From: Fasciola hepatica
Lineage: Eukaryota > Platyhelminthes > Trematoda > Plagiorchiida > Fasciolidae
Length of the DNA: 64,000 nt
NCBI GenBank assembly: GCA_948099385.1
Contig: CANUEZ040000198.1
Coordinates: forward strand, 1,874,501 to 1,938,500
Direction of reading: 5' to 3'
Shown: one piece after another, positions 1 to 64,000 of the stretch
How positions within the stretch are numbered: the stretch's first letter is position 1
Layout of the letters: each line of letters starts with the position of its first letter
The notes under the pieces: generated by a model
What the model saw: the letters and a program-made list of their open reading frames with translations, nothing else
Told to the model about the DNA's origin: nothing
Databases searched by the model: none
Program-made: the position numbers and the translations under genes

Positions 1-212
1 CTGTCAATTTCAATTAGAATTTCAAACTATAATTCTGTTCATTCGCTTTAGCAAATCAGTGTGGATAAAGAAACCAATTGGGAAAACTGTTCGTCTACTA
101 CACACAGTTGAGTAGTCAAATGCGAACTGCTCGTTGTTGTTGTTGCGCCAAACAGACAACTCAGATTGAAACGAGAACACAGCACGATTTTTCTTACTGT
201 TACATACAGTGT
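1..212 (-). repeat. Diverged inverted monomer of the 593-bp satellite
   Basis: Read on the minus strand, this stretch aligns with the middle of the satellite unit found from 34625 onward. Shared landmarks are TGTCTGTTTGGCGCAACAAC, the (CAA)n run, the block around GACTACTCAACTGTGTG, CCCAATTGGTTTCTTTATG and AATTGAAAATGACAG. Similarity is roughly 85% in the core and falls off towards 212, so this copy is far more diverged than the right-hand array is internally. It runs off the left edge, so whether it is a lone monomer or the edge of an inverted array cannot be seen. Its orientation matches the minus-strand gene head at 2931-2988. Confidence 0.88.
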
Positions 213-269
213 TTCAATAATTTATTTTAAAAATATGTGTAACATTTTAATAATCACTGGCATTCTCAC

Positions 270-281
270 CTTCTGCGTTGC
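270..281 (-). CDS. Candidate 12-nt micro-exon of the left MEG-like gene
   Basis: On the minus strand a 12-nt segment, GCAACGCAGAAG, lies between AAAAAACAG and the donor GTGAGAATG. It occupies the register of the 21-nt cassette in the right-hand satellite unit, since the intron after it aligns with the satellite intron. The donor is well kept (GTGAGAA, as at 34520) but the acceptor is A-rich and weak. The length is a multiple of three. Being so short and on such a poor acceptor, it may be non-functional; the acceptor could also lie elsewhere in the A/C-rich run. Confidence 0.35.
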
Positions 282-1051
282 CTGTTTTTTTGTTGTTGTT
301 TTTGGGCAATGTAAATATGTGTGTATATTTAATTTTGTGATATATTTTTTCGTTCTTTTTGTCTTTTTTTATGAATTTTTTCCTCTTTCTTTTTGCACCC
401 TTCTTGTTCCTTTTTTGTTTTTTTATTTTATACTATTTCTTCTTCATACCCTCTCGTTTTTTTTCCGTACTTTTCTTTTCAGGTTTTTTTCCTTTTTGCC
501 CCTCTTCTGTTTTTCCGTGGTTCCTTTATTCCGATCGGCTTTCATATTGCCCCAAAACCCCACAGTATATACTTGATGGCTTTCCATATGGTTTGGCTCT
601 CTACGCATCAGTTTATCCACTTCCTTCTCATGTTCTTTCTCTTCGATGGCATTTGACATTTATTTAAGATTCTGTTTGCCATGAATGCATAATTATCGCA
701 AATTTTGCTGAAACATGCTAGGGTAGTGGGTCATAAATACACTGATGAGCAAGACTATGTTCATTGTCTCTATCATATTTGTTTTTGGTTTTACTGCCAA
801 ATTAGTGGTATGGAAGTCGTTTAACCGCCCACCAAGTTTATATTGTGTTGTTTATTTGTTACCAGCAAGAAAAAGCATACAATCACTTGGTTTTGCGTAA
901 TATGCGAATTTAAATTGTCTTTGCCGATGACGACCGAATATACTGAAAATGATTTTCCTATTCGCATCAGTGTGCAAGCTGGCATCAAGAATATTTGTGT
1001 GCGCCTCAATAATTGCAAAAGTTGTTTTCTTAATAACCATGAGAATTTCAC

Positions 1052-1109
1052 CAAACGTGGTTTTCTTTTGTAACTCTATAATCGGACAAAACTAGAGAGT
1101 TGGGATCTT
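1052..1109 (-). CDS. Candidate 58-nt exon of the left MEG-like gene
   Basis: The minus-strand segment starts after TTTATCTCAG and ends before GTGAAATTC. It is exactly as long as its homologue at 33986-34043 and aligns without gaps (37 of 58 bases identical by my count). Entered in the phase left by the first exon (one base carried over) it is open and reads EDPNSLVLSDYRVTKENHV, against GDSNPLVGSVYGGSKKSLN on the right. If GTGAAA is not used as a donor, the frame meets TGA at once, at the same place in both copies, so this could instead be a terminal exon. Function unknown. Confidence 0.5.
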
Positions 1110-1310
1110 CTGAGATAAATTCTATCCGGTAGATTCGGTTGAATAGTAACACTAATGAGCGAGCGAATCAATAATACGCCACCTATAAACACTGGCCGAA
1201 AAAGTCATAACATGTCGACAAATCAAACCATTCTCTGCGCAGTAACCTCAAAACATTGTTGAAAATCAACTTCCTTGATCCAGGATGAGAATATTCTTAG
1301 GATAACTTAC

Positions 1311-1337
1311 TCCTTTTTGCACAAGCTGGTGGAAATT
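1311..1337 (-). CDS. Candidate 27-nt micro-exon (left gene)
   Basis: This is the mirror copy of 33751-33777. On the minus strand it is bounded by CACATTTAG and by the strong donor GTAAGTT. In the phase left by the first exon it reads E-F-P-P-A-C-A-K-R with no stop. It lies about 75 bp inside the end of the palindrome arm and is identical in both arms, so the arms give no independent evidence of constraint. Confidence 0.4.
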
Positions 1338-2930
1338 CTAAATGTGACTAGTGTCACGAGATACGAAGGGCGCATAACACACCAACAGAGGACGGTAAGT
1401 GCCGATTGCACCACAAAATTCAAATAACGAATCCCGTCGATTCAAAGATGAGCGGTTTTCTCATATAGCTGTTTGGTTCATGATGAGCCGAGGTAAGCTC
1501 AGTAAGAGTTATATGACTTAGGAATTTCCTCCGAAAAATTATTTCGCCAAATACCGGTGTCTCATTATTGATTTGGATCAGAGGAACACACGTTTAGTTT
1601 TGTTGTTGGACTTTAGTTAGAGGCACTTCGATAAGTGGGAAGATCTTCACCGTCTGAGCTGAAAATATCGTCGAGTTCAGTAGAAATAAGTCACCCAAGT
1701 AAGAAACCTGTTTTTGGGAGTACGCTTCATGGTATTTCAGGACAGCTTTATAAAAATATACCCTTATCGAATGATTCGTCTGTACACTCTTCACTGTTAG
1801 ATTTGTAAAATTATGATTTCATCTTCCAGTTATGAACATAGATGGCTGTCTGCTGGGGGGATGAATGAATGAAGGTAGACCAAATGGTTGATACTCTGTA
1901 TGAATGTTGTGTTGTTCATAATGTTTCGGGTAATTTAACGCGAGTAAATCTCGTTTGGCTTTCGCTTGGAAGCTCGCATTCCATCATAGTTGTGGTCAAC
2001 TGGTGATGGTGAAAATAAGGCTTTGTCTGCACCCTGAGTATATTTATTCAACGCATACAAACAGATCACTGGCTACTGTCATAAAATGAAGCCACCCAGT
2101 CCTGTTTATCATCGACATAAAACATTCAGATTCTGTATTTTCGCTGCTATCAATGCGAACAAAACGTGCTTATCAAACAATCATATGCATCGTTTTTGAC
2201 AGTACCTGTGCACATGTAAATAAAAAACGAAGGAAGCTGTTCTTACTGGCCAGTTTTACATACTGTGTCCAAGCCTCTTTCACCAATACTCCTCCTCGAC
2301 GTTTTGTGAGTTTGTACGATCTACTGGATTCTACCCGCGTCATGTCACCTTCAGACTGTGAGTTGATTTACAGTAATAACATTGGGAGTCCTGTCTCAAA
2401 AGCTTTTTCAATCAAACGTATCCTGAGTGCACCGAAACACTATTCCTTTTAAAAAAAATGACAAACAACATATGGAGTTTTGGGTAACTGAAATCCAGTA
2501 ATTCCATTTAATTGTGAGAAGGTACAACTTTGTTGTTCTGGGTCCCTTTGCAAATGTCTTTTGGTGTTTAATCTTCAGCTTTATGCTTTTAAACTAGCTG
2601 CGATAGATGGGGCATCATATACCTGCAAGTTATTCAGAATGAACAATCTTTTAGCTCTGATATTTAGTAGCCTTCTCCTCCCTTCCTAACCTCGTGTTAT
2701 TACGCACAATATGAAGATATCAGGAGAAATCGCCCATCGTAAGCAGGTAAACTGGATAGCTTCATTGTTTTGTAGCATTCATTTGACCAAATGCAAACCT
2801 ATCACACTACGAAAATCAACCAACACATTGTGCATGATAACTATGTTAGTGAATGGCATGTTCTAGAAATACTTTCCTGTTTGGTACTGTGAGTCATCAG
2901 TCATGCGTAACTAATTTCAATTGCACTTAC

Positions 2931-2988
2931 CTGCCTGATGCGAGTACACCAGGCACAATATCACAATCAAGAATAAAATGGGCTTCAT
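2931..2988 (-). CDS. Signal-peptide first exon of a MEG-like gene (left copy)
   Basis: The minus-strand ATG at 2988 opens MKPILFLIVILCLVYSHQA, a short secretory signal: one Lys, a hydrophobic core of about twelve residues, then small and polar residues suited to signal peptidase. The exon ends after one base of the next codon at GTAAGTG. A TATAAAAG box lies 31-38 bp upstream of the ATG. The sequence is identical to the right copy at 32100-32157. Transcription runs outward, towards the left flank and the inverted satellite copy. The downstream protein is not recognised. Signal exon plus small downstream exons is the plan of trematode micro-exon genes, whose products are mostly secreted. Confidence 0.75.
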
Positions 2989-3018
2989 TTTGTTTGTCTT
3001 GCACGACATATGTTTGCG

Positions 3019-3026
3019 CTTTTATA
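3019..3026 (-). promoter_or_regulatory. TATA box of the left gene head
   Basis: TATAAAAG on the minus strand, followed by a short putative 5' leader before the ATG at 2988. A start site about 30 bp downstream would give a leader of about ten bases or fewer. An upstream in-frame ATG at 3009 would add seven residues (M-S-C-K-T-N-K) before the signal peptide. It probably lies upstream of, or very near, the transcription start, so I prefer the ATG at 2988. Confidence 0.6.
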
Positions 3027-3904
3027 GTGCCTGGAGTAGCAGCACCTGTAATTCCATTGGTTCAGAAGGGTTGTCATATCATTCCCCTGTTTGTCCTGCA
3101 GTTCGTTCTCCACCTTTGTCGATTGGCCCTTCTGAAGACCTAATTCCCAGTGGAAGATATCTGTCATTCACGTTTGCGGAAAATCAGTGCAAGCATCCAG
3201 TTTCTGCTGTTGCAGAGTACACGTTCAATCAAGGATCAATAGATTCGTCGCTGGCATAGCCAAACAGATCATTTCACTACATTTGGAGGCGGAGATAGTC
3301 GACACTATTCTATTCCAGATAAATTACATGTTTGTACATGAATGAGCTGCGTGTGATAAAACAGGTGAAAAGTTGGCCCTCAAATACTGCCGTTTGGATG
3401 CTTGTTATTGGCGCACACGTGAAATTGATGTTGTCGTCTATGGACTATTTTGACCATTGATCTATTAACTCTGCTAGCTTCATCATAGAAGTCGCAGATA
3501 TTTTGAGGCCATTTAAAAAAATTATAAAATGTTTCAAGTACAACTGGAAGAATTTCCGATTTGGACAACATATTGGCAAGGCTTTCATTCACTCAGATGT
3601 TTCATACATGATAGGCCGTCAAGACGCTATGCCAGCTCACCAACTCCATATTTTTCATGCAATCAGAAGCAGCTCCATATGGTGACCAGCATTCAGCCAA
3701 TGTCGCTCGTGTCCTACTCCAAAACTCAAATGTTGACTGCTCTACTGAGCTGTGTGAAGTCAAACATTTCGGACTTGGTATCCAATTATCGAGTGCACAG
3801 TTCGACCACAATGTTTTCCCACATACCCGTATCCCCCCTGGGTTTCATTGATGCATATATATCGTACTTCACTCACATGCATTTTATTCTAGAAATGAGA
3901 TTTA

Positions 3905-4736
3905 TTCTGAAGCACAATACTGGTTTTGCGGTTGTTTCCGCTCATTAGTAATGCGTTATCGGTACTCTCCTGACCAGTTATCTCTGTACTAGTTCACTCT
4001 CATCGATATTTCTATTTGGCTTTCTCGCCCCTACCACCAAGAAGAGTTGAGGTAACTGGTATAAACTTCGATAATATTCAGACTAAAGTGTGCAGCTGAA
4101 ACGGATCGCCCGTAAAAACACTGATTCACGGTTTTCAAGGCAACATGAAATCGTCTTCGACCGAGAACAGACAGATATCAAGCCTTTCACCAGTCTGTCT
4201 TCATCTAGGTCGATAGAAACTCCGTACCCATCACTTCGTTCATTTAAGCTAAAATAGCGCAAACAAATCCTGTCATCATGTAATAATTTTCCGAAAAAAA
4301 TGACCTCGGACAAACCACCGAGAGTGTGGTCGAGTAAGTAGCGCATCTACTTTCTGATTATCATAACCCACCCGTATTGGACCTAGTCGATTTCAGAAGC
4401 CAGGTGTATAGAAGTTTTGCCATGCCTCACAAAATCGTGCACCTGAATCATATGAAACAGATTCTTTTGGGAAAATAACTGCCAAATCTGCAAATATCGT
4501 CGTTGTCGAGAGGTTAACTCTGAGTTTCTGCGTTCGTTCAACTTACCTACTGTGACAAAACAGATACGGCGCATGTTCAAGTTTAAAAGACCCATAGCTG
4601 TTGATGATTATAAATAATAGGAGATCACGTTTGACAATAAGTGAGAAATCGTACTTTATGAATGCTCATCTCCTCACTACGGCTCTCCACTATTTCGAAT
4701 GTGAGCATTTGCTTTGCAATGGTGAAGCCAGACTGA
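3905..4736 (+). repeat. 832-bp direct repeat, outer copy (left arm)
   Basis: It matches 8620-9451 at a constant offset of 4715 bp with only a few substitutions and no indels noticed. Both ends are abrupt (TTCTGAAGCACAATACTGG at the start, GGTGAAGCCA near the end). On the minus strand it contains two short frames of 87 and 70 codons repeated in each copy. I do not recognise a domain in either and regard them as incidental. The Penelope-like RT relic lies immediately inward, so this may be part of a composite mobile-element remnant. Confidence 0.9.
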
Positions 4737-4917
4737 ATAACATTACCAAACTCAAGTGATTCTATCCATCACGGCGCGTGTTAATTATCTACTAATGTAG
4801 ACAGATTTGGCTTCTCTTTTCAATAGCACACGGATAGAAAACGTCTTCATGGAAAATCATAAGTTAAGGCAAACTTCGTTCTGCTTTCCAAATTTGTTCG
4901 AAGAATTTTTAACTGAA

Positions 4918-5547
4918 CATAGTTATCCTTTCATGGACTCTTGTGAGTATAGCTTTCTTATTGGCGAACATAACCACTGAACTGGGTTTCTGTCGTGTCC
5001 TAGAGCTGAAACTGAGAGCGTTGTTGTATTGTCGTATTCTTGTTTTCTTTCTGTGCAACTACGTCCCGGCTATTCCGTTGGTGCTCCTCTGTATTGCCAT
5101 ATCCACGAAGGCCAAATTGTCTCTTTTCTCAGCTTCCACAGTGAACCAAATGGCTTCGTGCACGTTTAAGTACATCTGTTTCGTATTTTCTCCGCCTGTG
5201 TCCTTATTTCTGAGGCAGAAAATGCCATCAACGTACCATCGATATAAGTTCACATCTTGGATCTCATGTTTCAATGTCATCCTACCTAGTTTTGTCCTTA
5301 AAGGCTTGTTATGACTGGGCCTAATCGTGACCCCATGTCTAAACCGTCAATTTGACAATAAAGCGTTCTGTTTACCAGAATTTGAATTTCAAATAAACCA
5401 TGGGAGAGGAGTTCTTTCAGATCCTTCCGTGGTGTTTATTGCCGATTGGTCGATTTCAGTGTAGTCATAAATCACATCAATGGTCTCTGAAAGGGTCACG
5501 TTGGTTGAATGCGATATTACTTTCGGAGAAAACATTTGATCATATTT
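4918..5547 (-). pseudogene. Penelope-like element reverse transcriptase relic (left copy)
   Basis: This is the mirror of 29541-30170. Read on the minus strand, RT blocks appear in order but in different frames: TNVTLSETIDVI (normally FTNVPL.ETI), QIDGLDMGSRLGP (normally Q.DG.AMGSPLGP), YRWYVDGIFCL (normally RYVDD.F) and LAFVDMAIQR (normally LPFLD...R). The MGS.LGP block and the LAFVD block are characteristic of Penelope-like elements rather than LINEs. Frameshifts, stops and replacement of the second catalytic Asp (YVDG) show it is dead. Confidence 0.75.
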
Positions 5548-5639
5548 CTTTATTCATTGTTTTCGGCAAACTAGAATGAACTGCTTAGACATTCGGAAAG
5601 AGAGCGAGAAACGACAAAGCAAGTCGAGAGATAGACTAT

Positions 5640-5795
5640 AAAAATACTGGAGTCTATAAAGAATCGAGGCTCCTTATGCCATCCACTTTCGGAACAATCA
5701 GGTCATATGTGTCTACCAATCCACGGTTATATGGAATATCCAAGACCGATAAAAAGTCATACCTCAGAAACCAATTATGAGATTTGGTATTCTCT
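5640..5795 (+). pseudogene. Possible RT finger fragment in inverted orientation
   Basis: A plus-strand frame reads STNPRLYGISKTDKK, which resembles the R.YGLPK.HK finger motif preceding the palm of Penelope-like RTs. It lies next to the palm relic but on the opposite strand, so if the match is real the element was rearranged by inversion. The sequence is repeated at 24676-24825 on the plus strand of the right arm, where the left arm has something else. The match is short and could be chance. Confidence 0.35.
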
Positions 5796-6253
5796 TATAA
5801 TGTAAACGGATGCCAAGAATCCAAGATCGGTGGAGAAGGGACTTTGTTCTCCGCGGAAATTTGCAACAAACCAGTTGGACCAGAATCTGCTTTGACTGAA
5901 TCAGATCAGCAGAAAATCAAAATTCATCAGTTTGACAGCTCATGATAAAGAAACGACGCGTGTTATTCATCAAACTGTTTTACGTCAAAACCTGATACTG
6001 TTAGTCAGGAGGCCTTGGAGTCCCAATCATGTTTGCTCCGTGTTTGAGTAGTCATTGTATCACTATCAATGACCCAGATATGAGATATCACTGGAGCAGA
6101 CACGTTGTGCGTAATATTCATGATTCCACACGGAAAACACACACTCACACACGCAAATACACACACGTACGTGGATATATCATGGCACTGCCTTGCTAGT
6201 TCTAAGTACACAGGCACCTATTGCCTCATTCTGATTCATCACAAATATCACGC
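5777..6253 (+). repeat. Inverted repeat pair, copy A (left arm)
   Basis: The reverse complement is found at 9785-10281, with roughly 85-90% identity. Indels include a 15-base insertion (CTTTGAGGGAACACC) in the other copy and a variable CA/TG stretch. No gene is seen. The inner end is ATCACGC at 6253. Confidence 0.85.
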
Positions 6254-8619
6254 TATACCATCATCTTATTTGCTCATTGGAATAGCGGCGGACTTCTTGA
6301 TTAGGCACTTGTTTCTTTGGATCAAAAGGATGGCTCCGCCTTAATATTCTGAGGGGATATGATTTGTGGACGATCGATAGAAATATTATGGAGAGTACGG
6401 CAGCTAAACCCGATCGTTCATTAGATCGAGTAAATCAACGCTAGGATATCGTAGATAGCCGATTTGCACATGAATTTGGGCGCATAACGCGCGTTCATTC
6501 GACCGCTAATATGAATGTTGCAAGCTCTAGTAACTCAACTTCTACTGGAATGTATACCCGAAGCTTCAACTGGAGCATTTTCTCAGATAATAAAGAAGTC
6601 CAACACAGCACATTGAGCAGAAAACAACGTGGCAAAAGTTATCATTAGGTTATTTGTACTCATACTGGTACATAATATTAAATTTCATTGCAACGTCACC
6701 AAAGAGGAATGACGATGAATATCCGTCTGCACACGTGAATGCCTATATGTGAAACCGATAACAGTGTAGGATGTTTGATGGGTTACCTTCCTGTTCGGAA
6801 ATAATAAGTGTGCCATATGAGTTTAAGTGCTTGGACTAATTGTTTCTTAGGCCAAAGCGGAAAACCGTGGAAACGAATGAGGACTACTTCGGCTGTGGCT
6901 AGGATTCGACACTTGAGAAGACCGAGGGGTTTGATTGCACAAGGCATCATGCAGTAACAAAGAGTTCGGGTAGCTTATTAAAACCGATGTAACTTGAAAT
7001 TGGAAGGCAAGCAAATGATTTGGGAGTTAAACGATCCCCTGTCACCAGTGTAACTTCTTGGCAAAAACCGTTTTTACTTAACGCGTTGCATTTTCCTTTC
7101 TAGTGAGTGCGAGGTCTCTGTGGATTATTTGTCCTTGCATTTGATGAACACCATACAAGGAAGATGTGTTAGTCAATGTTAGACGTCGGTCCCGTGTGAG
7201 GATTTGTCGCTTTGTTTATTTTTCTGTCATTTGCGATTTATCCGTCTTCTCCTTCTGTATTTCACAAATACTAGATCCTGCTTCAGATATGTCTATGGAT
7301 CCTATTTATTTATCCCGTGGTTTTCCTCAGCTCATTTCTCAGTCCTATGTTATCTCGTCGCCCATGGAGGGCGACGGTTTTCAACTGATTTTCTTGTTTC
7401 CTGCCCCTCCCTTTTGTAATATTGCTTCCTTCACATCGTGTCGTCTGCTTGATTACCCTTTTTCTGTGAGATAATTGATCTTTCTCATCATCCTGTGTTC
7501 CATGACATAATCCGACCATTTTTATACTGCCGCACAAATGCAAGTTAAACGCTTCACGTCATCTTTCATCTCCCGATTCATTTAACTGTCTTCTTTTTGT
7601 CTAATGTGTGACTTTACACTCGAGTTCATTCATGTGCGCCGACTGCTCCATTTGACGTGTTATCCAACGTTCCCTGAGCTATTCTTACACTGTAGCTTGA
7701 ATGGTCTTCAGTCGAGTCACATGTGAACCTATCATTGATAAACTGTTTACTATTGCATATATTTAACTAACTTTGCGTTTTCTGACTGTTCCTATGAGAC
7801 ACCCAACTAACTGACCACAGTCCGATACAAGCAATTTTCAACGGGGCTAATCTAGACCTGGCTTACCGGAGGGAGCAGGTTGGCTGAGCGATTTCGAAAA
7901 CAAAACGAGGATATACTACAGCTCCATAACCAGTCTCTCGAACGTTACACAATGCATGCAGTTGTAAATAATATTCATCGACTTCGGCCTTAGTGTAGAC
8001 AGGGATAGCCATTCAGTCGTGAGACGTAGTCAAGAATTATAACTCTCTAGATATAAATCCTCCATTTGATCATCTCAGTAAAATTCCTCTTTGTTCAAAT
8101 TCTGAAGTAGAACCATCGTAGTGGTCAAACGGTTATCATGATGGGGTATGAGCCTTGCTGTTCCAGGTTTATATCCTGTTTCTCCTGCTGGTCACTTTCC
8201 ACATTTGGCAGCCTATGATTCCATTTGTTAGTAGAAAGACGGTGACAACTGAGCCATTGGTATAATACAAAGGGGAAAAATCGATCAAATTTATCTTCAA
8301 AACTATGGAAAGTGAAGGTGAACAAAGAAGCTATTACTCTGATAGCCCCACTTAATTTCAAGCGTTCTCGGGGCTGATACGTGTTTGAGGTTCATATTTG
8401 TGAAAGGTGCGGGTAATTCATACCACGGTACTGTAGGCAAAACTTGCTCCATGTTACTACCCGATTCTGCAGACAAAATCTCATGAAGTCTGCTTTACAT
8501 GAATATCAGGAGCCCCTTTGAGGACAAATGAAATCAGACAATCATTGGTACAGAAGGTTCTAGAAACTGTTTTGATATGTGTAGGATGACATTGTTTCTG
8601 GATGACATCACGAACTTTC
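6254..8619. other. No gene recognised; unique arm sequence
   Basis: Only short open frames in scattered phases occur here. A pyrimidine-rich stretch (about 7200-7620) produces low-complexity frames on both strands. The only item I can support is the tRNA-like relic near 8122-8176. The mirror interval is 26469-28834. Confidence 0.7.
8110..8180 (+). pseudogene. tRNA-like relic, possibly head of a tRNA-derived SINE
   Basis: TGGTCAAACGG (8122-8132) fits the RNA polymerase III A box. GGTTTATATCC (8166-8176) fits the B box at 8 of 11 positions, at a tRNA-like spacing. No convincing acceptor stem pairs around them, so this is not a functional tRNA. The mirror is 26908-26978. Confidence 0.35.
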
Positions 8620-9451
8620 TTCTGAAGCACAATACTGGTTTTGCGGTTGTTTCCGCTCATTAGTAATGCGTTATCGGTACTCTCCTGACCAGTTATCTCT
8701 GTACTAGTTCACTCTCATCGATATTTCTATTTGGCTTTCTCGCCCCTACCACCAAGAAGAGTTGAGGTAACTGGTATAAACTTCGATAATATTCAGACTA
8801 AAGTGTGCAGCTGAAACGGATCGCCCGTAAAAACACTGATTCACGGTTTTCAAGGCAACATGAAATCGTCTTCGACCGAGAACAGACAGATATCAAGCCT
8901 TTCACCAGTCTGTCTTCATCTAGGTCGATAGAAACTCCGTACCCATCACTCCGTTCATTTAAGCTAAAATAGCGCAAACAAATCCTGTCATCATGTAATA
9001 ATTTTCCGAAAAAACTGACCTCGGACAAACCACCGAGAGTGTGGTCGAGTAAGTAGCGCATCTACTTTCTGATTATCATAACCCACCCGTATTGGACCTA
9101 GTCGATTTCAGAAGCCAGGTGTATAGAAGTTTTGCCATGCCTCACAAAATCGTGCACCTGAATCATATGAAACAGATTCTTTTGGGAAAATAACTGCCAA
9201 ATCTTCAAATATCGTCGTTGTCGAGAGGTTAACTCTGAGTTTCTGCGTTCGTTCAACTTACCTACTGTGACAAAACAGATACGGCGCATGTTCAAGTTTA
9301 AAAGACCCATAGCTGTTGATGATTATAAATAATAGGAGATCACGTTTGACAATAAGTGAGAAATCGTACTTTATGAATGCTCATCTCCTCACTACGGCTC
9401 TCCACTATTTCGAATGTGAGCATTTGCTTTGCAATGGTGAAGCCAAACTGA
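8620..9451 (+). repeat. 832-bp direct repeat, inner copy (left arm)
   Basis: This is the second copy of 3905-4736. It carries private bases not shared with the outer copy or the right arm, for example C at 8951 where the other copies read T, and a change of ATT to AGT (Ile to Ser) in the 87-codon minus-strand frame. Confidence 0.9.
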
Positions 9452-9784
9452 GTCAAAGGAACAGGCGGAAAAAAATGAATCAATTAAGTGGAGTTCAAAA
9501 GGGAACAATATACTGGCGAGTAACAGATAATTTCTTCAATCTTCCAAAACCTATGCAAGACTGATATGTAGAATGAAAAAAGGGATGCAAGCATGTGGGA
9601 GTAGAATGTGGTACACGAATCACTGTGTGAGGCAGAGTGGAAAAACGAAGGTCGGTGGAATTTCCCGGGTGAAACAAGGATTTCCTCGCATTGGAAATCC
9701 CATTGGGAGCATTTGTGTTGGACTAGGGTTTTGCACTTAAAGAATGAACACACAGTTCTGGATACTGCTTCAGTAACTCATATG

Positions 9785-10281
9785 GCGTGATATTTGTGAT
9801 GAACGGGAATGAGGCAATAAGTGCTTGTGTACTTGGAACTGGCAAAGCAGTGCCATGGTATATCCACGTATGAGTGTGTGTGTGTGTGTGTGAGTGAGTG
9901 TGTGTTTCCATTGGGAATCATGAATATGACGAGCAACTTGTCTGCGCTCGTGACACCTCACGTTTCGGTCCATGATAGTGGTACAGTGATCATTTAAACA
10001 ATGGGAGCAAACATGATTGGGACTCCAAGGCCTCCTGACTAAGAGTATCAGGTTTTGACGTAAAACAATTTGGGTGTTCCCTCAAAGATGAACAACACGC
10101 GTCGTTTCTTTATCATGAGCTGTCAAACTGATGAATTTTGATTTTCTGCTGATCTGATTCAGTCAAAGCAGATTCTGGTCCAACTGGTTTGTTGCAAATT
10201 TCCGCGGAGAACAAAGTCCCTTCTCCACCGATCTTGGATTCTTGGCATCCGTTTACATTATAAGAGAATACCAAATCTCAT
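9785..10281 (-). repeat. Inverted repeat pair, copy B (left arm)
   Basis: Reverse complement of 5777-6253. It includes a (TG)n-rich run at 9874-9905. In the left arm homology to copy A stops at 10281. In the right arm homology continues a further 131 bp (24676-24806). Confidence 0.85.
9874..9905 (+). repeat. (TG)n microsatellite
   Basis: Imperfect TG dinucleotide repeat with GA interruptions. The mirror in the right arm is about 25183-25214, and a more degenerate CA tract is at 6138-6170. Confidence 0.9.
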
Positions 10282-10384
10282 TCCAATTGTTTCTTGAAAT
10301 GATCCCGTCTCAATGAGTCACGTGAAAATAGTTGATATTGCCGAGGGTTATTCTAGTTGTTATGTGGTGTTTCTGCATTTGATG
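10282..10384. other. Left-arm-specific 103-bp tract
   Basis: The arms match exactly up to 10281 (right 24807) and again from 10385 (right 24675). Between them the left arm has this 103-bp sequence and the right arm has an unrelated 131-bp one, which accounts for the 28-bp change in the pairing sum. Confidence 0.9.
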
Positions 10385-13300
10385 ACTGAATTACTTCGTG
10401 GGTGACAACTGACTATCTCACACTTGTCATCTACGATCACACATACGCACACACATCGTACACAAAATGCAGCCAACATTTCCAATGAATCTGCGAGGCT
10501 TCTGTGCCTGGATTGCCACTACGAAAATTATGCTCAAAATTGGTCGTGGAAGAATACTTGTGTTCGGTTAAAATTTCTTAGAACAAAATATGAAAGATAG
10601 ACCAAGGTGTGAACTAACTTATGTTGTCCCCAAACACAAGTTGTTAATCCGTGTGCCATTCAAATGAGATGTCACGTCGGATCACACAGTTGGATGCTCA
10701 ACATGTGCCGAGATGGAAAAGATCAACTCAATTCGTTTTTTAGCTGCTAACTTCAGATTATTAAAACAGCCCTATCTCAAAAATCATGTATTTGTATGAC
10801 AAATAGCCGTCAGATAGTACGGCTCACTGAAGATATAACCGAAGTCCTATAAGGAAGAAACCTGATTGAGTACAACCAGTTAACCGTCGACTACCTTCTC
10901 ATATTGAAGTAAAACCTAGCTTGACGGTCGTTCTCCCTATCCGATACCTTTGAGCAAGCCCGAACACAGTTTTCTTGATTCTCGACTTCAAAACGCTATT
11001 CGTTCCACATACACAGTTACTGTGTGAAAAAGTCGTATACTATTACCTCTTACATAGCCAGGAATTTGTTTGTGATCAACTAGTCGTTGACCAATGAGGA
11101 AGTGGCCTGCAAAGGTATATTACCAAACCGGCACCATTTCCATTTGAATTTTCCCATGATGAATGTTTAGCCAACAACGACCGAATTATCTGTCTGCCAT
11201 GCACGCTGCTCACCGATTCTGACCTCGTGTGGAACTGGAATATGTTGCGGTGAGTATGCTGCAAGCAGACACGCTGGTGTTCTAATAACGAAAGCGTGGA
11301 ATGCCGTTGGTGCACTCACTGAGACTTGGGCTTTTGGCGTTTCTGTGTAATTATAAACGAAACATTTTGCTAGACAGAAGCGAACACGTGTGAACATCAA
11401 CTGCATGATTTTATATTTCAAGAAATGAGAAAGTGTCACGACTTTGTTGCAACGGTGATCAGAAAACGTCAGAGTTGTGGATCAAGTGAAAGGTGACAGG
11501 CTGCAAACTATATCTCGGAATATAACTTGCTTGAAATGAGTGCCATTTTGGAGATTTCCCTTGTTATCAGATTCAGCTGATGTTCGTACATTTTTGTCCT
11601 GTCACCGCTCCAGTTTCTCATTATCTTCTATGAATAGTAACTGCAAGGTGATTACCATCTCAATCAGAGGCAGTTACGAATATGCATCTGAAAATAGTCG
11701 TTCCTGAGGATAATTATCCAACCCGGTGAAACAAATAATAACAAACAATTAAGGAGCAAGTTGGTCTTCGGAAATCGGACCTTATCTTCAACCAAACTGG
11801 AAGACAGCATCACATTTCAGCTGGTAAGATATTATTATTCGTTTTCTGGAATGTTCATTTGGTTGGGATGTGTTTGTTTGTTGAACTGTTTAGCTTCGAT
11901 GAAGACAAAGATGTGTTCATAGTATGCAAAACGACATCCGAGGCTTTGCATACTTTTGGTGAGTGATGAGAGGGGTGAACCTCAATTTTCAAACAAACTG
12001 GGATAGCGAAAATCAAAAGCCTACAGACTGTTTCCACTGCATTTTTATTCAATATCCTTGGTCTACTTCCCAAAAACGATTATCCCTGAGATAAAACCCT
12101 CTTGCTGGAAATGTACTGCGAATAGGCATAGTGTAGTAGGCAAGGATCAGTGTATTCCGCCGAGGTTGCTCGTGTTCGATTTGCAAAATACAAAATACAG
12201 AAAACTCCATGAGCACGAAGGCTCAGTAGGTGTATCAACAGGATCCTACACTTACATATATCTACCACTAATATAGCTGCCAACAGCCTGCTCAATACAA
12301 TAGCTAGTGGACAGCATGAGGTAACTAGCTTGACGCTGAACTGGAGCAACTCGCTGCACGCCAATGAGGTCAACTGATCACAGGCTCAATCAATTGAAAA
12401 TCACTATTTTGAAGTGCTCTTTTCATTCCTAGTTTGTTATTCGGCGAACAAAATTCATACATATCCCTCCAGCGATTATTGATCTATTTTGCTTTGCAAA
12501 TTTCTATCTTGTCGAAACCCATCCAACTAAGTTTTCCCAGACAGTTACTCCGTCGTCCATACCTTTCTAAAGTAGGATTCCTCGTTTGCTTCCCGTCGTC
12601 CGCTACGCTCTACACGTCTTATACAATTTCCACTCCTCCCATTGACCGCATATCTTCCATTCCAAATTTCGCTTCTGGTTCATTACTTTCAATCTATCCT
12701 ACTTTCCAAATTCCGAGATTATCATCTTTTGGTATCACGTCTCAAAGCAACAATCATAAACCTTCGATCTTTTTCTCTGAACAGACCTACGTGGACATTC
12801 CACCACTACTTTCTCTATGATTCCAAAGATCATGCGACCAGTTCAGTCTGAAATTCTGATAGTTTTCCCGCGTTCATTCTTTCAAATCCATTCTTTTACA
12901 TGCCGTTCCGTACCTCTGAAACCGATTTTGTTTGTGCTGATGCTAGACCAGAGTTCTTACGAAGAAGGTTCGCAGAGTTCTGTCTTTCCATTGGGAGCTT
13001 AACATGATCTACCCAAAGAAGGACTTCCAAATTCACCCAAAAGGCTGCATTGGGTTGCGTGCTCACCGGTCGCACTTTTTACTGTCTGTCATCACAAAGT
13101 ATTGTTGTTCTCATTACCGACGTTCGCAAGCATTTGTGATATGCGCAACTTGTACCTACTTACTAACAACCTATTTCTCCTACATCTGCTTTGTCCACAG
13201 TGATGGAAGTTGTGGTCGCGAAACAACGCTCGGTGGATCTGAAATTCCATGCAATATTACGTGATCAACCCAAGAACAAATTCCTTATTAAATAACTGGA

Positions 13301-13533
13301 TGCATTTTTCTCCATTCGTGGTTTCGTTGATCATGCCATCCTCAAAAAGAGTGACCGTGGGTTATTGCACTCCGTATTTACAAGCGTCATGCAATTTGTG
13401 ACAGTAAATGCACTGGATTGAAATTGTTCTCAAAAGTTCGTGGCATGAACCACATTATTATGATCCCTCTAAATGCAAAACAATCAAATAGACAGAAGCG
13501 AATTCACTCGTATTTTTTGAATCGAGGAGGAAA

Positions 13534-13606
13534 CACAGTGAGCCAGATGGGAGCCGGTGGTCTGCTGATTACTGGACAGATGCTCTACCAGCTAAACTAG
13601 CGTAGT
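13534..13606 (-). pseudogene. tRNA-like relic (left copy)
   Basis: Mirror of 21454-21526; the features are described there. Confidence 0.45.
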
Positions 13607-14756
13607 ACAACCAATCGGGTTTGAATACCACATGTAAATTGTGCATAACCAATAACCAAACGTATCAGGTCAGGTTAGCATCTCGCGTAAATTAGTGGCG
13701 TTGGGTTGATTTGGAGCATTCACACTCCAGCTGCAATCGGATTATCACATTCGGCCAACGAATTGTCTGCATTGTTTCGTCTGACCAACTAACCAAATAA
13801 ACTGTTTCTCAATATGGGCAATAACCAGCAGGCTATACAGTTTCTCGTACAATGAAAATTCGCAATTGGCGAGAGATGTGATAAAATGTCCACAATGATA
13901 AAAGAAACCAGTAGGTCAACTAGAGGTTACGGAATGTCACTTCATACGAACTGCTTTTTCCTCGGAGCTAATCACCGAAGTATTACACCAGCTGTTGGGC
14001 TGCCTTTAATCATGGTCGTTCTTGTCGACGGTGTGATATCGACAAAACTCTGAACAAAGCAGTAGTCGATAGTATGAAGTCGAAATTACAGTATAAATGA
14101 AGGTAAACTTGTTTCTCTTAGTATGCGGTCATAAGCATCGTTCAGTATGGTGAAGACTGGAACGGGTCTTTCCCTTAGTCACGTCTTATGCATTTAGAAA
14201 TCAAAACTGCGCTTTAATGTTTCGCATGAAAAACACGGAAATCAGACTGATATTGTTCTGGGTTCGCAGTTATAGGTGTACATAAAGCAAGCTTTCCACT
14301 GAGATGTAAAATATCATGGGATATTGGAAAAAACCCCACAGGAGGTGAGAAAAGAACTTCCTTGGTATATGAACTGTTCCAACAATGTTGCACATTTGTT
14401 CATCGCTCGTTTATTCAGGGAGACCGATGGGGAGCATGTTTGGCAAGTGGGAAAAATCAAAAAGCAACTCACTGTACAAGTAGCTATGGTAAAGACCTTA
14501 AAATCATGACAAGAATCCTACTTAGATATCCGAACAATACGAATGTGAACCCCAATAGGGGTAAAGCACATTAGATTCGGAAAATTGCTTGCAAGTGATT
14601 CTGTCTAAATTCGCCCGGGCAAACTTTCCGAATCCCACTTAGAACATTCACCTCACGTGGAAAATCCACCACTTTATGGTGTAAAACTTGAACTGGAGGA
14701 ACTTACCTACAAGTTGATCTGAGAAAAGTCCAGGCCTAGAATGTTACCACAGGTTC

Positions 14757-14900
14757 TGATGTTTGAACAATTGTGGGCACTATTTTTGTTGTCTGTATCC
14801 CTTATGCTTCTAGTAGTATATGTTGTGTCGCACCGGTATGCTGGGGAGACGGTGAGATAGAGTTTGTTCACCTACCTGTATTTACCGAATGTGTTCTGTG
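14757..14900 (+). repeat. Dispersed repeat copy (left arm)
   Basis: About 60-65% similar by eye to 18055-18187 in the spacer; shared blocks include ATTTTTGTTG.CT.TATCCCT and CTAGT..TATAT..TGT. It is probably part of an old interspersed element present in both arm and spacer. Its family is not identified. Confidence 0.5.
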
Positions 14901-16869
14901 TGATTGTCCCATAGTCGTGGGCCTATTTGTATTGGTAAACCTGGCATTAATAGCAAAACTCTCTTACTGATGATACCTCCATTTAGACCACAATATTAGG
15001 TAGCTAATGTTAACGTCATATTCCAAATAAATCATATCGCAATATTGACAATTCAGCGCTAATGAAATCAATCCTGTTTGGTTTTGGGACCAGTCTACAC
15101 ATAGTTTACTCCGAAAGAAACTTACAAGAATGTATTGAAAATTATTCATTGTCTTCCAAACGGCCCTCTTTTTCTGATATTAAGATAGACAACATCGGTT
15201 TAGTGATTTCGAAAACAGGATATTCATTAGACAATGCACACAATGCAAATAAATTGTTCCTCAAAGCCACAAATACGCTTGCTTGGTTTATCAAAACATA
15301 CGATCCGGCATTCGTTTTCGAGAAACAAAGCTTATTCAGCAACATATCTATTTACCCAAATTCTCAGTGAACATTTTCTTTGAAGGGATACTGACTGACA
15401 AGAATCCTTGAAGCGCACGAGGAATCACCATTCTGTACGAGAAATGAACCGAATACCGAAGGAACCGCGTTAAGTAGGAAATACTAGGAAGGTATAAAGT
15501 TTTGTTCCATGTTATCAACTGGTTCCAAAGAACCTCCGCATTATTGCAAAATCACATTTTCAATACCCGTTGGAGTTATTTACGTGTATCATTGAAATTT
15601 GGCGGGTGATATTTGTCACTCTGCTCACTCAGGGAAATTCAGCAAATAATGGTTCCATAGATAATTTTCTTGGACATCAGTTACATACAACACGTACACG
15701 TATTGACCCATAACCTTAGAATTACATACGTGTGTCCGAAATTCCAAGAAAACCGTTCTCTTTTATGAGTTCTTCTCTTGGGATTTTTTATATTGCACCA
15801 AACTAAAATTGGACAGAGAGAATTTTGGATACGTTTCTCTGATTCAAGCCTGTGATCTTATCTAAACTGTGTAACATTGACAATCAGCGAGAACTGCCCT
15901 TGTTTGAAAATCCAAATGTAGAAAAGCATCGAAAATGAGTGATTTCTGATTGGCGCAGATTGAACTAGTCTGATGAAGAACCCCTTTGTTTCATTCGAAA
16001 TGCATGACTTTGAAATCAAGGTCGCATTAGCATCGTCCGTTCAACTTCCGTTTTGTCTTTGTTTTGATGAAGATATCTTTATTCAGACAAGAGAGATTTT
16101 GCTAATTTAAAAACCGACTGAGGTCAAAATAGCATGATTAATGGGACACGGGTTTTGCATTTTCGTTGGTCCTTATTTGGGTGTGTTTTATTTTCTATTA
16201 TGTATTTAAAATCATAGCATAGCCCAAACACAAGGGTATCTAAAACCAGCACGTCCAATATCTTGCACACTTGTGAAAACACGCTCAAAAAGGAACAAAC
16301 ATGACAAAGAAAAGACTGCCGGCGTTATTCACCCACAAAAGATGGTCCCATGTTGCAGTGACGAATATATCAAAATGGTATTGCCGATGGTTCCCGCTAC
16401 CAAGTGTACACTCTCTACAGGTCACATTTTTGTTGTGTTCATTTCGAAGAATACTGGGCATGTTTAAATAAAACTGAGATCTTTTGTTGTCGACAGGCGC
16501 TTATGATACGGGAAAGCTAGAGAAAAATCCCGCATGTGTTTGCATTACAATGGAAGTCGTTATCAATGTTATGATATATTCGGATGATAATGATGTGCTC
16601 CTTTGCTTTAACGCTGTTCGAGCATAGCTGATAATTTGAGAGCATCTTCCTGTTTAGATCAAACTAAAATTTGTGCTGTGATATAATCGTAAATTAAATG
16701 AATGTTCATATTCAGGTAGGCAAAATGAGAAAACTACTACTACTACAATGCATCCTAAATGTCTCATTTGGCTTCAAAGGCAACCGACAAAGTGACTATC
16801 TCGTCTTTGGAACCATAACTCGCCGACATCTTTATTGCCAAAAGAGAAATAAAGGATAATCAGAGATAC

Positions 16870-18190
16870 CACAGAAGGAATATCCAGTTACTGCAGGTAT
16901 GCGGACGAAAGTTTTCTTGGACTGACAAATATATTCACAAAGATGTCTCAGTGGAAATTTTCAATCAGGCTCACAAAGTGCTCACTTCCACAAAAGAAGT
17001 GGAATTATGAGAAATTTTTCCATTTTTGGAGACAAATCCCTGGAAAAGTTAGATGAGAAGCTTTTCAACATGGACAGGCTAACACACATATATTTCCAGC
17101 TTCGTGCCTCTAAAGCGCAAACAAGATCTAGTCCGGCCCGTAGGTGGAATATTCAGCCAAAAAGTATCCAAGACATTTGGCACAATTTTCGGAGAGCAAG
17201 AACACGGGAAACCTTCGCCAGACCTAATAATGTGGACCAGGTTGATCAACAAGCCAGTGAACCGGGCACACCGCCATGGCTTCTTCCTTTGTGTATTCCA
17301 TCTTTGTAACGTACTTTCTAGCATTGATGGGAGCAAAACGTCTTCATGGATAGTCAGTATGGTCGGAATAGTTGAAGTGAAATGACACAAGTCACTGACA
17401 CCTCTTCCAGTCCCCTCGACTCTGCATCTTCTTTTTGGTATCCGGAGTAAAAAAGCGTTCAGATGGTGGAATCATTTGGTCTACCAAATATTTATCTCAC
17501 CAAGTGCATTTCGTGTGTAAGTTGCATTAAGTAAGTCACTCCTGTAATACAGCTTCGAATTCATTCAAGCAAATTGAATTTTGTTGGCATTTTACGTATT
17601 AGTTGAAAATGGAACGTATTTTTTTGTATCTTCTAGTAGTTGTTATGGGTTTTAGGCATCGGACCGCTGATTCTCTTGTTCCTAACATTCTGTTCCATTG
17701 ATACAAATTGACAGCATAACAACAATATTTGACAATCCACCAATCATGTTACACACTTTGATGAGATACTATTGGTGCAGTGGGTATATCATTCAAATAC
17801 CGATAAAGGTAATTTTGATATCTTTCTCAATAAATGATTCCTCAACCGTCCCTGTTTGGCATTGGAATGGTTGGTACGCGTCGTTGGCTATTCACTTTCA
17901 GCAATGGCGTCCGACTCCGGTAAGCGGGCTCGGTGAGATCCCAGCTCAAGTCGTAGAATTCAGGATGCACAGTATTTATGTAGTATTCCAATTTCCTATA
18001 TAATTCAGATTCTCAAAAGTGAAACTTCTGTTTCCGGATAATCCTGTACCACACTAGGTGTGAACGATGATCCCTGACACGATTTTTGTTGACTCTATCC
18101 CTCTAGCATCTAGTCCTATATATCGTGTTGTATTGGCATGATTAGGAATCACTGAAAACGAGCTTGTTAGCCAACTTGTGTTTTCCAAAA
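16870..18190. other. Unpaired central spacer of the palindrome (1,321 bp)
   Basis: The arms end at CAGAGATAC (left, 16869) and GTATCTCTG (right, 18191), and the sequence between does not fold back. It contains overlapping frames of up to 103 codons on both strands without recognised domains, plus the dispersed-repeat copy at 18055-18187. No gene is supported. Confidence 0.9.
18055..18187 (+). repeat. Dispersed repeat copy (spacer)
   Basis: Diverged relative of 14757-14900. It abuts the inner edge of the right arm. Confidence 0.5.
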
Positions 18191-20159
18191 GTATCTCTGA
18201 CTATCCTTTATTTCTCTTTTGGCAATAAAGATGTCGGCGAGTTATGGTTCCAAAGACGAGATAGTCACTTTGTCGGTTGCCTTTGAAGCCAAATGAGACA
18301 TTTAGGATGCATTGTAGTAGTAGTAGTTTTCTCATTTTGCCTACCTGAATATGAACATTCATTTAATTTACGATTATATCACAGCACAAATTTTAGTTTG
18401 ATTTAAACAGGAAGATGCTCTCAAATTATCAGCTATGCTCGAACAGCGTTAAAGCAAAGGAGCACATCATTATCATCCGAATATATCATAACATTGATAA
18501 CGACTTCCATTGTAATGCAAACACATGCGGGATTTTTCTCTAGCTTTCCCGTATCATAAGCGCCTGTCGACAACAAAAGATCTCAGTTTTATTTAAACAT
18601 GCCCAGTATTCTTCGAAATGAACACAACAAAAATGTGACCTGTAGAGAGTGTACACTTGGTAGCGGGAACCATCGGCAATACCATTTTGATATATTCGTC
18701 ACTGCAACATGGGACCATCTTTTGTGGGTGAATAACGCCGGCAGTCTTTTCTTTGTCATGTTTGTTCCTTTTTGAGCGTGTTTTCACAAGTGTGCAAGAT
18801 ATTGGACGTGCTGGTTTTAGATACCCTTGTGTTTGGGCTATGCTATGATTTTAAATACATAATAGAAAATAAAACACACCCAAATAAGGACCAACGAAAA
18901 TGCAAAACCCGTGTCCCATTAATCATGCTATTTTGACCTCAGTCGGTTTTTAAATTAGCAAAATCTCTCTTGTCTGAATAAAGATATCTTCATCAAAACA
19001 AAGACAAAACGGAAGTTGAACGGACGATGCTAATGCGACCTTGATTTCAAAGTCATGCATTTCGAATGAAACAAAGGGGTTCTTCATCAGACTAGTTCAA
19101 TCTGCGCCAATCAGAAATCACTCATTTTCGATGCTTTTCTACATTTGGATTTTCAAACAAGGGCAGTTCTCGCTGATTGTCAATGTTACACAGTTTAGAT
19201 AAGATCACAGGCTTGAATCAGAGAAACGTATCCAAAATTCTCTCTGTCCAATTTTAGTTTGGTGCAATATAAAAAATCCCAAGAGAAGAACTCATAAAAG
19301 AGAACGGTTTTCTTGGAATTTCGGACACACGTATGTAATTCTAAGGTTATGGGTCAATACGTGTACGTGTTGTATGTAACTGATGTCCAAGAAAATTATC
19401 TATGGAACCATTATTTGCTGAATTTCCCTGAGTGAGCAGAGTGACAAATATCACCCGCCAAATTTCAATGATACACGTAAATAACTCCAACGGGTATTGA
19501 AAATGTGATTTTGCAATAATGCGGAGGTTCTTTGGAACCAGTTGATAACATGGAACAAAACTTTATACCTTCCTAGTATTTCCTACTTAACGCGGTTCCT
19601 TCGGTATTCGGTTCATTTCTCGTACAGAATGGTGATTCCTCGTGCGCTTCAAGGATTCTTGTCAGTCAGTATCCCTTCAAAGAAAATGTTCACTGAGAAT
19701 TTGGGTAAATAGATATGTTGCTGAATAAGCTTTGTTTCTCGAAAACGAATGCCGGATCGTATGTTTTGATAAACCAAGCAAGCGTATTTGTGGCTTTGAG
19801 GAACAATTTATTTGCATTGTGTGCATTGTCTAATGAATATCCTGTTTTCGAAATCACTAAACCGATGTTGTCTATCTTAATATCAGAAAAAGAGGGCCGT
19901 TTGGAAGACAATGAATAATTTTCAATACATTCTTGTAAGTTTCTTTCGGAGTAAACTATGTGTAGACTGGTCCCAAAACCAAACAGGATTGATTTCATTA
20001 GCGCTGAATTGTCAATATTGCGATATGATTTATTTGGAATATGACGTTAACATTAGCTACCTAATATTGTGGTCTAAATGGAGGTATCATCAGTAAGAGA
20101 GTTTTGCTATTAATGCCAGGTTTACCAATACAAATAGGCCCACGACTATGGGACAATCA

Positions 20160-20303
20160 CACAGAACACATTCGGTAAATACAGGTAGGTGAACAAACTC
20201 TATCTCACCGTCTCCCCAGCATACCGGTGCGACACAACATATATTACTAGAAGCATAAGGGATACAGACAACAAAAATAGTGCCCACAATTGTTCAAACA
20301 TCA
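20160..20303 (-). repeat. Dispersed repeat copy (right arm)
   Basis: Mirror of 14757-14900, with at least one substitution (near 20245). Confidence 0.5.
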
Positions 20304-21453
20304 GAACCTGTGGTAACATTCTAGGCCTGGACTTTTCTCAGATCAACTTGTAGGTAAGTTCCTCCAGTTCAAGTTTTACACCATAAAGTGGTGGATTTTC
20401 CACGTGAGGTGAATGTTCTAAGTGGGATTCGGAAAGTTTGCCCGGGCGAATTTAGACAGAATCACTTGCAAGCAATTTTCCGAATCTAATGTGCTTTACC
20501 CCTATTGGGGTTCACATTCGTATTGTTCGGATATCTAAGTAGGATTCTTGTCATGATTTTAAGGTCTTTACCATAGCTACTTGTACAGTGAGTTGCTTTT
20601 TGATTTTTCCCACTTGCCAAACATGCTCCCCATCGGTCTCCCTGAATAAACGAGCGATGAACAAATGTGCAACATTGTTGGAACAGTTCATATACCAAGG
20701 AAGTTCTTTTCTCACCTCCTGTGGGGTTTTTTCCAATATCCCATGATATTTTACATCTCAGTGGAAAGCTTGCTTTATGTACACCTATAACTGCGAACCC
20801 AGAACAATATCAGTCTGATTTCCGTGTTTTTCATGCGAAACATTAAAGCGCAGTTTTGATTTCTAAATGCATAAGACGTGACTAAGGGAAAGACCCGTTC
20901 CAGTCTTCACCATACTGAACGATGCTTATGACCGCATACTAAGAGAAACAAGTTTACCTTCATTTATACTGTAATTTCGACTTCATACTATCGACTACTG
21001 CTTTGTTCAGAGTTTTGTCGATATCACACCGTCGACAAGAACGACCATGATTAAAGGCAGCCCAACAGCTGGTGTAATACTTCGGTGATTAGCTCCGAGG
21101 AAAAAGCAGTTCGTATGAAGTGACATTCCGTAACCTCTAGTTGACCTACTGGTTTCTTTTATCATTGTGGACATTTTATCACATCTCTCGCCAATTGCGA
21201 ATTTTCATTGTACGAGAAACTGTATAGCCTGCTGGTTATTGCCCATATTGAGAAACAGTTTATTTGGTTAGTTGGTCAGACGAAACAATGCAGACAATTC
21301 GTTGGCCGAATGTGATAATCCGATTGCAGCTGGAGTGTGAATGCTCCAAATCAACCCAACGCCACTAATTTACGCGAGATGCTAACCTGACCTGATACGT
21401 TTGGTTATTGGTTATGCACAATTTACATGTGGTATTCAAACCCGATTGGTTGT

Positions 21454-21526
21454 ACTACGCTAGTTTAGCTGGTAGAGCATCTGTCCAGTAATCAGCAGAC
21501 CACCGGCTCCCATCTGGCTCACTGTG
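21454..21526 (+). pseudogene. tRNA-like relic (right copy)
   Basis: TAGTTTAGCTGG (21461-21472) followed by TAGAGCATCTG closely resembles the tRNA D arm and A box, and the D stem can pair with wobbles. The T arm (ACCGG, a 7-base loop, CTGGC) pairs at four of five positions, with a weak B box GGCTCCCATCT at 21505-21515. The anticodon stem has mismatches, position 33 is C rather than T, and the acceptor stem does not pair. It is therefore a tRNA pseudogene or SINE head, not a working tRNA. Confidence 0.45.
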
Positions 21527-24500
21527 TTTCCTCCTCGATTCAAAAAATACGAGTGAATTCGCTTCTGTCTATTTGATTGTTTTGCATTTAGAGGGATCAT
21601 AATAATGTGGTTCATGCCACGAACTTTTGAGAACAATTTCAATCCAGTGCATTTACTGTCACAAATTGCATGACGCTTGTAAATACGGAGTGCAATAACC
21701 CACGGTCACTCTTTTTGAGGATGGCATGATCAACGAAACCACGAATGGAGAAAAATGCATCCAGTTATTTAATAAGGAATTTGTTCTTGGGTTGATCACG
21801 TAATATTGCATGGAATTTCAGATCCACCGAGCGTTGTTTCGCGACCACAACTTCCATCACTGTGGACAAAGCAGATGTAGGAGAAATAGGTTGTTAGTAA
21901 GTAGGTACAAGTTGCGCATATCACAAATGCTTGCGAACGTCGGTAATGAGAACAACAATACTTTGTGATGACAGACAGTAAAAAGTGCGACCGGTGAGCA
22001 CGCAACCCAATGCAGCCTTTTGGGTGAATTTGGAAGTCCTTCTTTGGGTAGATCATGTTAAGCTCCCAATGGAAAGACAGAACTCTGCGAACCTTCTTCG
22101 TAAGAACTCTGGTCTAGCATCAGCACAAACAAAATCGGTTTCAGAGGTACGGAACGGCATGTAAAAGAATGGATTTGAAAGAATGAACGCGGGAAAACTA
22201 TCAGAATTTCAGACTGAACTGGTCGCATGATCTTTGGAATCATAGAGAAAGTAGTGGTGGAATGTCCACGTAGGTCTGTTCAGAGAAAAAGATCGAAGGT
22301 TTATGATTGTTGCTTTGAGACGTGATACCAAAAGATGATAATCTCGGAATTTGGAAAGTAGGATAGATTGAAAGTAATGAACCAGAAGCGAAATTTGGAA
22401 TGGAAGATATGCGGTCAATGGGAGGAGTGGAAATTGTATAAGACGTGTAGAGCGTAGCGGACGACGGGAAGCAAACGAGGAATCCTACTTTAGAAAGGTA
22501 TGGACGACGGAGTAACTGTCTGGGAAAACTTAGTTGGATGGGTTTCGACAAGATAGAAATTTGCAAAGCAAAATAGATCAATAATCGCTGGAGGGATATG
22601 TATGAATTTTGTTCGCCGAATAACAAACTAGGAATGAAAAGAGCACTTCAAAATAGTGATTTTCAATTGATTGAGCCTGTGATCAGTTGACCTCATTGGC
22701 GTGCAGCGAGTTGCTCCAGTTCAGCGTCAAGCTAGTTACCTCATGCTGTCCACTAGCTATTGTATTGAGCAGGCTGTTGGCAGCTATATTAGTGGTAGAT
22801 ATATGTAAGTGTAGGATCCTGTTGATACACCTACTGAGCCTTCGTGCTCATGGAGTTTTCTGTATTTTGTATTTTGCAAATCGAACACGAGCAACCTCGG
22901 CGGAATACACTGATCCTTGCCTACTACACTATGCCTATTCGCAGTACATTTCCAGCAAGAGGGTTTTATCTCAGGGATAATCGTTTTTGGGAAGTAGACC
23001 AAGGATATTGAATAAAAATGCAGTGGAAACAGTCTGTAGGCTTTTGATTTTCGCTATCCCAGTTTGTTTGAAAATTGAGGTTCACCCCTCTCATCACTCA
23101 CCAAAAGTATGCAAAGCCTCGGATGTCGTTTTGCATACTATGAACACATCTTTGTCTTCATCGAAGCTAAACAGTTCAACAAACAAACACATCCCAACCA
23201 AATGAACATTCCAGAAAACGAATAATAATATCTTACCAGCTGAAATGTGATGCTGTCTTCCAGTTTGGTTGAAGATAAGGTCCGATTTCCGAAGACCAAC
23301 TTGCTCCTTAATTGTTTGTTATTATTTGTTTCACCGGGTTGGATAATTATCCTCAGGAACGACTATTTTCAGATGCATATTCGTAACTGCCTCTGATTGA
23401 GATGGTAATCACCTTGCAGTTACTATTCATAGAAGATAATGAGAAACTGGAGCGGTGACAGGACAAAAATGTACGAACATCAGCTGAATCTGATAACAAG
23501 GGAAATCTCCAAAATGGCACTCATTTCAAGCAAGTTATATTCCGAGATATAGTTTGCAGCCTGTCACCTTTCACTTGATCCACAACTCTGACGTTTTCTG
23601 ATCACCGTTGCAACAAAGTCGTGACACTTTCTCATTTCTTGAAATATAAAATCATGCAGTTGATGTTCACACGTGTTCGCTTCTGTCTAGCAAAATGTTT
23701 CGTTTATAATTACACAGAAACGCCAAAAGCCCAAGTCTCAGTGAGTGCACCAACGGCATTCCACGCTTTTGTTATTAGAACACCAGCGTGTCTGCTTGCA
23801 GCATACTCACCGCAACATATTCCAGTTCCACACGAGGTCAGAATCGGTGAGCAGCGTGCATGGCAGACAGATAATTCGGTCGTTGTTGGCTAAACATTCA
23901 TCATGGGAAAATTCAAATGGAAATGGTGCCGGTTTGGTAATATACCTTTGCAGGCCACTTCCTCATTGGTCAACGACTAGTTGATCACAAACAAATTCCT
24001 GGCTATGTAAGAGGTAATAGTATACGACTTTTTCACACAGTAACTGTGTATGTGGAACGAATAGCGTTTTGAAGTCGAGAATCAAGAAAACTGTGTTCGG
24101 GCTTGCTCAAAGGTATCGGATAGGGAGAACGACCGTCAAGCTAGGTTTTACTTCAATATGAGAAGGTAGTCGACGGTTAACTGGTTGTACTCAATCAGGT
24201 TTCTTCCTTATAGGACTTCGGTTATATCTTCAGTGAGCCGTACTATCTGACGGCTATTTGTCATACAAATACATGATTTTTGAGATAGGGCTGTTTTAAT
24301 AATCTGAAGTTAGCAGCTAAAAAACGAATTGAGTTGATCTTTTCCATCTCGGCACATGTTGAGCATCCAACTGTGTGATCCGACGTGACATCTCATTTGA
24401 ATGGCACACGGATTAACAACTTGTGTTTGGGGACAACATAAGTTAGTTCACACCTTGGTCTATCTTTCATATTTTGTTCTAAGAAATTTTAACCGAACAC

Positions 24501-24675
24501 AAGTATTCTTCCACGACCAATTTTGAGCATAATTTTCGTAGTGGCAATCCAGGCACAGAAGCCTCGCAGATTCATTGGAAATGTTGGCTGCATTTTGTGT
24601 ACGATGTGTGTGCGTATGTGTGATCGTAGATGACAAGTGTGAGATAGTCAGTTGTCACCCACGAAGTAATTCAGT

Positions 24676-24806
24676 ACTGGAGTCTATAAAGAATCGAGGC
24701 TCCTTATGCCATCCACTTTCGGAACAATCAGGTCATATGTGTCTACCAATCCACGGTTATATGGAATATCCAAGACCGATAAAAAGTTATACCTCAGAAA
24801 CCAATT
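24676..24806 (+). other. Right-arm-specific tract copied from the 29.3-kb repeat
   Basis: This 131-bp tract replaces 103 bp of the left arm. It is the same sequence as left 5646-5776 and right 29312-29442 (reverse strand) and is contiguous with inverted-repeat copy B, so in the right arm the inverted pair is longer. It shares a T with the right-arm source copy where the left-arm copy has C (5757), which fits copying within the right arm. Confidence 0.85.
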
Positions 24807-25303
24807 ATGAGATTTGGTATTCTCTTATAATGTAAACGGATGCCAAGAATCCAAGATCGGTGGAGAAGGGACTTTGTTCTCCGCGGAAATTTGCAACAAA
24901 CCAGTTGGACCAGAATCTGCTTTGACTGAATCAGATCAGCAGAAAATCAAAATTCATCAGTTTGACAGCTCATGATAAAGAAACGACGCGTGTTGTTCAT
25001 CTTTGAGGGAACACCCAAATTGTTTTACGTCAAAACCTGATACTCTTAGTCAGGAGGCCTTGGAGTCCCAATCATGTTTGCTCCCATTGTTTAAATGATC
25101 ACTGTACCACTATCATGGACCGAAACGTGAGGTGTCACGAGCGCAGACAAGTTGCTCGTCATATTCATGATTCCCAATGGAAACACACACTCACTCACAC
25201 ACACACACACACACTCATACGTGGATATACCATGGCACTGCTTTGCCAGTTCCAAGTACACAAGCACTTATTGCCTCATTCCCGTTCATCACAAATATCA
25301 CGC
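24807..25303 (+). repeat. Inverted repeat copy B (right arm)
   Basis: Mirror of 9785-10281. It pairs with 28835-29311 in the opposite orientation and contains the CA run at 25183-25214. Confidence 0.85.
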
Positions 25304-25636
25304 CATATGAGTTACTGAAGCAGTATCCAGAACTGTGTGTTCATTCTTTAAGTGCAAAACCCTAGTCCAACACAAATGCTCCCAATGGGATTTCCAATGC
25401 GAGGAAATCCTTGTTTCACCCGGGAAATTCCACCGACCTTCGTTTTTCCACTCTGCCTCACACAGTGATTCGTGTACCACATTCTACTCCCACATGCTTG
25501 CATCCCTTTTTTCATTCTACATATCAGTCTTGCATAGGTTTTGGAAGATTGAAGAAATTATCTGTTACTCGCCAGTATATTGTTCCCTTTTGAACTCCAC
25601 TTAATTGATTCATTTTTTTCCGCCTGTTCCTTTGAC

Positions 25637-26468
25637 TCAGTTTGGCTTCACCATTGCAAAGCAAATGCTCACATTCGAAATAGTGGAGAGCCGTAGTGAG
25701 GAGATGAGCATTCATAAAGTACGATTTCTCACTTATTGTCAAACGTGATCTCCTATTATTTATAATCATCAACAGCTATGGGTCTTTTAAACTTGAACAT
25801 GCGCCGTATCTGTTTTGTCACAGTAGGTAAGTTGAACGAACGCAGAAACTCAGAGTTAACCTCTCGACAACGACGATATTTGCAGATTTGGCAGTTATTT
25901 TCCCAAAAGAATCTGTTTCATATGATTCAGGTGCACGATTTTGTGAGGCATGGCAAAACTTCTATACACCTGGCTTCTGAAATCGACTAGGTCCAATACG
26001 GGTGGGTTATGATAATCAGAAAGTAGATGCGCTACTTACTCGACCACACCCTCGGTGGTTTGTCCGAGGTCATTTTTTTCGGAAAATTATTACATGATGA
26101 CAGGATTTGTTTGCGCTATTTTAGCTTAAATGAACGAAGTGATGGGTACGGAGTTTCTATCGACCTAGATGAAGACAGACTGGTGAAAGGCTTGATATCT
26201 GTCTGTTCTCGGTCGAAGACGATTTCATGTTGCCTTGAAAACCGTGAATCAGTGTTTTTACGGGCGATCCGTTTCAGCTGCACACTTTAGTCTGAATATT
26301 ATCGAAGTTTATACCAGTTACCTCAACTCTTCTTGGTGGTAGGGGCGAGAAAGCCAAATAGAAATATCGATGAGAGTGAACTAGTACAGAGATAACTGGT
26401 CAGGAGAGTACCGATAAAGCATTACTAATGAGCGGAAACAACCGCAAAACCAGTATTGTGCTTCAGAA
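25637..26468 (-). repeat. 832-bp direct repeat, inner copy (right arm)
   Basis: Mirror of 8620-9451. At several sites it agrees with the outer copy rather than with its own palindromic partner (for example Ile rather than Ser in the 87-codon frame), and it has its own private C in CACACCCTCGG. This points to exchange between inner and outer copies. Confidence 0.9.
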
Positions 26469-26907
26469 GAAAGTTCGTGATGTCATCCAGAAACAATGTC
26501 ATCCTACACATATCAAAACAGTTTCTAGAACCTTCTGTACCAATGATTGTCTGATTTCATTTGTCCTCAAAGGGGCTCCTGATATTCATGTAAAGCAGAC
26601 TTCATGAGATTTTGTCTGCAGAATCGGGTAGTAACATGGAGCAAGTTTTGCCTACAGTACCGTGGTATGAATTACCCGCACCTTTCACAAATATGAACCT
26701 CAAACACGTATCAGCCCCGAGAACGCTTGAAATTAAGTGGGGCTGTCAGAGTAATAGCTTCTTTGTTCACCTTCACTTTCCATAGTTTTGAAGATAAATT
26801 TGATCGATTTTTCCCCTTTGTATTATACCAATGGCTCAGTTGTCACCGTCTTTCTACTAACAAATGGAATCATAGGCTGCCAAATGTGGAAAGTGACCAG
26901 CAGGAGA

Positions 26908-26978
26908 AACAGGATATAAACCTGGAACAGCAAGGCTCATACCCCATCATGATAACCGTTTGACCACTACGATGGTTC
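26908..26978 (-). pseudogene. tRNA-like relic (mirror of 8110-8180)
   Basis: The same degenerate A and B boxes on the opposite strand. Confidence 0.35.
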
Positions 26979-28834
26979 TACTTCAGAATTTGAACAAAGA
27001 GGAATTTTACTGAGATGATCAAATGGAGGATTTATATCTAGAGAGTTATAATTCTTGACTACGTCTCACGACTGAATGGCTATCCCTGTCTACACTAAGG
27101 CCGAAGTCGATGAATATTATTTACAACTGCATGCATTGTGTAACGTTCGAGAGACTGGTTATGGAGCTGTAGTACATCCTCGTTTTGTTTTCGAAATCGC
27201 TCAGCCAACCTGCTCCCTCCGGTAAGCCAGGTCTAGATTAGCCCCGTTGAAAATTGCTTGTATCGGACTGTGGTCAGTTAGTTGGGTGTCTCATAGGAAC
27301 AGTCAGAAAACGCAAAGTTAGTTAAATATATGCAATAGTAAACAGTTTATCAATGATAGGTTCACATGTGACTCGACTGAAGACCATTCAAGCTACAGTG
27401 TAAGGATAGCTCAGGGAACGTTGGATAACACGTCAAATGGAGCAGTCGGCGCACATGAATGAACTCGAGTGTAAAGTCACACATTAGACAAAAAGAAGAC
27501 AGTTAAATGAATCGGGAGATGAAAGATGACGTGAAGCGTTTAACTTGCATTTGTGCGGCAGTATAAAAATGGTCGGATTATGTCATGGAACACAGGATGA
27601 TGAGAAAGATCAATTATCTCACAGAAAAAGGGTAATCAAGCAGACGACACGATGTGAAGGAAGCAATATTACAAAAGGGAGGGGCAGGAAACAAGAAAAT
27701 CAGTTGAAAACCGTCGCCCTCCATGGGCGACGAGATAACATAGGACTGAGAAATGAGCTGAGGAAAACCACGGGATAAATAAATAGGATCCATAGACATA
27801 TCTGAAGCAGGATCTAGTATTTGTGAAATACAGAAGGAGAAGACGGATAAATCGCAAATGACAGAAAAATAAACAAAGCGACAAATCCTCACACGGGACC
27901 GACGTCTAACATTGACTAACACATCTTCCTTGTATGGTGTTCATCAAATGCAAGGACAAATAATCCACAGAGACCTCGCACTCACTAGAAAGGAAAATGC
28001 AACGCGTTAAGTAAAAACGGTTTTTGCCAAGAAGTTACACTGGTGACAGGGGATCGTTTAACTCCCAAATCATTTGCTTGCCTTCCAATTTCAAGTTACA
28101 TCGGTTTTAATAAGCTACCCGAACTCTTTGTTACTGCATGATGCCTTGTGCAATCAAACCCCTCGGTCTTCTCAAGTGTCGAATCCTAGCCACAGCCGAA
28201 GTAGTCCTCATTCGTTTCCACGGTTTTCCGCTTTGGCCTAAGAAACAATTAGTCCAAGCACTTAAACTCATATGGCACACTTATTATTTCCGAACAGGAA
28301 GGTAACCCATCAAACATCCTACACTGTTATCGGTTTCACATATAGGCATTCACGTGTGCAGACGGATATTCATCGTCATTCCTCTTTGGTGACGTTGCAA
28401 TGAAATTTAATATTATGTACCAGTATGAGTACAAATAACCTAATGATAACTTTTGCCACGTTGTTTTCTGCTCAATGTGCTGTGTTGGACTTCTTTATTA
28501 TCTGAGAAAATGCTCCAGTTGAAGCTTCGGGTATACATTCCAGTAGAAGTTGAGTTACTAGAGCTTGCAACATTCATATTAGCGGTCGAATGAACGCGCG
28601 TTATGCGCCCAAATTCATGTGCAAATCGGCTATCTACGATATCCTAGCGTTGATTTACTCGATCTAATGAACGATCGGGTTTAGCTGCCGTACTCTCCAT
28701 AATATTTCTATCGATCGTCCACAAATCATATCCCCTCAGAATATTAAGGCGGAGCCATCCTTTTGATCCAAAGAAACAAGTGCCTAATCAAGAAGTCCGC
28801 CGCTATTCCAATGAGCAAATAAGATGATGGTATA

Positions 28835-29311
28835 GCGTGATATTTGTGATGAATCAGAATGAGGCAATAGGTGCCTGTGTACTTAGAACTAGCAAGGCAG
28901 TGCCATGATATATCCACGTACGTGTGTGTATTTGCGTGTGTGAGTGTGTGTTTTCCGTGTGGAATCATGAATATTACACACAACGTGTCTGCTCCAGTGA
29001 TATCTCATATCTGGGTCATTGATAGTGATACAATGACTACTCAAACACGGAGCAAACATGATTGGGACTCCAAGGCCTCCTGACTAAGAGTATCAGGTTT
29101 TGACGTAAAACAGTTTGATGAATAACACGCGTCGTTTCTTTATCATGAGCTGTCAAACTGATGAATTTTGATTTTCTGCTGATCTGATTCAGTCAAAGCA
29201 GATTCTGGTCCAACTGGTTTGTTGCAAATTTCCGCGGAGAACAAAGTCCCTTCTCCACCGATCTTGGATTCTTGGCATCCGTTTACATTATAAGAGAATA
29301 CCAAATCTCAT
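28835..29311 (-). repeat. Inverted repeat copy A (right arm)
   Basis: Mirror of 5777-6253. Confidence 0.85.
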
Positions 29312-29448
29312 AATTGGTTTCTGAGGTATAACTTTTTATCGGTCTTGGATATTCCATATAACCGTGGATTGGTAGACACATATGACCTGATTGTTCCGAA
29401 AGTGGATGGCATAAGGAGCCTCGATTCTTTATAGACTCCAGTATTTTT
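29293..29448 (-). pseudogene. Possible RT finger fragment (right copy)
   Basis: Mirror of 5640-5795, and the likely source of the tract at 24676-24806. Confidence 0.35.
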
Positions 29449-29540
29449 ATAGTCTATCTCTCGACTTGCTTTGTCGTTTCTCGCTCTCTTTCCGAATGTC
29501 TAAGCAGTTCATTCTAGTTTGCCGAAAACAATGAATAAAG

Positions 29541-30170
29541 AAATATGATCAAATGTTTTCTCCGAAAGTAATATCGCATTCAACCAACGTGACCCTTTCA
29601 GAGACCATTGATGTGATTTATGACTACACTGAAATCGACCAATCGGCAATAAACACCACGGAAGGATCTGAAAGAACTCCTCTCCCATGGTTTATTTGAA
29701 ATTCAAATTCTGGTAAACAGAACGCTTTATTGTCAAATTGACGGTTTAGACATGGGGTCACGATTAGGCCCAGTCATAACAAGCCTTTAAGGACAAAACT
29801 AGGTAGGATGACATTGAAACATGAGATCCAAGATGTGAACTTATATCGATGGTACGTTGATGGCATTTTCTGCCTCAGAAATAAGGACACAGGCGGAGAA
29901 AATACGAAACAGATGTACTTAAACGTGCACGAAGCCATTTGGTTCACTGTGGAAGCTGAGAAAAGAGACAATTTGGCCTTCGTGGATATGGCAATACAGA
30001 GGAGCACCAACGGAATAGCCGGGACGTAGTTGCACAGAAAGAAAACAAGAATACGACAATACAACAACGCTCTCAGTTTCAGCTCTAGGACACGACAGAA
30101 ACCCAGTTCAGTGGTTATGTTCGCCAATAAGAAAGCTATACTCACAAGAGTCCATGAAAGGATAACTATG
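29541..30170 (+). pseudogene. Penelope-like element reverse transcriptase relic (right copy)
   Basis: Plus-strand RT blocks in order: TNVTLSETIDVI near 29583, QIDGLDMGSRLGP at 29734-29772, YRWYVDGIFCL near 29844, LAFVDMAIQR near 29967, then a KKAILTRVHERI-like tail. The three main blocks lie in three different frames and stop codons intervene. In the active family YVDD supplies two metal-binding Asp; here the second is Gly. No GIY-YIG endonuclease module is recognisable downstream, where the 832-bp repeat begins at 30352. Confidence 0.75.
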
Positions 30171-30351
30171 TTCAGTTAAAAATTCTTCGAACAAATTTGG
30201 AAAGCAGAACGAAGTTTGCCTTAACTTATGATTTTCCATGAAGACGTTTTCTATCCGTGTGCTATTGAAAAGAGAAGCCAAATCTGTCTACATTAGTAGA
30301 TAATTAACACGCGCCGTGATGGATAGAATCACTTGAGTTTGGTAATGTTAT

Positions 30352-31183
30352 TCAGTCTGGCTTCACCATTGCAAAGCAAATGCTCACATTCGAAATAGTG
30401 GAGAGCCGTAGTGAGGAGATGAGCATTCATAAAGTACGATTTCTCACTTATTGTCAAACGTGATCTCCTATTATTTATAATCATCAACAGCTATGGGTCT
30501 TTTAAACTTGAACATGCGCCGTATCTGTTTTGTCACAGTAGGTAAGTTGAACGAACGCAGAAACTCAGAGTTAACCTCTCGACAACGACGATATTTGCAG
30601 ATTTGGCAGTTATTTTCCCAAAAGAATCTGTTTCATATGATTCAGGTGCACGATTTTGTGAGGCATGGCAAAACTTCTATACACCTGGCTTCTGAAATCG
30701 ACTAGGTCCAATACGGGTGGGTTATGATAATCAGAAAGTAGATGCGCTACTTACTCGACCACACTCTCGGTGGTTTGTCCGAGGTCATTTTTTTCGGAAA
30801 ATTATTACATGATGACAGGATTTGTTTGCGCTATTTTAGCTTAAATGAACGAAGTGATGGGTACGGAGTTTCTATCGACCTAGATGAAGACAGACTGGTG
30901 AAAGGCTTGATATCTGTCTGTTCTCGGTCGAAGACGATTTCATGTTGCCTTGAAAACCGTGAATCAGTGTTTTTACGGGCGATCCGTTTCAGCTGCACAC
31001 TTTAGTCTGAATATTATCGAAGTTTATACCAGTTACCTCAACTCTTCTTGGTGGTAGGGGCGAGAAAGCCAAATAGAAATATCGATGAGAGTGAACTAGT
31101 ACAGAGATAACTGGTCAGGAGAGTACCGATAACGCATTACTAATGAGCGGAAACAACCGCAAAACCAGTATTGTGCTTCAGAA
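30352..31183 (-). repeat. 832-bp direct repeat, outer copy (right arm)
   Basis: Mirror of 3905-4736. Confidence 0.9.
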
Positions 31184-32061
31184 TAAATCTCATTTCTAGA
31201 ATAAAATGCATGTGAGTGAAGTACGATATATATGCATCAATGAAACCCAGGGGGGATACGGGTATGTGGGAAAACATTGTGGTCGAACTGTGCACTCGAT
31301 AATTGGATACCAAGTCCGAAATGTTTGACTTCACACAGCTCAGTAGAGCAGTCAACATTTGAGTTTTGGAGTAGGACACGAGCGACATTGGCTGAATGCT
31401 GGTCACCATATGGAGCTGCTTCTGATTGCATGAAAAATATGGAGTTGGTGAGCTGGCATAGCGTCTTGACGGCCTATCATGTATGAAACATCTGAGTGAA
31501 TGAAAGCCTTGCCAATATGTTGTCCAAATCGGAAATTCTTCCAGTTGTACTTGAAACATTTTATAATTTTTTTAAATGGCCTCAAAATATCTGCGACTTC
31601 TATGATGAAGCTAGCAGAGTTAATAGATCAATGGTCAAAATAGTCCATAGACGACAACATCAATTTCACGTGTGCGCCAATAACAAGCATCCAAACGGCA
31701 GTATTTGAGGGCCAACTTTTCACCTGTTTTATCACACGCAGCTCATTCATGTACAAACATGTAATTTATCTGGAATAGAATAGTGTCGACTATCTCCGCC
31801 TCCAAATGTAGTGAAATGATCTGTTTGGCTATGCCAGCGACGAATCTATTGATCCTTGATTGAACGTGTACTCTGCAACAGCAGAAACTGGATGCTTGCA
31901 CTGATTTTCCGCAAACGTGAATGACAGATATCTTCCACTGGGAATTAGGTCTTCAGAAGGGCCAATCGACAAAGGTGGAGAACGAACTGCAGGACAAACA
32001 GGGGAATGATATGACAACCCTTCTGAACCAATGGAATTACAGGTGCTGCTACTCCAGGCAC

Positions 32062-32069
32062 TATAAAAG
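32062..32069 (+). promoter_or_regulatory. TATA box of the right gene head
   Basis: TATAAAAG, 31-38 bp upstream of the preferred ATG at 32100. A start site at the usual distance would leave a very short leader. The context is identical in the left arm (3019-3026). Confidence 0.6.
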
Positions 32070-32099
32070 CGCAAACATATGTCGTGCAAGACAAACAAA

Positions 32100-32157
32100 A
32101 TGAAGCCCATTTTATTCTTGATTGTGATATTGTGCCTGGTGTACTCGCATCAGGCAG
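32100..32157 (+). CDS. Signal-peptide first exon of a MEG-like gene (right copy)
   Basis: The ATG opens MKPILFLIVILCLVYSHQA, then one base (G) before the donor GTAAGTG. This is a textbook secretory signal: short basic start, hydrophobic core, and S-H-Q-A near the cleavage site. An upstream in-frame ATG at 32079 exists but lies close to the expected transcription start. The strand and direction point at the tandem array 2.5 kb downstream, whose micro-exon cassette is on the same strand. The protein family is not recognised. The exon plan is that of micro-exon genes, whose secreted products vary through skipping of tiny symmetric exons. Confidence 0.75.
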
Positions 32158-33750
32158 GTAAGTGCAATTGAAATTAGTTACGCATGACTGATGACTCACA
32201 GTACCAAACAGGAAAGTATTTCTAGAACATGCCATTCACTAACATAGTTATCATGCACAATGTGTTGGTTGATTTTCGTAGTGTGATAGGTTTGCATTTG
32301 GTCAAATGAATGCTACAAAACAATGAAGCTATCCAGTTTACCTGCTTACGATGGGCGATTTCTCCTGATATCTTCATATTGTGCGTAATAACACGAGGTT
32401 AGGAAGGGAGGAGAAGGCTACTAAATATCAGAGCTAAAAGATTGTTCATTCTGAATAACTTGCAGGTATATGATGCCCCATCTATCGCAGCTAGTTTAAA
32501 AGCATAAAGCTGAGGATTAAACACCAAAAGACATTCGCAAAGGGACCCAGAACAACAAAGTTGTACCTTCTCACAATTAAATGGAATTACTGGATTTCAG
32601 TTACCCAAAACTCCATATCTTGTTTGTCATTTTTTTTAAAAGGAATAGTGTTTCGGTGCACTCAGGATACGTTTGATTGAAAAAGCTTTTGAGACAGGAC
32701 TCCCAATGTTATTACTGTAAATCAACTCACAGTCTGAAGGTGACATGACGCGGGTAGAATCCAGTAGATCGTACAAACTCACAAAACGTCGAGGAGGAGT
32801 ATTGGTGAAAGAGGCTTGGACACAGTATGTAAAACTGGCCAGTAAGAACAGCTTCCTTCGTTTTTTATTTACATGTGCACAGGTACTGTCAAAAACGATG
32901 CATATGATTGTTTGATAAGCACGTTTTGTTCGCATTGATAGCAGCGAAAATACAGAATCTGAATGTTTTATGTCGATGATAAACAGGACTGGGTGGCTTC
33001 ATTTTATGACAGTAGCCAGTGATCTGTTTGTATGCGTTGAATAAATATACTCAGGGTGCAGACAAAGCCTTATTTTCACCATCACCAGTTGACCACAACT
33101 ATGATGGAATGCGAGCTTCCAAGCGAAAGCCAAACGAGATTTACTCGCGTTAAATTACCCGAAACATTATGAACAACACAACATTCATACAGAGTATCAA
33201 CCATTTGGTCTACCTTCATTCATTCATCCCCCCAGCAGACAGCCATCTATGTTCATAACTGGAAGATGAAATCATAATTTTACAAATCTAACAGTGAAGA
33301 GTGTACAGACGAATCATTCGATAAGGGTATATTTTTATAAAGCTGTCCTGAAATACCATGAAGCGTACTCCCAAAAACCGGTTTCTTACTTGGGTGACTT
33401 ATTTCTACTGAACTCGACGATATTTTCAGCTCAGACGGTGAAGATCTTCCCACTTATCGAAGTGCCTCTAACTAAAGTCCAACAACAAAACTAAACGTGT
33501 GTTCCTCTGATCCAAATCAATAATGAGACACCGGTATTTGGCGAAATAATTTTTCGGAGGAAATTCCTAAGTCATATAACTCTTACTGAGCTTACCTCGG
33601 CTCATCATGAACCAAACAGCTATATGAGAAAACCGCTCATCTTTGAATCGACGGGATTCGTTATTTGAATTTTGTGGTGCAATCGGCACTTACCGTCCTC
33701 TGTTGGTGTGTTATGCGCCCTTCGTATCTCGTGACACTAGTCACATTTAG
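32158..33750 (+). other. Putative first intron of the right gene; no firm exon
   Basis: No cassette with both good splice sites was found here. One phase-compatible open stretch starts after ACAAATCTAACAG (33295) and runs open to a TAA at 33494. It could be an alternative terminal exon (V-K-S-V-Q-T-N-H-S-I-R at its start), but nothing else supports it. The left arm carries the same frame with one change (Q for P). Confidence 0.4.
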
Positions 33751-33777
33751 AATTTCCACCAGCTTGTGCAAAAAGGA
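33751..33777 (+). CDS. Candidate 27-nt micro-exon (right gene)
   Basis: A 27-nt segment follows CACATTTAG and precedes the consensus donor GTAAGTT. It is a multiple of three and open in the phase of exon 1, reading E-F-P-P-A-C-A-K-R. A downstream AG (33762) would give a 15-nt version, also a multiple of three. The acceptor tract is only moderately pyrimidine-rich. Confidence 0.45.
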
Positions 33778-33985
33778 GTAAGTTATCCTAAGAATATTCT
33801 CATCCTGGATCAAGGAAGTTGATTTTCAACAATGTTTTGAGGTTACTGCGCATACAGTCATCTTATTTCCCGAACTGTTGGATCACCTACTTTTAAAACA
33901 ATGTTTGTCCGGGGGGTTGCATTGTGATTCTCTCTATCACTTGTGCCTCTCTTCAGCAGAAGCCTCTGGACAGAATTAGATTCAG

Positions 33986-34043
33986 GAGATTCAAACCCTT
34001 TAGTCGGGTCCGTATATGGAGGTTCAAAGAAAAGCCTGAATAG
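33986..34043 (+). CDS. Candidate 58-nt exon, conserved in both flanks
   Basis: It lies between TTAGATTCAG and GTGAAATTC. It is open in the phase of exon 1 and reads GDSNPLVGSVYGGSKKSLN, aligning without gaps to EDPNSLVLSDYRVTKENHV in the left flank. Equal length, aligned splice borders and the same open frame despite about 36% base divergence argue that it is coding. A stronger pyrimidine tract with an AG at 33956 would give an 87-nt version; the left copy aligns with the 58-nt border. Exit phase is two, so downstream exons would be read in that phase. Alternatively TGA at 34045-34047, conserved in the left copy, ends the protein here. Confidence 0.55.
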
Positions 34044-34498
34044 GTGAAATTCCACGGAAATAACGAAAATAAATTTTGCCATTAATGAGGCATAGAAATA
34101 GTTTTGACACGCGCAAATTCTGAGGCAAATTCGAAATTTAACTACATTATATTTGGTCATCATCATATGAAGTAGATTAAAATCACATAATATAGAAAAC
34201 CAAATAATAGAAAACATTATCCTGTTGATATCCAACGTACAGCAAAATAAACAAAAACATGGCGGGAAAATTGACAGCCACAAAAACATTGGAGACAGAA
34301 AATAAAGCCTTTTAACAGCAATTACAACAACGGTTGTATTATTCAGCAGAACGAAGAAATGCGAAAGAAAAATGAGGGGAAAAATATAAGTTGAAGGGAA
34401 AAAAGTTCATAAAAAAAAGATATCATATATTAAAGCCGGATACAGCGAAAAGAAAAAGAAAAATGATGACACAAATTCCACAATTTTTCCCCAAACAG

Positions 34499-34519
34499 CA
34501 CCAACAAAATATCAAAAAG
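34499..34519 (+). CDS. Candidate 21-nt micro-exon preceding the array
   Basis: It follows CAATTTTTCCCCAAACAG, a good acceptor, and precedes GTGAGAAAT. It has the same length as the satellite cassette and a donor of the same GTGAG type. It is open in all phases (S-T-N-K-I-S-K in the phase left by 33986-34043; A-P-T-K-Y-Q-K if entered directly from exon 1). It sits 377 bp before the first array exon, and that intron's 3' part is satellite sequence, so this looks like the edge module of the amplified series. Confidence 0.5.
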
Positions 34520-34896
34520 GTGAGAAATTATATTGAAAAATGAAAACAAGTAAAGTGGGGAAAAAGGTATATTCGAGAAAAGCAGGGGGAAAATGAACAT
34601 AGGATTTGTTTGGCAGCGAAAAGGAGTCTCTCATATATTCCCATTAGATAGATCGAACGAAAAGTAAACAAAGCAAACTGAATTGTTCCATTTCTCTCAC
34701 TGGTCGCATTCGTGCACAAATCATTTGAAAATTCAACTGTGCCTGTAGACAAGAGAGAACCGATTCGCTCTCATTCTACCATATCTAATCTCACTCTAAT
34801 CAAATACGAATATTATTATTCAAGTATGCTCACTCTCATTTGATCGGATACGTTAATCAATGTACATTGATCGTTTCTCATCTTTCTTGATTGTAG

Positions 34897-37800
34897 AAGC
34901 AGAGAAAAAGGAAGGAGGTGAGTTGTGTTATTGATCATGTTGCAGTTTGGTCTTTTTCATTTGTTCCACATGATTCACTTGACGGTGGGTGTGTAACAAT
35001 AAGGATCATGCTGCTGTGTTCTCATCCCAATTTGATTCGTCGGTTTGGCGCAACAACAACAACGAGCACATTGCATTTGACTACTCAACTGTGTGCAGTA
35101 GACGAACACTTTTCCCAATTGGTTTCTTTATGCACACTGATTTGCTAAAGCACATAAACACGATCCGGTTGTATATTGGAATTGAAAATGACAGACGATT
35201 TGTTGACACTGAAAATTAGTCTCTCATATATTCCCATTAGATAGATCGAACGAAAAGTAAACAAAGCAAACTGAATTGTTCCATTTCTCTCACTGGTCGC
35301 ATTCGTGCACAAATCATTTGAAAATTCAACTGTGCCTGTAGACAAGAGAGAACCGATTCGCTCTCATTCTACCATATCTAATCTCACTCTAATCAAATAC
35401 GAATATTATTATTCAAGTATGCTCACTCTCATTTGATCGGATACGTTAATCAATGTACATTGATCGTTTCTCATCTTTCTTGATTGTAGAAGCAGAGAAA
35501 AAGGAAGGAGGTGAGTTGTGTTATTGATCATGTTGCAGTTTGGTCTTTTTCATTTGTTCCACATGATTCACTTGACGGTGGGTGTGTAACAATAAGGATC
35601 ATGCTGCTGTGTTCTCGTCCCAATTTGATTCGTCTGTTTGGCGCAACAACAACAACGAGCACATTGCATTTGACTACTCAACTGTGTGCAGTAGACGAAC
35701 ACTTTTCCCAATTGGTTTCTTTATGCACACTGATTTGCTAAAGCACATAAACACGATCCGGTTGTATATTGGAATTGAAAATGACAGACGATTTGTTGGC
35801 ACTGAAAATTAGTCTCTCATATATTCCCATTAGATAGATCGAACGAAAAGTAAACAAAGCAAACTGAATTGTTCCATTTCTCTCACTGGTCGCATTCGTG
35901 CACAAATCATTTGAAAATTCAACTGTGCCTGTAGACAAGAGAGAACCGATTCGCTCTCATTCTACCATATCTAATCTCACTCTAATCAAATACGAATATT
36001 ATCATTCAAGTATGCTCACTCTCATTTGATCGGATACGTTAATCAATGTACATTGATCGTTTCTCATCTTTCTTGATTGTAGAAGCAGAGAAAAAGGAAG
36101 GAGGTGAGTTGTGTTATTGATCATGTTGCAGTTTGGTCTTTTTCATTTGTTCCACATGATTCACTTGACGGTGGGTGTGTAACAATAAGGATCATGCTGC
36201 TGTGTTCTCATCCCAATTTGATTCGTCTGTTTGGCGCAACAACAACAACGAGCACATTGCATTTGACTACTCAACTGTGTGCAGTAGACGAACACTTTTC
36301 CCAATTGGTTTCTTTATGCACACTGATTTGCTAAAGCACATAAACACGATCCGGTTGTATATTGGAATTGAAAATGACAGACGATTTGTTGGCACTGAAA
36401 ATTAGTCTCTCATATATTCCCATTAGAAAGATCGAACGAAAAGTAAACAAAGCAAACTGAATTGTTCCATTTCTCTCACTGGTCGCATTCGTGCACAAAT
36501 CATTTCAAAATTCAACTGTGCCTGTAGACAAGAGAGAACCGATTCGCTCTCATTCTACCATATCTAATCTCACTCTAATCAAATACGAATATTATTATTC
36601 AAGTATGCTCACTCTCATTTGATCGGATACGTTAATCAATGTACATTGATCGTTTCTCATCTTTCTTGATTGTAGAAGCAGAGAAAAAGGAAGGAGGTGA
36701 GTTGTGTTATTGATCATGTTGCAGTTTGGTCTTTTTCATTTGTTCCACATGATTCACTTGACGGTGGGTGTGTAACAATAAGGATCATGCTGCTGTGTTC
36801 TCATCCCAATTTGATTCGTCTGTTTGGCACAACAACAACAACGAGCACATTGCATTTGACTACTCAACTGTGTGCAGTAGACGAACACTTTTCCCAATTG
36901 GTTTCTTTATGCACACTGATTTGCTAAAGCACATAAACACGATCCGGTTGTATATTGGAATTGAAAATGACAGACAATTTGTTGGCACTGAAAATTAGTC
37001 TCTCATATATTCCCATTAGATAGATCGAACGAAAAGTAAACAAAGCAAACTGAATTGTTCCATTTCTCTCACTGGTCGCATTCGTGCACAAATCATTTGA
37101 AAATTCAACTGTGCCTGTAGACAAGAGAGAACCGATTCGCTCTCATTCTACCATATCTAATCTCACTCTAATCAAATACGAATATTATTATTCAAATATG
37201 CTCACTCTCATTTGATCGGATACGTCAATCAATGTACATTGTTCGTTTCTCATCTTTCTTGATTGTAGAAGCAGAGAAAAAGGAAGGAGGTGAGTTGTGT
37301 TATTGATCATGTTGCAGTTTGGTCTTTTTCATTTGTTCCACATGATTCACTTGACGGTGGGTGTGTAACAATAAGGATCATGCTGCTGTGTTCTCGTCCC
37401 AATTTGATTCGTCTGTTTGGCGCAACAACAACAACGAGCACATTGCATTTGACTACTCAACTGTGTGCAGTAGACGAACACTTTTCCCAATTGGTTTCTT
37501 TATGCACACTGATTTGCTAAAGCACATAAACACGATCCGGTTGTATATTGGAATTGAAAATGACAGACGATTTGTTGGCACTGAAAATTAGTCTCTCATA
37601 TATTCCCATTAGATAGATCGAAAGAAAAGTAAACAAAGCAAACTGAATTGTTCCATTTCTCTAACTGGTCGCATTCGTGCACAAATCATTTGAAAATTCA
37701 ACTGTGCCTGTAGACAAGAGAGAACCGATTCGCTCTCATTCTACCATATCTAATCTCACTCTAATCAAATACGAATATTATTATTCAAGTATACTCACTC

Positions 37801-40800
37801 TCGTTTGATCGGATACGTCAATCAATGTACATTGTTCGTTTCTCATCTTTCTTGATTGTAGAAGCAGAGAAAAAGGAAGGAGGTGAGTTGTGTTATTGAT
37901 CATGTTGCAGTTTGGTCTTTTTCATTTGTTCCACATGATTCACTTGACGGTGGGTGTGTAACAATAAGGATCATGCTGCTGTGTTCTCATCCCAATTTGA
38001 TTCGTCTGTTTGGCGCAACAACAACAACGAGCACATTGCATTTGACTACTCAACTGTGTGCAGTAGACGAACACTTTTCCCAATTGGTTTCTTTATGCAC
38101 ACTGATTTGCTAAAGCACATAAACACGATCCGGTTGTATATTGGAATTGAAAATGACAGACGATTTGTTGGCACTGAAAATTAGTCTCTCATATATTCCC
38201 ATTAGAAAGATCGAACGAAAAGTAAACAAAGCAAACTGAATTGTTCCATTTCTCTAACTGGTCGCATTCGTGCACAAATCATTTCAAAATTCAACTGTGC
38301 CTGTAGACAAGAGAGAACCGATTCGCTCTCATTCTACCATATCTAATCTCACTCTAATCAAATACGAATATTATTATTCAAGTATGCTCACTCTCATTTG
38401 ATCGGATACGTCAATCAATGTACATTGTTCGTTTCTCATCTTTCTTGATTGTAGAAGCAGAGAAAAAGGAAGGAGGTGAGTTGTGTTATTGATCATGTTG
38501 CAGTTTGGTCTTTTTCATTTGTTCCACATGATTCACTTGACGGTGGGTGTGTAACAATAAGGATCATGCTGCTGTGTTCTCATCCCAATTTGATTCGTCT
38601 GTTTGGCGCAACAACAACAACGAGCACATTGCATTTGACTACTCAACTGTGTGCAGTAGACGAACACTTTTCCCAATTGGTTTCTTTATGCACACTGATT
38701 TGCTAAAGCACATAAACACGATCCGGTTGTATATTGGAATTGAAAATGACAGACAATTTGTTGGCACTGAAAATTAGTCTCTCATATATTCCCATTAGAT
38801 AGATCGAACGAAAAGTAAACAAAGCAAACTGAATTGTTCCATTTCTCTCACTGGTCGCATTCGTGCACAAATCATTTGAAAATTCAACTGTGCCTGTAGA
38901 CAAGAGAGAACCGATTCGCTCTCATTCTACCATATCTAATCTCACTCTAATCAAATACGAATATTATTATTCAAGTATGCTCACTCTCATTTGATCGGAT
39001 ACGTTAATCAATGTACATTGATCGGTTCTCATCTTTCTTGATTGTAGAAGCAGAGAAAAAGGAAGGAGGTGAGTTGTGTTATTGATCATGTTGCAGTTTG
39101 GTCTTTTTCATTTGTTCCACATGATTCACTTGACGGTGGGTGTGTAACAATAAGGATCATGCTGCTGTGTTCTCATCCCAATTTGATTCGTCTGTTTGGC
39201 GCAACAACAACAACGAGCACATTGCATTTGACTACTCAACTGTGTGCAGTAGACGAACACTTTTCCCAATTGGTTTCTTTATGCACACTGATTTGCTAAA
39301 GCACATTAACACGATCCGGTTGTATATTGGAATTGAAAATGACAGACGATTTGTTGGCACTGAAAATTAGTCTCTCATATATTCCCATTAGATAGATCGA
39401 ACGAAAAGTAAACAAAGCAAACTGAATTGTTCCATTTCTCTAACTGGTCGCATTCGTGCACAAATCATTTGAAAATTCAACTGTGCCTGTAGACAAGAGA
39501 GAACCGATTCGCTCTCATTCTACCATATCTAATCTCACTCTAATCAAATACGAATATTATTATTCAAGTATGCTCACTCTCGTTTGATCGGATACGTCAA
39601 TCAATGTACATTGATCGTTTCTCATCTTTCTTGATTGTAGAAGCAGAGAAAAAGGAAGGAGGTGAGTTGTGTTATTGATCATGTTGCAGTTTGGTCTTTT
39701 TCATTTGTTCCACATGATTCACTTGACGGTGAGTGTGTAACAATAAGGATCATGCTGCTGTGTTCTCGTCCCAATTTGATTCGTCTGTTTGGCGCAACAA
39801 CAACAACGAGCACATTGCATTTGACTACTCAACTGTGTGCAGTAGACGAACACTTTTCCCAATTGGTTTCTTTATGCACACTGATTTGCTAAAGCACATA
39901 AACACGATCCGGTTGTATATTGGAATTGAAAATGACAGACGATTTGTTGGCACTGAAAATTAGTCTCTCATATATTCCCATTAGAAAGATCGAACGAAAA
40001 GTAAACAAAGCAAACTGAATTGTTCCATTTCTCTCACTGGTCGCATTCGTGCACAAATCATTTCAAAATTCAACTGTGCCTGTAGACAAGAGAGAACCGA
40101 TTCGCTCTCATTCTACCATATCTAATCTCACTCTAATCAAATACGAATATTATTATTCAAGTATGCTCACTCTCATTTGATCGGATACGTCAATCAATGT
40201 ACATTGTTCGTTTCTCATCTTTCTTGATTGTAGAAGCAGAGAAAAAGGAAGGAGGTGAGTTGTGTTATTGATCATGTTGCAGTTTGGTCTTTTTCATTTG
40301 TTCCACATGATTCACTTGACGGTGGGTGTGTAACAATAAGGATCATGCTGCTGTGTTCTCATCCCAATTTGATTCGTCTGTTTGGCGCAACAACAACAAC
40401 GAGCACATTGCATTTGACTACTCAACTGTGTGCAGTAGACGAACACTTTTCCCAATTGGTTTCTTTATGCACACTGATTTGCTAAAGCACATAAACACGA
40501 TCCGGTTGTATATTGGAATTGAAAATGACAGACGATTTGTTGGCACTGAAAATTAGTCTCTCATATATTCCCATTAGATAGATCGAACGAAAAGTAAACA
40601 AAGCAAACTGAATTGTTCCATTTCTCTAACTGGTCGCATTCGTGCACAAATCATTTGAAAATTCAACTGTGCCTGTAGACAAGAGAGAACCGATTCGCTC
40701 TCATTCTACCATATCTAATCTCACTCTAATCAAATACGAATATTATTATTCAAGTATGCTCACTCTCATTTGATCGGATACGTCAATCAATGTACATTGA

Positions 40801-43800
40801 TCGTTTCTCATCTTTCTTGATTGTAGAAGCAGAGGAAAAGGAAGGAGGTGAGTTGTGTTATTGATCATGTTGCAGTTTGGTCTTTTTCATTTGTTCCACA
40901 TGATTCACTTGACGGTGGGTGTGTAACAATAAGGATCATGCTGCTGTGTTCTCATCCCAATTTGATTCGTCTGTTTGGCGCAACAACAACAACGAGCACA
41001 TTGCATTTGACTACTCAACTGTGTGCAGTAGACGAACACTTTTCCCAATTGGTTTCTTTATGCACACTGATTTGCTAAAGCACATAAACACGATCCGGTT
41101 GTATATTGGAATTGAAAATGACAGACGATTTGTTGGCACTGAAAATTAGTCTCTCATATATTCCAATTAGATAGATCGAACGAAAAGTAAACAAAGCAAA
41201 CTGAATTGTTCCATTTCTCTCACTGGTCGCATTCGTGCACAAATCATTTGAAAATGCAACTGTGCCTGTAGATAAGAGAGAACCGATTCGCTCTCATTCT
41301 ACCATATCTAATCTCACTCTAATCAAATACGAATATTATTATTCAAGTATGCTCACTCTCATTTGATCGGATACGTCAATCAATGTACATTGTTCGTTTC
41401 TCATCTTTCTTGATTGTAGAAGCAGAGAAAAAGGAAGGAGGTGAGTTGTGTTATTGATCATGTTGCAGTTTGGTCTTTTTCATTTGTTCCACATGATTCA
41501 CTTGACGGTGGGTGTGTAACAATAAGGATCATGCTGCTGTGTTCTCATCCCAATTTGATTCGTCTGTTTGGCGCAACAACAACAACGAGCACATTGCATT
41601 TGACTACTCAACTGTGTGCAGTAGACGAACACTTTTCCCAATTGGTTTCTTTATGCACACTGATTTGCTAAAGCACATAAACACGATCCGGTTGTATATT
41701 GGAATTGAAAATGACAGACGATTTGTTGGCACTGAAAATTAGTCTCTCATATATTCCCATTAGATAGATCGAACGAAAAGTAAACAAAGCAAACTGAATT
41801 GTTCCATTTCTCTAACTGGTCGCATTCGTGCACAAATCATTTGAAAATTCAACTGTGCCTGTAGACAAGAGAGAACCGATTCGCTCTCATTCTACCATAT
41901 CTAATCTCACTCTAATCAAATACGAATATTATTATTCAAGTATGCTCACTCTCATTTGATCGGATACGTCAATCAATGTACATTGTTCGTTTCTCATCTT
42001 TCTTGATTGTAGAAGCAGAGAAAAAGGAAGGAGGTGAGTTGTGTTATTGATCATGTTGCAGTTTGGTCTTTTTCATTTGTTCCACATGATTCACTTGACG
42101 GTGGGTGTGTAACAATAAGGATCATGCTGCTGTGTTCTCATCCCAATTTGATTCGTCTGTTTGGCGCAACAACAACAACGAGCACATTGCATTTGACTAC
42201 TCAACTGTGTGCAGTAGACGAACACTTTTCCCAATTGGTTTCTTTATGCACACTGATTTGCTAAAGCACATAAACACGATCCGGTTGTATATTGGAATTG
42301 AAAATGACAGACAATTTGTTGGCACTGAAAATTAGTCTCTCATATATTCCAATTAGATAGATCGAAAGAAAAGTAAACAAAGCAAACTGAATTGTTCCAT
42401 TTCTCTCACTGGTCGCATTCGTGCACAAATCATTTGAAAATTCAACTGTGCCTGTAGACAAGAGAGAACCGATTCGCTCTCATTCTACCATATCTAATCT
42501 CACTCTAATCAAATACGAATATTATTATTCAAGTATGCTCACTCTCATTTGATCGGATACGTCAATCAATGTACATTGTTCGTTTCTCATCTTTCTTGAT
42601 TGTAGAAGCAGAGAAAAAGGAAGGAGGTGAGTTGTGTTATTGATCATGTTGCAGTTTGGTCTTTTTCATTTGTTCCACATGATTCACTTGACGGTGGGTG
42701 TGTAACAATAAGGATCATGCTGCTGTGTTCTCATCCCAATTTGATTCGTCTGTTTGGCGCAACAACAACAACGAGCACATTGCATTTGACTACTCAACTG
42801 TGTGCAGTAGACGAACACTTTTCCCAATTGGTTTCTTTATGCACACTGATTTGCTAAAGCACATAAACACGATCCGGTTGTATATTGGAATTGAAAATGA
42901 CAGACGATTTGTTGGCACTGAAAATTAGTCTCTCATATATTCCCATTAGATAGATCGAACGAAAAGTAAACAAAGCAAACTGAATTGTTCCATTTCTCTA
43001 ACTGGTCGCATTCGTGCACAAATCATTTGAAAATTCAACTGTGCCTGTAGACAAGAGAGAACCGATTCGCTCTCATTCTACCATATCTAATCTCACTCTA
43101 ATCAAATACGAATATTATTATTCAAGTATGCTCACTCTCATTTGATCGGATACGTCAATCAATGTACATTGTTCGTTTCTCATCTTTCTTGATTGTAGAA
43201 GCAGAGAAAAAGGAAGGAGGTGAGTTGTGTTATTGATCATGTTGCAGTTTGGTCTTTTTCATTTGTTCCACATGATTCACTTGACGGTGGGTGTGTAACA
43301 ATAAGGATCATGCTGCTGTGTTCTCGTCCCAATTAGATTCGTCTGTTTGGCGCAACAACAACAACGAGCACATTGCATTTGACTACTCAACTGTGTGCAG
43401 TAGACGAACGCTTTTCCCAATTGGTTTCTTTATGCACACTGATTTGCTAAAGCACATAAACACGATCCGGTTGTATATTGGAATTGAAAATGACAGACGA
43501 TTTGTTGGCACTGAAAATTAGTCTCTCATATATTCCCATTAGATAGATCGAACGAAAAGTAAACAAAGCAAACTGAATTGTTCCATTTCTCTCACTGGTC
43601 GCATTCGTGCACAAATCATTTGAAAATTCAACTGTGCCTGTAGACAAGAGAGAACCGATTCGCTCTCATTCTACCATATCTAATCTCACTCTAATCAAAT
43701 ACGAATATTATTATTCAAGTATGCTCACTCTCATTTGATCGGATACGTCAATCAATGTACATTGTTCGTTTCTCATCTTTCTTGATTGTAGAAGCAGAGA

Positions 43801-46800
43801 AAAAGGAAGGAGGTGAGTTGTGTTATTGATCATGTTGCAGTTTGGTCTTTTTCATTTGTTCCACATGATTCACTTGACGGTGGGTGTGTAACAATAAGGA
43901 TCATGCTGCTGTGTTCTCGTCCCAATTAGATTCGTCTGTTTGGCGCAACAACAACAACGAGCACATTGCATTTGACTACTCAACTGTGTGCAGTAGACGA
44001 ACGCTTTTCCCAATTGGTTTCTTTATGCACACTGATTTGCTAAAGCACATAAACACGATCCGGTTGTATATTGGAATTGAAAATGACAGACGATTTGTTG
44101 GCACTGAAAATTAGTCTCTCATATATTCCCATTAGATAGATCGAACGAAAAGTAAACAAAGCAAACTGAATTGTTCCATTTCTCTCACTGGTCGCATTCG
44201 TGCACAAATCATTTGAAAATTCAACTGTGCCTGTAGACAAGAGAGAACCGATTCGCTCTCATTCTACCATATCTAATCTCACTCTAATCAAATACGAATA
44301 TTATTATTCAAGTATGCTCACTCTCATTTGATCGGATACGTCAATCAATGTACATTGTTCGTTTCTCATCTTTCTTGATTGTAGAAGCAGAGAAAAAGGA
44401 AGGAGGTGAGTTGTGTTATTGATCATGTTGCAGTTTGGTCTTTTTCATTTGTTCCACATGATTCACTTGACGGTGGGTGTGTAACAATAAGGATCATGCT
44501 GCTGTGTTCTCATCCCAATTTGATTCGTCTGTTTGGCGCAACAACAACAACGAGCACATTGCATTTGACTACTCAACTGTGTGCAGTAGACGAACACTTT
44601 TCCCAATTGGTTTCTTTATGCACACTGATTTGCTAAAGCACATAAACACGATCCGGTTGTATATTGGAATTGAAAATGACAGACGATTTGTTGGCACTGA
44701 AAATTGGTCTCTCATATATTCCCATTAGATAGATCGAACGAAAAGTAAACAAAGCAAACTGAATTGTTCCATTTCTCTAACTGGTCGCATTCGTGCACAA
44801 ATCATTTGAAAATTCAACTGTGCCTGTAGACAAGAGAGAACCGATTCGCTCTCATTCTACCATATCTAATCTCACTCTAATCAAATACGAATATTATTAT
44901 TCAAGTATGCTCACTCTCATTTGATCGGATACGTTAATCAATGTACATTGTTCGTTTCTCATCTTTCTTGATTGTAGAAGCAGAGAAAAAGGAAGGAGGT
45001 GAGTTGTGTTATTGATCATGTTGCAGTTTGGTCTTTTTCATTTGTTCCACATGATTCACTTGACGGTGGGTGTGTAACAATAAGGATCATGCTGCTGTGT
45101 TCTCATCCCAATTTGATTCGTCTGTTTGGCGCAACAACAACAACGAGCACATTGCATTTGACTACTCAACTGTGTGCAGTAGACGAACACTTTTCCCAAT
45201 TGGTTTCTTTATGCACACTGATTTGCTAAAGCACATAAACACGATCCGGTTGTATATTGGAATTAAAAATGACAGACAATTTGTTGGCACTGAAAATTAG
45301 TCTCTCATATATTCCCATTAGATAGATCGAACGAAAAGTAAACAAAGCAAACTGAATTGTTCCATTTCTCTAACTGGTCGCATTCGTGCACAAATCATTT
45401 GAAAATTCAACTGTGCCTGTAGACAAGAGCGAACCGATTCGCTCTCATTCTACCATATCTAATCTCACTCTAATCAAATACGAATATTATTATTCAAGTA
45501 TGCTCACTCTCATTTGATCGGATACGTCAATCAATGTACATTGTTCGTTTCTCATCTTTCTTGATTGTAGAAGCAGAGAAAAAGGAAGGAGGTGAGTTGT
45601 GTTATTGATCATGTTGCAGTTTGGTCTTTTTCATTTGTTCCACATGATTCACTTGACGGTGGGTGTGTAACAATAAGGATCATGCTGCTGTGTTCTCATC
45701 CCAATTTGATTCGTCTGTTTGGCGCAACAACAACAACGAGCACATTGCATTTGACTACTCAACTGTGTGCAGTAGACGAACACTTTTCCCAATTGGTTTC
45801 TTTATGCACACTGATTTGCTAAAGCACATAAACACGATCCGGTTGTATATTGGAATTGAAAATGACAGACGATTTGTTGGCACTGAAAATTAGTCTCTCA
45901 TATATTCCAATTAGATAGATCGAACGAAAAGTAAACAAAGCAAACTGAATTGTTCCATTTCTCTCACTGGTCGCATTCGTGCACAAATCATTTGAAAATG
46001 CAACTGTGCCTGTAGACAAGAGAGAACCGATTCGCTCTCATTCTACCATATCTAATCTCACTCTAATCAAATACGAATATTATTATTCAAGTATGCTCAC
46101 TCTCATTTGATCGGATACGTCAATCAATGTACATTGTTCGTTTCTCATCTTTCTTGATTGTAGAAGCAGAGAAAAAGGAAGGAGGTGAGTTGTGTTATTG
46201 ATCATGTTGCAGTTTGGTCTTTTTCATTTGTTCCACATGATTCACTTGACGGTGGGTGTGTAACAATAAGGATCATGCTGCTGTGTTCTCATCCCAATTT
46301 GATTCGTCTGTTTGGCGCAACAACAACAACGAGCACATTGCATTTGACTACTCAACTGTGTGCAGTAGACGAACACTTTTCCCAATTGGTTTCTTTATGC
46401 ACACTGATTTGCTAAAGCACATAAACACGATCCGGTTGTATATTGGAATTGAAAATGACAGACGATTTGTTGGCACTGAAAATTAGTCTCTCATATATTC
46501 CCATTAGATAGATCGAACGAAAAGTAAACAAAGCAAACTGAATTGTTCCATTTCTCTAACTGGTCGCATTCGTGCACAAATCATTTGAAAATTCAACTGT
46601 GCCTGTAGACAAGAGAGAACCGATTCGCTCTCATTCTACCATATCTAATCTCACTCTAATCAAATACGAATATTATTATTCAAGTATGCTCACTCTCATT
46701 TGATCGGATACGTCAATCAATGTACATTGTTCGTTTCTCATCTTTCTTGATTGTAGAAGCAGAGAAAAAGGAAGGAGGTGAGTTGTGTTATTGATCATGT

Positions 46801-49800
46801 TGCAGTTTGGTCTTTTTCATTTGTTCCACATGATTCACTTGACGGTGGGTGTGTAACAATAAGGATCATGCTGCTGTGTTCTCATCCCAATTTGATTCGT
46901 CTGTTTGGCGCAACAACAACAACGAGCACATTGCATTTGACTACTCAACTGTGTGCAGTAGACGAACACTTTTCCCAATTGGTTTCTTTATGCACACTGA
47001 TTTGCTAAAGCACATTAACACGATCCGGTTGTATATTGGAATTGAAAATGACAGACGATTTGTTGGCACTGAAAATTTGTCTCTCATATATTCCCATTAG
47101 ATAGATCGAACGAAAAGTAAACAAAGCAAACTGAATTGTTCCATTTCTCTAACTGGTCGCATTCGTGCACAAATCATTTCAAAATTCAACTGTGCCTGTA
47201 GACAAGAGAGAACCGATTCGCTCTCATTCTACCATATCTAATCTCACTCTAATCAAATACGAATATTATTATTCAAGTATGCTCACTCTCATTTGATCGG
47301 ATACGTCAATCAATGTACATTGTTCGTTTCTCATCTTTCTTGATTGTAGAAGCAGAGAAAAAGGAAGGAGGTGAGTTGTGTTATTGATCATGTTGCAGTT
47401 TGGTCTTTTTCATTTGTTCCACATGATTCACTTGACGGTGGGTGTGTAACAATAAGGATCATGCTGCTGTGTTCTCATCCCAATTTGATTCGTCTGTTTG
47501 GCGCAACAACAACAACGAGCACATTGCATTTGACTACTCAACTGTGTGCAGTAGACGAACACTTTTCCCAATTGGTTTCTTTATGCACACTGATTTGCTA
47601 AAGCACATAAACACGATCCGGTTGTATATTGGAATTAAAAATGACAGACAATTTGTTGGCACTGAAAATTAGTCTCTCATATATTCCCATTAGATAGATC
47701 GAACGAAAAGTAAACAAAGCAAACTGAATTGTTCCATTTCTCTAACTGGTCGCATTCGTGCACAAATCATTTCAAAATTCAACTGTGCCTGTAGACAAGA
47801 GAGAACCGATTCGCTCTCATTCTACCATATCTAATCTCACTCTAATCAAATACGAATATTATTATTCAAGTATGCTCACTCTCATTTGATCGGATACGTT
47901 AATCAATGTACATTGATCGTTTCTCATCTTTCTTGATTGTAGAAGCAGAGAAAAAGGAAGGAGGTGAGTTGTGTTATTGATCATGTTGCAGTTTGGTCTT
48001 TTTCATTTGTTCCACATGATTCACTTGACGGTGGGTGTGTAACAATAAGGATCATGCTGCTGTGTTCTCATCCCAATTTGATTCGTCTGTTTGGCGCAAC
48101 AACAACAACGAGCACATTGCATTTGACTACTCAACTGTGTGCAGTAGACGAACACTTTTCCCAATTGGTTTCTTTATGCACACTGATTTGCTAAAGCACA
48201 TAAACACGATCCGGTTGTATATTGGAATTGAAAATGACAAACGATTTGTTGGCACTGAAAATTAGTCTCTCATATATTCCCATTAGATAGATCGAACGAA
48301 AAGTAAACAAAGCAAACTGAATTGTTCCATTTCTCTAACTGGTCGCATTCGTGCACAAATCATTTGAAAATTCAACTGTGCCTGTAGACAAGAGAGAACC
48401 GATTCGCTCTCATTCTACCATATCTAATCTCACTCTAATCAAATACGAATATTATTATTCAAGTATGCTCACTCTCATTTGATCGGATACGTCAATCAAT
48501 GTACATTGATCGTTTCTCATCTTTCTTGATTGTAGAAGCAGAGAAAAAGGAAGGAGGTGAGTTGTGTTATTGATCATGTTGCAGTTTGGTCTTTTTCATT
48601 TGTTCCACATGATTCACTTGACGGTGGGTGTGTAACAATAAGGATCATGCTGCTGTGTTCTCGTCCCAATTTGATTCGTCTGTTTGGCGCAACAACAACA
48701 ACGAGCACATTGCATTTGACTACTCAACTGTGTGCAGTAGACGAACACTTTTCCCAATTGGTTTCTTTATGCACACTGATTTGCTAAAGCACATAAACAC
48801 GATCCGGTTGTATATTGGAATTGAAAATGACAGACGATTTGTTGGCACTGACAATTGGTCTCTCATATATTCCCATTAGATAGATCGAACGAAAAGTAAA
48901 CAAAGCAAACTGAATTGTTCCATTTCTCTAACTGGTCGCATTCGTGCACAAATCATTTGAAAATTCAACTGTGCCCGTAGACAAGAGAGAACCGATTCGC
49001 TCTCATTCTACCATATCTAATCTCACTCTAATCAAATACGAATATTATTATTCAAGTATGCTCACTCTCATTTGATCGGATACGTCAATCAATGTACATT
49101 GTTCGTTTCTCATCTTTCTTGATTGTAGAAGCAGAGAAAAAGGAAGGAGGTGAGTTGTGTTATTGATCATGTTGCAGTTTGGTCTTTTTCATTTGTTCCA
49201 CATGATTCACTTGACGGTGGGTGTGTAACAATAAGGATCATGCTGCTGTGTTCTCATCCCAATTTGATTCGTCTGTTTGGCGCAACAACAACAACGAGCA
49301 CATTGCATTTGACTACTCAACTGTGTGCAGTAGACGAACACTTTTCCCAATTGGTTTCTTTATGCACACTGATTTGCTACAGCACATAAACACGATCCGG
49401 TTGTATATTGGAATTGAAAATGACAGACGATTTGTTGGCACTGAAAATTAGTCTCTCATATATTCCCATTAGATAGATCGAACGAAAAGTAAACAAAGCA
49501 AACTGAATTGTTCCATTTCTCTCACTGGTCGCATTCGTGCACAAATCATTTGAAAATTCAACTGTGCCTGTAGACAAGAGAGAACCGATTCGCTCTCATT
49601 CTACCATATCTAATCTCAATCTAATCAAATACGAATATTATTATTCAAGTATGCTCACTCTCATTTGATCGGATACGTCAATCAATGTACATTGTTCGTT
49701 TCTCATCTTTCTTGATTGTAGAAGCAGAGAAAAAGGAAGGAGGTGAGTTGTGTTATTGATCATGTTGCAGTTTGGTCTTTTTCATTTGTTCCACATGATT

Positions 49801-52800
49801 CACTTGACGGTGGGTGTGTAACAATAAGGATCATGCTGCTGTGTTCTCATCCCAATTTGATTCGTCTGTTTGGCGCAACAACAACAACGAGCACATTGCA
49901 TTTGACTACTCAACTGTGTGCAGTAGACGAACACTTTTCCCAATTGGTTTCTTTATGCACACTGATTTGCTAAAGCACATAAACACGATCCGGTTGTATA
50001 TTGGAATTGAAAATGACAGACGATTTGTTGGCACTGAAAATTAGTCTCTCATATATTCCCATTAGAAAGATCGAACGAAAAGTAAACAAAGCAAACTGAA
50101 TTGTTCCATTTCTCTAACTGGTCGCATTCGTGCACAAATCATTTCAAAATTCAACTGTGCCTGTAGACAAGAGAGAACCGATTCGCTCTCATTCTACCAT
50201 ATCTAATCTCACTCTAATCAAATACGAATATTATTATTCAAGTATGCTCACTCTCATTTGATCGGATACGTCAATCAATGTACATTGTTCGTTTCTCATC
50301 TTTCTTGATTGTAGAAGCAGAGAAAAAGGAAGGAGGTGAGTTGTGTTATTGATCATGTTGCAGTTTGGTCTTTTTCATTTGTTCCACATGATTCACTTGA
50401 CGGTGGGTGTGTAACAATAAGGATCATGCTGCTGTGTTCTCATCCCAATTTGATTCGTCTGTTTGGCGCAACAACAACAACGAGCACATTGCATTTGACT
50501 ACTCAACTGTGTGCAGTAGACGAACACTTTTCCCAATTGGTTTCTTTATGCACACTGATTTGCTACAGCACATAAACACGATCCGGTTGTATATTGGAAT
50601 TGAAAATGACAGACGATTTGTTGGCACTGAAAATTAGTCTCTCATATATTCCCATTAGATAGATCGAACGAAAAGTAAACAAAGCAAACTGAATTGTTCC
50701 ATTTCTCTCACTGGTCGCATTCGTGCACAAATCATTTGAAAATTCAACTGTGCCTGTAGACAAGAGAGAACCGATTCGCTCTCATTCTACCATATCTAAT
50801 CTCACTCTAATCAAATACGAATATTATTATTCAAGTATGCTCACTCTCATTTGATCGGATACGTCAATCAATGTACATTGTTCGTTTCTCATCTTTCTTG
50901 ATTGTAGAAGCAGAGAAAAAGGAAGGAGGTGAGTTGTGTTATTGATCATGTTGCAGTTTGGTCTTTTTCATTTGTTCCACATGATTCACTTGACGGTGGG
51001 TGTGTAACAATAAGGATCATGCTGCTGTGTTCTCATCCCAATTTGATTCGTCTGTTTGGCGCAACAACAACAACGAGCACATTGCATTTGACTACTCAAC
51101 TGTGTGCAGTAGACGAACACTTTTCCCAATTGGTTTCTTTATGCACACTGATTTGCTAAAGCACATAAACACGATCCGGTTGTATATTGGAATTGAAAAT
51201 GACAGACGATTTGTTGGCACTGACAATTGGTCTCTCATATATTCCCATTAGATAGATCAAACGAAAAGTAAACAAAGCAAACTGAATTGTTCCATTTCTC
51301 TAACTGGTCGCATTCGTGCACAAATCATTTGAAAATTCAACTGTGCCTGTAGACAAGAGAGAACCGATTCGCTCTCATTCTACCATATCTAATCTCACTC
51401 TAATCAAATACGAATATTATTATTCAAGTATGCTCACTCTCATTTGATCGGATACGTCAATCAATGTACATTGTTCGTTTCTCATCTTTCTTGATTGTAG
51501 AAGCAGAGAAAAAGGAAGGAGGTGAGTTGTGTTATTGATCATGTTGCAGTTTGGTCTTTTTCATTTGTTCCACATGATTCACTTGACGGTGGGTGTGTAA
51601 CAATAAGGATCATGCTGCTGTGTTCTCATCCCAATTTGATTCGTCTGTTTGGCGCAACAACAACAACGAGCACATTGCATTTGACTACTCAACTGTGTGC
51701 AGTAGACGAACACTTTTCCCAATTGGTTTCTTTATGCACACTGATTTGCTAAAGCACATAAACACGATCCGGTTGTATATTGGAATTGAAAATGACAGAC
51801 GATTTGTTGGCACTGAAAATTAGTCTCTCATATATTCCCATTAGATAGATCGAACGAAAAGTAAACAAAGCAAACTGAATTGTTCCATTTCTCTAACTGG
51901 TCGCATTCGTGCACAAATCATTTCAAAATTCAACTGTGCCTGTAGACAAGAGCGGACCGATTCGCTCTCATTCTACCATATCTAATCTCACTCTAATCAA
52001 ATACGAATATTATTATTCAAGTATGCTCACTCTCATTTGATCGGATACGTCAATCAATGTACATTGTTCGTTTCTCATCTTTCTTGATTGTAGAAGCAGA
52101 GAAAAAGGAAGGAGGTGAGTTGTGTTATTGATCATGTTGCAGTTTGGTCTTTTTCATTTGTTCCACATGATTCACTTGACGGTGGGTGTGTAACAATAAG
52201 GATCATGCTGCTGTGTTCTCATCCCAATTTGATTCGTCTGTTTGGCGCAACAACAACAACGAGCACATTGCATTTGACTACTCAACTGTGTGCAGTAGAC
52301 GAACACTTTTCCCAATTGGTTTCTATATGCACACTGATTTGCTAAAGCACATAAACACGATCCGGTTGTATATTGGAATTGAAAATGACAGACGATTTGT
52401 TGGCACTGAAAATTAGTCTCTCATATATTCCCATTAGATAGATCGAACGAAAAGTAAACAAAGCAAACTGAATTGTTCCATTTCTCTCACTGGTCGCATT
52501 CGTGCACAAATCATTTGAAAATTCAACTGTGCCTGTAGACAAGAGAGAACCGATTCGCTCTCATTCTACCATATCTAATCTCACTCTAATCAAATACGAA
52601 TATTATTATTCAAGTATGCTCACTCTCATTTGATCGGATACGTCAATCAATGTACATTGTTCGTTTCTCATCTTTCTTGATTGTAGAAGCAGAGAAAAAG
52701 GAAGGAGGTGAGTTGTGTTATTGATCATGTTGCAGTTTGGTCTTTTTCATTTGTTCCACATGATTCACTTGACGGTGGGTGTGTAACAATAAGGATCATG

Positions 52801-55800
52801 CTGCTGTGTTCTCATCCCAATTTGATTCGTCTGTTTGGCGCAACAACAACAACGAGCACATTGCATTTGACTACTCAACTGTGTGCAGTAGACGAACACT
52901 TTTCCCAATTGGTTTCTTTATGCACACTGATTTGCTAAAGCACATAAACACGATCCGGTTGTATATTGGAATTGAAAATGACAGACGATTTGTTGGCACT
53001 GAAAATTAGTCTCTCATATATTCCCATTAGATAGATCGAACGAAAAGTAAACAAAGCAAACTGAATTGTTCCATTTCTCTCACTGGTCGCATTCGTGCAC
53101 AAATCATTTGAAAATTCAACTGTGCCTGTAGACAAGAGAGAACCGATTCGCTCTCATTCTACCATATCTAATCTCACTCTAATCAAATACGAATATTATT
53201 ATTCAAGTATGCTCACTCTCATTTGATCGGATACGTCAATCAATGTACATTGTTCGTTTCTCATCTTTCTTGATTGTAGAAGCAGAGAAAAAGGAAGGAG
53301 GTGAGTTGTGTTATTGATCATGTTGCAGTTTGGTCTTTTTCATTTGTTCCACATGATTCACTTGACGGTGGGTGTGTAACAATAAGGATCATGCTGCTGT
53401 GTTCTCATCCCAATTTGATTCGTCTGTTTGGCGCAACAACAACAACGAGCACATTGCATTTGACTACTCAACTGTGTGCAGTAGACGAACACTTTTCCCA
53501 ATTGGTTTCTTTATGCACACTGATTTGCTAAAGCACATAAACACGATCCGGTTGTATATTGGAATTGAAAATGACAGACGATTTGTTGGCACTGAAAATT
53601 AGTCTCTCATATATTCCCATTAGATAGATCGAACGAAAAGTAAACAAAGCAAACTGAATTGTTCCATTTCTCTCACTGGTCGCATTCGTGCACAAATCAT
53701 TTGAAAATTCAACTGTGCCTGTAGACAAGAGAGAACCGATTCGCTCTCATTCTACCATATCTAATCTCACTCTAATCAAATACGAATATTATTATTCAAG
53801 TATGCTCACTCTCATTTGATCGGATACGTCAATCAATGTACATTGTTCGTTTCTCATCTTTCTTGATTGTAGAAGCAGAGAAAAAGGAAGGAGGTGAGTT
53901 GTGTTATTGATCATGTTGCAGTTTGGTCTATTTCATTTGTTCCACATGATTCACTTGACGGTGGGTGTGTAACAATAAGGATCATGCTGCTGTGTTCTCA
54001 TCCCAATTTGATTCGTCTGTTTGGCGCAACAACAACAACGAGCACATTGCATTTGACTACTCAACTGTGTGCAGTAGACGAACACTTTTCCCAATTGGTT
54101 TCTTTATGCACACTGATTTGCTAAAGCACATAAACACGATCCGGTTGTATATTGGAATTGAAAATGACAGACGATTTGTTGGCACTGAAAATTAGTCTCT
54201 CATATATTCCCATTAGATAGATCGAACGAAAAGTAAACAAAGCAAACTGAATTGTTCCATTTCTCTAACTGGTCGCATTCGTGCACAAATCATTTGAAAA
54301 TTCAACTGTGCCTGTAGACAAGAGAGAACCGATTCGCTCTCATTCTACCATATCTAATCTCACTCTAATCAAATACGAATATTATTATTCAAGTATGCTC
54401 ACTCTCATTTGATCGGATACGTTAATCAATGTACATTGATCGTTTCTCATCTTTCTTGATTGTAGAAGCAGAGAAAAAGGAAGGAGGTGAGTTGTGTTAT
54501 TGATCATGTTGCAGTTTGGTCTTTTTCATTTGTTCCACATGATTCACTTGACGGTGGGTGTGTAACAATAAGGATCATGCTGCTGTGTTCTCATCCCAAT
54601 TTGATTCGTCTGTTTGGCGCAACAACAACAACGAGCACATTGCATTTGACTACTCAACTGTGTGCAGTAGACGAACACTTTTCCCAATTGGTTTCTATAT
54701 GCACACTGATTTGCTAAAGCACATAAACACGATCCGGTTGTATATTGGAATTGAAAATGACAGACGATTTGTTGGCACTGAAAATTAGTCTCTCATATAT
54801 TCCCATTAGATAGATCGAACGAAAAGTAAACAAAGCAAACTGAATTGTTCCATTTCTCTAACTGGTCGCATTCGTGCACAAATCATTTGAAAATTCAACT
54901 GTGCCTGTAGACAAGAGAGAACCGATTCGCTCTCATTCTACCATATCTAATCTCACTCTAATCAAATACGAATATTATTATTCAAGTATGCTCACTCTCA
55001 TTTGATCGGATACGTCAATCAATGTACATTGTTCGTTTCTCATCTTTCTTGATTGTAGAAGCAGAGAAAAAGGAAGGAGGTGAGTTGTGTTATTGATCAT
55101 GTTGCAGTTTGGTCTTTTTCATTTGTTCCACATGATTCACTTGACGGTGGGTGTGTAACAATAAGGATCATGCTGCTGTGTTCTCATCCCAATTTGATTC
55201 GTCTGTTTGGCGCAACAACAACAACGAGCACATTGCATTTGACTACTCAACTGTGTGCAGTAGACGAACACTTTTCCCAATTGGTTTCTTTATGCACACT
55301 GATTTGCTAAAGCACATAAACACGATCCGGTTGTATATTGGAATTGAAAATGACAGACGATTTGTTGGCACTGAAAATTAGTCTCTCATATATTCCCATT
55401 AGATAGATCGAACGAAAAGTAAACAAAGCAAACTGAATTGTTCCATTTCTCTAACTGGTCGCATTCGTGCACAAATCATTTGAAAATTCAACTGTGCCTG
55501 TAGACAAGAGAGAACCGATTCGCTCTCATTCTACCATATCTAATCTCACTCTAATCAAATACGAATATTATTATTCAAGTATGCTCACTCTCATTTGATC
55601 GGATACGTCAATCAATGTACATTGTTCGTTTCTCATCTTTCTTGATTGTAGAAGCAGAGAAAAAGGAAGGAGGTGAGTTGTGTTATTGATCATGTTGCAG
55701 TTTGGTCTTTTTCATTTGTTCCACATGATTCACTTGACAGTGGGTGTGTAACAATAAGGATCATGCTGCTGTGTTCTCATCCCAATTTGATTCGTCTGTT

Positions 55801-58800
55801 TGGCGCAACAACAACAACGAGCACATTGCATTTGACTACTCAACTGTGTGCAGTAGACGAACACTTTTCCCAATTGGTTTCTTTATGCACACTGATTTGC
55901 TAAAGCACATAAACACGATCCGGTTGTATATTGGAATTGAAAATGACAGACGATTTGTTGGCACTGAAAATTAGTCTCTCATATATTCCCATTAGATAGA
56001 TCGAACGAAAAGTAAACAAAGCAAACTGAATTGTTCCATTTCTCTAACTGGTCGCATTCGTGCACAAATCATTTGAAAATTCAACTGTGCCTGTAGACAA
56101 GAGAGAACCGATTCGCTCTCATTCTACCATATCTAATCTCACTCTAATCAAATACGAATATTATTATTCAAGTATGCTCACTCTCATTTGATCGGATACG
56201 TTAATCAATGTACATTGATCGTTTCTCATCTTTCTTGATTGTAGAAGCAGAGAAAAAGGAAGGAGGTGAGTTGTGTTATTGATCATGTTGCAGTTTGGTC
56301 TTTTTCATTTGTTCCACATGATTCACTTGACGGTGGGTGTGTAACAATAAGGATCATGCTGCTGTGTTCTCATCCCAATTTGATTCGTCTGTTTGGCGCA
56401 ACAACAACAACGAGCACATTGCATTTGACTACTCAACTGTGTGCAGTAGACGAACACTTTTCCCAATTGGTTTCTATATGCACACTGATTTGCTAAAGCA
56501 CATAAACACGATCCGGTTGTATATTGGAATTGAAAATGACAGACGATTTGTTGGCACTGAAAATTAGTCTCTCATACATTCCCATTAGATAGATCGAACG
56601 AAAAGTAAACAAAGCAAACTGAATTGTTCCATTTCTCTAACTGGTCGCATTCGTGCACAAATCATTTGAAAATTCAACTGTGCCTGTAGACAAGAGAGAA
56701 CCGATTCGCTCTCATTCTACCATATCTAATCTCACTCTAATCAAATACGAATATTATTATTCAAGTATGCTCACTCTCATTTGATCGGATACGTCAATCA
56801 ATGTACATTGTTCGTTTCTCATCTTTCTTGATTGTAGAAGCAGAGAAAAAGGAAGGAGGTGAGTTGTGTTATTGATCATGTTGCAGTTTGGTCTTTTTCA
56901 TTTGTTCCACATGATTCACTTGACGGTGGGTGTGTAACAATAAGGATCATGCTGCTGTGTTCTCATCCCAATTTGATTCGTCTGTTTGGCGCAACAACAA
57001 CAACGAGCACATTGCATTTGACTACTCAACTGTGTGCAGTAGACGAACACTTTTCCCAATTGGTTTCTTTATGCACACTGATTTGCTAAAGCACATAAAC
57101 ACGATCCGGTTGTATATTGGAATTGAAAATGACAGACGATTTGTTGGCACTGAAAATTAGTCTCTCATATATTCCCATTAGATAGATCGAACGAAAAGTA
57201 AACAAAGCAAACTGAATTGTTCCATTTCTCTAACTGGTCGCATTCGTGCACAAATCATTTGAAAATTCAACTGTGCCTGTAGACAAGAGAGAACCGATTC
57301 GCTCTCATTCTACCATATCTAATCTCACTCTAATCAAATACGAATATTATTATTCAAGTATGCTCACTCTCATTTGATCGGATACGTCAATCAATGTACA
57401 TTGTTCGTTTCTCATCTTTCTTGATTGTAGAAGCAGAGAAAAAGGAAGGAGGTGAGTTGTGTTATTGATCATGTTGCAGTTTGGTCTTTTTCATTTGTTC
57501 CACATGATTCACTTGACGGTGGGTGTGTAACAATAAGGATCATGCTGCTGTGTTCTCATCCCAATTTGATTCGTCTGTTTGGCGCAACAACAACAACGAG
57601 CACATTGCATTTGACTACTCAACTGTGTGCAGTAGACGAACACTTTTCCCAATTGGTTTCTTTATGCACACTGATTTGCTAAAGCACATAAACACGATCC
57701 GGTTGTATATTGGAATTGAAAATGACAGACGATTTGTTGGCACTGAAAATTAGTCTCTCATATATTCCCATTAGATAGATCGAACGAAAAGTAAACAAAG
57801 CAAACTGAATTGTTCCATTTCTCTAACTGGTCGCATTCGTGCACAAATCATTTGAAAATTCAACTGTGCCTGTAGACAAGAGAGAACCGATTCGCTCTCA
57901 TTCTACCATATCTAATCTCACTCTAATCAAATACGAATATTATTATTCAGGTATGCTCACTCTCATTTGATCGGATACGTCAATCAATGTACATTGATCG
58001 TTTCTCATCTTTCTTGATTGTAGAAGCAGAGAAAAAGGAAGGAGGTGAGTTGTGTTATTGATCATGTTGCAGTTTGGTCTTTTTCATTTGTTCCACATGA
58101 TTCACTTGACGGTGGGTGTGTAACAATAAGGATCATGCTGCTGTGTTCTCATCCCAATTTGATTCGTCTGTTTGGCGCAACAACAACAACGAGCACATTG
58201 CATTTGACTACTCAACTGTGTGCAGTAGACGAACACTTTTCCCAATTGGTTTCTTTATGCACACTGATTTGCTAAAGCACATAAACACGATCCGGTTGTA
58301 TATTGGAATTGAAAATGACAGACGATTTGTTGGCACTGAAAATTAGTCTCTCATATATTCCCATTAGATAGATCGAACGAAAAGTAAACAAAGCAAACTG
58401 AATTGTTCCATTTCTCTCACTGGTCGCATTCGTGCACAAATCATTTGAAAATTCAACTGTGCCTGTAGACAAGAGAGAACCGATTCGCTCTCATTCTACC
58501 ATATCTAATCTCACTCTAATCAAATACGAATATTATTATTCAAGTATGCTCACTCTCGTTTGATCGGATACGTCAATCAATGTACATTGTTCGTTTCTCA
58601 TCTTTCTTGATTGTAGAAGCAGAGAAAAAGGAAGGAGGTGAGTTGTGTTATTGATCATGTTGCAGTTTGGTCTTTTTCATTTGTTCCACATGATTCACTT
58701 GACGGTGGGTGTGTAACAATAAGGATCATGCTGCTGTGTTCTCATCCCAATTTGATTCGTCTGTTTGGCGCAACAACAACAACGAGCACATTGCATTTGA

Positions 58801-61800
58801 CTACTCAACTGTGTGCAGTAGACGAACACTTTTCCCAATTGGTTTCTATATGCACACTGATTTGCTAAAGCACATAAACACGATCCGGTTGTATATTGGA
58901 ATTGAAAATGACAGACGATTTGTTGGCACTGAAAATTAGTCTCTCATATATTCCCATTAGATAGATCAAACGAAAAGTAAACAAAGCAAACTGAATTGTT
59001 CCATTTCTCTAACTGGTCGCATTCGTGCACAAATCATTTGAAAATTCAACTGTGCCTGTAGACAAGAGAGAACCGATTCGCTCTCATTCTACCATATCTA
59101 ATCTCACTCTAATCAAATACGAATATTATTATTCAAGTATGCTCACTCTCATTTGATCGGATACGTCAATCAATGTACATTGTTCGTTTCTCATCTTTCT
59201 TGATTGTAGAAGCAGAGAAAAAGGAAGGAGGTGAGTTGTGTTATTGATCATGTTGCAGTTTGGTCTTTTTCATTTGTTCCACATGATTCACTTGACGGTG
59301 GGTGTGTAACAATAAGGATCATGCTGCTGTGTTCTCATCCCAATTTGATTTGTCTGTTTGGCGCAACAACAACAACGAGCACATTGCATTTGACTACTCA
59401 ACTGTGTGCAGTAGACGAACACTTTTCCCAATTGGTTTCTTTATGCACACTGATTTGCTAAAGCACATAAACACGATCCGGTTGTATATTGGAATTGAAA
59501 ATGACAGACGATTTGTTGGCACTGAAAATTAGTCTCTCATATATTCCCATTAGATAGATCGAACGAAAAGTAAACAAAGCAAACTGAATTGTTCCATTTC
59601 TCTCACTGGTCGCATTCGTGCACAAATCATTTGAAAATTCAACTGTGCCTGTAGACAAGAGAGAACCGATTCGCTCTCATTCTACCATATCTAATCTCAC
59701 TCTAATCAAATACGAATATTATTATTCAAGTATGCTCACTCTCATTTGATCGGATACGTCAATCAATGTACATTGTTCGTTTCTCATCTTTCTTGATTGT
59801 AGAAGCAGAGAAAAAGGAAGGAGGTGAGTTGTGTTATTGATCATGTTGCAGTTTGGTCTTTTTCATTTGTTCCACATGATTCACTTGACGGTGGGTGTGT
59901 AACAATAAGGATCATGCTGCTGTGTTCTCATCCCAATTTGATTCGTCTGTTTGGCGCAACAACAACAACGAGCACATTGCATTTGACTACTCAACTGTGT
60001 GCAGTAGACGAACACTTTTCCCAATTGGTTTCTTTATGCACACTGATTTGCTAAAGCACATAAACACGATCCGGTTGTATATTGGAATTGAAAATGACAG
60101 ACGATTTGTTGGCACTGAAAATTAGTCTCTCATATATTCCCATTAGATAGATCGAACGAAAAGTAAACAAAGCAAACTGAATTGTTCCATTTCTCTAACT
60201 GGTCGCATTCGTGCACAAATCATTTGAAAATTCAACTGTGCCTGTAGACAAGAGAGAACCGATTCGCTCTCATTCTACCATATCTAATCTCACTCTAATC
60301 AAATACGAATATTATTATTCAAGTATGCTCACTCTCATTTGATCGGATACGTCAATCAATGTACATTGTTCGTTTCGCATCTTTCTTGATTGTAGAAGCA
60401 GAGAAAAAGGAAGGAGGTGAGTTGTGTTATTGATCATGTTGTAGTTTGGTCTTTTTCATTTGTTCCACATGATTCACTTGACGGTGGGTGTGTAACAATA
60501 AGGCTTATGCTGCTGTGTTCTCATCCCAATTTGATTCGTCTGTTTGGCGCAACAACAACAACGAGCACATTGCATTTGACTACTCAACTGTGTGCAGTAG
60601 ACGAACACTTTTCCCAATTGGTTTCTTTATGCACACTGATTTGCTAAAGCACATAAACACGATCCGGTTGTATATTGGAATTGAAAATGACAGACGATTT
60701 GTTGGCACTGAAAATTAGTCTCTCATACATTCCCATTAGATAGATCGAACGAAAAGTAAACAAAGCAAACTGAATTGTTCCATTTCTCTAACTGGTCGCA
60801 TTCGTGCACAAATCATTTGAAAATTCAACTGTGCCTGTAGACAAGAGAGAACCGATTCGCTCTCATTCTACCATATCTAATCTCACTCTAATCAAATACG
60901 AATATTATTATTCAAGTATGCTCACTCTCATTTGATCGGATACGTCAATCAATGTACATTGTTCGTTTCTCATCTTTCTTGATTGTAGAAGCAGAGAAAA
61001 AGGAAGGAGGTGAGTTGTGTTATTGATCATGTTGCAGTTTGGTCTTTTTCATTTGTTCCACATGATTCACTTGACGGTGGGTGTGTAACAATAAGGATCA
61101 TGCTGCTGTGTTCTCATCCCAATTTGATTCGTCTGTTTGGCGCAACAACAACAACGAGCACATTGCATTTGACTACTCAACTGTGTGCAGTAGACGAACA
61201 CTTTTCCCAATTGGTTTCTTTATGCACACTGATTTGCTAAAGCACATAAACACGATCCGGTTGTATATTGGAATTGAAAATGACAGACGATTTGTTGGCA
61301 CTGAAAATTAGTCTCTCATATATTCCCATTAGATAGATCAAACGAAAAGTAAACAAAGCAAACTGAATTGTTCTCTTTCTCTAACTGGTCGCATTCGTGC
61401 ACAAATCATTTGAAAATTCAACTGTGCCTGTAGACAAGAGAGAACCGATTCGCTCTCATTCTACCATATCTAATCTCACTCTAATCAAATACGAATATTA
61501 TTATTCAAGTATGCTCACTCTCATTTGATCGGATACGTCAATCAATGTACATTGTTCGTTTCTCATCTTTCTTGATTGTAGAAGCAGAGAAAAAGGAAGG
61601 AGGTGAGTTGTGTTATTGATCATGTTGCAGTTTGGTCTTTTTCATTTGTTCCACATGATTCACTTGACAGTGGGTGTGTAACAATAAGGATCATGCTGCT
61701 GTGTTCTCATCCCAATTTGATTCGTCTGTTTGGCGCAACAACAACAACGAGCACATTGCATTTGACTACTCAACTGTGTGCAGTAGACGAACACTTTTCC

Positions 61801-63974
61801 CAATTGGTTTCTTTATGCACACTGATTTGCTAAAGCACATAAACACGATCCGGTTGTATATTGGAATTGAAAATGACAGACGATTTGTTGGCACTGAAAA
61901 TTAGTCTCTCATATATTCCCATTAGATAGATCGAACGAAAAGTAAACAAAGCAAACTGAATTGTTCCATTTCTCTAACTGGTCGCATTCGTGCACAAATC
62001 ATTTGAAAATTCAACTGTGCCTGTAGACAAGAGAGAACCGATTCGCTCTCATTCTACCATATCTAATCTCACTCTAATCAAATACGAATATTATTATTCA
62101 AGTATGCTCACTCTCATTTGATCGGATACGTCAATCAATGTACATTGTTCGTTTCTCATCTTTCTTGATTGTAGAAGCAGAGAAAAAGGAAGGAGGTGAG
62201 TTGTGTTATTGATCATGTTGTAGTTTGGTCTTTTTCATTTGTTCCACATGATTCACTTGACGGTGGGTGTGTAACAATAAGGATTATGCTGCTGTGTTCT
62301 CATCCCAATTTGATTCGTCTGTTTGGCGCAACAACAACAACGAGCACATTGCATTTGACTACTCAACTGTGTGCAGTAGACGAACACTTTTCCCAATTGG
62401 TTTCTTTATGCACACTGATTTGCTAAAGCACATAAACACGATCCGGTTGTATATTGGAATTGAAAATGACAGACGATTTGTTGGCACTGAAAATTAGTCT
62501 CTCATACATTCCCATTAGATAGATCGAACGAAAAGTAAACAAAGCAAACTGAATTGTTCCATTTCTCTAACTGGTCGCATTCGTGCACAAATCATTTGAA
62601 AATTCAACTGTGCCTGTAGACAAGAGAGAACCGATTCGCTCTCATTCTACCATATCTAATCTCACTCTAATCAAATACGAATATTATTATTCAAGTATGC
62701 TCACTCTCATTTGATCGGATACGTCAATCAATGTACATTGTTCGTTTCTCATCTTTCTTGATTGTAGAAGCAGAGAAAAAGGAAGGAGGTGAGTTGTGTT
62801 ATTGATCATGTTGCAGTTTGGTCTTTTTCATTTGTTCCACATGATTCACTTGACGGTGGGTGTGTAACAATAAGGATCATGCTGCTGTGTTCTCATCCCA
62901 ATTTGATTCGTCTGTTTGGCGCAACAACAACAACGAGCACATTGCATTTGACTACTCAACTGTGTGCAGTAGACGAACACTTTTCCCAATTGGTTTCTTT
63001 ATGCACACTGATTTGCTAAAGCACATAAACACGATCCGGTTGTATATTGGAATTGAAAATGACAGACGATTTGTTGGCACTGAAAATTAGTCTCTCATAT
63101 ATTCCCATTAGATAGATCAAACGAAAAGTAAACAAAGCAAACTGAATTGTTCTCTTTCTCTAACTGGTCGCATTCGTGCACAAATCATTTGAAAATTCAA
63201 CTGTGCCTGTAGACAAGAGAGAACCGATTCGCTCTCATTCTACCATATCTAATCTCACTCTAATCAAATACGAATATTATTATTCAAGTATGCTCACTCT
63301 CATTTGATCGGATACGTCAATCAATGTACATTGTTCGTTTCTCATCTTTCTTGATTGTAGAAGCAGAGAAAAAGGAAGGAGGTGAGTTGTGTTATTGATC
63401 ATGTTGCAGTTTGGTCTTTTTCATTTGTTCCACATGATTCACTTGACAGTGGGTGTGTAACAATAAGGATCATGCTGCTGTGTTCTCATCCCAATTTGAT
63501 TCGTCTGTTTGGCGCAACAACAACAACGAGCACATTGCATTTGACTACTCAACTGTGTGCAGTAGACGAACACTTTTCCCAATTGGTTTCTTTATGCACA
63601 CTGATTTGCTAAAGCACATAAACACGATCCGGTTGTATATTGGAATTGAAAATGACAGACGATTTGTTGGCACTGAAAATTAGTCTCTCATATATTCCCA
63701 TTAGATAGATCGAACGAAAAGTAAACAAAGCAAACTGAATTGTTCCATTTCTCTAACTGGTCGCATTCGTGCACAAATCATTTGAAAATTCAACTGTGCC
63801 TGTAGACAAGAGAGAACCGATTCGCTCTCATTCTACCATATCTAATCTCACTCTAATCAAATACGAATATTATTATTCAAGTATGCTCACTCTCATTTGA
63901 TCGGATACGTCAATCAATGTACATTGTTCGTTTCTCATCTTTCTTGATTGTAGAAGCAGAGAAAAAGGAAGGAG
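34897..63974 (+). CDS. Series of 50 identical 21-nt micro-exon cassettes
   Basis: Cassettes lie at 34897+593k to 34917+593k for k = 0 to 49. Each begins AAGCAGAGAA and ends GGAAGGAG, preceded by TTTCTCATCTTTCTTGATTG and TAG (pyrimidine-rich acceptor) and followed by GTGAGTTG (near-consensus donor). The exon is pure purine apart from one C, a typical splicing-enhancer composition. It is a multiple of three and open in all phases: R-S-R-E-K-G-R in the phase predicted by 33986-34043, E-A-E-K-K-E-G if entered from exon 1 directly, K-Q-R-K-R-K-E in phase zero. By eye 49 of 50 are identical. Introns would be 572 nt each. Expression is not shown by the sequence. Confidence 0.6.
40827..40847 (+). CDS. 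The single variant micro-exon in the array
   Basis: The eleventh cassette has G for A at its ninth base (AGAGGAAAAG). This is Lys to Glu in the E-A-E-K-K-E-G phase and synonymous (GAA to GGA changes Glu to Gly) only outside it: in the phase-two reading it gives Gly for Glu. The splice sites are unchanged. Confidence 0.6.
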
Positions 63975-64000
63975 GTGAGTTGTGTTATTGATCATGTTGC

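Follow-up and report, generated by a model that had tools for sequence, protein, structure and literature searches.

A 187-copy array of 21-nt micro-exons as the predicted middle of a secreted-protein gene in Fasciola hepatica

Organization of the Locus

The window analysed here is a stretch of 64,000 nucleotides of the Fasciola hepatica genome (C198:1874501-1938500, where C198 is contig CANUEZ040000198.1), and genome-wide searches covered 1.4998 Gb in 656 contigs. It contains a palindrome whose two arms carry a duplicated gene head, and a long tandem array that follows the right-hand copy. The features of this right gene are listed below.

32062..32067, plus strand: TATAAA, 38 nt 5' of the MKP... 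ATG of the right gene
32079..32157, plus strand: coding part of exon 1, MSCKTNKMKPILFLIVILCLVYSHQA, with phase-1 donor GTAAGT
34499..34519, plus strand: predicted first 21-nt symmetric micro-exon, APTKYQK, edges cag/gtgag, read from splice sites only
34610..64000, plus strand: 593-bp exon-intron array with 50 cassettes in the window, extending to C198:2027231
34897..34917, plus strand: first 21-nt cassette, EAEKKEG, recurring every 593 bp; the last in the window starts at 63954
40827..40847, plus strand: sole variant cassette in the window (the 11th), EAEEKEG, one A>G, found by unit comparison
C198:2028096, plus strand: last exon, acceptor ttttccag followed by GAGACATC..., read from splice site, phase and homology

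From 34610 to the end of the window, the 593-bp direct repeat runs for 49 full units plus 334 nt with no indels, and its units show 0-8 differences each from their consensus. Beyond the window a few units measure 592 or 594 bp, and reading into the flanking sequence places the end of the array at C198:2027231, for a total of 187 cassettes. An initial annotation had described 593-bp units in which a 21-nt symmetric cassette lies between a pyrimidine-TAG acceptor and GTGAGT. This description holds for the 50 units in the window, the whole array counting 187 cassettes; the start then given for the array, 34497, is the edge of the separate predicted micro-exon at 34499-34519. The array was invisible to Tandem Repeats Finder, which was limited to periods of 500. 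A single interruption, a 7,048-bp insertion at C198:1968635-1975682, holds a 1782-aa antisense frame that we take to be that of a BEL/Pao-type retrotransposon.

The cassette and its borders are highly uniform. The sequence AAGCAGAGAAAAAGGAAGGAG, flanked by the pyrimidine-rich TTGATTGTAG and GTGAGT, forms the cassette in 49 of the 50 units in the window. Every one of the 187 cassettes is 21 nt long, free of stops and of any indel or frameshift, and in the frame of exon 1 they encode EAEKKEG (167), EAEKKEE (13), EAKKKEG (6) and EAEEKEG (1). The TTGATTGTAG/GTGAGT edges are intact in 185 of them, and all 187 donors start with GT, one being GTGGGT. A 35-mer spanning the cassette has 165 matches in the genome, all on the array strand, with none on the other strand and none for the reversed control; since 165 of the 187 cassettes carry the exact 35-mer, all of these matches belong to the right array. 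On the coding strand, the window unit has only one GTRAG, which bounds the 21-nt stretch, and its minus strand offers no YAG-GTRAG pair within 60 nt. A YAG-GTRAG pair bounds a symmetric cassette at the corresponding place in all six unit types examined. Extra pairs occur on the coding strand in an array at C198:1.76-1.79M (P1; one pair) and on the minus strand at two sister loci (L053 and L057).

Spliced-leader genes of Schistosoma mansoni lie in units of about 595 bp. An array of spliced-leader or other RNA genes was considered and rejected, as the window has no Rfam match at the gathering score and no tRNA, and three units give no Rfam match at E≤5; this is a weak argument in that platyhelminth spliced-leader RNA may be absent from Rfam.

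The ends of the right gene complete the predicted structure. The initial annotation had also reported a TATA box and a signal-peptide exon 2.5 kb upstream on the strand of the array, and both are present as described. Exon 1 closes on a single codon base, followed by GTAAGT, and 865 bp downstream of the array lies a last exon whose 24 residues, GDISRLTDHVALLAFPLKCLRIIH, are open in the phase shared by exon 1 and the cassettes and are followed by a stop. The same arrangement of 24 codons plus stop is found in three copies of this exon. It is not exceptionally conserved relative to its flanks, 327 of 1437 windows being equally similar. Like the APTKYQK exon, it is a prediction that draws on splice sites, phase and homology. 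Were all 187 cassettes used, the product would have 1,366 residues, made up of the signal, APTKYQK, 187 heptads and the 24-residue tail. No annotated protein of the right gene was found, the F. hepatica protein matches having gone to the left gene and to a sister array. A Pfam scan of ten open reading frames from the window at E≤1 gave two weak hits, with E 0.075 and E 0.14; neither reaches the curated cut-offs.

The Left Sister Gene Agrees with an Annotated Protein

The left gene runs on the minus strand out of the window and shares its head with the right gene through the palindrome.

1236..16869: left arm of the palindrome with duplicated gene head, inverted copy
18191..33852: right arm of the palindrome with duplicated gene head, inverted copy; arm length about 15.6 kb
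2931..3009, minus strand: left gene exon 1, a signal exon identical to that of the right gene; residues 1-26 of D915_008604
270..281, minus strand: 12-nt micro-exon GCAACGCAGAAG (GNAE); residues 27-30 of D915_008604
1..204, minus strand: incomplete first unit of the array of the left gene, whose 37 cassettes continue outside the window to C198:1854487
C198:1853401-1853378, minus strand: 24-nt exon, ERTEATTT, matching a segment of D915_008604
C198:1853118, minus strand: last exon, 24-residue end, matching the C-terminal segment of D915_008604

The palindrome arms are 99.8-99.9% identical in two main blocks and are separated by a 1.3-kb spacer. Assembly errors typically arise where a near-perfect palindrome adjoins a satellite, and both the palindrome and the length of the array might be products of misassembly. 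This is distinctly improbable, because one 9-kb block of the arms shows 15 mismatches and 2 gaps, the sequence beyond the arms has diverged, and the left and right arrays, with units of about 543 and 593 bp, are only about 88.5% alike. Thirty-six of the 37 left cassettes are identical to the right-array cassette and the remaining one differs by one synonymous change; the acceptor is broken in one of the 37. This identity proves little by itself, since the 327 bp around the cassette are 96% identical (314/327) between the two arrays.

A protein search with the predicted product returned a 69-aa NCBI entry, 'hypothetical protein D915_008604 [Fasciola hepatica]' (P0001). Translated singly, the left gene exons reproduce the five segments of this protein over 69 of 69 residues, with frame and exon edges agreeing, in the order signal exon (1-26), GNAE, EAEKKEG, ERTEATTT and the 24-residue end. 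Of these, only the 12-nt GNAE exon had not been predicted; the other four had been read before the match was found. At the level of the gene model, then, the annotated protein confirms the frame and the exon edges read from the left gene sequence.

This agreement bears on the simplest objection, that the satellite is non-coding and that its 21 open nucleotides lie between AG and GT by coincidence. Open AG...GT stretches this short are common by themselves, but the exon-by-exon match came after splice sites and frame had yielded four of the five exons, and it contradicts chance for the left gene at gene-model level. Together with the pattern prediction test described below, it makes chance hardly tenable.

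The D915_008604 model uses one of the 37 cassettes of the left array. A single cassette would be expected if the array had been collapsed in the source assembly. An earlier F. hepatica assembly had an N50 of 161 kb (PMC11484910), and genes of the F. hepatica Oregon genome were called by both de novo and evidence-based prediction (McNulty et al. 2017, PMC5257007).

A Family of Signal Exons and Amplified Modules

The promoter and exon 1 have 40 scored matches in the genome, including the two in the window. Exon 1 was read at 21 of the 38 sister places (20 plus L060), and the sequence directly downstream at nine of the 38 (L049, L050, L051, L053-L057 and L060). Two further regions, L058 and L059, are array stretches of a tenth locus, and L052 surrounds a match to the last exon. 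The arrays and clusters counted are given below.

Right gene, C198: array of 187 cassettes, by cassette reading
Left gene, C198: array of 37 cassettes, by cassette reading
C198:1.76-1.79M (P1): array with 38 exact matches, by pattern search
C52: array with 467 exact matches, by pattern search; the 100 matches listed are all on C52, and the other 367 are presumed to lie there
C201:576667-603145 and C201:3038896-3067562: arrays with 25 and 27 matches, by P0007 pattern
C201:1.06M: array or cluster with 26 matches, by pattern search
C223: array or cluster with 58 matches, by pattern search

These eight arrays or clusters hold at least 865 cassettes, and in all eight the array lies on the strand of its neighbouring signal exon.

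Two of the arrays on C201 are tied to a second annotated protein. A composite bait of sister cassettes returned the 72-aa 'unnamed protein product [Fasciola hepatica]' (P0007), which consists of the family signal peptide, ESQQKPEGE, three copies of ESKQKPEGE (making four near-identical 9-aa units) and a different end. Its N-terminal 28 residues correspond exactly to the signal exon at C201:3070161 (minus strand) and the first 27-nt cassette, ESQQKPEGE, at C201:3068662 (minus strand). The repeat was then back-translated with AG and GT at its phase-1 edges and used as a genome pattern. It produced 52 matches, all on the minus strand, with none on the forward strand and none in the control, a result that argues against chance. 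The matches are confined to the two arrays behind sister signal exons, and the copies are spaced 1098-1102 bp apart. The last 17 residues of P0007 found no place in the 2.9 kb searched. P0007 uses four of about 28 cassettes; on this comparison of sequences, the existence of a gene model with four serial cassettes confirms serial cassette use in a sister array at the gene-model level.

The signal exon behaves largely as a coding exon. Exon 1 encodes a hydrophobic N-terminus, a putative signal peptide; 17 of the 20 sister copies are open from the ATG, and all 20 end in phase 1 before GT. Fifteen of 21 family copies have TATAAA between −35 and −38. Among 21 aligned copies the 58 coding columns lack gap openings, whereas the flanks have 10 and 40, and variation is lowest at codon position 2 (0.100), compared with 0.222 and 0.228 at positions 1 and 3 and 0.286 and 0.262 in the flanks. 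That positions 1 and 3 vary about equally counts against the coding reading.

The remaining sister signal exons, two with an in-frame TGA and one without an ATG, raise the question of whether the array once worked in a gene that is now dead or dying. The right gene could be such a pseudogene: its array has taken up one retroelement-like insertion, and it has no splice sites at the place of the 24-nt exon of the left gene. Decay of this kind is nonetheless improbable, given that all 187 cassettes are open and in phase, that the last exon is open, and that the left gene protein is identical to an annotated F. hepatica product.

Cassettes were seen at seven of the nine sister loci read downstream; at the other two (L055 and L056) no convincing cassette lies within 3 kb downstream. 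Individual copies have departed from the common structure. The copy at C222:855k has a last-exon match and a single module, in which the homologous acceptor AG is changed or absent, and the donor of the copy at C201:1.67M is GTGATC.

A comparison of modules across the family shows how the cassette changes. In all nine modules compared the cassette measures 21, 24 or 27 nt. The gaps between modules in the introns, with C52 left out, are multiples of three in 100 of 339 non-independent cases. The 40 nt that precede the exon match at 38 positions between the window module and that at C201:577k, although the exon itself has grown from 21 to 27 nt and has a different sequence. The cassettes of C52, L053, L054 and L057 were first picked by scans that listed multiple-of-three lengths only, and that of L058 by a fixed-length pattern. 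Scans allowing any length keep the homologous acceptor at all loci rechecked (L049, L050, L051, L053, L054, L057 and L060). They also show other YAGs nearby, mostly in frame (15, 18, 57 and 60 nt), with out-of-frame ones at 7 nt in L054, 19 nt in L060 and 50 nt in L053. Splice signals that are kept while the exon between them changes by whole codons form the pattern that a spliced, fast-changing exon gives.

How Many Cassettes Are Used?

Within single arrays, the cassette does not stand out from its intron. In 180 of the 187 right-array units, three of the 21 cassette columns are variable, compared with 3.8 expected, which makes the cassette as variable as the intron, and each of the three is a missense change. 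Invariance in the C52 array extends over wide stretches and is not limited to the cassette. Selection on single cassettes is therefore not shown.

These observations suit an explanation in which a genuine gene with a few genuine micro-exons houses a selfish or drift-driven satellite in an intron, the cassettes of which are mostly skipped, leaving one to a few heptads in the protein. The annotated models, with one cassette of 37 in D915_008604 and four of about 28 in P0007, fit this explanation, and the mean pairwise difference of 0.74% among 180 right-array units is what concerted evolution would produce in any satellite. However, amplified modules recur in all eight arrays or clusters of the family, always on the coding strand and with cassettes of 21, 24 or 27 nt. 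Older assemblies probably collapse such arrays, so that low cassette numbers in the models would be expected in any case, and SmPoMuc transcripts of S. mansoni are described as carrying 1-100 repeats (PMC2576457). Such hitch-hiking of the array is unlikely, though it deserves to be taken seriously.

Taken together, the sequence evidence favours a right array that forms the middle of a liver-fluke micro-exon gene for a predicted secreted protein, in which a module of one intron and one 21-nt phase-1 exon has been amplified 187-fold, with a probability of roughly 0.8. The anatomy, the frame, the exon edges, the family and the match of two sister genes to annotated proteins are the observed basis of this reading. 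The initial annotation had proposed a micro-exon gene with one module amplified to satellite scale; this is still the best reading of the locus, and D915_008604 and P0007 agree with it for the sister genes. From this basis we infer transcription of the whole array, the number of cassettes per mRNA, secretion, function and, as the initial annotation had also suggested, a product length that follows the number of spliced-in copies. Wide inclusion of the cassettes is unproven, the annotated models using the small fractions given above. A bolder proposal, which is plausible but tentative, is that most of the 187 micro-exons are spliced serially and that array copy number thereby sets the size of a secreted polyampholyte, at most about 1,370 residues. 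The family would then vary its cassettes in whole-codon steps between shared splice signals, providing copy-number-driven protein variation at the interface between fluke and host.

A Model for Expression and Turnover of the Array

In the proposed model, the TATA promoter and signal exon would be followed by the first micro-exon, 187 tandem modules and a last exon with the stop. Transcription would proceed from the promoter through the array, with splicing occurring co-transcriptionally, and each 593-nt module would be resolved into a 572-nt intron and one heptad. Every included cassette would add one highly charged heptad, mostly EAEKKEG, with the frame unchanged, and the symmetric phase would allow any number of cassettes to be joined or skipped without harm to the frame. 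Unequal exchange would shift the copy number and gene conversion would homogenise the copies within an array, as their small mean difference suggests, while the arrays of sister genes would diverge. The family may act at the secreted surface of the fluke, by analogy with schistosome MEGs and SmPoMucs. The steps beyond the anatomy draw their support from the two gene models and from the SmPoMuc transcripts with variable repeat number.

If the model is correct, splicing would be put to an extreme test, some 187 nearly identical 21-nt exons having to be recognised one after another. Worms may differ in array length and hence in the length of the secreted protein, a possible source of antigen variation that could be typed by long reads. 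Such arrays have probably been hidden so far because older assemblies break or collapse them, and they give reason for caution in treating satellite-like fluke repeats as non-coding.

Comparison with Known Systems

Aphid bicycle genes resemble the Fasciola family as rapidly evolving secreted effectors whose relatives are found by gene structure. They contain many very small exons; to our knowledge, these do not form arrays of near-identical exons. Spider silk genes, which are modular (PMC2576457), share with the right array its tandem exon-intron modules and concerted evolution, in unrelated animals and proteins.

The micro-exon genes (MEGs) of schistosomes are closer. As in these genes, the first exon of the Fasciola family encodes a putative signal peptide (open in 17 of 20 sister copies), and the internal exons of 12, 21, 24 and 27 nt, all phase 1 with canonical splice sites, fall within the range of about 6-36 nt for symmetric MEG exons. 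Micro-exons make up 57 of 207 coding nucleotides (28%) in the annotated model of the left gene and would make up about 96% of the right gene if all 187 were used, compared with the 75-80% that defines MEGs. MEG-4/Sm10.3 has tandem-repeated 27-bp exons and 81-bp repeats; the available portions of the MEG sources (PMC10526429, PMC5825161, PMC3961193 and PMC4015677) contain no near-identical exon array of the length of the right array. No match was named as a schistosome protein in a search that finds only relatives sharing exact words, and several matches were unnamed. The words micro-exon, microexon and MEG are absent from the main texts of the 2015 F. hepatica and 2021 F. gigantica genome papers in a word search.

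The closest parallel is SmPoMuc of S. mansoni, in which the 27-bp exon 2 lies in tandem units of 1022-1037 bp (about 1 kb) that are more than 94% identical and number up to about 20 in one gene (Roger et al. 2008, PMC2576457). The initial annotation had held that a near-identical exon array this long was undescribed. The kind of array is in fact known from SmPoMuc, while no description of such arrays in Fasciola or of their scale was found in the open-licence literature searched. In both systems a signal peptide, putative in Fasciola, precedes a repeat domain whose code lies in tandem modules of a tiny symmetric exon and its intron, and both form clustered genes under concerted evolution. The C201 arrays, with their 27-nt exon and unit of about 1.1 kb, resemble SmPoMuc in size as well, in a comparison that uses the description of SmPoMuc.

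Despite this likeness, the differences are considerable. SmPoMuc has at most about 20 genomic copies per gene, in contrast to 187 in the right gene. Its repeats are of the mucin type and glycosylated, whereas the right gene encodes charged heptads, EAEKKEG having neither Ser nor Thr. SmPoMuc is a 15-exon gene with a long conserved set of 3' exons, while the right gene has micro-exons and one 24-codon last exon. By analogy, the right array is a variant of the SmPoMuc/MEG design and calls for no new category. This would carry the design from blood flukes to the liver fluke, at roughly ten times the genomic exon number.

Palindrome and array structure

Two arms of about 15.6 kb each, 99.8-99.9% identical and separated by a 1.3-kb spacer, form a palindrome in the window (1236-16869 and 18191-33852). 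Because the arms are nearly identical and the sequence just beyond them is diverged, conversion between the arms is suggested for the two head-to-head gene copies. Both arms hold a frame that resembles a fragment of a Penelope-like reverse transcriptase; its Pfam scan gave no significant match.

Window 29742-30029 (+): frame
Window 5059-5346 (-): its mirror copy

Within the 593-bp unit of the right array, two 31-nt stretches (window 34711-34741 and 35063-35093) are 77% alike, a likeness that hints at an origin from two older half-units.

Sister loci and insertion

In several sister arrays the unit is about 1.1 kb long, and the gene at C222:719519 has a further tandem module (period 1178 bp, cassette ESDKTKEE). 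Contig C52 carries signal exons of the family at five places, and intervals of 56-59 kb separate the last four.

C52:1449920, 1590347, 1647490, 1703445, 1762822: sister signal exons

The C52 cassette was counted in 467 exact copies, of which the first 100 listed all lie on C52 and the rest are placed there by inference; divided among the five exons, this would perhaps put about 90 cassettes behind each.

The right array itself is interrupted by a 7-kb insertion.

C198:1968635-1975682 (135-7182 of the fetched stretch L017): insertion with a 1782-aa antisense frame

This frame resembles a BEL/Pao retrotransposon.
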